Shown here: positions 1-64,000 of the stretch, one piece after another
How the letters are laid out: the number at the start of each line of letters is the position of its first letter
Numbering within the stretch: position 1 is the first letter of the stretch
Assembly (NCBI GenBank): GCA_013368325.1
Contig: JAACJK010000009.1
Span: 62,001 to 126,000 of the forward strand
From: Ephemerocybe angulata
Taxonomy: Eukaryota > Basidiomycota > Agaricomycetes > Agaricales > Psathyrellaceae
Direction of reading: 5' to 3'
Length of the DNA: 64,000 nt
The notes under the pieces: generated by a model
Seen by the model: the letters and a program-made list of their open reading frames with translations, nothing else
Database searches by the model: none
Told to the model about the DNA's origin: nothing
Made by a program: the position numbers and the translations under genes

Positions 1-381
1 ATAAATCATAAATCAGTGCGGATACGGAGGCGGCCACTGCAGGCGTTCACGATGAAGGAGGCTGAGGGTGAAGATCCTGTAGGACTCCCGTATCTTCATG
101 ACTATCCCGCGGGTACTTTCACTCTCTGTTTTCCAGACGACTGGGTTCGAAACCTATCGGGGGATCTCCTTCTCTGGGTTCCTCATCGATTCCGTACTGG
201 CTTGTACCTGCATCGAGCCAAACGCATCGTCGGCGAGATGCCAACGGTGAACTTGAAGGTCGGTCTCACCACAGCAATATATCATGGCGAGGATTGGCTC
301 AAGTATGTATCCCACTGCCAACTGGCGAGCTGGGAACCTTAATTACTCACCTTTCTCTCTAGGTGCGGTCAAAGCTCATGA
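1..381 (+). CDS. 3' end of a gene with a WD40/NACHT-type C-terminal tail (5' partial)
   Basis: The reading frame is open from the window edge. It runs through exon <1-302, a GTATGT...CTCTAG intron (303-362) and a short last exon (363-381) ending WLKCGQSS-stop. The residues GDLLLWVPHRFRTGLYL, then IVGEMPT and HGEDWLKC, resemble the tail found after the last WD40 blade in many basidiomycete NACHT-WD40 and WD40 proteins (pattern LLLWVP...GLW...IG....LD...G..W..C). The family call is from memory of that pattern; no WD40 repeat is inside the window. The gene lies just upstream of a NACHT gene in the same orientation, which fits an NLR-rich locus. It could instead be a stand-alone WD40 protein. Confidence 0.55.
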
Positions 382-1034
382 CAGTGACAGCAAGCTCGCC
401 CGGCCATGGCCTGTATACCGACATCTACTTCGACGGTACTCGATAACGATACCAGCCAATACTTCTGGGCCGACCGAGTTAGTGCAGCATCTAAAAACGG
501 CAATAACTGGGAAGGAGGTCTCGTAGATTGCGGGACCCAGGCCGGGAACGTCTCATGGCGTGCGAGTTACCAACAGGCAGTGGTGGATACACCGGCGAGG
601 TCATCTCTTCATTTTCCATACCGACCTGGTGCAGAAGGCGATGGGAGGAGATGGGAAGGCTCCGCTCCGACGCAGTGCGAGTAGTTTGCTAGAAAGCCGT
701 GAGGACAGGAATTGAAAGTACGGCTGTAAGGATTGTGCCCCATTGGACTGAGGATTGGAGCAGTGCGTTGTTATAGTAGAATTGATCTCTGAGCCTCTTG
801 GAGAGGCGTTAAGAAGTAGTGTCAACCATATCGGACTACAGATAGTAGCAGCGCAAATACTTCAGACCTATCTGTTCTCCAGTGCATTCAACGACGTCGG
901 GCGCTTAAACGAGACAGGGGCTATTGGTAAAGTTCCCAGGCACAGGATTACGAGCTGTTGCAACACGGGCTGTCGCCGCCCACTTTGCGCCCACTAGCTT
1001 TCAATTCTGCGGCCATCCTCGCAAACGACATCCC
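382..1034. other. intergenic, 5' region of the first NACHT gene
   Basis: No coding region is supported here. The last ~140 bases contain the GGGCGCTTAAAC element and an AT-poor leader that is partly shared with the leaders of the other two NACHT genes (a CAGGGGC tract, then a CACAGGATTA tract). Confidence 0.6.
899..910 (+). promoter_or_regulatory. GGGCGCTTAAAC upstream element of NACHT gene 1
   Basis: GGGCGCTTAAAC sits 125 bp before the ATG at 1035. The same core stands at a similar distance before the other two NACHT genes and two F-box genes in this window. The function is inferred from recurrence only. Confidence 0.4.
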
Positions 1035-3157
1035 ATGGGCAGCTACTTCAATAACTCCAGTAACTTCAAGATCGACACTGTTGACATCCGGTCCAGCAGT
1101 GTGACGTACAATGGCACGAAGAGCGCCCTCGAACGTGAGCAGAGCCATAGCGTAGTTCGGGCGACAGCGTTGATGAGTTTGACTAGGACTCGAAGAACAC
1201 ATCTCCCCTGGTGCTGCATTCAATTCCGATGAGCGCTGTGACGCCCCCAAGTGCCACCCGGACACCAGGATCGCTGTTCAAGATGAGATCCTGAGTTGGA
1301 TCACCGCAGGCGATACGGACGCCGAGCCCAAGCGGATTCTCTGGCTCACAGGGCCAGCGGGTACGGGAAAGACGGCCATCGCAGGGTCGGTGGCGGAGAC
1401 TTGCAGCAAGGCGGGTCTTCTGGCGGCCAGTTTCTTCTTCTCGTCCTTCTCGGGATCGGCGGATAGGCGCTCGAAGCGATTTCTCGTGCCGACTCTCGCG
1501 TATCAGCTCAGGAAGCACCAAGGGCTAGCAGCTGTTGGTCGGGGCATCCTTTCAACAATCGACCACGATCCGGCGGTATTCACAGCGAGGTTGAAGGACC
1601 AACTGGAGGATCTCATATTGAAACCCTTTCGCCAACTTCATGGCCAGCTCGATGCATATTCGATCCCGAAGGTTATCATCGTCGACGGGATTGACGAGTG
1701 TGAGGGCACGAACCTTCTCAGCAGGCCGATGACGGAAGAGGAAACCAGAACAGCAAGTGAGAGGGACCAACTCGAGATTCTCGACATCCTCCTGCAGGCT
1801 GCCAGCGACCCCACTTTCCCATTCCGCATCATCGCAGTGAGCCGCCCGGAGCGTCACATATCTACCTTCTTCAGCCCAGCTGCTGCACGCACAGCGATAT
1901 TCAAAATCTTCCTCGATGAAAGTTATGACCCGGATTCGGACATTACCCTATTTCTCCAATCGAAGTTCGCTGAAATACGCCACAAATACCTGCTTCCACC
2001 CTCCTGGCCCACCGAGGAGCAGATCCACACACTGGTATCAAGGGCCTCGGGTCAGTTTATATATGCTGCAACGGTCATCCGCTTTGTCGAGGATAATTCC
2101 AAACTCCCACAAATGCAGCTAGATCATGTTCTTAACTTGAAATCGGTAGGACGCAACCCACTTCAAGCATTGGACATGCTCTATACGCATATTCTGAAAG
2201 CTTGCCCGGACCCTGCGCTGACAATTCGATGGCTCTTGATAATCAGTCACGAAATGCGTCCCAAACCCGCTCAATTCTGGAAACAATATCTTGAATCGAC
2301 TCCCGGAGAAACGGAGTATGTCCTGGGATGTATTCCCTCCCTTCTATTTCTCCCCCCACATGAGGATCGAGAATCTCCGCCCCACTTCTATCACAAATCA
2401 TTAAGTGATTTTCTCAAGACTCAGGCCAGATGTGGTGAACTATATCTGGAATGGTCTGAATGGATGAAACTTGACGGAGATCGATACCTTCGCGTCCTAA
2501 GAGGTGACCGGTGACCCTTCATAACCTTCCAGTTCTCCCCATAATCTGACGGCGCTGTATCACAGAAAAAGGACCTCCCGTCCCGTGCCCAGAACCAGAG
2601 CGCGATGTGTTTTTGAACCACTTTCTCCGTCGATGGGATCCACTACGCCCCATGGCACGTCTGTCGTTGTTCCTGCTGAGCTACAACCCCAGATTTGATT
2701 CATTGGAAGCGACTTGTGATGCGCGCTGGTGGGTGGAGCGGCTTCTTGACGAGGAGTACTATAGTCGATACGAGCGCGGTCTTAATGCGACATACCTGCT
2801 GCATTCAATGCACAATAACGTCAGTTACCCCTTCCTGTTCAGCATCACTGTTGCTCTAGCTCCCTGCCGAACCCATACTGACAACTATCTTTGACTTATC
2901 AGTGTCCGAGGTTCTGGTGCCTACCGTCATGCAAACAGTGGAGAAGCGCAATAATAATAGCGTGCAAGGCGCGGGGCTACACAGTCCCGGGGGGTTTCAA
3001 AATGCTTTATTTTCGACTTGGCACATCAAACTTATGGCCCTCGACTCGCATAATACCACCTTTCAGGTGGCGCCTTGTGCATTGCTACATCCCAGGAGAG
3101 GAGTACGAGAATGATGTGAGAACGAAATATCGGGAGAGGAGTACGAGAATGATGTGA
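1035..3157 (+). CDS. NACHT-domain NTPase, NLR-like (copy 1)
   Basis: Four exons: 1035-1134, 1187-2503, 2566-2819 and 2903-3157 (641 aa). The start ATG opens MGSYFNNSSNFKIDTVDIR, the short N-terminal motif seen before NACHT domains in basidiomycetes. Then come RLEEHISPGAAF and APKCHPDTR, and a Walker A GPAGTGKTA near residue 90. Walker B IIVDGIDEC is near residue 195, with SRPERHIS as a sensor-like motif near 245. NACHT proteins are STAND P-loop NTPases that act in fungal non-self recognition and regulated cell death. No WD40, ankyrin or TPR repeats follow. Instead there is a ~180-residue tail with CPRFWCLPSC. The P-loop region is nearly identical to the copy at 4130. A 38-bp tandem duplication shifts the last codons. 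Exon phases match the other two copies exactly, which supports the model. Confidence 0.85.
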
Positions 3158-3170
3158 GAACGAAATATCG
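3095..3170 (+). repeat. perfect 38-bp tandem duplication in the last exon of NACHT gene 1
   Basis: The 38-bp unit beginning GGAGAGGAGTACGAG occupies 3095-3132 and again 3133-3170 with no visible difference. Because 38 is not a multiple of three, the second copy changes the reading frame and supplies a new stop. Confidence 0.9.
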
Positions 3171-4129
3171 GGATCCGGACGTTTAGGTTAGGAGGGAATG
3201 TCCTCTCGCTATACCAGGAGGTGGTGGCTAGTATGAAGCTGGATAATGCACCAACCTGTCTGCTAGTTGGAGGTCACATAGTTGTTGGTAGTACACTTGC
3301 CTTCTCCGCCCCTACCAGAGCTATTATTTCTTACAATCGGGATCCATTAAAGAATGACGCTCTTCTCACCATTTCTTTAATTATAAAACTCATCTAAATA
3401 TGGGTCTCGTACGGCTAAACACGGACATTTCACATCCACTTATCAGCCGTAACTACTCTAGGAGTCTCGAGCGCGGCGTAAGTATAGACTGCGAGAGTGC
3501 TTACTGGCCTGACGAAGCTAGAAAGCGACGAGGCTAGTGTCTCTGTGTTCTGTATACCCATCTGTTACGCGCTTTTCGTGGTCGAGTGCAAATCCGCTTG
3601 GCTATGCCATGAGTATTTTTAAGGGCAGGGCAAGTACTCGTCGTGAGCGAACAAGGAATAGTCATGTAACTGTGTTTTTGCTTCTCTGCACAGTGTCCCT
3701 GAGGTACGAGCATCGACGAATCCTGGAGCTAGGCCTCATTCTGGGTCGCATGCACCATGTTTGACTCGGGGTAATTTGACTTCAGATACTGTAACAGACG
3801 AGTCAATTTAGCACACCAAGCACTCTACCTGATGCACTAAAAGGATATTCCTACCATGCTGCAGCAAATCTCTCACTACTGTAACACCCCACCCGCGGTC
3901 AGCACCAAGTACGCAGTTTCAACCTCCCGAGGGCGCACAGAATCTGCTGTGTATAGCGGGGCGGCTAGGCGGGGATGGAGATTCGCATGGAGGCGCAAGC
4001 TAAATCAATGGGCGCTTAAACACGACAGGGGCAAAATCAAAGGTTCCCACGCACAGGATTACAAGCAATCCATGAGGTTGTCAACAGCACTCTCCTCCTT
4101 CCGCACCCATCTCCACCAACTACCACATC
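3158..4129. other. intergenic between NACHT genes 1 and 2
   Basis: Only short open frames with no recognisable product. The 3' half is the promoter of the next gene. The stretch before 4010 includes a GCACACCAAGCACTCTACC tract that has a weak counterpart upstream of the third NACHT copy. Confidence 0.6.
4010..4021 (+). promoter_or_regulatory. GGGCGCTTAAAC upstream element of NACHT gene 2
   Basis: GGGCGCTTAAAC lies about 109 bp before the ATG at 4130, the same relation as in NACHT gene 1. The shared leader that follows it indicates common descent of these promoters. Confidence 0.4.
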
Positions 4130-6251
4130 ATGGGCAGCTACTTCAACCATGCAAGCAACTTCAGAATCGAGAACGTCGACATCCGGGCCAACACGTATAC
4201 TGGGGCGAAGAGTGCGTTGGAACGTAAGTACACTCCTTTCACCGAGTCAGCTTGACGACAGGCGGCTCATGAGAGATTGGCTAGGTCTTGAAGAGCACAT
4301 CTCTCCTGGTGCTGCCTTCAACTCCGATGAGCGCTGCGACGCCCCGAAGTGCCACCCGGACACCAGGATCGCTGTTCAAGACGAGATCATGAGTTGGATC
4401 GCCGCAGGCGAAACGGACGCCGAGCCTAAGCGGATTCTCTGGCTCACGGGGCCAGCGGGTACAGGAAAGACGGCTATCGCAGGATCAGTGGCGGAAACTT
4501 GCAGCAAGGCGGGTCTTCTAGCGGCCAGTTTCTTCTTCTCGTCCTTCTCTGGATCGGCGGATAGGCGCTCGAAGCGATTTCTCGTGCCGACGCTTGCATA
4601 CCAGCTCAGGAAGCACCAAGGGCTAGCAGCTGTTGGTCGGGGCATCCTTTCGACAATCGACCACGATCCGGCGGTATTCACAACGAGGTTGAAGGACCAA
4701 CTGGAGGATCTCATATTGAAACCCTTACGCCAACTTCATGGCCAGCTCGATGCATCATCGATCCCGAAGGTTATCATCGTCGACGGGATTGACGAGTGCG
4801 AGGGCACGAACCTTCTCAGCAGGCCGATGACGGAAGAGGAAACCAGAACAGCAAGTGAGAGGGACCAACTCGAGATTCTCGACATCCTCCTGCAGGCTGC
4901 CAGCGACCCCACTTTCCCATTCCGCATCATCGCAGTGAGCCGCCCGGAGCGTCACATATCTACCTTCTTCAGCCCAGCTGCTGCACGCACAGCGATATTC
5001 AAAATCTTCCTCGATGAAAGTTATGACCCGGATTCGGACATTACCCTATTTCTCCAATCGAAGTTCGCTGAAATACGCCACAAATACTTGCTTCCACCCT
5101 CCTGGCCCACCGAGGAGCAGATCCACACACTGGTATCAAGGGCTTCGGGTCAGTTTATATATGCTGCAACGGTCATCCGCTTTGTCGAGGATAATTCCAA
5201 ACTCCCACAAATGAAGCTGGACCATGTTCTTAACTTGAAATCGGCAGGAAGCAACCCACTTCAAGCATTGGACACGCTCTATACTCATATTCTAGAAGGT
5301 TGTCCGGACCCCAAGTCGACAGCGAAGTGGATACGACAAATAGCCAACCATAATACGGAACATCCCGCCCATTTCTGGAGACTATACCTCGAATCGAATC
5401 CTGGAGAAATGGAGTACGTCCTGGGATGCATTCCCTCCCTAGTACATCTCCCTGCCCCTGATGACCAACGAGCGCCACCCCGGTTCTTCCACAAGTCGCT
5501 CCCCGATTTTCTCGAGTACAGATGCCCAGACGAACTACATGTGGATTCGTTTGAAATGGTAACGTTTATGGCAGAGCGATACTTTGGGACCCTTAGAGGT
5601 GAGAGTATTCATACTAAACCCACCTCTCCTTTCACTATTCTCACAAATCTGCCATAACAGCGAAGGGCCCCCTCGTCCCATGCCCAGAGCCGGACCGCGA
5701 GGAGTTCCTGACCTACTTTCTTGGGTTTCTTACCTATGACGACCTCAGCGTGAGATCACTGGTTGATGTGACGATATTTCTACCCTACGATCCCAAACCG
5801 CAAGCACCTTGCGACGCGCGTTACTGGGTTGACCGGATTCTAGATGATGAGAACCACACTCGATATGCCTACGCGGACTGGGCGACTCTATTTCTGCACG
5901 AAATTCACGAAAATGTCGGTCAGCTCCTACTAGTCATACATCGCTGTCCAAGGGACCCCAAGCGCATGCTAATTTTTCTCTCTCCTTTGACAGTGCCCAA
6001 TGTTCCGCTGCCTGCCAGGATGCGAGCTGTGGAGAAAGGCAATGATTGAAGGGTGCAAGTCACACGGCTATGGAGTCCCTGGGCGGCTGGGGCAGGTGCA
6101 CTTGCCGCCTCACCAGCGAGTCGCAGATCATATTCGCCGATTTTTCAACTCGCTTTATAACAGCTGGCCGTGTCAGGAGCGGGTGACACCCTCTGACCCT
6201 TCATTGTCTCCTCAGGCGACGAGGACCTCGCCTGAGTCCAGTCCCGTTTGA
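4130..6251 (+). CDS. NACHT-domain NTPase, NLR-like (copy 2)
   Basis: Exons 4130-4223, 4285-5598, 5661-5914 and 5994-6251 (639 aa). The first intron (61 nt, GTAAGT...GGCTAG) joins the N-terminal motif MGSYFNHASNFRIENVDIR to LEEHISPGAAF. An unspliced frame would lose this N-terminus. Walker A GPAGTGKTA is at residues ~87-95 and Walker B IIVDGIDEC at ~193-203. SRPERHIS follows near 245. Exon 3 carries the family tail with CDARYWVDRILDD. Exon 4 begins CPMFRCLPGCELWRKAM and ends in a Ser/Pro-rich stretch. Role inferred from the family: a STAND NTPase switch in cytoplasmic non-self or stress sensing. The NACHT half is nearly identical to copy 1, but the C-terminal half is distinct. Intron positions and phases are shared with both other copies. 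Confidence 0.87.
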
Positions 6252-7724
6252 GCCTCCGAAGCTGACGCCTACCTCGCAAACTTTCCATTCTCCATTCATT
6301 CACCAGTCGCCGACTGTATCTTGGAGTGCAGGAATGCACAGCAATAATCACCCTTCCCGCACCCTGCCTCTTTCACCCGCCACGTACCCCAAACCTCGAG
6401 GGTCGCGTAGAGGAAAATCAACACCTGCATGACCAGGAACGACGACCAGAAGCACAAACCCAACACATCCAACAGGACTACTCCAGACGAAGAAAGTGAC
6501 CGTCGGCCACCGACCGACCACATGTCCAACCACATGTCCAACCACAAACCTCCCCCTCCACCCGGACGACACTCTTCTTTCTTTTCGTTCTCGTACACCC
6601 TTCTCATATACCGTGTCCTTGCGCGCCGTAACTTATCTCTTAGGATGCTTAATAGAGAGTTAATTAACGACTGCTGGCAAATATTTCGCCCTTGCAGAAC
6701 GTACCAGGAGAACATAACATCATCCGGATCGGGGGCAACTTCGATAACGCAAAACCCTGGAGAGGCTCGCAAAGACAATCGCCAATATATAACGTTCGAC
6801 AAGGTTTTCTGCAACCAACCTGCATCGTGCAGGCACCTATAACGTCAGCAGTGAACTATCCACGCGGAAGCGAAACTCGTGTTCAACGCAAAGCGCGCGG
6901 TAAACCACGTCGGACAAATTACCTTGATGCTCGCCTACCTAGCCGTTTCAACGACGGCGAAACTCCTGTTCAACAATGCACCGGCTTCTGCTAAACAACG
7001 TCGCTAATGGCAAATGCCTCCCACCTACCCGTCTCGAGCACGGTGATACCCCTGTTCACCTCTAGAGGTGTGTGCTAAATAACGTCCGCCAGGTATCCCT
7101 TGATCATGATGCCCACCTACCTATGTACCCGTCTCGAGCACGGCGAAACTCCTGTTCAACGGAGGCGCGTGCTAAACGTCGGTCAGATATAACCGCGCCT
7201 AAATTCACATGGAAAGGTGCGTTTATGGAACGAGTGCCAGACACAAGGTGCATCGACCCCATGATCGACAGACTTGACACCGACCTTGTGCGTCCGACGT
7301 CACCTCACCCCACCATGCTCTACCATGCTCCGCTGAATCGCAGAAGGACCAAGGCGGGTGACGTCGTCCGACCCGCTGACTGACTGACTGACGCTCATCG
7401 TCGACGATCCTTCCTCAATATCATCATGCCTGATAAAAATCCTCAATTCACATGCGTTCGCACTTCACTTCAGGTCACGTCAATATAGCATTGCGAACGT
7501 ACAAACAAAAACTGCTCACGAAATGGATAAGATAAGGAGCGTCTAACGAGCATTGGAGAAATGGGCGATACCTACATGTCCGGGGGCAGCGCGTTCCCCC
7601 GCACCACGGAGCGACTCAAGCCAGGGACTCGGGACTCATGATTGCTCAGACCAGACATAGGCATTGATGTAGACATGGACACCGTGGATGCATAAAAGTG
7701 ATTATGGGAAGGATGGGAATACAA
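6252..7724. other. intergenic with a minisatellite
   Basis: No gene is supported. The open frames at 6296-6814 (minus) and 6429-6842 (plus) overlap each other, are rich in Pro/His or Arg/Gly and match nothing I recognise. The distinctive content is the degenerate tandem array at ~6869-7200 and a (CTGA) run near 7380. Confidence 0.6.
6869..7200 (+). repeat. degenerate ~87-100 bp minisatellite, four units
   Basis: Units start at about 6869, 6956, 7042 and 7142. Each begins with a form of GGCGAAACTCCTGTTCA, continues with GTGCTAAA(C/T)AACGTC, and ends with CACCTACC..CCGTCTCGAGCA. Unit spacing is 87, 86 and 100 bp. The array is non-coding as far as can be seen. Confidence 0.75.
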
Positions 7725-8333
7725 TCACTCCTCGGCCTCAACGACCTCGGTTTGGAGGCCCTGCAAACGAAAGAAAATAGGTGTGAGTAGGGAATGCGGG
7801 GTAGAGACGGCTGCGACGCACCTTGAAGGACGTAACGGGGACGTAGCTGACGTATGTGAAGAGTTTCTCCTTGGCACCCTCCTCATCGTTACGCTTCCCT
7901 AAATGACACAGTCAGCAAACGAGCATGGGGAAGGGGTATTGCGACGCACTCTCGAGACGGACCCGGATCCTGTGGGGCACCGACTTGATACCGCGCTCCC
8001 ACACAGCCTGGTTGAGCTTGGGGTCGATCCTCACATCCGAGGTGCCCATCGCCTTGGTGGTGAAGTCGACGATCGACTTGATAGCCCAGGGCGCGCGCTT
8101 TTTGAAGGACCTCCCGTGCACGCGCTTGTGCATGTGGATGGTGTACTCCCGGGTGACGACATCCTGGAGGGCAGAGCGCTGCTTGCCGCCGGTCTAACAA
8201 TCGATTATCTTAAGTGCCGTGCTCATGACCTGTCCGCGACGAGGAGCGCACCTTTTTCGTGGTGTTGGTGGGGGCCTGGGCGGGGTCAGCGATGAGCTAA
8301 GGGCGCCGGCGTCGTGCGGCATGGACTCACCAT
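7725..8333 (-). CDS. RPL31: 60S ribosomal protein eL31
   Basis: Five exons on minus: 8331-8333 (the ATG alone), 8252-8275, 7950-8193, 7822-7898 and 7725-7760, giving 127 aa, the usual eL31 length. Family hallmarks are [62 protein letters not shown] and [16 protein letters not shown]. eL31 is a structural protein of the large cytosolic ribosomal subunit, near the peptide exit tunnel. All introns are GT-AG and 51-61 nt. The first intron directly follows the start codon, so exon 1 codes for methionine only. This layout is common in fungal ribosomal protein genes but is easily missed. The gene is an island of conserved function among accessory genes. Confidence 0.93.
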
Positions 8334-8959
8334 TGGTCTTGACGAGAGCGGGGACGGTGAGCAACCAAGTAAGCGTGTCGCAACGTCTCCCTAGCTTGTT
8401 TGGCGCCCCTCTGTTGTGTAAACAAACTAAGGTTTCGGGTGGCTTGCCAGTTCTCGGGATTCGCCGGATGCCATCACGCCCGGCATTGCGGCAGCGGGCC
8501 TGGGGTTTCAGGGGGGCGTGTGCGTGTGCGCGCTCCCACCCTCCGACAAGGGTTCTGATCTCCATTTCAGGGTCTGTCTTTGTCCCCTTGTTCTCTGACT
8601 CTGTGCGCTCGATTGTGCGCCCTTGTACTCGCCGCCTGCAGCCGACGCAGAAGATGCGAAGCCAGGCTTGACAACGGTATACGTGTTTTGGGAAGAACAT
8701 ACGGTCGCTGGCAGGGTCTGGCGTGGGGAGGGGAAGCCATCCCCGCGCGAATTCAGGTGCCAAAGTAAAGTCCGAAAATGGCAGGCATGGCAGAAGTCAG
8801 GCACTCCCCGTTTGGGCACGCGCCATCTCGATTCCCCTATATAAACTGCGGGGAAACGGATTGGAGCACTCCAACTCGTCCTTTGAGTCTCTCTTCTTCC
8901 ATCCCCCCACGCACAACTCCTCTGAAACCCCTTATTCTCCCAACTTTATCTCGTTCATA
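8334..8959. other. divergent promoter region between eL31 and the CFEM gene
   Basis: The two genes are transcribed away from each other. No coding region is supported in between. A good TATA box serves the CFEM gene. Confidence 0.6.
8838..8845 (+). promoter_or_regulatory. TATA box of the CFEM gene
   Basis: TATATAAA lies 115 bp before the ATG at 8960. It is followed by a pyrimidine-rich leader with CTCTTCTTCC, as expected for a strongly expressed fungal gene. Confidence 0.65.
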
Positions 8960-9589
8960 ATGCGTTTCTCTGCTGTTGTTGCTCTCCTTGGCGCCGCCGC
9001 CTCCGTCTCCGCTGCCTCCATCAGCGCCCGCCAGGCCGGGCTCCCTGGTCAGTAGCATTCATATCCTTTGACGCGTCGACATCGCGCTAACTCGACGTCT
9101 ACAGCCTGCGCCGCGACCTGTCTGACCTCCGCCCCCGTTGGCGACTGCAAGGCCGATGACAACGCCTGCTTGTGCAAGAACGAGCCCTTCGTCACTGCTG
9201 CCACCTCCTGCATAGAGTCCACCTGCAAGGACGCCGACCTCCAGACCGCTCTCGGTGCCGCCCAAGCGCTCTGCGCTGCTGAGGTACGTGCCACAGCCCC
9301 TAACATCACATTGAACCCACACTCATCTCGTCTCATTACATAGGGTGTCACCCTGACTCCCCCCACCGGCTCGTCCACCAGCGCCACCACCTCCACCACC
9401 CCGGCTGGCTCTTCCACGACCTCCCCCGCGGCCACCACCTCCTCCACCACCAAGGCCAGCACCTCCACCACCTCGACCTCCACCACCCCCGCGGCCTCCG
9501 CCACCGGCGCTGGCAACGGCGCCATGTCCAACGGCATCTCCGCCGCCGCCGGCATTGCTGCCATCGCCCTCGCCGCCGTCGCCCTCTAA
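8960..9589 (+). CDS. CFEM-domain GPI-anchored cell-surface protein
   Basis: Three exons, 8960-9047, 9105-9283 and 9344-9589 (170 aa). Residues 1-18 (MRFSAVVALLGAAASVSA) form a signal peptide. The CFEM domain follows at about 29-90 with all eight cysteines in the expected order: ACAATCL, GDC, ACLC, TSC, STC and ALC. It contains the DDNACLC motif whose Asp binds haem iron in characterised CFEM proteins. A Ser/Thr-rich linker (~95-145) is a likely O-glycosylated stalk. The C-terminus GNGAMSNG followed by a small-residue hydrophobic tail fits GPI anchoring. Known roles of the family include haem or iron uptake, cell-wall stability and host interaction; which applies here cannot be told. Intron boundaries restore all eight cysteines, supporting the model. 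Confidence 0.9.
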
Positions 9590-10047
9590 GCGTCTCGGTT
9601 GGTCGCTTGCACCTGCTCTTCCTTCCTGGTAGTACCCCGCGTAATTTATGACCTATACCAAACCCCCCGGTCATGGAGTCCACTTTTACCGACCATCCTG
9701 TCTTTTCGACCTTCCTCTGTATCAGGACTGTGTAGTAGACTCTCGATAATACCCAGGTTATTGGATCCTCCCTCGAACACTTTACGTTCATCCCGTACAA
9801 TCAAATTCATCCGTTGCTCCATCCACATGAGATTCTGGGGTTCGTTCTGTATCTGCGTCATGGGACCATTCATGATGATGATGTATTGAGGATTTAGGGA
9901 GGAGCCTGGAGGAGCCCATGGCCATCATGGAGAGCCGTGGAGCGCACGCGCTTCCAGGGGAACAGAACTTCCGAACGACGAAACGAATCTTCGTTGAACT
10001 GTTGAACTTCCGATTCTTTCTTCAGTTCAATCTTTCGTTGCAAACAT

Positions 10048-10150
10048 CGAAATCTTTGTTTACGAGTCTTACGAGGTCTTACGAGTCTTACGAACGACAC
10101 AGCGAAATCTTTGTTTGTTACGAGTATTACGACAGTCCTACGAGTCTTAT
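10048..10150 (+). repeat. short TTACGAG/GTCTTACGAG repeat cluster
   Basis: GTCTTACGAG-type units occur in succession, interrupted by GACAGC. The flanking GAAATCTTTGTTT segment appears twice (near 10049 and 10103). The function is unknown. Confidence 0.65.
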
Positions 10151-12196
10151 GACATGAGTCCACCTGAACGCACTGTTCCCGAGGGACACGCAGGAGAGCG
10201 CAGGAGGTCATGGGAGCAGCACCGGGCGCCTTTGCCCATCCATCCATACAAACAAGCCTTATGAATTGAAATCAAACTCAAATCCAAAGCTCCCATGTCT
10301 CCATGATCGGAGAGCCGGGGGATGGTATGGATGGATGGTATGGATGGATCATGGATGGGACGGACTTCGGAAGCGCTGGGAGCGAATTGACTGGAATGTC
10401 AATGTGTGCGGAAATCAGTCACCGTGGGGTGAAGGAATCGGACGACTTTCGAAGTCTTTTTATAGCGTTTGTATTGTTCTTTTGGGGTGGGGAGAAGGAG
10501 CGCAGTATTGCCTCAGTGCGTAGTGGTGTTTGGGTGGGATCGAGCACGGCGGGGACCTTGGGGATGAAGTCAAAGGACACGCGGGGAGGCGAAGTCCTCT
10601 TGCGTCGTGTCCATCTGCATCTGCATCGACGTCGACGGCGGTGCTTCTGGGTTCTGGGTTCTGTTGGGGGGCTTCTGGTATCTGTGTTATTAGTTGTAGT
10701 TGTGGATGTTCGTTCATTCCATCGTTGATTATGATCATGAACCAGACGCTTCGTGCGTTCGTGAAGATGGATGGATCGTTGCGGTCGGTCGTACATGAGT
10801 AGGTGTATGTACATACTGTGGTGAGGAGGGAATAGGAGCAGTGGAACGCCGGCCAGGCACGTACTGACACTCATGCCAATGGACCCATGCGGCACACGTC
10901 GCGCGGTAGACGTTGGCGGACGTCCATGACCATCCATGTGACGGAGGACGACGGACGGAGAATGGAAATCAATATCAATATCGACGCCTATTTAGCCTCG
11001 GATGGAGGTTCGGAGGTTCGCCTTGTGATTCTGCAGGCAGGGGTCGTTGGGATGTGTGCTGCATACCGGAAGATACCGGACTATTCAAGTTGAGGGCTCA
11101 TGTAGATCCTTCGTTCTCGTTCGTCGGCCCTCGGTGCAGGGTCGGTGCCGAACTTACACTAAACTACTTACGCTCCTCCCTTCAAGCCTTCCCTTTCTCT
11201 CCCCTAAATATAGACCCCACCGCACCAGCGTATGCACTACCACGGCGCCACCCGCACCCCGCACAGCTCCTCACGCAGAAATAACACGCGATATGTATGG
11301 CTGGAACGAAGAGAGCTCCTGGCAAGCTGATTGTAATGACCGAAAACATACTAATAGAGGCTTCCATACAGCTCCATACTTACCCACACATACCCAGAAA
11401 GACGCAGACAGAGAGAGATACACAGGCGCATGGGCGCTAAGTAGCGGAAGCAGTTCATCTTAATCCCCGATCAGACTGTGGGGAAAGCGCGCGCCGGATG
11501 ATCGAGCGGGGGCACGGGCGCCTTTCGATAAGCGCGTGGGGGTTTGATGCCCTTGATTGCCTGCCCTGAGCCCCTGTTCAAGCAGACGTTCGAGCAGGGA
11601 CCTGGAGAGACTCGGAACTTGGAACGCAGGGGCCAGGGCACCATAAGGAAGAGAGTGAAAGTGGAAGATATCCGGAAGAAGAGATGTATGATGAGGGTTC
11701 AGAGCTCGAGGGAATGACTCTGCGGGAAGTATCAGTGGAGGGGCTGCTTCGAAGACTGGTATGAAGATGGATGGAAGGCTTATCGTGATTATCTTGAAGC
11801 CTGACGATGAAGGTCGAGCGTAGGCAGGTACAGACGTAGGTATCGTACGTAGGCAGCAAGCTCACTTATATCAACTTGGCATTTCAAATAGATGATCGTC
11901 GAAATCAGAACAGGGACGTTTGCTTTGATTCGAGGGTCAGTGTTACGAGATTGTACACACCTCCAGAAGCGCTCGTCTATTAATTGTTGAATGTACTTGG
12001 ATAGTGGGGCTACGAGGGATCTTGATACCTTGCTGGTATCATGATCGTGATAAGTAAGTAGCTGGGATAGGCGATTAATGCAGTAGGGGCGACGGGAGTG
12101 CGGTGAAAGTATGGGTTCCGCGAATGTTGTTGGCCAGCTGTACTATGTATTTTTTAAGTTTCCTAGGAGAGTATCGAGGTTTGCGATCGGGTAATG

Positions 12197-12430
12197 ATGG
12201 GGGATCGAGTTGTTGTTGAGCACTTCAAGATACAGTCGGGCAGTAGGAATGGATGGGGAAGGATCTTGAGGTAACCTTCAGCGGCTTGGAGACTCAAGGT
12301 GGACGGTTAAGGGGGTGCTCCATCGGCCTGTGAGATGCCACCCACTCTTCATACTCCGGCAAAGGGATTTAGAAACGCAGCGCTCGGGACCACCGGCGAA
12401 TACGCCCATCATTGGCCCATCATGTAAAGT
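12197..12430 (-). repeat. duplicate of the 3' end and downstream flank of NACHT gene 3
   Basis: The stretch parallels 12555-12790 at an offset of about 360 bp. Both contain GATGGGGGATCG, AGTCGGGCAGTAGG, a (C/T)(G/T)TGGAGACTCAA-type tract and CGGCGAATAC(G/C)CCC. The second copy overlaps the last codons of NACHT gene 3; this copy is not coding. Confidence 0.6.
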
Positions 12431-12656
12431 GGCCATTCCAGTTAACCTTGTGCTTTGGATGGGGTGCCTCAAGGTTTGGGGCGTGTGGCGGGCGATAGAT
12501 GCACGGCGCCGGTTCGTGGGCTGCATTTTGGTGTATGTGGGTTGGAACTTGGGGAAGGATGGGGGATCGGGTCGTTGCTGCACTCCAGAATAAAGTCGGG
12601 CAGTAGGGAATGAACGGGGTTTGGATTTGCGAGGTAAGCGTCAGCAGCTCGGAGAC

Positions 12657-14768
12657 TCAAACGCGACTAGGTTCAGGCGGGGTGGAATGCTCGTCGCCCG
12701 CAGAGCCTTCAAAAAAACGCGCGTCGAACAATCGGCGAATACCCCCAGCATAAGACGGCGACCAGGGTTTCGCCAGTCGAAGATAAAGCAACTGAAGTGG
12801 TCCAGGGACCTTATAGCCGTGTGATTTGCACCCTTCGATGATTGCCTTTCTCCACAGCTTGCATCCTGGCAAGCAGCGGAACCTTGAGCACTGTCAAATC
12901 AGAGAAATATGTTAGTATGGGCTCGGAGTCGCTTGGACGGCGATGTGTGAGTAATAGGAGCTGACTCACGTATGTGGAATGGATAGTGTGCAGAAGGGTT
13001 GTCGCCCACGCGCTTCGGTTAGTTCCAATGAACTTCCTATTGTCGAGAATCCAGTCAACCCACCAACGCGCATCACAATGTGCTTGCGGTTCGGGATCGT
13101 AGGGCAAAAACGCCAGAGTCAGACCGATCGCTGGTGCCCGGTCGCGCATGCCATAAAGCAGGATAAAGTGGTTCAGGAACTCCTCGCGCTCAGGCTCTGG
13201 ACCTGGGATGGGTGGGCCTTTCGCTGTGGCAGTGTCGTAAGATTGCGAAGAGAAGTGTTGGCTTTAGGATGCATGGGCGCTCACCTCTAAGGATGCGAAA
13301 GTATCGCTCTATAACAAATTTATGGAATTCATGAGCATCCAGCCTATATAGTTCACCACATCTAGCATCGTCTCCGACAAAATCCTGCAGCGATTTGTGA
13401 AAGAGGTGGAGCGGCGCTTGCCGGTCTTCAGGGTCAGGGAGGTATATTAGGGAGGCAATACATCCCAGGACGTACTCCATTTCTCCAGGAGTCGATTCGA
13501 GGTATAGTCTCCAGAAATGAGCCGCATATTCTGGCCGATTAGCGGAGGTTATTAGTCGGATCCACTTCACTGTCAACGTGGGGTCTGGACAACCTTTCAG
13601 GATATGAATATAAAGGGCGTCCAGCGCTTTATACGGAGCGGTTATGCCGGCCCCACTTGTCAGATTTAGCACACAGTTTAGCTGCGCCTGAGGCCGCTCG
13701 GTGCGATCTTCGACAAAGCGGATTACCGTTGTAGCGTAGATGAACTGACCAGACGCGTTTGACACGAGGGTGCGTATGTCCTTCTCTGAGGGCCAGGAGG
13801 GAGGGAGGTGATATCGGCGGCGTATTTCGGCGAATTTTGATTGCAAAAATAAGGTGATATCTGAGTCAGGATCGTAGGTCTCATCTAGGAAGATCTTGAG
13901 CGTCGCTGCGCGTGCAGCAATTGAGTCGAAGAAGGTGGATATGTGACGCTCCGGGCGGCTCACTGCGATGATGCGGAATGGGAAAGTGGGGTCGCTGGCA
14001 GCCTGCAACAGGACGTCGAGAATCTCGAGGTGGTCCCTTTCACTTGCAGCCCGGGCCTCCTCCTCCGTCATCGCCCTGCTGAGAAGGTTCGTTCCCTCGC
14101 ACTCATCAATCCCGTCGACGATGATAACCTTCGGGATCGAGGATGCATCGAGCTGGCCATGAAGTTGGCGAAAGGGCTTCAAAATAAGGTCCTCCAGTTG
14201 GTCCTTCAACCTTGCTGTGAAGACCGCTGGATCGTGTTCGATTGTCGAAAGCATGCCCCGACCAACAGCTGCTAGCCCTTGGTGCTTCCTGAGCTGATAC
14301 GCGAGAGTCGGCACGATAAATCGCTTCGAGCGCCTATCCGCCGATCCTGAGAAGGACGAGAAGAAGAAACTGGCCACCAGAAGACCCGCCTTGCTGCAAG
14401 TCTCCGCCACCGACCCTGCGATGGCCGTCTTTCCCGTACCCGCTGGCCCTGTGAGCCAGAGAATCCGCTTCGGTTCTGCGTCTGTATCGCCGGCGGTTAT
14501 CCAGCTCATGGTCTCGTCTTGGACAGCGAGTCTGGTTTCCGGATGGCACTTGGGAGCGTCACAGCGCTCATCAGAGTTGAAGGCAGCACCAGTGGAGATG
14601 TGCTCTTCAAGACCTAGCCAATCTTTCATGAGCCGCCCGTCGTCAAGCTGACTCGGTGAAAGGAGTGTTCTTACGTTCCAAGGCACTCTTCGTTCCATTA
14701 TACGTGGTGGATTGGATGTCGACGTTCTCGATTCTGAAGTTGCTGGCATGGTTGAAGTAGCTGCCCAT
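12657..14768 (-). CDS. NACHT-domain NTPase, NLR-like (copy 3)
   Basis: Minus-strand exons 14675-14768, 13285-14613, 12970-13223 and 12657-12890 (636 aa). Three of the exons match copy 2 in phase and nearly in length. The N-terminus is MGSYFNHASNFRIENVDIQ. Walker A GPAGTGKTA lies near residue 90. Walker B IIVDGIDEC and SRPERHIS follow. The tail has CDARWWVDWILDN, and the last exon begins CSRFRCLPGCKLWRKAI. The sequence is more divergent from copies 1 and 2 than those are from each other; for example it has HISTGAAF and a different region after the NACHT domain. The inferred role is the same STAND NTPase switch. It stands opposite in orientation to copies 1 and 2, with eL31 and the CFEM gene between, so the cluster is not a simple tandem array. 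Confidence 0.87.
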
Positions 14769-15213
14769 GATGTGGTAGTTGGTGGAGATGAGTGCGGAGT
14801 GCTGTTGGCAGCCTCGTGATTGCGTCAGCTCATAATCCTGTGCGTGGGAACCTTTAATTTAGCCCCTGTCGCATTTAAGCGCCCGTGGTATTGTAGGCAA
14901 GGAAATTGCCAGCGTGACCCTTCCGGGCGCTCCAGGATGCCTACGCGTGGACTGAAGATATATTATTCTGAGATTTAATGATGACTTGATTAGTAGGTGT
15001 GGTGCCTGCTTCTGCATGCTCAGTTCCAATGGCATCTCAACACAGGATATCTGGGAACATATTCGATATATACGCAAAGGTGTTGTTATAGGTTGGGTCG
15101 ATATGATGAAGAGAAAACTTCGATGGCACATTTACGACAAGTGGGCATCCAAGCACTCTGCCGGTCTAGCTCTGCATTCCAACCTCATTTTCCGAATGGT
15201 GAAAGCTTAGCAT
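14769..15213. other. intergenic, promoter of NACHT gene 3 and 3' flank of the DUF4360 gene
   Basis: The part next to 14769 holds the NACHT promoter. The rest has only short frames, with nothing recognisable. Confidence 0.6.
14873..14884 (-). promoter_or_regulatory. GGGCGCTTAAAT upstream element of NACHT gene 3
   Basis: On the minus strand the sequence reads GGGCGCTTAAAT, 105-116 bp before the ATG at 14768. It has the same orientation and spacing as in copies 1 and 2. Confidence 0.4.
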
Positions 15214-16179
15214 TTAGCACGCCTGCCAGGTAATGGGCGTGACCTATTTATTGAAAATGTTAATTGCGAGCCCATCTGCGCATAAACTTGGAAAAAACTT
15301 ACGATAGTACCAGCACTAGTGATGCTGCCGGCAGAGCTTCCAATAGCACGGAGCTGAGTGTTGATGTTGATGATATCCGATCCACCGCAGGGGCTCCAGA
15401 CGGTGGCAGGCGAGTAGACATTCGAAACAGTGGTAGAACCTGGTTGAAAATCAGTATGTCTGACATGTGCTGGGTAGCCAAGACCTTACCGGTGCTGGTC
15501 AGAGTGGTGGTAACCGTTGCGGTGGTTCCCGCGGCGCTAGAAACTTGTAGCAGTTAGCATCGAGAACGCGACTTGTAACCTGAGAGGGATCCCACAGAAA
15601 TAGGTGTCGGTCACCTGCTCGGAGTTACCACTGCCGGTACTGGTTGTAACGGGCTAATTCTCTATTGAGCTGGGGCCAAGGATCTACTCAGAGAGGGTTG
15701 TAACTCACAACATTGGTTTGAGCGAAACGGAACCTGAAGCCGGAAGGGATGCTAAAAGGCAAAATATTTCCGTTTGCACGTATCCGAGGCAAAGTCACGG
15801 GCAACCTACTTTGCAGAGATTGCAATCCGGCAAGCCTCCAGGTTGGCGGACACGGGGACACCAGGTCCGACAGCGGCGGTGAAGGTGGAGGGAGGCGTGT
15901 AGGAAATGGATCCAGCTGGCGTTCAAAGTGGGCGCGACTCTTTTAGATGGTTGCGCGTAGATTAGCGAGTCAGTGAACCTACAGGTAACAGAAATGGTCG
16001 TGCCGCTTCCTTGGGGGCATCCATTTCCACTGAAAGAGCTCGAGACACTGTAGACCACAGCATATTCAACGGAGATTCCTGAAAAAAGCATTACATCCTG
16101 CTCACACAGACAAAGACTGAGCAGACGCTTGGAGAGCGGCGCCGAGGACCATAGCAAGGCTGACAAATGTGAACTGCAT
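15214..16179 (-). CDS. DUF4360-family secreted protein
   Basis: Eight small exons on minus: 16106-16179, 15983-16047, 15810-15915, 15709-15751, 15596-15653, 15490-15543, 15303-15439 and 15214-15243 (188 aa). All introns are 50-67 nt GT-AG. The signal peptide is MQFTFVSLAMVLGAALQASA. Family features in order are SGNGCPQGS, AVGPGVPVSANLEACRI, PSGFRFRF, VYSPATVWSPCGGSDII, NTQLRAIGSSAGSIT and the terminal ITWQAC. The DUF4360 family is fungal, extracellular and of unknown function. The product is shorter than typical members between PSGFRF and the VWSPCG block. The fifth donor (GTGGGA) is weak, so that junction is the least certain. No single long open frame covers this gene; it was built from the conserved motifs. 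Confidence 0.7.
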
Positions 16180-17627
16180 GGTGAGCAAAAGTGAGAGGGA
16201 GAGGGATAATGAGTTGAGAGTGTGTTAGTTAGCGAAGTAACTGATTTTTTCAGCTCTGTTGCTCGCCTTAAATACCTATTTGAGAGTAACGATTCTCCAT
16301 GCGGACACCAGCCCCGTGCGGGGATGGAGGACAGCATTGTCCGGCGTTTTGGTCAGATGGTCTTGCCAAAAAGCGGCGAACTCAGGGCGCAGACCAGTTC
16401 TTACGCACGACTAATGTTCTTCATAACGAAGTTCGACAAATGATTATTTTTGCATCTTTCGTTCTACGGGATTTTTTGTTGTGACTGGGGGCTTAGTATG
16501 GGGTTGATCTATATCACGACTGTCGCCGAAAAACGCCGGGGGATGTTTCAATCGCTAGAGTTCATTGGAGCGGTTGCATACCCCGCACTCAGCAGTGTAT
16601 TAGGGCTAATAGTCGATATTTTGATCCATTTGATCTGCTCGCAAAAAGGGATGTGCATAGCGTGGGGTTGGCCGATTGTAGTTTGATACAGTCAGGGAGT
16701 CGGACCCAGGTGAAGGGTCTGGAGAAATTCGTACTGCGGACTCTCTGATTTGAGCATGTTCCACAAGTACACTGATTCATTCCGTACTTTAAGCGGCATT
16801 TTGGAATGAACTTTATAAGAGCCGTTGGCATTGTTCTTTTTCAATCCAGACCCTTGATACATACATATATTCCTTTAAAGGCTATTTTACACTCCTGTAT
16901 GGTATGTTATGCCTTTGATTTACTGCCTAAACCATATGGCAACAGTGAGCAATGTAAGCGCTTAAAGAGACGCCCGACATCTGATCCAGGAAGTAACACA
17001 CAGCGGCGTTATCCCCCAAAAGGAGAGACAGAAGCATCCTTTATCTAGGTTATAAGATGCATTAGTTTCTTCTTGAGGCTATCCAATGTGTCTTCTCTTC
17101 CCTATTTGTGTCGTAAGAGTGCTATGTGGTGCATTCCACCAAGTAACGTACCCCGCCATGATGATGGGACCGGAGGTGAACAAACCGCGGTAATTCATTA
17201 CTATCATATACTGTCCCTAAAATGCTTCGCACTCTCTAAGATACTTACTGCCCGAGTCCGTACAACCCGGTAAACATGGCCTATGTACGTGACAATTTGC
17301 GAATGAAGGCCATCTCAGTTGCATCTCGGTCGATCGGCTAAGGGCTCTATAATTACGTCGCGACACCTCTCGTCCCAAGAGCCCCAAAATAAAAAAATGT
17401 ATCAGAGGCTATCAGAGGTATGCAACCGTTTATCCGTCTAGGAGATACCATGTGAGGATCGTATAACTGTAGGTAATTCGCTCTGGCTATGCCGCGTCAC
17501 GGGTGCACAGTGCGACTCGGACCCTGGTCGAACCTCAGTGAATCATACCGTGTGGGATTCGCTGACATCCAACAAATCCCGCCGCCGTAGCGGTTCCTTC
17601 CTGTCCTCATTCCCGAGCTTCTCTGTC
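16180..17627. other. intergenic
   Basis: No gene is supported. A 78-residue hydrophobic frame at 16450-16686 has no family signature, intron context or start context that would justify a call. Confidence 0.55.
16266..16274 (-). promoter_or_regulatory. probable TATA-like box of the DUF4360 gene
   Basis: The minus strand reads GGTATTTAAGG about 90 bp before the ATG at 16179. No closer TATA-like site is seen. Confidence 0.45.
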
Positions 17628-17760
17628 ATGGATTCACTCCCATTGGAGCTCTTTGCCGAAATCTTTTCATACCTCCAACGTCCATGAAAGTCGTTCAACG
17701 GAATTCAGCTGGCGCTTACCTCTAGAGCTCTTTCAACCGGGCATCCTAGTCTTGATTGGG
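17628..17760 (+). pseudogene. F-box gene relic (5' fragment)
   Basis: The ATG at 17628 opens MDSLPLELFAEIFSYLQRP and is stopped by a TGA. The same frame goes on with FNGIQLALTSRAL. This mirrors the start of the intact gene 290 bp downstream (MDSLPAELLTEILAYVQ...FQGYQLALTCRAL). Homology fades after the F-box region. It is a truncated tandem copy. Confidence 0.7.
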
Positions 17761-17805
17761 CGCAGGCCAAAGGGAATGTGAAGTTCAAGTTGCACTATCC
17801 CCCAA

Positions 17806-17815
17806 GTTAAGCGCC
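17806..17815 (-). promoter_or_regulatory. inverted GGCGCTTAAC element upstream of F-box gene 1
   Basis: The plus strand reads GTTAAGCGCC, 104-113 bp before the ATG at 17919. It is the core of the recurring element in inverted orientation. Confidence 0.3.
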
Positions 17816-17918
17816 TGGCGGCTGTGCTGCGATTATAAACCACCCCGTGAGAAATCGCAACCACGTTGCACAGCGAAACCTCTTTCTTCCACCGTGACGA
17901 TCATGTCTTCCGCTTGCC

Positions 17919-20021
17919 ATGGATTCACTACCAGCCGAGCTCTTGACTGAAATTCTGGCATACGTGCAAGCTCAGTCGCGCTGGAACCCTGTTCAATTCC
18001 AAGGATATCAGCTGGCTCTGACCTGCAGGGCTCTTTACGACAAGCTATTACCTTCCCTGGTTGGGCTGAAAGCCCAGTGCCTTGGGGAGGCATACGCAAG
18101 GGGCGACTTACGTGTTGCTGAGATGAAGGCCCAGAAGCGACCGTCGACGCAGGTGTTTGATATAGGGCCTCACGAGAAGGAGAAGGGGGTTTCACGCCAG
18201 ACTTGTTCTGACTGGATCCCCGCGGAAAGCGACACCGGGTGCCCCGCAACCTCCACGGAACAGTTCAAACAATGCGTCAAGGTGGCGTTTGGATGCGACT
18301 TTGAACCGACAATACTGGCAAATCGTGTCAGTCCAGGAGGCGCAGCGGGTGTCAACAACGGCGGACTTGGTATTCTTCTCCCACCACACTATCAACTCAC
18401 CTATGTCTTTCAGTCCTTCGACGCGGCTCAATCGCAGGAAATGTGGTCTTTGCACAGTTTCCTATCCACGGATTCCAACTCAGTGATCAAGCCGCTGTGT
18501 TGCGTACGCTTGGTTTTTGGCGACGGCCTATGGGCATACATTCAGGAGAAGGGGTTTGGAGCAGGGTACTTTCCTGAGTGGCATCATGCGTTTGCGAAGC
18601 TGTTGGAGGTTATTGAGGGCTTAGGTGGTGATGGAAAGGGAGTGATGCTGGAGATATTTTCCGAGGGAGGGCAGCAGTATGTGCTGGAATCGATGCGGGG
18701 CCACCCGTCTGGGTTGTATTCCCATGAATGGAGGCGACCAGCGGTATGGTCGAGCTGGTCTGCAGGGAATGCAAATTTCAGTCCTCTCAAGATTCATGGA
18801 GGGAAGGCGAAGAAGAATTCTTTTCTATCCGCTGCGATGCGAAGCCTGAAGGCGACGAAGAGGAAATGGAAGGCTGAGGAGCTCCGTTGGATTGACTGCT
18901 GGGAACTGGACAGCCTCATCGTAACTTCGAACCCCTTCCCCCCGAAGTACCTCCTTCGCCTCTCTATCACTTCTCCTGATTTACGACCGCCCAATCCCCG
19001 GATCTCTAGGTTAACTCATCTACACCTTCAGTCTTGCGCTCTTCATCCATTTTGGTTCGCCCACCTTCAAACACTGTTACGGCAAACCGCGATCACGCTT
19101 CAACACTTACATCTCGATGGATGCGCCGGGCTCTCTGTCCTCGACTGGCATGCGATGGTGAAGGGGTGGCCACGATTTACACAGCTCAATCATTTCACGG
19201 TGGCGGGTAGCGAAGCAATTCCCGTCCCCGTTTTGATCTCATTCTTGCATACCAATCCCAGCATTGAGCTCATGGAGGCTCACATTCCGCCCCTGGTGAC
19301 CCAGCCCGGGATCGAGGCGACATGGTATCCGTCATCGAGGGATGAGATACAGGGCTTGGTTCTGAGAGTGAGGGAGATAAGGGCAAGTGTTTGGGTTTTA
19401 AGGGCATTATTCTCGTTTAGTCCTGTTTTCGAGGGGCTGTCAAGGCTGGTACTATGTTGTCAGGCCCGGAGCTGGAAGAGTCTGAGGAAAGGAGAAGGGG
19501 ATGCGAATGGAGAGTATCGTGGTGTGCATTGGGAGGAAGTTACAGAGGTTTTGAAAAGCGTCGCGGAGGTGGAACAGTTGGAGGTGCTCGAGCTGAGGCT
19601 TGTGGACGACGGAAGGTTACATGGATGGTTGGGCAGCGCGACGCGTGTCGAGCCTACCGTAGGTGAGGCCGGCGTCGACAATGATTCCCCAGACAAATTG
19701 GCGAAGGTCCTTGGGTCGTTTCAAACCCTTAGAACTCTTCGGCTTGTTGTGCGTCAGATGAACTCAAATGTTTCCACCCCATCCCGTTCCCCTGAGGGTA
19801 ACAGCACTATCTCACTGGATGATGTGCTCGGGTTTCTCTCCGCTTTCCCAGCACTTCGCGGTGTCTTCCTTCAAGGGTTTGCCATTGCAGGAACGGCCGA
19901 AAACGCAGCGGCGGCTTGGCGGGTATGCAAATCCTTGGAGACGATGGATATCCCGGACCTGGAAAATGGATCGACGGCAGTAATGTTGACAAGAGGCGAA
20001 ACGACTCGACCTAAGCATTAG
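17919..20021 (+). CDS. F-box/LRR-like protein 1
   Basis: One exon of 700 aa. The start MDSLPAELLTEILAYVQ is a typical F-box-like entry (LPxELLxEI), followed by QLALTCRALYDKLLP. Further on come a family block YVFQSFDAAQSQEMWSLHSFL (~165) and leucine-rich segments such as LTHLHLQSC and LQHLHLDGC. Then come LDWHAMVKGWPRF, IPVPVLISFLHTNPSIE, and a C-terminal FLSAFPALRGVFLQGF block. F-box proteins usually bind Skp1 and recruit targets to SCF ubiquitin ligases, with LRRs giving target choice; this is inferred here from architecture only. The first of six related genes in the window, it has an F-box relic directly upstream. The start is set by the conserved MDSLP context and the upstream element. 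Confidence 0.8.
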   Translation: MDSLPAELLTEILAYVQAQSRWNPVQFQGYQLALTCRALYDKLLPSLVGLKAQCLGEAYARGDLRVAEMKAQKRPSTQVFDIGPHEKEKGVSRQTCSDWIPAESDTGCPATSTEQFKQCVKVAFGCDFEPTILANRVSPGGAAGVNNGGLGILLPPHYQLTYVFQSFDAAQSQEMWSLHSFLSTDSNSVIKPLCCVRLVFGDGLWAYIQEKGFGAGYFPEWHHAFAKLLEVIEGLGGDGKGVMLEIFSEGGQQYVLESMRGHPSGLYSHEWRRPAVWSSWSAGNANFSPLKIHGGKAKKNSFLSAAMRSLKATKRKWKAEELRWIDCWELDSLIVTSNPFPPKYLLRLSITSPDLRPPNPRISRLTHLHLQSCALHPFWFAHLQTLLRQTAITLQHLHLDGCAGLSVLDWHAMVKGWPRFTQLNHFTVAGSEAIPVPVLISFLHTNPSIELMEAHIPPLVTQPGIEATWYPSSRDEIQGLVLRVREIRASVWVLRALFSFSPVFEGLSRLVLCCQARSWKSLRKGEGDANGEYRGVHWEEVTEVLKSVAEVEQLEVLELRLVDDGRLHGWLGSATRVEPTVGEAGVDNDSPDKLAKVLGSFQTLRTLRLVVRQMNSNVSTPSRSPEGNSTISLDDVLGFLSAFPALRGVFLQGFAIAGTAENAAAAWRVCKSLETMDIPDLENGSTAVMLTRGETTRPKH

Positions 20022-20477
20022 GATCTCAATCCCAAATATGCTATGAACGAACCAATGGAAAGCAAGAACTAATGATCTCAGGCTTCACGTATATATCCCA
20101 AACCCCTACCTTTTTTACGAATGAATAAGATAAATACCATCTGTCGAGCGCAACATAGCCTCGAGGCCGGAGCGCTGTGGAGAGGTGAAAGGTGTGTAAA
20201 GCGTCCGGCCTGTCCCAATAGACGAATGGCTGAGCCATTCACCTTCCTTCCTACCCCCACCTGCAAAAGCCTCGGCGAAGGCGCGGGCGCTAAGCGTGAG
20301 AATATCCCGGCGAGAGCCGTTGGCCGTGCCGCATCGCCGCCACGAATTTCTGGTTTCGCGCGCAGCTCCTACCGCGACGTTGAAACCATCCAAGTGGTAG
20401 CGAATTCATCTCTGGTACGACATAGGACCCCCAAACCCACAATGAATAGCTGCTGACAGTTTCTTGCCTTCAAGGTT
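20022..20477. other. intergenic
   Basis: A short spacer with no supported coding. It contains GGGCGCTAAGCG near 20284, a variant of the recurring element, about 190 bp before the ribosomal protein gene. Confidence 0.5.
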
Positions 20478-20921
20478 ATGTCAGGCCTCCTTAAATCCCG
20501 TACCTCGACTCTCTTGCTGTCATCCCGAACATGGGTACAACGGTCCTCAGCTCGGTGCATGGCGACCTTGACGACACAGGAGCAACCTGAAGCTTCCTCT
20601 TCAACCCAGGCAGCCCCAGCGACCCTCGAAAACGCACCCAATACCCACTTCAAAGTTACCCTTCGAAGGTCCGGAATCTCGATGGGTGACAAAGTCAAGG
20701 GAACCCTTCTTGCTCTCGGCCTGCACCGTCGATTCCAGACTGTATACCACCGACACACACCGGAGGCAGCGGGTATGATCTTGAAGGTCAAGGAGTTGTT
20801 GGAGGTGGAAAACGTGCCGGCGCATATGGTCAGGTCGGCGGAGGAGCAGAACCGGGAGAGGAAAGCAGTCCGAGGGTACCAGGTCGTGGGGAACCGACGA
20901 AACTCTTTCATGAACGTATAA
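20478..20921 (+). CDS. mitochondrial large-subunit ribosomal protein uL30m
   Basis: One exon, 147 aa. Residues 1-~30 (MSGLLKSRTSTLLLSSRTW...) are rich in Ser, Arg and Leu without acidic residues, a mitochondrial targeting peptide. From ~57 the uL30 fold is recognisable: FKVTLRRSGISMGDKVKGTL, ALGLHRRFQTVYH and ILKVKELLEVENV. It corresponds to yeast Mrpl33 and bacterial L30, a component of the mitochondrial 54S subunit. It ends with an extension typical of the fungal mitochondrial form. It is one of only two recognised housekeeping genes here. Confidence 0.85.
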   Translation: MSGLLKSRTSTLLLSSRTWVQRSSARCMATLTTQEQPEASSSTQAAPATLENAPNTHFKVTLRRSGISMGDKVKGTLLALGLHRRFQTVYHRHTPEAAGMILKVKELLEVENVPAHMVRSAEEQNRERKAVRGYQVVGNRRNSFMNV

Positions 20922-21446
20922 CCTACTCGGTATGTCGCGTCCTACTTCCTCAGACACCCCACCCTCTAATCCGCCCTCGACACAGCTATTCGTCTTTTCA
21001 TCCTATTCTTTCCTAAAATGACACTCTTTTATTCGTTTTGAAACTGGAAGGAAGGAAGGAAGGGTCAGCGAACGTTTCCGAGTGATAGACATGAGGGAGA
21101 CTGCGTACCAAGGAAATGGACGGCGTTATGGCCTGTGGCTTGCGATTCTCTGTGCGTCACAGTTTAACATACTTATTTGACCTTCACCATTTCTTCAACC
21201 TGAATTCACGCTTTCGTCGCGTTCCGGCACGGTGTCCTCAAGGGCCCTTCTCGCCACTCCTTCAGAACTGACAAAGGTTGCTGCAGACGGGAAGGTCACG
21301 TCACGTCGTCAGGTAAACGGTGAGACGAGGGGCGCGTCGCGTCGCGACAAGTATAAGTGGACCGACATCCGGTCTGTGCGTTTGAACAGGGCCCCTTGGA
21401 CACCCTTACTCTCTCGTCCATCTCCTCTTCTCTAGCTCCTGCACGC
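20922..21446. other. intergenic, promoter of F-box gene 2
   Basis: No gene. GTATAAG at 21351-21357 lies 90 bp before the ATG at 21447 and could act as the TATA box. Confidence 0.5.
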
Positions 21447-23749
21447 ATGACACTGGGTTACGGTTCGAGACCCACAATGCGCCCAACTCCATCGCCAGAA
21501 AAGTGCTACTCCTACGGCCTGGCTCCGGTTAACATGAACACTACGCACAGGGCCTATGGCAGTATCCGCGAACTCCCAACCGGCCACCCCCCACTAGGCC
21601 ACACCCCTCCTCCGGGTTATCTACTTCCCCCTCACCTCACTGCCCTCCAGCCCAGCGGGGACTTTGCCCACAGCACGCCGCACCTCCCATCCCCAGCTCG
21701 ATATGTCCCGGGCCGTGCGACCAACATGGATTCACTTCCTTCCGAACTTCTGACTGAAATTGTGTCCTATATCCAGGATGGGACTTCCTTACAGGGCTTT
21801 CAACTTTCCTTGACCTGTCGGTACCTCTATGGCGTCCTCCAACCTGCCCTTGCACATTTCCAGGTCAACCAACTCATCGAAGCCCAAGGCCGAGGTGACT
21901 TGATCGTTCAAAACCTTTCCAAGTCAAAGGGTAGCGAACCTACGTGGGATACACTCTACCAACCCGAGAGATTGATGAAAAGCGCCTTCCGAGCAAAGTT
22001 GGAGGCAGCATTTGGCATTTCATCGACTCTGGTTGGCCCAAACCCGGATGAAACCCAGCAATTCCCTTCTGAATTCCAGCTCGCGTACACCTTCAAGCCA
22101 AGCAACAGGTCAAACATCCCGGAGATATGGTCCTTGCAAAGTCTCGTTTCGAAGAATAGTGTCTCTTTGGGACTACGCCGTGTGCGTCTCATCTGGGGCA
22201 GCGGTCTATGGGAGACAGTCGGCGGCGAAGGGGTTGGTGGACAAGCATTCTCTGAGCGGCAGCGTGCGTTGGAGAAGCTAATCAAGGCGTTTACCTCGAG
22301 AAGGAACGGCATGGAGGCAACGAATGAAAACCCTGGAGTCGAGCTCCGCTTCATTGGGACGTGCTCTCGAAACGGCTTGTGGTTCGGCCAAGGGGGTCTG
22401 GCGGAACCGTCTGCTTTCTTCTCGCATGTCGAAGCGCAGGGTGCTAACCGTTCTATCATGAATGCAAATTTCACCTCGAGTCGCCCTGACGGAAAGGAGG
22501 TTTCATTCATTAAAAAGTTGGTGGGGAGGTTGTCCAGCAGCACTGCGCATGCGCCGACTGGGGTTGAAGTAGACCTACCTCGGAAGGAGCCTGGTTGGGT
22601 TCCTTGCTGGAAGGTTCATAGCAAAACGAAGCTCACCGCGTTTGGCAACGTGAAGCACTCTTCGGGCGCATCGGAATCGACAAGCCGGCTGGACAGACTT
22701 TACCTCCAGACATTATTCAACCGTTCTGGTACCCACATCTCCAAAACCTCATCTTCCACTCCCCTTCGACCCTGACACATCTGCACTTAGACAGCTGCCC
22801 TACCCGGTCCTTCAGCGGTTTGGCTCCCTTGGACTGGCACGCCATGATCGCCACCTGGCCGCGGTTCGACAAGCTTACCCATCTCAAGGTTACCAATACC
22901 GGCACTCTACCCATACCAGTCATTCTTTCATTCTTGCATGCCAATCCGAGTGTGGAAGTCGTACAGCTCCTCGTTCCCCCCGTGCGCGATCACAACCTTC
23001 TGGAAACAAGTCCCCAGCTGGTGGGATTGGAGGTGAACATCAAGGAGCTCACGGCGACTCCTTGGGACCTTGGCGCGTTCCTCTCCTTCCATCCAATCCT
23101 CCCGCATCTAGAAAGTCTGGAGATATACCAGGTCAAGGCTTCGGTGTGGGAAGAGGGTACCACAGAATGGGACCGGATCGCGCAGTTCATCCAGCATAAC
23201 ACCCTTCCAAAGCATTCGGGTGCGCAGGGGAGGCTACAAAGGCTGAAACTTTCCTTTTCAGACGAATACCGATTGGAAGAATGGCTGTATAACGCTGTCG
23301 CATCTCCGTGGACTGGGAAAGATGGGACGCTCCGAGAACCAATAGGGGAGATCGCACTGGTGAAAGCTTTAGCATCCTGCCCAAGTTTAACCTTCTTGCA
23401 CGTCTCGACCCGTGATGTCCCAAGACGTCTTTACTTTCATCCGGACATTGTCGTCGACTTTATCGCGGCTTTCCCATCCCTTCAAACCGTCATTCTGCAG
23501 GGTCTTTTCTATAACCCACCAGATGACCACCGGGGCAAGAATTCGAGTGCTTTCTGGCATGCCCTGGCTCGGTTATGGGAGGTGTGCTCAGCGTTGCGAA
23601 CTTTGGAGATTAGAGATTTGACAGAGGGATCGGAGTCAGGTGCAGCTGTCTGGAGAAATGGAAGGAAGGAAGGCCCTGCTGGAGGGCTTGATCTGTATCG
23701 GGGCGCCTTTCCTTGGGCGGGAATCACCCAGTCTGGCCCTGGACCTTGA
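21447..23749 (+). CDS. F-box/LRR-like protein 2 (frame change near 22710, possibly a broken gene)
   Basis: Start at 21447 is the first ATG after a TATA-like GTATAAG. It adds a Pro-rich 93-residue N-terminus before the family start MDSLPSELLTEIVSYIQ (21726). The frame runs to 22775, and a second frame (open around 22720-23749) carries the rest of the family. That second frame includes PFWYPHLQNL, LTHLHLDSC, LDWHAMIATWPRF, IPVILSFLHANPSVE and FIAAFPSLQTVILQGLF. The two frames can be joined by a GT-AG intron 22729-22790, giving 746 aa. However, the bases inside that intron encode sequence that aligns with F-box gene 1. A one-base deletion near 22708-22715 is therefore a simpler explanation. Treat as intact only if the splice is confirmed. 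It is convergent with the chimera gene at 24088. Confidence 0.65.
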
Positions 23750-24087
23750 ACATTATTTAAATTGTGCGTGAAGGACCATGTCTGGACAATGCTAAAGAAA
23801 TGTAATTGTAGAGTGACATCTCTAGTCAACCATACAGCGTTTCATTTTGCCTTCCATTACTGAAAGGGTGCCCCGCGCAGGCCAGGATATATCGTGTCAG
23901 TACCACATTCAAACGATTTGGAAAAACAAAATGGCGGACAGTTTAAACCACGCTGGAATGGTGATCAGGGTCAAATTTGCTAAAGGATTCCTTGCAGCTA
24001 AAGATCAACTAAAAGTGCGAAAAAAGCGAATGTATGTTGTGGAAAAGGCCAACTATGTAACAAATATCAAGGTAGCATAACAGGAGC
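23750..24087. other. spacer between convergent genes
   Basis: The 3' flanks of F-box gene 2 and chimera gene B1. A 77-residue frame (23847-24080) is Lys-rich and matches nothing I know, so it is not called. Confidence 0.5.
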
Positions 24088-26983
24088 TCAGTAATACATA
24101 GATTCTGAAGAATCATCTAAGTCAGGGGAAGTGGAGGGGAGCGCGTATAAGTTGGTTGATTGTAAGGAGTGGTCATAGGCGCTGCTGTTCGAGTAGGGTG
24201 AATCGGAGCGCATACTTGCTAGAAACACAGAGGAGGTGTCAACTTTGTGAATGAGAAAATTAAGTCAGAACTAACCGGAGATGGAACCGTAATTACTCAT
24301 GTCACCAGTGCCGAACCAGGCAGCCTCGGCGACGGCAGGCTGGTCACGAATGGACGAGGTGACAAAGCGATGGTAATCATCATCGTCGTCGGAAAGCGAT
24401 AGCGAGCTGGAGGACAGACTATCTGAGTCAGAGCAATATTGGTTACCGTATCCAGCCTGGAGGGCCTCTCCCGCAGCCGACAGCATAAGAGTCCGGGGCT
24501 CCGCATCAGTGGGACTGGGTCCAGAGTTACCCCTGATGAGGCCTTCCTTGGCTAGAAAGGTCTTGATTTTATCGCGAAGGGTATCCACGTTCTGTTTCTC
24601 CTGTCGGCGCGTGTAAGTCAGGTCAACTAGGGGACAGTACTGGACATACCCTTAGCCATTCGGGGCGCTTAACGCCGAATCCGAGGCACTCGAGGCGCAG
24701 GCGATCGCAGGTCTTGCAGGTATCGCGGTCCGTGCGTTCCTCGTCACACTTCTACAAGTTACCACAGATGGTTTGAGACTTGGGCGCGGGGAATAAGGCG
24801 GGCTCTCACTGACCTTCCGTCTGATACGACAGGTGTAACAGCCGGACTTTGCCCGAACGGCACCTTTGGGCTTGGTGAAGGTGACCTTCTTGGACCGAGA
24901 GACTTTCTGGACTTTAGGCAGCCTTGAAGAAGCTGTTCCGTGGTTTCTAGACTGAACCGTTTCATTTGCATTGAAGGATCCGCCGGGAAGCGGAGGATAA
25001 AGAGTATCCTTGAGCTCCAGCGACAATTCGATATTGCTCCCGATTAACGAAGAACCTTCCGCAGGCCCGAGAAAAGCAACACCTCGGTTCACGTTTGAGT
25101 TTTCAATCTGTGGGCGAGAGTCTTGTGAAGTTCCGTACCTTGCTGAATATGAACGACAGGAAGGCTTTGGCTAGTGTGATTCTCGGCAATGGAGAGCCAG
25201 TCGTCGTCGTGACTCAAGGCAAATGGACTTCCTGTCTAGAATCCAAGATGGTGAGCACTGTTTCGAAAGTGGGCACAGTGATATCTCACAATTTCTAGGA
25301 GGGCCTCGTTGATGATATCACAAGGATGACAGGACTAGCGAACATCATAAGGGACATCCTAACAGCACCAATACAGCACGCAGCAATGTACTCACCGTTC
25401 CACGAGGAGATCTGGGATATTCTTGAATGTGCAAACCACGATATTTGATTCCCTCTGTTTGGTGAAAATCGTATCGACCGCCGTGTTCACTGCTCCCACC
25501 CCCAGCACCACCACTCCGGTCTGATGCGGGCGGCGGTGTACCAGGCATATCGTCTTCAGGTCCACTAGGCCCACTAGGTCTGTCGAAGCTTGGTCCGCTG
25601 GATGATCCACTCGGTCTTGGACTGCCCTGCCCGTCGCTTTCCCACGAGCTCGGATTCGTTTCCGTCATCCTCTCTCGAAATTCTCGAGAGAAGTCTAACT
25701 TAAAGCCCTCCAAAAACAAGGCCTGATCCTTCGCCCCTTTGATCTCGCTGGACCCCAACCTAGCTTCGGCAGTTCCTTTCTGTGTCCAAGCATAAAACGT
25801 TGATTCCGTTTCCGAATCGGTAGGTCGTCCGCGGGATAGATGTTCGAGCATGATAGAGTCGTTCATCGGGCGCGAAAAAGCTGCTAAACCCCAACTTTCG
25901 CTTTTAACACTGCCCGTGATGATGTAGAGCGCTTCATCGTCCTCAATATCCCGCAGGCCGTTCGAATGTGCATATATTGTCTCGGCGTGCTGAATGATGT
26001 GCTTGCGCAACGCTGTGTGATTATACAGTCGTTCGCGAATTGCCGGGGCCGTCAAGGCCAGAACGGCACCTTGAGGTTGGCCTTGGCATCCGAATTCAAA
26101 GCGTTCAATACGGCTGCGCAAATTGAACATTAACATTAAGGTAGGGGGTATAGCTATACAACTCACTCGCTCCAAGGCCTAAAGATCGTGGTGGCAGTGG
26201 GACCCTCGGCCACTGTATTCCCTTCGGCGAAGACCTGTGTTCGAACTGTTTGACGGCCTTGTGGGGCGATGTAGGTTCCAGCGTTCGAGATCTTGGCAAC
26301 GGTTTTCTGAACTTCTTCCTCGTCATCCCAGATGTTCCACAGTTTCATGAAACCATCGCCGACGCTGTAAGTCCCCACATCTCCTGGAATTACACCCTGT
26401 GGCCCTGTGAGTCCTTGCGGATCCGGTTGCCAACATGGCAGACCTCTCATCGAGTTCAACATCTTGAACACATAGACCTCTGGCGTTCTTAGCTTTTGCC
26501 AATCAACCGATTGGGTTTCAATGTCATGCAGCGAGGACTAGAACGATAAAGGCTCGTGAGACCCTCTGGATATACAGTGAATGAACAACATACCAGAGAT
26601 ATGCTCTCTTGGGACGTGGAAGGCGTAGAGATGATCATGTGGTGATCTGTGGAAGCGTCCTCGACCTCTGCAGCTGATAAAGTCTCTTGAGGCACGGTGC
26701 CTTGGGGCGCAGGCGCTTGGAGCCACGTCAGCAGGCGTGATAGTCCACTAACAATCCCGAGGCGCTGGGGTGCGAGCGTTGCTCGAGAACCACTCGAAGG
26801 CGGAATGCCAGGGATGGAACCGAAGCTCGGGTTGGCCATATGGACTCCGCCGTTGAAGTTGAATACGGGCGTGCTGCGGTGGACGTCGCCTCCAGCTACC
26901 ACGGTGTTCATCTCGTTGACCCCTACATTCTGAGCACCGCTGAATGTGCTGGGTCCTGCTGACGCATTCTTTTGGGTGGCCAT
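24088..26983 (-). CDS. Chimeric gene B1: family-B module fused to a Zn2Cys6 DNA-binding domain
   Basis: Nine exons on minus: 26594-26983, 26167-26537, 25396-26113, 25290-25334, 25139-25235, 24814-25082, 24650-24751, 24276-24591 and 24088-24218 (812 aa). Exons 1-5 (~540 aa) are the shared family-B module. Its landmarks are AGPSTFSGAQNVGVNE, WQKLRTPEVYVFKMLN, GDVGTYSVGDGFMKLWNIWD, IERFEFGCQ, DDEALYIITGS, SCHPCDIINEALLE and FALSHDDDWLSIAE. Exon 6 starts GVAFLGPAEG, then leaves the family and leads to a fungal Zn(II)2Cys6 cluster. The cluster is CYTCRIRRKKC (~622-632) and TCKTCDRLRLEC, spacing C-x2-C-x6-C-x9-C-x2-C-x6-C. NVDTLRDKIKTFLAKEGLI follows, as in basidiomycete binuclear-cluster regulators. 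All eight introns are 53-62 nt and keep frame. The zinc domain has no ATG of its own. It is probably a nuclear DNA-binding fusion; the role of the B module is unknown. Confidence 0.78.
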
Positions 26984-27751
26984 CGTAGTAGGGACTGGGA
27001 ATTTCCTGAGGCTTGTCGATATCTTCGGGCCAGTCATCTGCAATGACAACACTGGGGAAGGGGAGGGAAAGGAAGGAACCTAGGATCCATTGCACTGATA
27101 AGCCCAATAAGCTGTTAAGCTGTTAAGCAAGCGCCTTATGCCTGAAATGGATGGTCAACGGATGTACTGACCCGTTTCGCAAGTGCGCCATTTACGTGCT
27201 TTTACTCTTCTACAGCATTGAATTCCAGTCCTCTTGTCGACAGGTTTCGAAGAACACGGCGTTGTAGATCAGGAACTGCTTGGGAAATACTGGCTAACGA
27301 GTTGGCAGAGCAGAATAAGACTCGAAGAACGTCATCGTTTTCAAAATCTCAAGCTCGCTCACTGCTCAGCGCTCAGCATCGAAGCGTGGAAAACTGGCCA
27401 ACACGTGACCCCGCAAACCTTGTTTCCCGGGCGCTTAATCCAGGTTGGAGTCCTCTCTCTCTCATCCAGGGAGCCTCAGAGCTCAGCCCTCAGTAGAGTA
27501 GAGCAGGCACTATGACGAGGAAAGATTTCCATTGGAAGGCGAAGAGTTACTACGACAACTTGAAAGAAGCAAGCATCTGCCTCATCGAACCCTTCATCTC
27601 TTCCCTTCAGACTTGGCTCTATTAGACCAAGAAGATGGATCGAACATTCGTCACGGAGAAGGCGGTGCGTATAGATATGCCTGTGGCCACGTTGGGTCGT
27701 GCCGAGGGACTCTCTCCGGATCAGGAGGGTCAAAGCGCTCCCGCATCAAGG
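26984..27751. other. spacer between C1 and B1, including the B1 promoter
   Basis: It contains the GGGCGCTTAA element at 27429. Between 27500 and 27751 are decayed remains that match the 3' end of C3 (a tract like AGATGCTTGCTTCTTTCAAGTT on minus), with frameshifts. Confidence 0.5.
27429..27438 (+). promoter_or_regulatory. GGGCGCTTAA element upstream of B1
   Basis: GGGCGCTTAA lies 446 bp upstream of the B1 ATG, reading away from B1. Equivalent sites stand before B2 and B3. Confidence 0.3.
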
Positions 27752-28979
27752 TCATGAAGGTAGATGTGGAGATTTATCGACGTCGACAACGACGGAAACA
27801 GTCGAGGTGGCGGCGGAAGCCGCAGCGGTATAATTGTGATCCTCAAACTTCTTGGGACATGTAGTACACAGCGAGACCAGGAGGGCCAAGCTTGGAGATG
27901 CCAGAGAGCCCCATGCCGCTGCAGGCAGCGATGGCGGCCAACTCCTCTGTAGCAAGGTCTGGAGTCTCGGACGGGTATGAAAACGACCCCAACCTAGTGG
28001 ATCGATTCGCGCCGTCTTTGGTAGGAGCAATACCAGGGGCCGCAGAGGGATCCGACTTGGTGGATTGAATAAGTTCGGTTCCATGGTGGGGGGCAGCGAA
28101 GGTCTTGGTCTCATACTGGGTGGACCCGACTTGGTTATGCCACGAGCTGGAAGAATCCTATGTCCAGCGATAAAATAGTTGTGAAGCGGACATGAGACTC
28201 ACGGACTATACCCGACACCCCAAGCCCGCTATAGGCTGAGATGGTAGCCAACTCCTCATCCGTAATCTCAGTCTCGTCGGAAAAGAGACGAAGTTTCGAC
28301 TCGATGGGTAGAGAAAGTTCAAGAGCGTTTGTTACAATGAAAACGGTGTCGTCTTTGGATTACGAAGGTGAAGGAAAGATAATCCGGAGAGAAGCGAACA
28401 AATAGTTGGTTTGGATAGAAGGGAGTGAAAGAATCCGGGTCAGAAGCATACCTGAGCCATTGAACGAGGAATCAAGGGACCCCAAGGAACTGGATGACGA
28501 CGAGGAGGTCGAGGTCTCGCCAGGCCAGCCTTCCGTGGACGCGAGGTCGACGACGACGACGAATTGGAGACGGGATCCACGTCTTTGGTGGTGCTCAAAT
28601 CCTCGCTCATGGCAAATTCCTCAGTCTCAGACTCTTCAACGATAGGAGACATCGGCGCCCCGAATGTGTCTGCAGCAAAAAATCCCGTCGTCAGTTACCG
28701 ACACAGCTGGAAATACTATGAAAGGCCACGACAAACATGAAATGTAAACGGTCTCGACACCGCTCGATTCTTCCCTGAAGGGGATTTCCTCGCTCTCAGA
28801 CTCTTCGACGATAGGTGACATGGGCTCCCCGAACGTATCTGCAAAGTACCCGGTCGTCAGCCATCGAAAGCATATGAAACAACAACAGAAGGCGACTACG
28901 AACATGGCTGGGGACGGTGTTCGATGGCGGGAGAAGCGGCGACCCACTGAAAGTCACTGAATCCGCTTGTATAGATCAT
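27752..28979 (-). CDS. C1: cassette-associated family C gene (exon structure unresolved, may be decaying)
   Basis: I do not recognise this family; it is supported by two paralogous copies, each upstream of a B gene. In order on minus: a start MIYTSGFSDFQWVAAS, a hydrophobic MFVVAFCCCFICF, an acidic block TFGEPMSPIVEESESEE that is repeated as TFGAPMSPIVEESETEE, and a Ser-rich stretch. Then FIVTNALELSLPIES comes before two related motifs, EITDEELATISAYSGLGVSGI and DLATEELAAIAACSGMGLSGI. Introns with good CTGAC branch sites and GCAG acceptors separate the blocks. Several block-to-block frames do not connect cleanly and the last ~200 bp equivalent to C3 are frameshifted. It may therefore be a pseudogene. 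The given limits span the conserved core. Confidence 0.4.
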
Positions 28980-29611
28980 AGTTGGGGTCGATGGCAAAGG
29001 CTTGTAATGGCAAGAGGGTGGAATGATGGTCGTGATAGGTGGGCAAGAGAAGTTGGGGGAAAGGAGAGTCAGGCAGGTTTTAGATAGTGCTGGCGTTACT
29101 GAGACAGGGCGGGACATGGGATAGGGGTAAACTGGACGATGCATGGCCAAACATTTGGGAGGCCGGTGGGCGTTCTCCTCCTCTTTGTTCTAGGCAGCGC
29201 TGAGGTGGCTTCTATCAGGTGGTGGCTACGGGTTCTGGAGTTTTCATCGCGAGAGCTTTCGGTGTTTAGCGCGCACTGAGACGGTTAAAGGGTGGAAACG
29301 AAAGGGTTCCCATATTGAAGGGATTAATGGTCGCAGCCTTGAGTAGAGGTCAGCGAAGCAGATTCATTTTTGTTTCTATGTAGGATTCACGCACCATAAT
29401 CCTAGTTGAACACTAGTCTCGTCAACGCACCTCCAGTTTAAGCTTTTCGACGAGAAACGGTTGACGTAGACGCCAGGAATGGCTGACGAGAGCATGCCTC
29501 CTCAGATCAGGTTCAAGGTTAGAGAGGGTTGAGACTGAGCATTATGTAGATATAGTTTCTGGACGTTCTGGGTATCAATGGGAGGCTGCCAGCGAAATAG
29601 ACAATTGAATG
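28980..29611. other. 5' flank of C1
   Basis: A frame starting at 29150 (minus, MAMHRPVYPYP) runs into the C1 start and has a counterpart in C3 (CPVSASRALFKTCPTLLSP), so the C1 transcript may begin here. No other content is recognised. Confidence 0.4.
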
Positions 29612-29950
29612 TTATCTTTCGTAGATATTGTGACAGAAAGCGGTATTATAGAAGCTAGGATCGTTTTCAGTTGCATTTGAGCGCAAGTGAGCCATGACTT
29701 GCAGAATGATTGCTGAAGTCCTGATAGAGCGATTTGCATGTGTAGACGACCTGAAGACCGGTGAGTGCTGTTGGTTGCGGTTCACGGAGATACGAGAGGA
29801 TTTTGGCAATGATTTCTTCGGGGAAGTCCATGTTTGGCTTTCGTGCGCCCAGAAATAAGTGTAAGAAGTAGGAAAGGGCTGGAAGATGGGGGAAGGAAGC
29901 AAGGGTAGCTGGTCTGGATTCTGACGAGTTTGGAAGCGTCCATGATCCAA
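29612..29950 (-). pseudogene. F-box gene relic, truncated copy of F-box gene 4
   Basis: On minus, the leader and first ~50 codons match F-box gene 4 at 56283-56580 closely, including GGATCATGGA(C/G)GCTTCCAA and MDFPEEIIAKILSYLREPQ, TALTGLQVVYTCKSLYQDF. After GACTTCAG a small deletion shifts the frame. Homology ends near 29660. It lies right after the stop of chimera B2, just as F-box gene 4 lies right after chimera B3. Confidence 0.8.
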
Positions 29951-30105
29951 TCAACTCCTCCATCTCTGTAGAATAAATCAAAAATATATATTGTAACGGA
30001 CCAGCACGTTTGCATACAGTACAAGACATATATATCAAAGGCGGGGTAAACGAAGAACACTGGGTAGGAAGGCATGCCCGGACCAATAGCGTTGAGAAAG
30101 AAAAA

Positions 30106-32912
30106 TCACCCAGTGTTCAGAATCCACACGCCAGATTTCTTCCCTTTCTCCAAGCCAAGGAACAACGTTTTGCGGCCTAAGAAATCAACCCTTATCATTC
30201 CGCCCTCCTTCTCCGACTGGTACGCTTCCGGGTTCGAGAGCGTTTTGTACCGTCGCTCATATGCCGCCACTTCCTCCTTTCGGTCTGCATCTGACCTGAG
30301 ACGGTGGTAGTCCTGCTGTGGGACGGGCCATCTCAACTGTTCGTAGACTTGGATGAGGAGGTCTCCAACGGTAACGAAGCGCCTATTTGCTTGAGGCCAG
30401 ACATGCACCTCCCAGGATGAAGGGAGCCGAGGGAGCTGGATGGTAAGCGATGGAAGCTCCGGCGTTATTGCAGGCATGGCGAGGATGGGGGGCGAGAGGC
30501 TGCTGTGATGAAATAACGCCATCGACGGGTTGTCGACCAAGTTGTAGGCCATTGGAGGTTCCGTAGCCCGGTAAGCCAAGCACTCATGAAGGGCCTCCTC
30601 AGTGTTTTCCGTGATTTCATTCGGGGAAGCCTCAGCGTAAACGGATTTGTATTGGTATGAGTGGCTCACAAAAGGCGGCGGCGGTGTGATGAGGTCAGAG
30701 CCTGGGGTCGACGGCTGGGATGAGCTCCAACTGGAAACGGAGGCTGAAGCCCTTTCGTATAACAGTTCATTTTTGCTCCCTGTACTCGATGCGAATCGGA
30801 CTCTCTTGAGGCTGCTTCTTGCGTGGAGTGAGATATCAAAGACTAAGGGACGTTCGAACGTGCCTTTCGGAGTAGGACCTTCATTCTCGGAGCCTGGGTC
30901 ATCCAAATGGTCATCCTTGGCTTTGACTCTTGAGGGACCCACGGGGACACTTCCAAGAAGGCGAGCATCTCCTGCGTTTCCCAGATAAGCGACACCTATG
31001 TTTCGTTAGTGATAAAGTATGTGAACAGGGATTGATATTGGAGAAGTGTACCTTTGTGAAAGATGATGGCAGGAAGATTTCCGCTTGTGACGTTATCCGC
31101 GATAGAAAGCCAGTCGTCGTCGTGGCTCAAGGCAAAAGAGCTGCCCGTCTAATATGCGAAAGTCAGTAATGTTCCTTGCTACCGGCATTTACATGACTCA
31201 CAAGCTCCAAGAGGGCCTCATTGATGATGTCGCATGGGTGGCAGGACTTCCGACCACGTCGTCAGTAAGTTGTAGCACTCTTACAGGATGAAGCGCTTAC
31301 CGTTCCCCGAGGAGAGTCAGGAAAGGATTGAATATGTAAACCGGCAAGGTCGATACCTTCCGTCGGTTTAGATTCGTCCAGACCGCGATACCCGCTTCCA
31401 CCACCCTCAATACCACCATGACCCCGGTGACCTGATGGGGCTGGCGGTTCACCTGAAGAATCGCGTTCGAATCCGCCAGGTCCGCCGAAGCTCGTACCAC
31501 CACCGGAAGAATGGCCCAGGTCTGACCCCCCTTGAGCGTCGCTTCCTCGTGAGGGTGGGTTCAGTTCCTGTCGCATCCTCGCCCGAAATTCCGAGGAGAA
31601 GTCCAATTTAAAGCCCTCGAGGAACAGGGATTGATCCCAGACAGCACCGTTCGCACTGGACCCCACCCGAGCATCTGAAGTTCCCTTCTGTGTCCACGCA
31701 TAGAACATCGACTCGTCCCCCGATTGGCTGGCAAGCCCTCTGGATAGATGCTCGAGCTTGGTAGTGTCGTTCGGGGGAAACATTGGGTTTGAGAAAGCCG
31801 CAAGCCCCCAACTGTTCCCCTTGATACTTCCCGTGATGATGTAGAGTGCTTCGTCTTCTCCGATCCGCCGCAGGCTGTTTGCATGTCTATAAATTGTCTC
31901 GGCGTGGTCGACGATGTGCTGGCGTAAAGCTGTGTGGTCAAATAGCCGTTCGCGTTTGGCTGGGGAGGTCAAGGCCAGAATGGCGCCTTGGGTTTGAGAT
32001 TCACACCCAAACTCGAAGCGCTCAATATGACTGCAATAGTTCTAGATGAGTATGAACCATTGAAGGTGGCAAGAAACGTGCAGCTCACTCGGTTCCGGTC
32101 CTAAAGATTGTAGAGGCAGATGGTCCCTCTGTCACGGTGTCGCCTTGAGAAAACACAGGAGTGTGGATGACTCGACGCCCTTCCGGGGCGGCGTAAGGCT
32201 CCGTGTTCGAGGTCCTGGCGGCAGTCTTACGAATTGGTTCCTCGTCATCCCAAATGTTAAACAATTTCATGAATCCATCCCCAACGCTATAAGTCCCCAC
32301 ATCTCCTGGCACAACGCCCTCCGGTTCTGCAAGCCCTTGGGGATCTGGCTGCCAACACGGCAGACCCCTCATTATATTCAACATCCTGAACACATAGACC
32401 TCAGGTGTTCTCAACCTTTGCCAATCGACCGATCGGTTTCCGATATCTTGCAGCGAAGACTGGAATGGTCCACATCTGTGAGTCGCTCGTGGAGGGGCAA
32501 GCATTGGAACACGCACCAGGGATATACTTTCTTTCGAAGACGTAGCGGGTGTGGAGTTGGCCATCTGCGAGTCCTCTGCACCAGAACCCTCGCTCTCCAT
32601 AGCTGATGAGGTCCCTTGAGTCGAAGGATCCTGGATCCTAAGGCACTGGAGCCAAGTCAACAGACGAGACAGCCCATTGACAATGCCAAGTCGCTGGGGC
32701 GCAAGCGTTCCTCGAGGATCTCGCAGAATCGGAACGCCAGAGATGGGACCGAAGCTCGGGTCCGCCATATGCACTGGGCCATTAAAGTTGAATACGGGGG
32801 CGTTACGGTGTGCGTCCCTTCCAGCTACCACGCTGTGGATCTCGTTGACGCCAACGTGCTGGGCACCGCTCAACGTGCTGGGCCCTGCTGATGCATTGTT
32901 TGCGTTGGACAT
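30106..32912 (-). CDS. Chimeric gene B2: family-B module fused to a DUF6699 domain
   Basis: Six exons on minus: 32517-32912, 32089-32459, 31301-32030, 31202-31246, 31052-31148 and 30106-30995 (842 aa). Exons 1-5 (~546 aa) are the family-B module. Landmarks are AGPSTLSGAQHVGVNEIHS, WQRLRTPEVYVFRMLN, GDVGTYSVGDGFMKLFNIWD, IERFEFGCE, a Gly-rich linker, SCHPCDIINEALLEL and FALSHDDDWLSIAD. Exon 6 starts GVAYLGNAGDARLLG, then reads on through SLKRVRFASSTGSK into a complete DUF6699 domain (~675-842). It includes LPSSWEVHVWPQANRRFVTV and YERRYKTL, and ends in SGVWILNTG. DUF6699 proteins are basidiomycete-specific and of unknown function. No ATG exists between the B part and the start of the DUF6699 part, so the domain can only be made as a fusion. 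The domain is very close to the stand-alone gene at 46438. Confidence 0.8.
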
Positions 32913-33419
32913 CGTGGTACCACCGAGGAAGAAGGAAACGGTGGGAATTGGCAACGAGTCAGCTGTGCAGTCCACTGACAAGTCTGAGAGCTGTTGAAAC
33001 GCCCGGTGTTCCTATATGGAACGGAATGTCAACGGAGAGTACTAACTGCAGTTCCGTTCGCCCGTCATTTACATGCTCCTATTCGATGGTGAGAGTGCAA
33101 TCAGGTCCTCTTGTCCCAGCAGCAAGTTTCATTGTGGTCACAGTCTTGTAGGTTAGGCAGCACTTGGGAGTTGAAAGGTTGAGGGACGAGAGGGAGAGAA
33201 GATGGGGATGATCAATTTCAGCGGCATGCTGTCGGCTGTCTGTCAACTTGCATCGTGGGAGAACTCGAAAACGTGCAGTGAGCCCCTATTTTCGGGCGCT
33301 TAACCAGATTGCGTGCAATGAAACACCCTTTCTTCCACCCAAGGCTTAGACCTTTTCCCTATAATGCCGCTCAATTATTCTTTTGGAAAGCAGAAATTGA
33401 CTAGTACGATAACTTGGAA
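32913..33419. other. spacer between C2 and B2 with the B2 promoter
   Basis: It aligns with the region upstream of B3: both contain a (T)CGGGCGCTTA(A/C)CC tract preceded by CCCCTATTTT. No coding is supported. Confidence 0.55.
33294..33303 (+). promoter_or_regulatory. GGGCGCTTAA element upstream of B2
   Basis: GGGCGCTTAA lies 382 bp upstream of the B2 ATG, in the same inverted relation to the gene as at B1 and B3. Confidence 0.3.
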
Positions 33420-34664
33420 CTAGCAAGCATCTCCCTCATCCTCCTCTAAAGTCAGGAAAAGAGATCTTGCACTCGTCACGGAGATCGCAGCGCATGGTCG
33501 TCTCAATGCTTGTGAACACGGCAGGGTCGTGTTAAGGGAGAGGGAGGAGTCAGGCGGAGAGAATGGGCGCTGTCCTCGCCGGATCGGGAGGTGCGAAGCG
33601 CTCCAGGGCCACTGAGGTGAAGGTAGAAGCACACGCCGGGGCGGGGATTCTGTTGACGTCGACAACGACGGGAATATTCCAAGTGGCGCAGTAGGATGGT
33701 AGGGATCCTCAAACTGTTTGGATGTAGCCATCGAGTGAGGAGGGCCTTGACGATTGGCTCTGGTACGAGCTAAGGGGAGAACGAAGGAGAAGGAGACAAT
33801 AAGCACGTCTATCGCAAGCGATGGTAAGATTCATTTCGGAATACTTACAAAGGTTCCATGAAAGCCCCAGGTTGGTGTAAGCAGCGACGGCGGCCAGCTC
33901 CTCCGTCGTAAGCTCTATATTCTCGGACGGAGGACGGATATGCAAATGCCATCGACTCCGTGGATGGGTTTGCGACGTCAATGGCAGGAGTACTGGGGAC
34001 GGAGCAATCCAACTCCGTGGTCGACTGAGTTGATTTGGTTCTGGCGTGGTTGTGGTCTGCGAAGATCTTGTCATTGGACGAGGCTGGGATGTCGGGTATA
34101 GTCCGTGAGCCCCATATCCACTTCGCAGCTGTTTTATCGCTGAACTTAATGTTTTTGTTCTTGTAGCTCGTGGTATCACCAAGCCATCCCAAGCCCACTA
34201 CACGCAGAGATGGCGCCCAACCCCCCATCCGTAATCGTAATCTCGGAAGTCTCGCCGAAAAGGAGGCGAAGTTCGGACTCGATGGGTAGAGAAAGCTCGA
34301 GAGCGTTCGTTACAATGAAAGCGGGGTCGCCTTCGAATGACGAAGGAGAAGGAGCGACAATCCGAAGAGAAGAGAAGTGGACAAAAAGTTGGTTTGGATA
34401 AAAGGGAGTAAAAGAATCCGAGTCAGAAGCATACCTAACCCGCGGAGCGAGGAGTCAAGGCACGCCGATCGAGGTGCTGGACGACGAGGCCAACGACGGC
34501 GATGAGGAGATCGAAGTCTCGTCGGACCAGTCTTGCCTGGACGCGAATGTCAAAGTCGACGACGATTCGGAGACGGGATCCACGACTTTGGTGGTGTTCA
34601 AATCCTCGCTCGTGGTAGGTTCCTCTCTCTCACTCTTCGACGATAGGTGACATAGTCGCCCCAA
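33420..34664 (-). pseudogene. C2: degenerate family C copy
   Basis: The order of blocks follows C1 and C3: an acidic block (two bases lost in the counterpart of PIVEESE, giving a frameshift), then TSEDLNTTKVVDPVSESSS and a Ser-rich stretch ending in an early stop. FIVTNALELSLPIESELRL, EITITDGGLGAISACSGLG and the second motif IELTTEELAAVAAYTNLGLS follow. The 5' exon block with the hydrophobic segment and the first acidic repeat is missing upstream of ~34670. Frame breaks at two places relative to the paralogues suggest a pseudogene. An intron between the second motif and the 3' part is kept here and in C3 but lost in C1. Confidence 0.45.
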
Positions 34665-35778
34665 ATGAATCCACTTGAAGGACCTCGTAGAATGCTTCAG
34701 GGTTGGGAGAAGTCGGAAGCCATGTCTATGCCGTCCAACGATTCACAGCTCTTTATGAAAGGTCAACCACGGTGACGCCAGGTTCTGCTTCAATGAGCGA
34801 GCTTGGTGTATGGCATGGCGACGAATGAGTGGGTGGGTGGGTGTAGACGCTAGGAAACTCAGATCGCGAAGTAGCCCAGATAAATAGGATTTCCAGGCCA
34901 GGCTGGTCTACGACCCGATCGTAGCGTAGCTCCTCGATTCAGATGACCTGGCCGTACAGCAGGAGGCCTTTAAGAAGGAGGACAGAGAGGTTTTGGATCC
35001 CATATCCGATGGTTCGGGATATCCATTTGCGCCCGATCGGAGGGTGGGGATGGCATTCCGCTACGTAGTGATTGCGCGACTAGTAGATACACAGATATTC
35101 TCTAGGTATTCTAGGACCTGAAGGCACAGTCAGTCCATTCTTAGCCAAGTAAGAGTAAATAGGCTCACCAGTACCAAGTACACCCGCGACGCATTCCTGC
35201 CCATCCCAGGCTCTACTCGTCCACGAACTGAGTCCTCCACACCTCTTGGCTATCCAACCTTCTTCCTTCGAGTATCGCGTCCACATTCACAGCTATCCAT
35301 TCGTCGTACGGCATCGAGGTAGAGGATCTCAATTGTGGGTGCATGAGAGAAGCACAGAGCCAACTCGATTCGGCTCCGGGAAACCCGTTGGACGGTCTTC
35401 CGAAGTTCGCACGCAGCTGAGGTACCGCCGCGACCGACGGGCGACGGCACCGCAATGCTGTTAAGGTAGACGCTGGTGACACATCTGACGCGCAAGGGTG
35501 CAATGCAGAGCAAAAAAATGGGGTTGATTGGGGGTAATGCTAGTAATGCTACAGTTCGATGGTGATAATGTTACAGAATAATGTAACAAAATAATGCTAC
35601 GATGATGATACAATTGTCCGATGATGGGTGGTGTGTGGGGTATGTGTCCAAGCGATGTGGGGGGTATAGATGCATGACTGGGTATAGCTTCACTGGATGG
35701 AAGTGAAGATGAAGACGACGAAAGCAATGATACAACGGAACGGAAAGAAAGCGTCTCAAAAACCGAACCGGACCCTCA
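34665..35778. other. intergenic
   Basis: No gene is supported. A minus-strand stretch (35220-35510) translates as MPYDEWIAVNVDAILEGRR and, in another frame, as ELALCFSHAPTIEILYLDAV. It may be a relic of a larger protein, but I cannot place it. T-rich, low-complexity sequence precedes the DUF6699 stop. Confidence 0.45.
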
Positions 35779-36408
35779 CTATGCTGAAGTGTCCATAACC
35801 CAGACATGCGGCAGCTTGGTGGGCGTCAACCCCTGGAACGTATTCCGCCCCTGGAGGAAATCGATGCGCTTCACGCCCTTCTTCAGCTGCTTCGCCGCCG
35901 CATCGCTCGTCGCCCCACGCGTGCACCGCTGTGTATACGCCTTCGTAATACCCGCGCGCGCCTCCTCCGACACGCCATTGAATTCGGGGCCGGTCACCCC
36001 CGTGCGGAGGTTGGCGTAGATGCCCGCAAGGACGTCAGAGACGGTGACGACGCCCCCGCGCTCCGCGTTATTGTAGATGATAAGCCGCCACGGCAGGCTG
36101 GGTATGATGATCTCCAGGTAGGGCAAAGCCGGCCCCGTTGCTGGTTGTGTGAGCGCGTACTGCGACAGCTTCGGGTCGCGGATGGTCGCAGCCGAAGACG
36201 GCAGCGAGACGTCGAAGTCGAGCTGGATGTTGAGGCTGGGAGCGAGCACGGGGTGCACGTAGCACGGGCCCGCTACCGAAGGGAGCGCGATGCCGGCTGC
36301 TTGTGGTGGGGTGATTGGGCCGGTGCTCGAGGGCAGCGACGAGATGGTCCAGGACGGCGACGGTGTGTCGAGCCCGGGGTCGGCAAAGTGTACGTGCTTG
36401 CCTGGCAT
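35779..36408 (-). CDS. DUF6699 protein (gene D2)
   Basis: One exon of 209 aa on minus. It opens MPGKHVHFADPGLDTPSPSW, the basic KxVHF motif with which DUF6699 proteins often start, followed by a Ser/Pro-rich linker. The domain (~70-205) has HPVLAPSLNIQLDFDVS, PATGPALPYLEIIIPSLPW, VVTVSDVLAGIYANLR, and KGVKRIDFLQGRNTFQGL, and ends VWVMDTSA. The family is of unknown function and largely confined to Basidiomycota. A TATA box is 94 bp upstream. The long plus-strand frame 35806-36519 is its antisense shadow. Confidence 0.82.
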   Translation of the reverse strand: MPGKHVHFADPGLDTPSPSWTISSLPSSTGPITPPQAAGIALPSVAGPCYVHPVLAPSLNIQLDFDVSLPSSAATIRDPKLSQYALTQPATGPALPYLEIIIPSLPWRLIIYNNAERGGVVTVSDVLAGIYANLRTGVTGPEFNGVSEEARAGITKAYTQRCTRGATSDAAAKQLKKGVKRIDFLQGRNTFQGLTPTKLPHVWVMDTSA

Positions 36409-38349
36409 TGCGCTAGAGTATTCGCGTGTGGGGGTTCAGCGGTGGTGGGTGACGACGAGGGGAACCCGATTGTGGGGGGACCGACGTCAAAAACCACGGA
36501 GATTTATACGGTTCCATGATTTGGGAAGCGCTGCTGTAAACGCTATGTCCACGAACCTCGATAAGGGAAGTGGAGGCAGCGCACTGCTATCGCTTGTCGG
36601 ATTCGTCTCGACGTGCAATGAGTCACAGCCATTCACAGCCGGTGGGCGCTAATGATTGTTTGGCCAACGTTTGGTTCGGAAGCCCATCATTTTTTGATCC
36701 TGGGGTGCCGCAGCGACGCCTAGCGACGCAGCCAGACTTGGTTTCTCCCACCACTGTTGTATGGCAGTCCGGCTACATTCAAACAAACACAGTTGCTCCA
36801 GCGACTCTTCATCATTCTCTTGCAAGAAACAGGGGGTGCGCAGTCCATTGTGACCAGATAATGCGAATTAAACTGAATTAGGGGCCTTCCTTGTCTGCGC
36901 ACATGCCTCTTGCAGAGTCTTCCCGGCGCAGGCCTATGTCACGCCTAACAGTACACGTTACAATTAGAAGGCCTTTGCAAGCTGCGAAGCGCTCCAGTCT
37001 CCATTACAAACCTATCTTGGACGCCTTTTCTGCGCCTTACTTTGGGAAGGATCCCAAAGCAGACGCATGCCTCTGTTTGGCTGGAATGGTGTTGACTAAC
37101 GAAAGTCGGAGAAACAGACCCGACGTAGCCTCATCTACACCACTGGGGCCTGAGTAGGTGTCACTGTATCACTGCAGCTGCGCTCTCGTCCATCCTCCGT
37201 GATTGGCGCTCAACTGTTTGGCTGCCGTTGGCTCCGGGGCTCTACAAACAGCGCCTTGGGCGCTTAAAGAACTGGTAGATGCCTAGCATTCCCATGCCGT
37301 TAGCCTGGAGGCTGGGAGAGCCCGAAAGGTCGGAATATCCAGTGAACCCAGCCAAAAACTTCTTCTCTACCTTGCGAACCGAGCTCTTTGTCAGCATGAT
37401 ACTGACATACCTTCATTGCACAGAAGATGAGGACAGGGTGAAACACCTTCAGGTATTCGGCACTCATTGTGGCCCCATGCATTCGAATGTAAATCGCATC
37501 ACAATCAAAAAATAATGGGGTGGCGCATACGCAATGTGAGTCCCAACGGCAGTGGGCGCAGTGATGCATTCAGTCCCCCTGATGCCGAATAAGCGCCCAA
37601 GTGGAACGCATGGACCTCGGGCGAGCGTGTGACCGCGCCCGCCATTTCCGAAAGCGGCTAAGACCGCCGATCGGCTGTGCGCCCACCTTCCTCTTTTGGA
37701 GCTGTGCAAATAGGCGCTCGTGCAGAGCAGTCGTTCCATGACGACAAACAGCCTCTGGACACGACGTCGCACGTCGTCATCGAGCTGTGGTGTGGGCGCT
37801 CGTCGTTGCACGTGGATTTCCTTGGACGTAGGGCATAGGGGATGGTAGACCGTGGTGGTAGTCCCTGGACCTGGTACATGACTGACTCGGGAACTGCGTA
37901 CTAATTGTCACAGCCCCTGGCGGATTGTGTGACGGTCGGTCACCCTGAGTCAGGCTGTTCCCTCTTGTCTAAGCACACCCATTCCATGTGCCTCAGTGCC
38001 CTATACCCTCTGGTTTCAATACAAATGGAATGTCACACACATCAGATGTAGGGATAGATAAAGTAGAAGCGCTCGTCACCCCGCACTTTTTGATTCCCTT
38101 TGAGCCCTCCATTCTGTTAGGCTGTGGGACCATGACATTAGCCTACAGATAAAGTTCTGCTTCCTATTCTTAGGTAGGCACTCTACCAATCATGCTGATG
38201 CATACAGCTCTAACTGCAATTTTTGCTTTTGTACTTAAAAAGCCGCCCCTGTGCTACCTCTCGGCTTTCTTCATTGAACGCACCCACTACTGTTGACACA
38301 TAGTATCTTATTTCTCATTTCGCCAAGTCTCCTCTGAGATACCTCTACG
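36409..38349. other. 1.9 kb intergenic between divergent DUF6699 genes
   Basis: No coding is supported. GGGCGCTTAAAG occurs at 37258-37269 with no gene start within 1 kb downstream, and related GGGCGCT tracts occur at 36644 and 37790. A CTTAAAAAG tract at 38234 lies about 115 bp before gene D3. Confidence 0.5.
36502..36508 (-). promoter_or_regulatory. TATA box of DUF6699 gene D2
   Basis: The minus strand reads CGTATAAATC about 94-100 bp before the ATG at 36408. Confidence 0.5.
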
Positions 38350-39171
38350 ATGTCTCGTGCATCCGTCACGCCTCCGAGAGGCGTCCGCTTCTGCCATGAA
38401 GACACCATCATTCCGACGGTTCTGGGCCAAGCGCCTCGGAGTACGCCCACCCCCTCACCCACACTCTCCACCTCAACGCTCGAGTCCCCTCCCCTCTCAA
38501 GCCCCCTCTCCCTCTCCCCCCACCGTCTCCCGCTAACCGTCGGCGTCGCCAACAACGGGGACGCCACCGCGAGCCCAACAAGCTGCGCCCGCCTCCCCAG
38601 TCCAACGTCTCCCACTTCCCCAAACGGCGCTGGCTTCGGCCTCGGCGGGGGCGCGCCCTGCATCGCGCTCGACCCCGCGCTGCAAGTCCCAGGCGCGACG
38701 AAGCTCCCGCCCTTCGTGTGGGACATGATGCGCGACCCGCAGGGCCCGCACGCCATAGTCCCCGTGCTACCCCGCGCGACGCTCGAGCGGCCGGCTGTCA
38801 CGCCCCCGCTGGAGCAGATGACGATCGCCGTGATGCCTCTGAGCGACGTGCACCCGCCGTGGCCGGTTGCCATTACCCCAAGTTCGTCGCCATATGTGAC
38901 AGTGCGGGATGTGCTGCAAGGCTTGTTTGTGGATCTGCAGATTGGGTTGGCGCCGGAGAATTGGAGGGTCGCGGGGGAGGCGCAGGCGAGGATACGGTTG
39001 GCGGCGGAGAGGAGGGTGGAGCGGATGAGGAAGAAGGGGGATGAGAGGAGGGATAGGCCTGAGCATGGGAGGAAGAGGTTGGATTTGCTGTTGGAGAGAT
39101 ATCGGTTTGGGGGGCTGTTGTATAATCCGAAGCTCCAGATGTGGGAGCTGAAGCTGGAGGAGCACTCGTAA
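38350..39171 (+). CDS. DUF6699 protein (gene D3), divergent member
   Basis: One exon of 273 aa. The start MSRASVTPPRGVRFCHED has the basic GVRF motif. A long Pro/Ser-rich linker (~30-100) is followed by the domain: CIALDPALQVPGATKLPPFVWDMM, LERPAVTPPLEQMTIAVMPL, PPWPVAITPSSSPYVTVRDV, LQGLFVDLQIGL and RKRLDLLLERYRFGGLLYN. The region where the others have KGVKRVDFLRGR is diverged here (HGRKRLDLLLER). Codon use is GC-rich in the linker. Both long antisense frames over this gene are shadows. The assignment rests on the shared order of blocks. Confidence 0.75.
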   Translation: MSRASVTPPRGVRFCHEDTIIPTVLGQAPRSTPTPSPTLSTSTLESPPLSSPLSLSPHRLPLTVGVANNGDATASPTSCARLPSPTSPTSPNGAGFGLGGGAPCIALDPALQVPGATKLPPFVWDMMRDPQGPHAIVPVLPRATLERPAVTPPLEQMTIAVMPLSDVHPPWPVAITPSSSPYVTVRDVLQGLFVDLQIGLAPENWRVAGEAQARIRLAAERRVERMRKKGDERRDRPEHGRKRLDLLLERYRFGGLLYNPKLQMWELKLEEHS

Positions 39172-42100
39172 TGTGCCACGCGTGTGTTGCGTTTGTGCTC
39201 TTTATTTTTGTGAGTGGGATTTCCGTCTGGTTATATTTCCGCAGCTCGCTGACTACTGTCCTACCCGTTTCCAGTTGATTTATACTTTATTCTTACTTGC
39301 TCTTCTTCTTGCGGATTTTATTCTTTATTTTTGGGCCTTTGGTTATCTCAGCTTTCGTAACTGCATCCCCCTCCCCATCCATCTCTTCCAACTGTATCAT
39401 ATCCCATCGCATCCTAGTACCACTTGCCTCGCAGTTACGCTCACTCCACATCACGATTCTCCGTTGCCATCCCCTCCTCATCATCCGGGCTTCGCGCGTC
39501 GCCGCTAATCACTCCCCTTTCCGTTTTACCGCTCATATTTCTTATACTTAACCATTATCATGCGCACGGACCCCAGCATTCATCATCCCCTGTATTAGTA
39601 CCACCATAGCTCTTCTGCGTAGAGTTACACCACCCCCACCCCCTCACATTCACGACTTCCGGCTCTGTACCAGTACAACCCGCTTCTAGTAGTAGCAAGC
39701 CTTGTATTCTCTCCACCACACCACCATTCTTCATGCTGTTCACGACCCTACAACGTACCTTAGACCGGTGCAAAAATGCCATCCCTTCTAAACACACACA
39801 GAGACTGAACAGCACCTCGTACAAAACCTTCGCCCGATGCAAAGCACAGTTGTTTGTCCCTGCAGGCGCCGATCGATCGATCTAAGCGCCGCCGATCAGC
39901 GAGTTTAATCCGCGGCCACGACGAACGACGCCACACTCGTCCGTCCGGTCCTCGCCTGCGCTCCTGCCTTTTGTGCTCATCCGCGAGGCGCTTTCATGCA
40001 CCTTCTATATGTGATGGACATGAGGCCGGTCGGGTGTACTACGGGCATGCCTCGTGAGTGAGCGTAGTGAGGCGCCTATCGATCGATGATCGAGGTGCAC
40101 AGCAAGGTCTGTCTACTTCGAGGTGGGATATGAACGTTTGAACGATCGTTTGGGTAGGCTGTTGCTACGCTTGGATTGTGGGTCCGGTATTAAGAACATG
40201 AGGCCGGGGTGGGTGGTGTGCTACACGACTTCTTTGCTCTGTAGGTCGCATCTGGTCTAGATTACGATCGAATTGAAGCTTCCTCGAGGACCATGCTCTC
40301 AGCTTGACGGCAACGAGCTTTCTTTATGCAGTGATGGTAGTATATTATGTGGAGGCCCAGGAACAATGACGCTTCACATTAAATGACCGGTGGCTTACCG
40401 TAGCGAAGGCAAACTACGTACAGGCTCCGTATCCAACCTCATGATACAACGAGCGCTTAACGTTTAACATTAGCTCCACCACGCGAGCACGCGACCGCAG
40501 ACCGGAGCCTAACGCAATACAAACGGCTACAGCACCACCGAGAACCGAAATGAACTCTCCTTTGGACTAGAAAAAGCACCGTCGTGTATTCGACGTTCGC
40601 TCATCTTGGCCAGTCAAGTGCCACCACTTGACTCCAAATCGGTGGGATGTGTGTCATTCTGAGTGTGGCTTGGGTTCGTCTTGGATGGAAATGACTCGAG
40701 ACTTGGCCCTAGGTAAGCGGCCCGTGGCTGGAGCTGCGCGGACGCTGCTTCGTTTCTTTGTTGGTCCATTCTGCTGCTGCTGCTACCCCGTCGGAAGGAA
40801 GGCGAGAAGGGGTAAGGAGCGTGGGTTATGCGCTGAAGTGGGGATTCGGATTCGGATTGGGGACGTTTCTGTACGGCGTGGGGTGCCCCTGAGATTACAG
40901 ACCGAAAAGAGTTCTACAGCTTGCTCGTTTTGTGGGTGATTATCGATTAACAGCTGGGACCTGCACCACGTTGCTTGGACTGTCTGGATTCTGTTTGACC
41001 GATGACCATGGTATTTTCTTGTCCATGACTCGGGAACGATTCGTGTCTAGAATAGGGTAAACACACCAGCCCAATTTATCCGCACACCCAAAGTATCATC
41101 ATCATGTGTCTTGCCCGCCCACAAATTGCTTTGACACTTGACCAAGAATCATTCTCCCATCCCAAGTTTTCGAAGCCTTCACATATCACATAAAAGCTGT
41201 AAGCGCTATACCTCTGATAAGATAACGACTCATTTCCGTAGACGCTCGCACCCGAGTGCTTGGAGTCCATCATCCCAGTTTTGCACTATTACAGAGTATC
41301 TCTGTGTAAGCATCGCATCAAGTGGGCGACGTAGGACTAGAATAGCGCAGTGGGGCTTTGAGCCAGCCGTCGGCTTCGAAGAAGCTCTTGAGCGCTTCGC
41401 AGTGCACTTAGATTAGGCTGACATATAGATGCAGGTACTAGTAGTGGCGCTCGCGTGTGAGCGCCTGTAGAAGCGGCTGGAATAGAGCTCAGGGGTTGCG
41501 TCTGTTTTCTTGGATGGAGTCAAAAACAGAACCGCATCGAGGTTCCGCTTAAGGTTTGAACCCTGAAAGGATATCTGAGGAAGAGAATACACCTTTGGTC
41601 TATTCTTGAGTGCATGTGTGAAGCCATGACATCGGCGGAAGACGCGAGCCTCTCGCGAACAATACGCGACGCGTCGTTAATTGGATACGCTTGGCGCGTC
41701 GCGGCCCCTGTCTCCTTCACGTGTGGCCATCATTGATACACGTGATGGTTTGTGGACATGAGGAAGAGGCGAGGCGCTTAGAGGCAGCCACTCATCACGA
41801 TAACGCTGTCTCCACCGCCCAACATGTTCTTCCGCCCACTTCTTTCCGCCCACAAACCTCTACAGCAATATCCTTCCAGATGGATTCGGCCTTCGTCTTC
41901 TCGAACGTGGTCTGGATGAGCAGGCCATGCTGTTAAATGAAAAGTTGCCTTTTCGGGGAACGTACGGTTCGACCGCCGCACGCCAGGTCGGACGCCAGCC
42001 ATTGTTCGTGGTTTATTTTGGGGGCTGCGTCCGGGGAACCTGGGGACGAGGAGGGGTATCAACCATTCAGTTCAGAGTGAGTGGTACTGGGGAACTATCA

Positions 42101-42839
42101 CATTTTGAAACGCTTTGATAGATGGATCATCGACCCACCTTCGTAGACCCCAAGGGAGACGCCAGCCCTCTGTAACTGCGGCCGGCGTGGTTGGATGTGT
42201 CTATATCTATCAGCCATCCGCGCATCTGCATCTGCGGAATTCGCCACTGGTGTGTTCTCGTTCACTTTGGCTTTTGGAATCCGGATGGACCAGGATAGAT
42301 GCGGGGAGGAGGACGCGACATGCCCGGCTGCATCGCGTTGCCGCGAAGACCATCGAGATTCACGTTCACCTGGGGACAGCGCCCAGCCTGCTGCGTTGGA
42401 GTCTTGGAGATAGGGAGATAGGGATGCCATACATACATGCTGGCGTGTGCCATCCTCATTGGCAGGTAGCTTGTCCAAGCATTGACCGAGATCTGTACCT
42501 GTTGCGGAGGTAAGTGGTTTGTTTGTTGAAACCTCTGTTGAATCAGAGCTCATTTTGGTCAGCCGCACAGCCCAAATTAGACGCCCACAATGGCCTTCGT
42601 TTGTGCCTTCGCTTCCCAGCAGATCCACGGCCATTGTCATGCCTGCCACAGCACCTGCAAGGCAGTCCAGCAGGCCGACTTCTGCGCTCAGTTTGGGCAA
42701 TTGAAATCGTTTTGGGCGGAGGGTCTGAATGGGTAACTCCGTTTGATGATGGTTGCGCGTGGGCAATTCTTGACCTTAGTTTGGTTGCCATATAAGCCCG
42801 GCTACGGCTTTCCTCCCACCCTCATCAACCACCGCAATA
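39172..42839. other. 3.7 kb without a supported gene
   Basis: A pyrimidine-rich stretch after D3 (39180-39560) is probably 3' flank. Frames at 40628-40939, 42098-42766 (minus) and 42115-42513 overlap on opposite strands and show no family motif or convincing splice pattern, so I do not call them. A palindromic GATCGATCGAT tract lies at 39870-39880 and 40080-40090. Confidence 0.45.
42789..42796 (+). promoter_or_regulatory. TATA box of DUF6699 gene D4
   Basis: CATATAAG lies 44-51 bp before the ATG at 42840, implying a very short leader. Confidence 0.5.
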
Positions 42840-43547
42840 ATGTCAAAACGCGTCCACTTTTCCTCGACGAACAGGGTCTACTCGCCCGTCCCAGGGACGC
42901 CCTCGCCCTCCGCCTCGACGTCGTCGCTGCCGTCGAGCCCGGACCTCCCAACACCGCCGCCAGAGCTCGACATCGACGACCCGTCGCAGTACCCACGCTC
43001 GCCCTACCCACACAACTTGAACTTCGACCACCTCTTCCCCGAGTTCGAGGTCGACAAGGAGATGCACGTCCATGCATGTCTGGCCTACGACCCCTTCAGC
43101 CAGCCCGCCGTCGCCCACGACCTCTCCGTGCCCATTGCCCACGTCAGGGAACAATACCCTCTATTTTCGCTGCAAGAGCCCGCCACACAGCCGCCGCTGC
43201 AGTCCCTCACCGTTATATGTCCGGACTTCCTTCCCTGGGACATCCACATCAAGTCCTCGGCCGTCCACCCCGACGCCTATGTGTCAGTCGACGACGTTGT
43301 GACCACCATCTACAAGGAGCTTCGCCTTCCGGTGCACCACATCGAATACCAGGGACTCGGCCCCGACAAGTACGCCGTGGACGCAGCGTACTTTGCGCGC
43401 CTCAGCCGCATCGAGAACCAGCAGCAGCGGGACCAGGAGGCGTCGAAGGGCGTGAAGAGGGTCGACTTCCTCCGGGGGCGCAACCGGTTCCTGGGCCTCT
43501 GCGTCACCCCGCGTGGCAACGACGTCTGGGAGCTTAACGTATCGTGA
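42840..43547 (+). CDS. DUF6699 protein (gene D4)
   Basis: One exon of 235 aa. It opens MSKRVHFSSTNRVYSPVPG with the KRVHF motif and a Ser/Pro linker. The domain is canonical: HACLAYDPFSQPAVAHDLSV, LQEPATQPPLQSLTVICP, FLPWDIHIKS, YVSVDDVVTTIYKELRLPV, AAYFARLSR, KGVKRVDFLRGRNRFLGL and DVWELNVS at the end. It is the best textbook member in the window. Other-frame translations of this GC-rich gene (such as 42743-43537) are shadows. The role is unknown. Confidence 0.87.
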   Translation: MSKRVHFSSTNRVYSPVPGTPSPSASTSSLPSSPDLPTPPPELDIDDPSQYPRSPYPHNLNFDHLFPEFEVDKEMHVHACLAYDPFSQPAVAHDLSVPIAHVREQYPLFSLQEPATQPPLQSLTVICPDFLPWDIHIKSSAVHPDAYVSVDDVVTTIYKELRLPVHHIEYQGLGPDKYAVDAAYFARLSRIENQQQRDQEASKGVKRVDFLRGRNRFLGLCVTPRGNDVWELNVS

Positions 43548-46437
43548 TGGTGATAAGGAGGAAGAAAGATGAAGTTGCGGCGGAAGATTCAGACGGACGT
43601 ATACCCTGCTCGATCCTTACCCACTCTCCACCCACTCTCGCACACTACTATTACCACACATAAAACCACGTCGAAGACCGACCTCTCGACCGCCCGCGCC
43701 CACGCACAGCTCGACACCCCCGCTTATAATCGCAAAAACGAACGGCCTCGTCTTGCTCTGTCGTGTGACAGGCACCCGGCATACCCCATCCATCCCCTCC
43801 GCCACCCGGGTCGCCTTCCTACTATCCTATCTTGCTTCAACGCTCCCCCGCCCCAGAATCCCCTTCTGCAGGCTCTATGGTTATTCATTATATATCCTTC
43901 GTTCCTCATTATTGATAACCATGCTTTTAATTCGATAGTAGCGCTTCTATTTCTACTCTGCGGCTTATTGTTCCCCTGCCCGTTTCTTGAGTTGGATGGT
44001 TGATACCTTTTTGCTCTCCCACCCCCAGCGGAATCCTTCTCGCCTTCGTTCTCCCACCCTCTTCTTGCCACGCACATAGAGCACAGTTCGTGCATCCACA
44101 CCCCCACCCCGTACCCCGCCTACCCTAGTTCCACCCTTAGATCCATCCCGAGCCGCTTCGCCATCCGGTTGTGGCTTGCCCATAACCCAGGTGCGGAAGT
44201 AGTTCGGGAGTTGCCCTATTCTGAAAAGTAGCCGTCAGCCAAGAACGCTTGCCCGCTGCTCCGTTTCTTGTTAATCATGCGTCCGTCCGTACTGCCTACT
44301 TATCGGTGCTAGTTTCATCCGCTAGCTTCGTTCGTCATCCCCCGAGTTCGCTTGCGTGTACCGACCCATGCCCCGTACCCTAGTACTATAACCAATCCAA
44401 ATCCAAATCTACTTTATATGCCCTATGAACGAGCGAGGACTTGAACAAGGTTTTAATCTCGGGGATTCGAGATCTGCTTCCTGGCCGGAGAAAGCCTGGA
44501 TCAGGCGGCTGGTGCCGTAGTGGGAGAGGTACGGGGAGGCTTGCTCCGGGGAAGAGGCCGCAAATGGTGCTTTAGCTTTCAGGATTCGCGTGAGTAATCT
44601 TATCATATGATTGAGGTACGTAGAGTATTTCAAGTTGATTCTATATGTCAATGAGAGGTGGGAGCGGCGTCGAGGGACTTGCTTGTTCTGGACTGGGTTC
44701 TGGCACTTACACACCAGCTCCTTCCGGGCGGTGCGCTCATTCCGCATTGGATTGGTTCCTGCTTCCTTTATTGTGCTGCTCTTGCTTTGTTGGAGGACGC
44801 GTCATCCCTTTTCCTGTCATATAGATTTTGTTTACAGCAGTGGAAAGTAGGAGCTCCGGAAGTATGCCGAGGTGGTTCTAGACATGTTGCATGGTAATCG
44901 TAGGATGGGGTGACAGGAATCTTGGCTGGCTCGTATGCGTCCCAGAGGAAGCTAGGAAGCCTTATCGTTGCTGCCCACTTGACTTGCTCTCACCTGGAGA
45001 CTGATCCAAATAGGGGCCACTATATGCATAGGATGAGACCTCGTCTCGCCTTCTCTTCTGTTGCGATCTCCACAGCGAATCACGAGTATGCCTGAAGCAG
45101 GAACCAGCAATCCTCAATTCCAACTGTGGTCAAAGCAAGTGTATTAACCCGTCTGCTGATAGTGGACACCCACCCCTATCACTGAACCTTGACCACTCCC
45201 CGGTTTGCTACGAGCCTTAATTCCCCTAAATCTCCCTTGAACTTCTACCTCCATCCCATTCCGGATACACATACACATACGCACGGACGCTTTGACTTGG
45301 CTTTGACACAGGCCACATACGGTTGCAAGCCTCGAGGCACAGCGAATCCCGGGCAAAAGCCCCCGGCATACCGCGCCTATTTCAAACTCTGATTTGGAGC
45401 GAGCACGAGGCTCCCCACCTGGATTCGGCCATGGAGCCTGTGTAGGCGCGCACCGGATTCGTTGTCCCCCTGACGTCTGTACGGAATTTAGGCGTTGGGC
45501 AGTGTCAATGTGCGGCTCGGGACTCAGACATGGAGAGCATCACTGCCTATAGCGGCCTTCGGCCACCGTTCGCCTTGTCCGTCGGGTTTATGGCAGTAGG
45601 CGCTTGTTCGACTGAGTAGGTCTGGTGGGTTTAATTTACTCTCCTGCGCAGTTTCTCTGTGCTCATCTTCGTTTCAAAGTCCACAGGACAAAGCAAAGAG
45701 GACTCAGGGCACGTCATCGGGCCTGCGACGCTTATCAATTGCTCTCCAATGCCAGGGAAACCGTTAAGCGCTCAGGACGCCTATATGGAAATAGTGCTGT
45801 GCAGGGTGGCCGCCGAGGGCTGCCGTCGTCGTAGTGGGGGGATCGACTCCATCATTCCCTTCTGGATAGCCCACTCACCACCACGACAGGTCCACCACAT
45901 CACACATGTGCTACGGGCCCTCTCTCGGTATGCTTACCTCCGCATTCCGGAGCAGCCAGAGCGCCCATTCCGAAGGGAAAGCAGTTAAGGGTAACGTCAT
46001 TGCGCTATCAAACTGTTTCCAACATCACACATTGGCACTCCCTGGCTCATTCCGAGTACGACTCCAAGCGTGCCACCATGGTTTTTGTTCTCCACTGCTC
46101 GGTGCTGAGCCTCCTTCAAACCGCGAATGCGAACTCGAAATGAAGACCTGCGGAGGTGCCGAGCCGCCTTTTCAGGTTATTACGTGACGTCGGCGGCCCC
46201 TGATTGGTTTAGTCGGTAGGGAAGGCTGCGCAGGATCCCGATCCATGGTATACCGCTTCTGCTCATTCCTGTGCCCGAAATGAATACTCCGCGCAGTATA
46301 AATAGCCCAGGTCAATTCAGTACGTCGTTTATAAACCAACATCCCCTCAGCTCCTAACACTCTCAACTACTTATCCCTTTGCAGACCTCGTATCCAGCTG
46401 CTTTAACCACCACTACGAGCACTCTAACCACAACACA
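43548..46437. other. 2.9 kb intergenic
   Basis: No supported gene. The first ~600 bp are pyrimidine-rich 3' flank. The remaining short frames are unrelated to any family I recognise. Confidence 0.5.
46297..46304 (+). promoter_or_regulatory. TATA box of DUF6699 gene D5
   Basis: TATAAATA lies 134-141 bp before the ATG at 46438, followed by a C/T-rich leader. Confidence 0.6.
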
Positions 46438-47301
46438 ATGACCGGATTCTTCAAGAAAAAGGTTCGGTTCTCGAGGACGAGCACAGTGCATCTCCCCGCG
46501 ACACCCCAGCTCTACCGTTCGCGCTCCGATTCCCCAGCCTCGTCGTTGGGGCCCATCACACCTCCCAGTGCCTCAATCGGCCTCCCAGGGCCCACACCGT
46601 ACGCATATGGGTACTACGGTGCACCCTACGACGGAGCCCACGCAGTCGTCCCCGGCAAATACCAAGCAGCTCCGCCCGCGCCGCCTCCGGCGAGACTGCC
46701 ATTGGCGCCCGTCCAGCCCATCCGCGTCGCGCCCAGCTCCTCCAATTCCCCACACTCATCTTCCTCACACAACTCCCGTGGCTCCTCGTCTTCTTCTTCT
46801 CAGCGGTTTGCGATACACAGGTACCTTGAATTGGCGAGCTCGCATCCCGCGATCGTGTACAATTTGCTGGACCACCCGTCGATGGCTGCAAGGCACCATT
46901 ATACGCTCTCGCCCGCTGTCCTTGCCGAGCCCGCGACGAGCCCCGCGCTCTCTTCTCTCACCGTGAAGATGCCGACCTCGCTTCCCTCCGCATGGGATTT
47001 GCAGGTCGCACCGAGGGCGAACGGCTCCTTCGTCACCCTCGGGGACGTCCTCGAGCAGCTCTACGCGCAGCTCCGCGTTAACATCAACCAGCGCGACTTT
47101 GATCACCTACGCTCCAGTGCCGAACGCAAAGAGGCTACGGCGGCGTATGAGCGTAGGTATAGAAGGTACCGTGCGCAGGACGCGTATACCAGGGAGAAGA
47201 AGGGCGGGATGAAGAGGGTCGACTTCTTGCGCGGCAAGACTGTCTTCCTTGGCCTGGGGAGGGGGAAGAGGTCTGGGGTCTGGATTCTGAACACTGGATG
47301 A
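46438..47301 (+). CDS. DUF6699 protein (gene D5), probable donor-type paralogue of the B2 fusion
   Basis: One exon of 287 aa. It starts MTGFFKKKVRFSRTSTVHLP, then a Pro/Ser-rich linker with a run of serines (~105-120). The domain includes HPAIVYNLLDHPSMAARHHY, LAEPATSPALSSLTVKMP, LPSAWDLQVAPRANGSFVTL, FDHLRSSAERKEATAAYERR, KKGGMKRVDFLRGKTVFLGL and the end SGVWILNTG. These blocks run parallel to the last exon of chimera B2 almost residue by residue, including the identical nine C-terminal residues. No other DUF6699 gene in the window shares that ending. A clear TATA box and a plain single exon suggest an active stand-alone gene. Confidence 0.87.
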   Translation: MTGFFKKKVRFSRTSTVHLPATPQLYRSRSDSPASSLGPITPPSASIGLPGPTPYAYGYYGAPYDGAHAVVPGKYQAAPPAPPPARLPLAPVQPIRVAPSSSNSPHSSSSHNSRGSSSSSSQRFAIHRYLELASSHPAIVYNLLDHPSMAARHHYTLSPAVLAEPATSPALSSLTVKMPTSLPSAWDLQVAPRANGSFVTLGDVLEQLYAQLRVNINQRDFDHLRSSAERKEATAAYERRYRRYRAQDAYTREKKGGMKRVDFLRGKTVFLGLGRGKRSGVWILNTG

Positions 47302-48237
47302 TGAGGCGCGCTGGACGCTACCTCACTCGACTGTGTTTTGGAGACATTCCTCAGAATCCTCTCTTGACGGACTTCACCGGATATCCGACTCCTTTCTTGG
47401 GTTTCGACGCTCGACGGACTCGACGGGCAGGGCCACCACCACCCTATCTCACTGCTGCAGCCGCATCCCTTCCCAATACGCCATCACCAGCCCCTGTGGC
47501 ACGCATCATCTTATCTTCGGCGCTTCTTCTGTGGTGTGGTAACCTTACAGATAGCGTTGAGGCGTTTGTTTTAGGCTCAACCAGCGGACTTTGGTGGCCA
47601 TAACCCCCGCCGCGTTTCTCTCACCCCTTTCCCCATGGCTTCGTCCCCCTCTGCCGAGTCACGCGTCGTTCTATGCATCCTTTCTTGGCTATGGACACTG
47701 GAATCATTCATGCCAGCTTCGCTTCGACGAGTTTGAAGGTCGCATCTCCCGCGTTCCCTATGCTTCCTACCACCCCCGTCGCGGCTCAACCGGCACTTTC
47801 ACCGGGGCGCCTCCTATACCATACCCATGCCCATGCTCCTACTATGGCGCGTATAGCCCCTAGTACTATTAGTGCTTGTTATCTCTGGGGCCACGATTTT
47901 ATGTAGTCTTTGCCCACGATTCAGATCTGGTTCCGCTTCTATCTAGTTCAAGCAGGACCTGTCATATCTCTGGACGGGGTTTTCCTCGGTTTAGTATTCC
48001 ATACATACGTAAACTTGGTTCCCCGAGTCACTTCTCTACTTCATCCAGAGCTGTCTGCAGTTCATTTACTGCCCTGCAGACTCTCTTTATTCATGACATA
48101 CTCCAATACGTACATTATCGACGCCCACTTTACGATTTTACGACCACTAGCTACGATTCTCCAATGCCAAATTCACGTTTTAATGTTAACAACTCAAGTC
48201 TCGATCAACTCAGAAATAACAACATACTAGTAAGTGA
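47302..48237. other. spacer between convergent genes D5 and F-box gene 3
   Basis: T/C-rich 3' flanks only; no coding is supported. Confidence 0.55.
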
Positions 48238-50292
48238 CTAAGACATTCCTTTCTTCAGATAGCGTTCGGGTCTCTCAAACACCCCAACACTGGGCTCGCG
48301 GCCAGGGTACGGTAGTTCAAAACTCACAGTCTGCAGGCTCCCGCACCTCTCCCACATCGGGTCCAATATCACATCGGCAGTCCCAGGCCCCGCATGCACC
48401 CTAGGCCCTTCAAGATGCGCTATGCGAAGCGCAGGGAAGGCGGCCATAAAGTCGGTAATGGAGTACAGAATCAGGTTATCGTCGTCCAGACTGTACTTTT
48501 TACCTCGCCCGAGTTGGAAGAATGAGAGGCTTAGAGTGTTAATGCTGCGTAGGGAGGCGAAAAGACCTGTGGCTTGGAGGGATTCAGAGCCGGAAGTCAG
48601 CTTGCACCTAAGGAACTTGGGGACGAGCGTGCCTGAGCTTGGGTTTGTGGGGGGTGAGGGGGCCTGGGCGATGGCGAAGGAGGAGAGCCAGCGCGCCAGG
48701 TGGATTCTGGTGTAGGGGAGGGTGAGTGAGAGGGCTTCGAGGGCTTTGAACTGGGAAGAGGAGTATGATGCAATGTGTGATAGTATACTGGTTATGTCTT
48801 CGAATGACCCGAGGTCTGGAGGAGCGGGGTACTTGTGCTTTTGGCTGATGCCGAGGTGTTTAAGCCTTGTTGCGAAGTGGACCTTTGAAGTTACGAGGGC
48901 GTGAATAAACCGGGGAGTTGAGGTGAGGGTTTGAAGGTTGGGAAGGAATGTGAAATCTGTACGAGCCGACGAGTCGCTAGGGTGAGTTGAGGACCTGATG
49001 TGCTTGAAGAGCATTATATTGGCAGATGTGATGGTCGGGTGTGAATGGAGGAACGATACCAAGACGGGGAACGGGATTTCCACGTTCTCCACACTCAAGG
49101 ATGCAAGGTTGGGAAACCTCCACTTCGATAATATCGCGCTCCAGTCGAGGTGTGTGAACCCGAGGCCTTCGAGACGCAGGTGTGCCAAGGAGGAGGAGCA
49201 TTTGGATAGTAGTGAGTCGATGTGGTGGAACCAAGAGGGCTGGAGATGGAAAATACGCCCGTTGAGGTGGATTGAGGAGAGTTGGCCATCTATGGTTGGG
49301 AACGCTGGCTTCAGGGAGGCTAATGCCTTTGGGGAAAGTCGACTGTTGACCACCTGGTCGGTCCCTACCATGTCTTGCCCCTTACGCGATGTTTTGTGCC
49401 TTGTCGGAGTGGAAGGAAGAACTGAAGCGACAGGGGTGCTGGTAGACGGTTCAGATTGGCTGCACTTCACAGTTGTGAGTTTCCTGAAGATTCCCCCGGT
49501 AGATCCAGACCTTGCCACCTCGACCTGGCGGGATTCAATAACGCCTTCCCGTCCTGCGACTGGCTCCCGTTTCGCGTGCTCATGAATGAAGATCGAGCTT
49601 CGGCCGTGCGACGTATAGCTGAAAGTCGAAGGAGATGTCGAATCTTTCTTGTCAGTCCAGAACGGCGGATCTTCCATGATCTCCAGCTGAACATTGCTCA
49701 GCTCAGCACACAGCTGCAGCAGCTTCATATGAACCCGGCCCCAGGGTGGCTGAGAGTGTCTACGTCTTCCGCTTACAGCCGCCCACCACCCCGCATCGAA
49801 CCCGAGGCGAACAAGCCGAAGTTTGGAGGAGATCTGTGGTTTGGACAGAAAGCTGTGAAGGCTCCACATCTCGGATTCGAGTTTGAGGTAGGGGCCGTAG
49901 GTGTAGGTGATTTGCAAGCCGTCGGGGAACGCCTCGCCGGGGTCGAATAGTAACGGCATCTCCCGTTTCCTGGGATACGCTGGGCTGTAGAAGAGGGCTT
50001 CCAGCCTGTATCGCATGACACCCAGATCGCCTCCTTCAAGCCATCTCGCTGGCTCTCCGGGTCGCGACGGGCAATGTTGTGAAGAAGAGAGTGGTTGGAT
50101 GGTTAACCTCCTGGCTTCGGTAGCCTCGAGAAGCTGGCTGATGTGTACTGAGGCAATGAGTGGGTGGAATTCTTCATAGAGGTCCTTGCATGTGAGCCCA
50201 ACTTGGAGGCCTCGAAGGTCAGTTGGGCGTTCGACGTCGACACGTAGATGGGAGAGGATCTCGGAGATGAGTTCTTCAGGAACCTCGATCAT
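48238..50292 (-). CDS. F-box/LRR-like protein 3
   Basis: One exon on minus, 684 aa from the ATG at 50292 (MIEVPEELISEILSHLR, F-box-like entry, then LRGLQVGLTCKDLYEEFHP). The frame stays open further upstream to 50451, but that would include the GGGCGCTTAAAC promoter-type element, so the inner start is preferred. Family blocks: YTYGPYLKLESEMWSLHSFL, SSIHLNGRIFHLQPSWF, LAHLRLEGLGFTHLDWSAIL, IPFPVLVSFLHSHPTI and FMAAFPALRIAHLEG. A Ser/Thr-rich insert lies in the middle (~330-385). The role is inferred as a possible SCF substrate adaptor. Confidence 0.8.
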   Translation of the reverse strand: MIEVPEELISEILSHLRVDVERPTDLRGLQVGLTCKDLYEEFHPLIASVHISQLLEATEARRLTIQPLSSSQHCPSRPGEPARWLEGGDLGVMRYRLEALFYSPAYPRKREMPLLFDPGEAFPDGLQITYTYGPYLKLESEMWSLHSFLSKPQISSKLRLVRLGFDAGWWAAVSGRRRHSQPPWGRVHMKLLQLCAELSNVQLEIMEDPPFWTDKKDSTSPSTFSYTSHGRSSIFIHEHAKREPVAGREGVIESRQVEVARSGSTGGIFRKLTTVKCSQSEPSTSTPVASVLPSTPTRHKTSRKGQDMVGTDQVVNSRLSPKALASLKPAFPTIDGQLSSIHLNGRIFHLQPSWFHHIDSLLSKCSSSLAHLRLEGLGFTHLDWSAILSKWRFPNLASLSVENVEIPFPVLVSFLHSHPTITSANIMLFKHIRSSTHPSDSSARTDFTFLPNLQTLTSTPRFIHALVTSKVHFATRLKHLGISQKHKYPAPPDLGSFEDITSILSHIASYSSSQFKALEALSLTLPYTRIHLARWLSSFAIAQAPSPPTNPSSGTLVPKFLRCKLTSGSESLQATGLFASLRSINTLSLSFFQLGRGKKYSLDDDNLILYSITDFMAAFPALRIAHLEGPRVHAGPGTADVILDPMWERCGSLQTVSFELPYPGREPSVGVFERPERYLKKGMS

Positions 50293-51064
50293 TTGGGAAC
50301 CCGATTGTGTGAGGGTACGAGGTGAAGGGGAGTGTACAGCCAGTATGTGAGGCCAACATCGCGTTGTCCTGATTGAATGGTGAGCGGTGCAGTTTAAGCG
50401 CCCATTGGGTCGGCCAGACTCCCAGAGTGCCCGAGCGTGTGAATTGCGCAATTCTCACGATCAACTCCTCTCACTGACCGACATCGAGTCAACTTTGATT
50501 TTGACCAGCCGTTATAGCCTCGGACTATCGAGGGAGGTACCCATGACGGCAGAAGGTGACGGCTTACTGGGGACTTGTCTGGTGGGCTTGACGAGGTTTA
50601 CAACGATCTGCATCTTATAGACAGGTGTAACGATACTGGTGAGCCTTCTGAATGTACTCGAAGAGGAGCGTGCTAAAAACGATCCTAGCTTACTGCTTTT
50701 ACATAATGCTCAGTCTCGGCCCTTTCTAACCCTGCTCTGAGGAGGCATGCTCTCGTCAGCCAGGCTGGTCTGAAACCCTCCCTGGCGTCTACGGCCAATT
50801 GTTTCTGGTCGAAAAGCTTAAACTAGAGGTGTGTTGACTAGACTAGTGTTCTACTAGGCTTGTGGTGCGTGAATGTGCTTAGCTGTCCTCGACCTCAATC
50901 CCTTCAAGATGGAAACCAATTACCCTGGACTTTCGATTTCACCCTTTACCCATCTCAATGCACACTAAACACCGAAAGCTCTTGCGACGTAAACACCAGA
51001 ATTAGCAGCCACCACCTGCCGGAAGCCAGCTCAGCACTTCCCAGAACGAGGAGGAGAACGCCCA
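50293..51064. other. spacer between divergent F-box gene 3 and C3
   Basis: The F-box promoter element is at 50392. The rest shows nothing recognisable apart from a GTGTTGACTAGACTAGTGTT tract. Confidence 0.5.
50392..50403 (-). promoter_or_regulatory. GGGCGCTTAAAC upstream element of F-box gene 3
   Basis: The minus strand reads GGGCGCTTAAAC, 100-111 bp before the ATG at 50292. It is identical to the site before NACHT genes 1 and 2 although the genes are unrelated. Confidence 0.45.
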
Positions 51065-52652
51065 ATGGCCTCCCAAATGTTTGGGCATGCCTCCACTTTA
51101 CCCCTGCGCCTTGTTTGCCCTGTCTCAGCATCGCGAGCACTGTTTAAAACCTGCCCGACTCTCCTTTCCCCAACTTCTCTTGCCCACCTACCACGAGCAT
51201 CGTTGTACACGCTTGCCATCGCAACGCCCAGAAGCCTTTTGCCATCGACTCCGGGCATGACCTTTACGAATGTGTTCAGTAATTCCCAGTGGATCGCCGC
51301 CGCTCCCACACCGCCCCCAGCCATGTTCGTAGTCGCCTTTCGCTGTGGTTTCATATGCTTTGATCGCTGACGACGAGGTCCTTTGCAGATACATTCGGGG
51401 CACCTATCGTCGTCGTCGGTCGAAGAGTCTGAGAGCGAGGAATTCTATCTGCGCGAAGAATCGAGCGGTATCGACGCCGTTTACATTCCATGTTCGTCGT
51501 CGCATCCCATGTTGTTTCCAATTGTGTCGGTAACTGACGACGGGATTGTCTGCAGACACATTCGGGGCGCCGATGTCGCCTATCGTTGAAGAGTCTGAGA
51601 CCGAGGAATCTTCCACAAGCGAGGATTTGAGCATTACCAAAGACGTGGATCCCGTCTTCGACTCTCGCGTCCACAGAAGACTGGCCTGACGAGACTTCGA
51701 TCTCCACATCGCCGTCCAGTACCTCAGCGTCCCTTGACTCCTCGTTCTGCGGCTTAGGTATGCTTCTAACTCGGATTATTTCACTCACTTCTATCCAAAC
51801 CAACTGTTCGTCCACTTCTCTTCGGATTGTCCCCCCCTTCTCTTTCGTAATCCGAAGACGACTCCGCTTTCATTGTAACAAACGCTTTCGAGCTTTCTCT
51901 GTCCATCGAGTCCAAACTTCGTCTCTTTTCCGACGAGACATCAGAGATTACGGACGAGGAATTTGCTGCCATAGTCTATAGTGGGCTTGGGTGTCTGGGA
52001 TAGTCCGTGGGTCTCATATCCGCTTCACAGCTATCTTATCGCTGAACATACCATTCTTTCAGCTCGTGGCATAACCAAGTCGGGTCAGCCTCGTCCAATA
52101 TGAGACTACGACAGACTAAGACCTTCGCTGACCCCAACCATGAAACCATTGTTCAGTCGACCGCGTTCCCTGGCATTGCTCCCACCATAGAGCATCATTT
52201 TACATGTCAGTCCGAGACTCCGGAGCTTGCGACGGTGGAGTTGGCCGCCATCGCTGCTTAAAGCGACATGGGGCTTACAGGGATCGTTTATAAGTAACCC
52301 GATTCTTACCCTCGCTTGTGATACACGTGCTTATTGTCTCCTCCTTTCCTTAGCTCATAACAGATCCAATCTTGGCCCTCCGAGTCTCGATGGACACATG
52401 TCCAAGCAGTGCCAGGATCCCAGCTATAGCACTGCGGGTTACCTCGCCACCTCGACTATCACCGTCGTTGTAGACGTCAAAAGAACCCCCTCCCAGGCGT
52501 TTACGTCGGCCTTCACGTCCCTGACGCACGAATGCTTTGAAATTCCCGATCTAGAGAAGACACCCACCCTCTTTTCGACTCGGGTGAGGTCTGAAGGAAA
52601 GAGAAAGAGGGTGCCAATGAGGGAGATGCTTGCTAGTTTCAAGTTATCGTAG
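51065..52652 (+). CDS. C3: cassette-associated family C gene (exon structure unresolved)
   Basis: The plus-strand counterpart of C1 and C2, directly upstream of chimera B3. Blocks: MTFTNVFSNSQWIAAAP (ATG 51257), hydrophobic MFVVAFRCGFICF, then two tandem acidic exons that each follow a CTGACGACG...GCAG acceptor region (the second reads TFGAPMSPIVEESETEE). A Ser-rich block, EITDEEFAAIVYSGLG, a second motif PELATVELAAIAA with a stop, and a clear 3' end ITVVVDVKRTPSQAF...MLASFKLS complete the order. The frames of neighbouring blocks need introns or indels to join. At least one stop falls in the second motif, so C3 may also be eroding. The family is not recognised. Confidence 0.38.
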
Positions 52653-53147
52653 TAGTAACTTTCTACTTTCCAAAATATTCCTTTGAGCGGCATTCTGGTG
52701 AAAAGGTCTAAGCTTTGGCGGGAGAGAAAGGTATTTCATTGCACGTAACCTGGGTAAGCGCCCGAAAAATAGGGGCGCGGTGCACGTTTTCGAGTTCTCC
52801 CACGATGCAAGTTGACAGAACAGCCGACAGCATGGCGCTGAAATTGATCCTCCCCATCTTCTATCCCTCTCGTCGCTCAACCTTTCAACTCCCAAGTGCT
52901 GCTTAACCTACAAGACTGTGACCAAAATGAAACTTGCTGATGGAGCAAGGGGACGTGATTGCTCTCTCGCCATCGAATAGGAGCATGTAAATGACGGGCG
53001 AACGGAACTGCAGTTAGTACTCTCCGTTGACATTCCGTTCCAAATAGGAACACCGGGCGTTTCAACAGCTCTCAGACTTGTCAGTTGGACTGCACAGCTG
53101 ACTCGTTGCCAATTCCCACCGTTTCCCTCTTCCTTGATGCCACCACG
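52653..53147. other. spacer between C3 and B3 with the B3 promoter
   Basis: Homologous, in reverse orientation, to the spacer upstream of B2 (32913-33419), including a GAACACCGGGCGTTTCAACAG tract and the GGGCGCTTAC element. No coding. Confidence 0.6.
52754..52763 (-). promoter_or_regulatory. GGGCGCTTAC element upstream of B3
   Basis: The plus strand reads GTAAGCGCCC, 385 bp before the B3 ATG, in the same relation to the gene as at B1 and B2. Confidence 0.3.
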
Positions 53148-56132
53148 ATGTCCAGCGCGAATAATGCACCAGCAGGGCCTAGCATGTTCAAAGGTGCCCA
53201 GAATTTCGGAGTCAACGAGATCCACAGTGTGATAGCTGGAAGAGACGCACACCGTAACGCGCCCGTATTCAACTTTAATGCCCCAGTGCATATGGCGGAC
53301 CCGAGCTTCGGTCCCATCTCTGGCATTCCGATTCCGCGAGATTCTCGAGAAACGCTTGCGCCCCAGCGACTTGGCATTGTCAATGGACTGTCTCGCCTTC
53401 TGAATTGGCTCCAAGCCCTTACGATCCAGGATCCTTCGTCTCAAGTGACCTCATCAGCTATGGAGAGCGAGGATTCTGGTACAGAGGACTCGCAGATGGC
53501 CAACTCCACACCCGCTACGTCTTCGAAAGAAAGTATTTCCCTGGTGCGTGTTCCAATGCTTGCCTCCTCACGAGCGACTCACAGATATGGACCATTCTAG
53601 TCTTTGCTGCAAGATATCGAGAACCGATCGGTCGATTGGCAAAGGTTGAGAACACCTGAGGTCTATGTCTTTAGGATGCTGAATATAATGAGGGGTCTGC
53701 CGTGTTGGCAACCAGATCCCCAAGGACTCGCAGGTCCACAGGGCATTATCCCAGGGGATGTAGGCACTTATAGCGTTGGAGAGGGTTTCCTGAAGATGTG
53801 GAACATCTGGGATGTCGAGGAAACTGTTCGGAGGTCTTCCGTCGGGACCCCGAACTCGAAAATCTACTTCGCCCCGCGAGGCCGTCAGACACTCCGAACC
53901 CAAGCCTTTGCTGAAGGAGATACAGTGGCCGAGGGGCCATCTGCCGCTACTATATTCAGGCCGGGGACCGAGTGAGTTGCACACTTGTTGCTCCCCTTTA
54001 TCATTGGACACTCATCTTGAATCCCTAAGTACGATCGAGCGCTTTGAATTCGGGTGTCAAGCCCAAGGCCAAGGTGCTCTTCTGGCCTTTACGTCCCCAG
54101 CCGATCGAGAATGGTTGTACGACCGTACGGCCTTGCGCCAGCACATCATTCAGTACGCTGAGCTTATCTATACACATTCAAATGACCTACGGCGGATCGA
54201 AGATGACGAGGCGCTCTACATCATCACGGGCAGCATCAAATGCAACAAATGGGGTCTTGCAGCGTTTTCAAACCCCATGTTTCCCCCGAACGATACTATA
54301 AGGCTGGAGCATCTCTCCCGAGGAGTGTCTACGCAATCTGGAAAGGAGGCGATGTTTTATGCTTGGACTCAGAAAGGGACTGCGGAAGCAAGGGTGGGCT
54401 CGAGCCCGTACGAGGGTGTTTGGGACCAGTCGTTGTTCCTTGAAGGCTTCAAACTGGATTTTTCTCCAGAGTTTCGAGCGAGGAAGAGGCACGAACTGGA
54501 TTCGATGTCGCGGGGTAGGGATGGAGAAGGGGGCGTAGACGCGAATTTCGGTGCACCTGGTGGACGTGGAGGCGAACTTCCCGGTGAACCACCAGCTCCC
54601 TCGGGTCAGGGTGGTAATGCCGGGGGTGGTGGCGGTCCGAGCAACTTTCGCTCACCGGAGGGTATGGACCTTGACGATTTACACGTTCAGATGTTCTCTG
54701 ACTCTTCTCGTGGAACGGTGAGCACCCTATTCCACAGTACAAATTTACTGTCTAAGGACGCATTTACAAGTCTTGCCACCCATGCGACATAATCAATGAG
54801 GCCCTCTTCGAGCTTGTGAGTCATGCAGTGACAGTAGTCAGAGACCTTCCTGACATTCGCGTTCCAGATCGGCAGCCCCTTTGCGTTGTGCCACGACGAC
54901 GACTGGCTTTCCGCCATGGAGGAGAACTCAGGTCTAAACCCTCAAACTGCCATTTACATTCAAAATGGTAACAAACTATTCTTCAATACCATTGTTTACC
55001 CTCTTGCTAACTACCTTGATAAAATCCAGGTGTGGCCTTCCTTGGAAATGTAGACAATCCTCCTCGTATAGGAGATGATCCCGGCATTCGACCTATTGAC
55101 GTCCCAACTCTAATCGCGGAGAAAGGTTACAATCCCCAGACCTTCAACGTTAATCCGGGTTTCGTATGCTTGTCTCTCTATGAGGTGTGCAGCCTCGAAA
55201 CTGATATGCAATTAGGCACGCTACTTCGTCATCAAATCTTATACCGAAGCCGACGTGCACAAATCATTGAAGCACGAAATTTGGTGCTCCAGCGAGTCCG
55301 GAAATAAGCGCCTGGACAAGGCGTTCAAAGATACCAGTGGACGCGGGCCTGTATATCTGTTTTTCAGCGTCAACGGCTCTGGACACTTCTGCGGCGTGGC
55401 TGAAATGTTGACCCCGGTTGACTATACGAAAAGCAGCACCGTCTGGGATTCCGACAAGTGGAAAGGAGTGTTCAAAGTTCGGTGGATCTTCGTCAAGGAT
55501 ATTGCTTTCTCAAAGCTGAGTCACATCAAACTCAAGTACGTGTGGTTGGACTGCCGTGCGCCTTACCTTATACCTAACCGGGTGATGTGTAGCAACACTG
55601 AAAAGAGGAAGCCTGTGACCAACTCCCGAGATACGCAGGAACTGCTTCCTGCCGCTGGTCAAGAAATGCTGCAGATATTTTACGCCCATCATGATCAAAC
55701 CTCACTCTTACAGAACTATGTCTTCTTCGAGGTAAGCGCGCTGTGACATTTGTCAGTCTAGAGGTTTACGCAGTCCCACGCTTACCCCGCCCATAGATGG
55801 AAGCCATGCAGAGCCAGAAAGCTGATCCAGCCCCACCGGTTCCTATCCAAGTGATGACTCGCAACTCGTCTCTGAGTACGACTGGTAGCTTTCAAAGTGG
55901 GGCTATGGAGGAGGAGGAGGAGGAGGAGGAGGAGGAGGAGCTGCTCCAGGCGTTCAACATTTTTGCCAAGGATGATACAGGAACGCTTGGTGAGGTGGAG
56001 CTAAGGGAGGTCATGAGGAGCTTTGGGGAATTGCTGTCGGAGGAGGAGGCCAAGCAGATGATTGAAGAGGCAGATGGGGATGGGGATGGCGAGATTGATT
56101 TCGATGAATTCAAGAAAATGATGGGCCATTAA
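53148..56132 (+). CDS. Chimeric gene B3: family-B module fused to a YTH m6A-reader domain and an EF-hand tail
   Basis: Nine exons: 53148-53543, 53601-53971, 54030-54717, 54771-54815, 54868-54967, 55030-55163, 55216-55535, 55593-55731 and 55797-56132 (842 aa). Exons 1-5 are the family-B module. Exon 6 opens GVAFLGNVDNPP and moves into LIAEKGYNPQTF, the lead-in of fungal YTH proteins. YTH spans ~579-731: ARYFVIKSYTEADVH, NKRLDKAF, GPVYLFFSVNGSGHFCGVAE, WKGVFKVRWIFVKD and KPVTNSRDTQELL. The aromatic-cage tryptophans are present at 601, 655 and 660, so m6A binding is plausible. Exon 9 carries the YTH tail, 11 consecutive Glu codons (769-779) and a calmodulin C-lobe-like pair. The first loop (788-799) starts with Ala instead of Asp; the second (824-835, DGDGDGEIDFDE) is canonical. 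No start codon serves YTH alone. Confidence 0.78.
55908..55940 (+). repeat. (GAG)11 trinucleotide repeat coding for poly-Glu
   Basis: Eleven uninterrupted GAG codons join the YTH tail to the EF-hand part of chimera B3. They may mark the fusion joint and should be length-variable. Confidence 0.9.
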
Positions 56133-56417
56133 CTCTGTAAGGTCCCCCAGATTACAGCTGCGAAGATGTAGTAACACTGAAGCGTATATGCTAATTTAAC
56201 TTTATGGAACACGGATATCGTCGATGGCGTTATTTCATCGCAGCAGCCTCTCGCCCCCCATCTCGCAGATAGAAGCAAAGAAGCCTGCTGAGGTTGATTG
56301 GATCATGGAGGCTTCCAAACTCGTCAGAATCCACAGCAGCGACCCTTGCTTTCCTTCACCCATCTTCTAGTCCTTTTCTATTTCTTGCACTTATTTCTGG
56401 GCGCACGCAAGCCAGAC

Positions 56418-58355
56418 ATGGACCTCCCCGAAGAAATCATTGCCAAAATCCTCTCGTATCTCCGTGAACCTCAACCGACAGCACTCACCGGCCTCCAGGT
56501 CGCCTACGCATGCAAATCGCTCTATCAGGACTTCAGACCAATCATTCTGCAGGTCATGGCTCACTTGCGCTCAACTGCAGAGCGCAGGCGTAGCTTGGCG
56601 TTATTCGTTGGAGCACCAGAGTACTCAGAAGATCCAGACGAGCCAGCGCCCGCGCCTCTCAAGGAGATTGTGTTCACCTCCCATTCGTGTGAGGATGCCG
56701 ACACGATTTGGAGCGTGCACAGTCTATTGCTAAATCCGGAGATCCTGGCTGGTCTTCGTCGATTTCAGCTCTCGCTGAAACTCGATAACCAGTGGATATG
56801 GGCAGGCTCGCCACCCAAGGCCCATGTCGCATGGATACGGGCTGTTGTCAGGCTCCTCGGTCGCCTTCTTGAAAACGACGCTGTGAAGCTCGAGATTGTG
56901 ATGACCCCCCACCCATACACCGACAGCATCACCGAATTACTTCGGGGCATGCATAGCTTGTTCTCACGACTACCATCGACCACGGCACCTCAGCAGCCTC
57001 GAATTCACCTTTCCTTCAACACCGATGCTCCCTGGCCTCACCTAAACGCCTCGCGTTCTATGCGGTTCCCAATTGAGTGGCGGAAAGCATTGCACAGCCT
57101 GTTGGAGACTTGCGTCAGGCACAACGCGATAGATTTACGAGTTGCATGTCTCAATCAACCACCCTCCCAGCTACCGATTCCGCTGTTCCTTCACGATTAT
57201 GTAGAGCCCGTCAGAGCTCCTCCACGTACAATCTCCCTCGCCTCGCTCACTACCTCCGTTCAAGGCATCCTTTCCAGAAGGGCACTCGCAACCATGAATC
57301 CATCTTCCATGGTCACAAGCACAGAGTTCTTCGGTCCGTTCAACAAGTTTCGAAGCACGCTTTCTCTCCAAGCACTCGCATTCCAGATGCCAGAAACCCC
57401 ACTATCTAATGGCGGATTCTCGTCCCTACTCATCCGTGATCAAATACTATCTCCTCTATTCTACCCTCACTTCGATATGTTCATTCGACACTCCCACCAC
57501 TCCCTCACGCACTTGCAAATCTACAGGTGTGAGCTTGGGCAGAACGACTGGCGTGCCATACTACCGCAGTGGACACTTCCGCAATTGGCCAATTTCAGCG
57601 TCGAAGAAACGGAGATCCCTTTACCCGCTATCTATTCATTTGTACAGAACAACACCTCGATTACGGACCTCAAGATCATGACGTACCTTGGAGGGATGCC
57701 TTCGGACTGGAGGGATATTAAAAGCCGGAAACTAGCAGTTCGAACCCTTGCTGGCACCCCTACCTTCCTTGTCGCTCTCTTTGGGCGAGCTTCTGTATTC
57801 ACCTTTCCACATCTCCAGAATCTCTCTTTCAACCAGGAACGCGAGCACCCTCGTATACCCTTTCGATGTCTTTCACTCATTCCACAAGTCCTCCTGGCTC
57901 TATCGCGTCGTGGAGCGGTACCTCGTTCTCTTTCACTTCGGCTTTCCTGCGATCTAAACGAGTTTCGAGAAGCACTATTCGATCCAATTCAAATTCGGGG
58001 ACCCGACAACACAAATGTCGCCACAACTCTGGTGAAAAGCCTTGAGCGCCTCCACCAACTCAAATACCTACATCTTTCCATCCACGACCAGTTTACCTGC
58101 AGCGGCACATCGAGTATATGCCACGCCCCAAACTTCATCGGTGCCCCAACATTCTACGCGGCGACGTTGTTGGCCGCAGCCCCGGCGTTAGAGACGGCGG
58201 TCCTCCAAGGTGTCTTCGTGCCAACCGTTGAATCGAACGAAGGAAAGGAGTTTTGGGAGGCATGTAAGAAATTGAAAAGCTTAGAAATCAAGTCATATGG
58301 CGGGATATCAGTTGTTGTGTGGAATAGACCTCATGGCCACAGCTTGGGAGTTTAG
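56418..58355 (+). CDS. F-box/LRR-like protein 4
   Basis: One exon, 645 aa from the ATG at 56418 (MDLPEEIIAKILSYLREPQP, then LTGLQVAYACKSLYQDF). The open frame extends upstream without an ATG. Family blocks: FTSHSCEDADTIWSVHSLL, LTHLQIYRCELGQNDWRAIL, QLANFSVEETEIPLPAIYSF, LQNLSF, LHQLKYLHLS and LLAAAPALETAVLQGVF, ending AVVWN-like (VVVWNRPHG). It begins 285 bp after the stop of chimera B3. A truncated copy of its 5' part sits in the same position after chimera B2, so it belongs to the duplicated cassette. Inferred SCF adaptor. Confidence 0.8.
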   Translation: MDLPEEIIAKILSYLREPQPTALTGLQVAYACKSLYQDFRPIILQVMAHLRSTAERRRSLALFVGAPEYSEDPDEPAPAPLKEIVFTSHSCEDADTIWSVHSLLLNPEILAGLRRFQLSLKLDNQWIWAGSPPKAHVAWIRAVVRLLGRLLENDAVKLEIVMTPHPYTDSITELLRGMHSLFSRLPSTTAPQQPRIHLSFNTDAPWPHLNASRSMRFPIEWRKALHSLLETCVRHNAIDLRVACLNQPPSQLPIPLFLHDYVEPVRAPPRTISLASLTTSVQGILSRRALATMNPSSMVTSTEFFGPFNKFRSTLSLQALAFQMPETPLSNGGFSSLLIRDQILSPLFYPHFDMFIRHSHHSLTHLQIYRCELGQNDWRAILPQWTLPQLANFSVEETEIPLPAIYSFVQNNTSITDLKIMTYLGGMPSDWRDIKSRKLAVRTLAGTPTFLVALFGRASVFTFPHLQNLSFNQEREHPRIPFRCLSLIPQVLLALSRRGAVPRSLSLRLSCDLNEFREALFDPIQIRGPDNTNVATTLVKSLERLHQLKYLHLSIHDQFTCSGTSSICHAPNFIGAPTFYAATLLAAAPALETAVLQGVFVPTVESNEGKEFWEACKKLKSLEIKSYGGISVVVWNRPHGHSLGV

Positions 58356-58909
58356 CGTACACCGTATGTAGCAGTCACTGGCACCATGTGTCTCCGTCCA
58401 AGTATTGCTCTGCTGAAAGTCTAACATGCGTCGAAGCCTCAGGTCTAACCATCGTTGTTTGATCGTTGTGAACGTTTACTACCCGGCCACTATTTGGAGC
58501 CCTTGCATCTTTGACTCTGTCACGGGATCCCTTGAGTATACTGTACAGAGGATCAAGGGCGAAACTACCGTATTCCACTGTGCCTTACGTTGGGCGCTAA
58601 ACCTTGAATTGATGCCAAGCCAATATTTGTTTTCCCACACTGCCTTGGTTGAGTCGTTGAGTTTTCGCTTGGTTTCCTCCTTGCTTGCTGCCTCGATCAA
58701 CGTGTGTTCGCGTTTTGCGAATACTTCCTCAGAGCCTCCTTGGGTGGAACTCGAAAGCTGCCAGTAGCACGAGGCAAAAGCGAGGCGCTCCGATTGCAAG
58801 AAGGTGCCTCGTCGGAATCAGTAGCGACGAGTTATAAAGGCACGATTCCCTTTGTCCTCAACTTGACCATTTACCACCAACTTCTCCTCCCTCCTCACAT
58901 CTTCAAACG
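58356..58909. other. intergenic, promoter of F-box gene 5
   Basis: Contains GGGCGCTAAAC at 58592-58602 and a TATA box at 58833. No coding is supported. Confidence 0.55.
58833..58840 (+). promoter_or_regulatory. TATA box of F-box gene 5
   Basis: TATAAAGG lies 70-77 bp before the ATG at 58910. Confidence 0.55.
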
Positions 58910-60490
58910 ATGGGAAGCAAACCCCAAGATAGCTCTCAAGTGCTTGCGAGCACCCAGTCCAGCATCAGCGTGGAGTTCCCAGCAGAAATCATCGCCGAGA
59001 TCATGTCCTACATCCGAGCCTCGGCTCAAGAGGCGACTTCCCTCCGTGGTCAAGGTCTCCAGGTCGCCTTCACCTGCAAAGAACTCTACGACGAATTCCT
59101 ACCCATCATCCGAAACATTCATGTCCGCGTTCTTTCGGGTGTAAATGGCCTATTGGGTATCCGCGGCGCACGATTTAGCTACTGGGGCTCAGTGTCCCAA
59201 GTGATCATGGTCGACAGGTTCTTTCAGGACCCACTTTGGAGATCCGACGCCTTAGCAAGGAGGCTCATCAAGTTTTTCAGAGCCCCATACCATCTTGCAC
59301 CAGGAGAGCACTACATCCCTGGCCAGGAACTCCCACCTGATACCGAACCACGTCAACTCACTATTACCTTTACCGTGCGGTCGCTGAAAGACACGGATGT
59401 GATGTGGTGCATATGCACTCTTCTCTCGCAAAGGTTGGACCAATCCCTCCTAGGTCAGGTCACTTTGGACTTCAATGTCGACGAAGAATGGCCTCGGTGG
59501 GGTGCGACTGACAAAGCAGCATGGGGACGAGCAGTTTTGAGGTTACTGAATGTTTGCGGGGAGTTGGAGCATGTGGACCTTGACTTGGGAGGAGGGAATA
59601 TTGGACCTCTTCGAAAGCCCTCTTGGGCACCCGGAGATCAGCTCTCCCTCCAACGACGACGCTACCTTGGTGGTACTGCCCGCGTCCTGAAGGGCTTTTT
59701 CGAATCCTACTTGGTCGCGCCCAACTTGGAGGCGCTTATTATCGACGCCCGCCACGATGCCAAATTCTCCGACACCATGGCCCTCCTCCACCTTGTTCCA
59801 GGTCGACTGTCATCACTTCAAAGGCTCACCGTCCGAGTAACTTATGCCGGGGACCTGCACGACACCCTGCGCTCCATATGTTCGAACAAATTCGTCTATA
59901 CCATCTTCCCAGTTCGAGCTGGAACCATACCGTCGCTTAACATCACCTCCATACACCTTGTGGCCACATCCAAGTCCACGGGCTTTATGCAGTCGCAAAG
60001 CGTCGCTCCTAAGAAATATGTTGACCCGGCGGCTGTTGCCAGCTTCCTTGCGGCATTCCCACTCTTGGAGAACGTGGTTTTGGATGGACTCTTTTTCTGT
60101 CTCCAGGGCGTCAATCCCCAGCAATTTTGGTTGGACATAAAAAGAATATGGACCACGTCCAAGGGGCTCGAAAGGCTCGAGATACGAGGGATTGGAGAGA
60201 TGTGGGAGACTCAGGGTGTACCAGCTGTGTGGAACAAGGGCGACAAGGAACCGACTCCCGGATTTGATTTTTATTCAGGCTGTTTTCATTCGCGGAATGT
60301 CCACAGGGTCGACGACTCTATTCGGGAGTACAAATGGTTCTCAGAGCTGCAAGTGACTTTCCTTGCATTTCTTTTCATTTGTGTTGTTGCTAAGTCCTTG
60401 ATCCGTGATCGAATCGTAGATATGTTCCTTTTCATTGGTGTTGTTGCTTTCCTGTACCGCGATCGAATCGTATACTATACGAGGTTGTAA
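58910..60490 (+). CDS. F-box-like protein 5 with a C-terminal hydrophobic tandem repeat
   Basis: One exon of 526 aa. The F-box-like start SVEFPAEIIAEIMSYIRAS is near residue 20, followed by LQVAFTCKELYDEFLP. Family blocks: QLTITFTVRSLKDTDVMWCICTLL, WGRAVLRLL, SLQRLTVRV, VASFLAAFPLLENVVLDGLFF and GLERLEIRGIG. Compared with its relatives the central LRR region with the DW(H/R)A motif is absent, so the protein is shorter. The last ~50 residues are unusual for the family: TFLAFLFICVVAKSLIRDR and MFLFIGVVAFLYRDR, two hydrophobic segments made by a 57-bp in-frame duplication. This predicts a membrane-anchored F-box-type protein. Confidence 0.78.
   Translation: MGSKPQDSSQVLASTQSSISVEFPAEIIAEIMSYIRASAQEATSLRGQGLQVAFTCKELYDEFLPIIRNIHVRVLSGVNGLLGIRGARFSYWGSVSQVIMVDRFFQDPLWRSDALARRLIKFFRAPYHLAPGEHYIPGQELPPDTEPRQLTITFTVRSLKDTDVMWCICTLLSQRLDQSLLGQVTLDFNVDEEWPRWGATDKAAWGRAVLRLLNVCGELEHVDLDLGGGNIGPLRKPSWAPGDQLSLQRRRYLGGTARVLKGFFESYLVAPNLEALIIDARHDAKFSDTMALLHLVPGRLSSLQRLTVRVTYAGDLHDTLRSICSNKFVYTIFPVRAGTIPSLNITSIHLVATSKSTGFMQSQSVAPKKYVDPAAVASFLAAFPLLENVVLDGLFFCLQGVNPQQFWLDIKRIWTTSKGLERLEIRGIGEMWETQGVPAVWNKGDKEPTPGFDFYSGCFHSRNVHRVDDSIREYKWFSELQVTFLAFLFICVVAKSLIRDRIVDMFLFIGVVAFLYRDRIVYYTRL
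60371..60484 (+). repeat. 57-bp in-frame tandem duplication at the end of F-box gene 5
   Basis: CTTTTCATT(T/G)GTGTTGTTGCT at 60371 recurs at 60428. Both copies are followed by CG(T/C)GATCGAATCGTA. The spacing is 57 bp, and the second copy has a 3-base difference in the middle. Each unit codes one hydrophobic segment plus RDRIV. Confidence 0.85.
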
Positions 60491-62315
60491 TTCGTGAAAC
60501 GTTGCACTTATTCACTCCCCAATGCTAAAATCTTTATACTTGATGTTGCGTCAGGTCAGATTTTGAGGAGGATATGGTCCGAGATGTGCCCTGCTCAGCA
60601 GGTTCTCAGGACCCAGGCTCGACAGACACTTTCCCCGGCTTGGCAAACTCCACCTATATTCTTCTTACACTTGTCCAAAGACTTTTCATTCTCATCACCA
60701 TCGGCTCAATGCTCTTATCAAATTGAAACGAAATACGGAATCAAGAAGAATTGAAGAGTCAAGCTTGAACTCCCGGAAAAACAATCAAGAAGTCCAGCGA
60801 TTCTACCCCTCATCGAGCGCCGGGCAGGTTGACTGCACGACGCAGAAGTCTCAAAACAAGCCGCCGCTTGCCTGGCCGCTGCCCTGGAAGTAACCCCAGG
60901 GTCTTCCACAAAGTGAACCCGGGGAGAAGAAGGCTTTTCTCTCGCCCTTGCACTAATTGGTGCCTTGTCTGTACCAGGTTCGCGATTTGACTCCTGATCC
61001 AGACGCAATCTCAGTTGATTGAGAGGGAGTGCGTGGCTCGATGCGCCTTTCACAAGACGAAAGGAAGGGGGAATGAATAGCCAAGGAGGCATAAATAAAA
61101 CGGTTGGATTGACTCACAATTAATAGAGCCAGCAATCTTTGTCACGACTGACGAACGGAAGCGGGATTTTTCAGTACGCCCCGCCTACGTGGGTCCGACC
61201 ATGAGGAAAGGTGATGTTTAGGCTTTGAATGAGGGCCGACGGATGAGAGGCTTACCTGAGTCCAAAGCGGAAGGTCCCATCGTCGATTACGAGGGATAGC
61301 TTGACAGGCCGCTGAGCGAGCTGACCTGGTGCTGAGCGAGCTGGACGAAGGCAAGGCCACATGAGCCCCCACATCGGAACTGGAGAAGACAGCCTCCTGA
61401 TCGGCGCTGATAGAGACGTCGATGTCGAGGGGCGTTGACATGGGCAAAGGCCTTCGCCCTACTAGTAAAGTCACTTGAGTCCTCCAGCTCCCCGAGACCT
61501 GCTGGAGACCTGTGCGACGTTGGCGAAGAGCTCGCGAGAATTCATGACCTCATAGATGAATCGATGACTGCTTCCGACGAGGTCTCCATGAGGTACTAGT
61601 AGCGCATGACATTGATCTGGAACCAAGGGTGGATGTCCCGAGCGGCCTGGATGAAGGCAATGTCGAAGAGCGCCTCGGCGTCGTCCTTGAAAGCGACCAT
61701 GTTGGGGCCCCGGGTGTCAGACTTGTAGCGAAGCAAGATGAGCATTGTGCGGATTGCGGTGTTGGGAGCGGATAGATGGCCGCGAGGTTGGTGAAGAAGG
61801 CTCGGAGGCGGCGAGGGGTGGCTACATGGTTCCAAGTCATGGCAGACCTCGGGGTGCTGTAGGAGTGCGGGAGATGCCCGAAGATGAACTCGGAGAGCAT
61901 CCTTGAGGGCGCGAGGGGTGGTCGCCCACTTGTCGTTGTATAGGCTGGTGAAGCACAGACGTCGCTGCCAGGTCTGTGCGCTGGCGTCGCGAGCAATAGG
62001 CATCATCCGTGAGATCTTCGGGGTAGGTCATCTAATCTAATCTACGTTAGCGCCCATCGAGCCATGGCGTCACGGTAAGTACCGTTGTGCATTGGATTTA
62101 CATTGGATAGATCTTTCTGCCATTACAGATGCTTCCCTACCATACCTTGTAATTGGCCTGTTGATGCAATTACCTTCCAGGTCCTCGCATGTCCCCCAGG
62201 CCAAGCCGTACCCCGGTGTCACGAACATCCTCGGATTACAGACAGACCCTTCCAGTGTCCGTGCAACCTTAACATACCAGAGTGATATAAGTGCGGAGAT
62301 AGATAAATTACGATG
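60491..62315. other. 1.8 kb with eroded minus-strand coding fragments
   Basis: On minus, 61596-62006 reads TWQRRLCFTSLYNDKWATTPRALK...INVMRY-stop, and 61260-61445 reads MSTPLDIDVSISADQEAVF ending in a GTAAGC donor. These could be exons of a decayed or unknown gene. The pieces do not join into a product I recognise. They may be remnants of a mobile element, but no termini or catalytic motifs are visible. Confidence 0.35.
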
Positions 62316-64000
62316 CTATAATGCAAAATGTTTCCGAGTCCGACTGGGAAGGTTGCGCGCAAACGTTTCGTACCCCGGACTTGGACTCACTTCTCCTCTC
62401 CTCCACACCACCGTCTTGCTAGATCCCCTGATACCGCTCAGCTCCAACCTCTGCAAGCTTTTGCTTGCTGTCCAAACTTCCCTCATCCCTGACCAAAATT
62501 CTTCTTCGTCCGGCGGGCAGTAGAAAAGTGTATCGATGTCTACAGTCTCCACAGATTGAAGCGCGCCCACGAATGCGGACACCGACTGCGAAGGGACGTA
62601 TATGCGTGGAGGCCAATGGCCAGTAGACCCCTCCTGTGGTATTACGTGGGCCCGCAGAGATAGACTTTTGACGCTCGTGATCTCGGAGAGACTGTTATAC
62701 AGGGTCTGCTGGGCATGTGTGGCGGCTCGACTGCCGGTGTACGCGGACTCCATCCACCCTATCAACTCTGGGGTAAACGTCAAGTCAAGGGCGATCCGTC
62801 GAAGGCCAGGAGCGCACTGTGGTATGCGGGAGAATATTCCTGTGACGTCGGCCAGATCACCAAAAGGCGCATGTGGCGTTTTGCCGTACTCACTGATAGT
62901 CAGTGAATCTAGATTTGGATAAGAGAGTGGCAATTGTTGAAAGAGGGGGTGGAGGATCTCTGGGGTACCGAAGAGGGTCTGAAGGTTGGGAAGAGGTGTG
63001 CGTGATGTGAATGGTGAAGGGCCTTCCAGTGAAATTTCCAGGTTCTCGACCACCGAGTACATGATCATCCGGACGTCTTGGAGGGATTTCGCATTGTTGC
63101 GCAGGAACAAACCAATTGCGATGATAGGGATAGTCTCAACTCTCTCAATCGAGAAGTGAGTTAGCTGCGAGAAGGTCCACATGGGAAGCATTTCGTTCCA
63201 ATCGGCAGGACTTAACCCAGAGTCACTCAGATGGAGCTCCGTCAGCGAGGATAACGAATGGAAGACGAGGGGATCGACAAATGGCAAGAGTGCTGGGTGG
63301 AACATAGGACCTTTGAGGTGAAGCGTGGATAACCGTACATTCACCAGTGCACTCTCTGGGGGGCGATATGCGAGGGCCTGGGGTGCAAACTTGCTGTGAA
63401 AGTGCCAGGTTCCATTCGCCTCGTCAAACTCCTCGTCGGTTATGACGGTGGTACCTTTTGGTGCATGAGTCGGCCATGTACCATCCCTATATGCCTTGGA
63501 CCGAGCGTCGTTATACACGCATACGCGCTGGGACCACTCCACTAGTTCTGCAAATTCAAGTTGGTCGAAGTCCTTCCGACTGGCATCGAAGGGACTGTGG
63601 TACACTGAGCGCGCCCCCAACTCAAGCTCGACTCCTCCATGACCAACAACCAGCTCCAAAAGCTTCAGTACAGCCCTCCCCCACTGGTTTTGGTGATTCA
63701 AGCCCCACAATGGCCATTGCGATTCGGTCTTGAAAGCGATGGAGAACCGATGGAGCGAAACTTGCCGTCTCGCGATGAGGCCGTGCAGACTCCAGATGAG
63801 ATTGACATCCGCCGCGACGGTATCGTACGATTTGACAGTCAACGCAACGTTGAATGGGGGATTGATCGCAGGAGTGGGAAGAGATGGTTCATTGTTCATG
63901 AATGCTCCTTCGTTGTGACGCCCGGTCGACGGACGAGGCCTGTCAAAGAGGGCCCGTATCGTTCGCTCCGCCTGAGCGAGCGGCTCCGGGATAGCGCAAC
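62316..64000 (-). CDS. F-box/LRR-like protein 6 (5' end beyond the window)
   Basis: The minus-strand frame is open from the stop at 62316 to the window edge. The ATG at 63899 is internal: the frame continues upstream, and the family's F-box segment, expected ~100-150 residues earlier, is not in the window. Family blocks: LTVKSYDTVAADVNLIWSLHGL, WGLNHQNQWGRAVLKLLEL, LSTLHLKGPMFHPALLPF, LTELHLSDSGLSPADWNEML, HFSIERVETIPIIAIGLFLRN, SAFVGALQSVETVDIDTLF and FWSGMREVWTASKSLQRLEL. It ends with VVWRRGEVSPSPGYE. It is closest in layout to F-box gene 5 but keeps the DW motif region. Confidence 0.78.
   Translation of the reverse strand, partial: CAIPEPLAQAERTIRALFDRPRPSTGRHNEGAFMNNEPSLPTPAINPPFNVALTVKSYDTVAADVNLIWSLHGLIARRQVSLHRFSIAFKTESQWPLWGLNHQNQWGRAVLKLLELVVGHGGVELELGARSVYHSPFDASRKDFDQLEFAELVEWSQRVCVYNDARSKAYRDGTWPTHAPKGTTVITDEEFDEANGTWHFHSKFAPQALAYRPPESALVNVRLSTLHLKGPMFHPALLPFVDPLVFHSLSSLTELHLSDSGLSPADWNEMLPMWTFSQLTHFSIERVETIPIIAIGLFLRNNAKSLQDVRMIMYSVVENLEISLEGPSPFTSRTPLPNLQTLFGTPEILHPLFQQLPLSYPNLDSLTISEYGKTPHAPFGDLADVTGIFSRIPQCAPGLRRIALDLTFTPELIGWMESAYTGSRAATHAQQTLYNSLSEITSVKSLSLRAHVIPQEGSTGHWPPRIYVPSQSVSAFVGALQSVETVDIDTLFYCPPDEEEFWSGMREVWTASKSLQRLELSGIRGSSKTVVWRRGEVSPSPGYETFARNLPSRTRKHFAL

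Follow-up and report, generated by a model that had tools for sequence, protein, structure and literature searches.

The window, the whole stretch of DNA that was analysed (64 kb of the mushroom Ephemerocybe angulata, G000:C112:62001-126000, whose 58.7 Mb genome was also searched as a whole), contains three genes, B1, B2 and B3, for which fusion of a five-exon front end to differing tails is well supported. The genes and the features discussed below are the following:

26983-24088, minus strand: B1, whole gene, 9 exons, 815 aa
25139-26983, minus strand: B1 front end, exons 1-5 (540 codons); the whole B1 protein is identical to database protein P0002
24088-25082, minus strand: B1 exons 6-9, Zn2Cys6 DNA-binding tail (Pfam), likely donor C125:1196658-1197353
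32912-30106, minus strand: B2, whole gene, 6 exons, 842 aa
31052-32912, minus strand: B2 front end, exons 1-5 (546 codons); the whole protein is P0001
31553-32423, minus strand: predicted gasdermin-like core, B2 residues ~145-415, exons 2-3 (AF2, Foldseek, VIA)
30967-31246, minus strand: conserved box HPCD..HDDDW..GVA(F/Y)L at residues 500-556 of B2 (exons 4-6), preceded by a long linker that is rich in Gly and Ser and modelled with low confidence
30106-30995, minus strand: B2 exon 6, DUF6699 tail (Pfam match 30549-30139)
35818-36222 (minus), 38716-39123 (plus) and 43134-43511 (plus): further free-standing DUF6699 ORFs between B2 and B3
46852-47268, plus strand: free-standing DUF6699 gene, a neighbour in the window and nearest relative of the B2 tail
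53148-56132, plus strand: B3, whole gene, 9 exons, 842 aa
53148-54967, plus strand: B3 front end, exons 1-5 (533 codons); 80% nucleotide identity to B2 over 52617-54911
55091-55845, plus strand: captured YTH segment of B3, with introns at the places of those in the likely donor C120:681063-681527
55852-56132, plus strand: captured EF-hand lobe of B3, related to the calmodulin-like gene C28:396013-396352
56219-56266, plus strand: 48-bp remnant, past the stop codon of B3, of a DUF6699 exon of the B2 type, 96% identity to B2 30527-30479
56293-56579, plus strand: 3' flank common to B2 and B3, 92% identity to B2 29955-29672, continuing into an ORF that weakly matches F-box

The front ends of the three genes are 66-74% identical. 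Exons 2 (371 nt) and 4 (45 nt) have the same length in each of them, while exons 1 (390, 396 and 396 nt in B1, B2 and B3, respectively), 3 (718, 730 and 688 nt) and 5 (97, 97 and 100 nt) vary. The introns of the gene models are GT-AG, the one past exon 5 is in phase 1 in all three, and exon 6 starts with GVA(F/Y)LG. Remodelling returned the same coordinates and exon lengths as a preliminary description of this DNA, and the models, together with Pfam, bear out its account of five shared exons, a phase-1 intron and a common start of exon 6 followed by differing domains. Its statement that the captured domains lack an ATG of their own is limited here to B1 and B3, in which the first methionine past the joint is found within the domain or beyond it, because in B2 Met 695 directly precedes the DUF6699 match, which begins at residue 696.

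Second gene models cover the whole protein for B1 and B2 and the front end alone for B3. The B1 model equals P0002 letter for letter (815 residues, 8 introns), and the B2 model is identical to P0001 (NCBI D9611_011135) across 842 residues. The B3 front end is present in another E. angulata strain (P0018), with one substitution until that gene model departs at residue 325. The source of P0002, P0004, P0005 and P0019 is marked 'lgn', with contigs of at most 2951-4953 bases; these are probably read assemblies, perhaps of RNA, their sizes being compatible with RNA or genomic DNA alike, and the largest P0002 contig (2951 bases) also has room for the genomic B1 gene (2896 bases). Because B1 and B2 match P0002 and P0001 exactly, and 13 of 22 further front-end models retain the 45-nt, phase-0 exon, the common pattern is not attributable to chance.

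The B1 tail scored 20.5 bits against Pfam Zn_clus, slightly below the cut-off of 21, with all six cysteines seen by eye. Over window positions 24906-24169 it aligns with C125:1196658-1197353 (76% nucleotide identity, 756 columns) with introns at matching places, and the free gene has an ATG there that B1 lacks. The B3 tail matches YTH (163 bits) and EF-hand_7 (44 bits); its YTH part is 76% identical to the gene on C120 across 760 nucleotide columns, the likeness running from mid-exon (55091) to ~55845, and its EF-hand part resembles the calmodulin-like gene in blocks of 78-87% nucleotide identity, lacking one intron of that gene. The B2 tail matches DUF6699 with 88 bits, and its nearest relative found in the genome, which has 31 DUF6699 matches, lies in the window at 46666-47298 (48% amino acid identity). 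Of five tail parts for which free-standing paralogues were sought, four have clear ones, namely YTH, EF-hand, Zn2Cys6 and the PKA tail of a further family member described below, and the fifth, DUF6699, has a more distant one; in having resident paralogues these tails agree with integrated decoys. The putative donor sites are not among the 49 front-end matches in the genome, and these paralogues are probably donors and not recipients. Since both carry introns, the YTH and Zn2Cys6 pieces were transferred as genomic DNA. Exon shuffling at the intron between exons 5 and 6 was considered for B1 and B3 and rejected, because similarity to the likely donors begins within exon 6 (~24906 and ~55091), downstream of GVAFLG.

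Pairwise dN/dS (Nei-Gojobori) is 0.15-0.16 among the cores of B1-B3, 0.10 between the B3 YTH part and its free gene (177 codons) and 0.26 between the B1 Zn2Cys6 part and its free gene (171 codons). With a value of about 0.5 or more as the reference for free drift on one of two equally long branches, the captured YTH and Zn2Cys6 parts look to be under constraint.

The region behind B3 retains traces of its history. A scrap of a DUF6699 exon, followed by the 3' flank of B2, stands behind the B3 stop codon, which argues for replacement of the tail; it is very likely, judging from these sequences, that a B2-type gene lost its DUF6699 tail to a YTH-EF cassette, giving B3. The ORF that follows (56298-58355) is F-box-like at 17.3 bits, below the cut-off of 24.3, and the start of its sequence also lies behind B2 (29955-29672). 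Within the first 130 codons, dS between B2 (32912-32517) and B3 (53148-53543) is 0.18 against 0.97 in the core, and gene conversion between the two genes over this part is therefore likely. Additionally, a small gene seems to have been co-duplicated with the B genes, because blocks 78-83% alike precede each of them (28713-28077, 34487-34236 and 51515-52147).

The front end is not confined to these three genes, as the B2 front end gave 49 matches in the genome, grouped into at least 25 loci, and a distant query added three weak matches outside them (C212, C38 and C149:103817). The 22 loci other than B1-B3 (M numbers below) were modelled with a gene finder trained on B1-B3 and mapped exons, which on its own training genes split exon 1 of B2 and shifted one splice site of B1, and whose models of M04, M05 and M06 contain short pieces that are extra or changed relative to database proteins. 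Six of the 25 loci were left out of the tail count, since M08, M20 and M25 run into the next gene and M10, M15 and M23 end early. A recognised domain, by Pfam or database annotation, was found in 12 of the 19 tails tested. Besides the Zn2Cys6 (B1, slightly below cut-off), DUF6699 (B2) and YTH plus EF-hand (B3) tails, database annotation gave Zn2Cys6 plus Fungal_trans for M04 (P0004), a kinase for M06 (P0019) and a homeobox for M19 (P0013). Pfam gave TPR-S for M09 and, in tails based on the gene finder alone, a methyltransferase (M07), a kinase-like domain (M11), a forkhead (M17), TEA (M21) and NACHT/NPHP3_N (M22). No Pfam domain was matched in the tails of M05, M12, M18, M24, M14 (as P0015) and M16 (as P0011), and the sole Pfam match of M13 is a weak MIT (19.4 bits, cut-off 30). 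This MIT match (P0012, G000:C18:831074) sits within the front-end linker and not behind the front end. The proteins of the family range from about 430 to 1390 aa.

Three blocks of M04, which has two extra pieces, cover the whole of P0004, a protein of 1323 residues that begins within the front end. The M06 kinase matches the solved cAMP-dependent protein kinase 1fot (E 2.4e-123), and a free-standing copy of it lies upstream (C115:898071-899292), 80-87% identical in the main exons and less so at the ends. Two PKA-like catalytic genes lie near each other at G000:C115:893015-899292, one free and one fused to a front end (M06). M25, a Coprinopsis/Laccaria-type copy (L040, G000:C117:3104500-3113000), directly precedes a long ORF that looks tuberin-like by eye. 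Caspase-like tails suspected by eye in P0023 and P0015 were discarded, as Pfam found none and the best PDB metacaspase match had an E of 0.98.

Three homologue searches, each scoring the ~8000 candidates with most words in common, returned overlapping lists of 17, 21 and 30 proteins from Ephemerocybe, Coprinellus, Candolleomyces, Coprinopsis, Laccaria and Phlegmacium, and also from Hebeloma, Pholiota, Gymnopilus, Gymnopus, Armillaria and others. Their tails include C2H2 in Coprinopsis cinerea, DUF6699 with an AreA GATA-like domain in Laccaria bicolor, HSF in two homologues of Phlegmacium glaucopus, Fungal_trans in Candolleomyces and forkhead plus MIT in P0009; many homologues, some of them fragments, have no recognised tail. 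There is thus no single constant C-terminus in the genome or in the other mushrooms, which favours capture.

A tree of 66 cores (264 columns; 16 of 82 rows left out as duplicates or poor) pairs M06 (kinase) with M21 (TEA) and M04 with M05, and the cores of M09 (TPR) and M14 (tail without a Pfam match) are 95.0% identical, their tails being unrelated. The tailed members from Laccaria, Phlegmacium and Coprinopsis sit among relatives without a recognised tail. The grouping of B2 with B3 has a support of 0.19, too low to place B1, B2 and B3 in order. Because sister cores carry different tails, tails must have been gained or exchanged many times, and different domains in close paralogues, a further mark of integrated decoys, occur in B1/B2/B3, M09/M14, M06/M21 and M04/M05. 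The serial domain capture first suggested for B1-B3 is strongly supported by paralogues with common intron positions, breakpoints within exons, the leftover tail and the near-identical front ends with unrelated tails in the tree, and repeated capture of tails by the front end is well supported for the family.

Structure prediction gives the core of the front end a gasdermin-like fold. The AF2 model of the B2 core has a pLDDT mostly of ~90, and gasdermins were the top fold matches (Foldseek, VIA) for two AlphaFold models of the front end, including the RCD-1 structures 8jyy, 8jyx and 8jyz and the mammalian gasdermin 6cb8 (Foldseek E 1e-4). At the level of sequence, 57 members matched 18 Pfam families, none of them gasdermin, PF04598 gave no match in the genome at E <= 10 (a profile that may not catch known fungal gasdermins), and profile searches of PDB sequences (A3, A4) returned no gasdermin. 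PADLOC, run on 50 members, gave 36 families; the 25 listed were each matched by one member, and none was named as gasdermin. In a six-frame, exon-by-exon protease search limited to the best candidates, no CHAT, S8 or C14 match among those listed lay less than 10 kb from any of the 25 loci, the nearest being a C14 at 15.4 kb from M14. CHAT matches are greatly expanded across the genome (97, some of them within one gene).

Pfam found no NB-ARC or NACHT domain in B1-B3; three closely similar NACHT (NPHP3_N) ORFs lie elsewhere in the window, at 1183-2514 (plus), 4020-5657 (plus) and 13190-14824 (minus). Residues ~10-45 of B1-B3 contain a conserved motif, GA....V....AG(G/R)D...FNFN, which recalls the amyloid-like motif of basidiomycete NLRs as it appears in the available part of PMC9815663. 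A search for this motif in all window ORFs of at least 25 aa gave nothing below E 0.76 outside B1-B3.

Here it is tentatively proposed, as the best single explanation though one short of an even chance, that these genes encode a gasdermin-like pore former joined to tails, several of which probably derive from regulatory genes of the fungus itself; the tails would act as baits restraining the pore until disturbed. The predicted fold makes the integrated-decoy idea more plausible, because it points to an executioner rather than a classical receptor. The core would insert into the membrane and kill the cell, and the box and the tail may occupy the position that a C-terminal repressor has in other gasdermins. 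The core would be released when the tail is bound, modified or cleaved, or when the linker is cut, the disturbance coming perhaps from a parasite or a foreign nucleus. Tails would be exchanged by ectopic recombination between clustered copies, and frequent exchange would be expected because baits lose their value as attackers change, which fits the observed pattern.

The main rival, a doubtful one but the strongest of those considered, is that the proteins are chimeric regulators, in which the front end serves for sensing, tethering or oligomerisation and places different outputs under one control, with no cell death involved. Many tails are indeed outputs (Zn2Cys6, C2H2, HSF, forkhead, homeobox, TEA, kinase, YTH), dN/dS values of 0.10 and 0.26 suggest constraint on the captured parts, the M06 kinase closely matches 1fot, and three output tails inspected by eye seem intact. 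However, the fold predicted for the front end belongs to pore formers, a pure regulator does not account for the TPR, NACHT and DUF6699 tails or for the many members in which no tail is recognised, and turnover of tails on near-identical front ends (M09/M14, cores 95%) was judged unusual for regulators.

Neutral churn appears unlikely. Under it, a five-exon front end in a recombining and duplicating region takes up gene fragments, and most chimeras have no selected function. The patchy likeness of B2 and B3 (dS 0.18 in the first 130 codons, 0.97 in the core), their leftover tail and co-duplicated flanks, and the relation of the M06 tail to a nearby gene are in line with such a process. However, the joints of B1-B3 preserve frame and phase, dN/dS is below the ~0.5 expected with one of two equal branches drifting, uninterrupted spliced proteins are found again for B1 and, from exon 2 onward, for M04, and fusions of like kind are present in Coprinopsis, Laccaria and Phlegmacium. 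That gene models merged separate adjacent genes into front ends with tails is very improbable, for although some automatic models of the family seem to be fused or truncated (P0023, P0018) and M08, M20 and M25 ran into the following gene, B1 and B3 have no start codon ahead of the domain, B1 (8 introns) and M04 (1323 residues) agree with independently derived 'lgn' proteins (RNA or genomic DNA), and the likeness to donors begins inside exon 6 and continues in frame.

Returning to the bait-and-pore explanation, its fuller form, held with still more reserve, is that mushrooms have executioners of gasdermin type that unite bait and pore in a single molecule: duplicates of a resident kinase, an RNA reader and transcription factors would take the place of the C-terminal repressor, an attack on a guarded regulator would set off the pore with neither a receptor nor a separate protease in between, and recombination would swap the baits. 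What is gained is a testable question, namely what it is that executioners of cell death in mushrooms perceive. If they are indeed baits, the tails name the host pathways attacked by parasites or rival nuclei (PKA, m6A reading, DUF6699, homeobox and others). Should they prove to be something else, the family still documents domain capture in nature, with the front end, likely donors, breakpoints and the scrap of a replaced tail all legible. No description of the family, or of gasdermins with captured domains, was found in the literature covered, most subscription journals lying outside that coverage.

In gasdermins the N-terminal domain makes pores and the C-terminal part usually restrains it until cut off, according to the accessible parts of PMC10197012 and PMC12881547. 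The family resembles RCD-1 of Neurospora crassa and HET-Q1 of Podospora anserina in its predicted core fold (RCD-1 structures) and in being a large, fast-changing fungal family. From what is available of PMC12881547, PMC10989679 and PMC10197012, RCD-1 has 244-257 aa, HET-Q1 sheds only ~5 kDa at its C-terminus, and ~80% of the gasdermin genes in fungi lie in a cluster with a protease gene; the present proteins, in contrast, are far longer, many with captured domains, and have neither a gasdermin sequence match nor a listed protease match nearby. Because the sequence and protease-pairing marks are lacking and the fold comes from models, the front end likely works like a gasdermin and is not a proven one. 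With mammalian gasdermins (GSDMD, GSDMA3), the predicted core has a fold match and the order of pore domain, linker and C-terminal part is the same; the mammalian repressor, however, is a large helical family-wide domain (PMC10989679, in part), whereas here the C-terminal part is swapped among paralogues.

Among the NLRs of Sordariales, a C-terminal kinase similar to the resident CHK-2 has been proposed as a decoy, in the portion of PMC12258605 available. The similarity of a C-terminal kinase to a resident gene is shared with the present family; those putative decoys, in contrast, are on NACHT NLRs of Ascomycota, and here the front end is gasdermin-like, the hosts are mushrooms and there are at least 10 kinds of tail. 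A parallel in design is with plant NLRs carrying integrated domains, such as RRS1 with WRKY, where a conserved part is likewise fused repeatedly to host-like domains; the available part of PMC9528084 lists kinases, transcription-factor and zinc-finger domains resembling host proteins. Unlike these, the front end is not an NLR (a NACHT tail occurs in one of the 19 tested, M22), and the integrated domain is joined to the predicted pore former itself. Bait tails, if true, would parallel what integrated domains revealed for plant NLRs.
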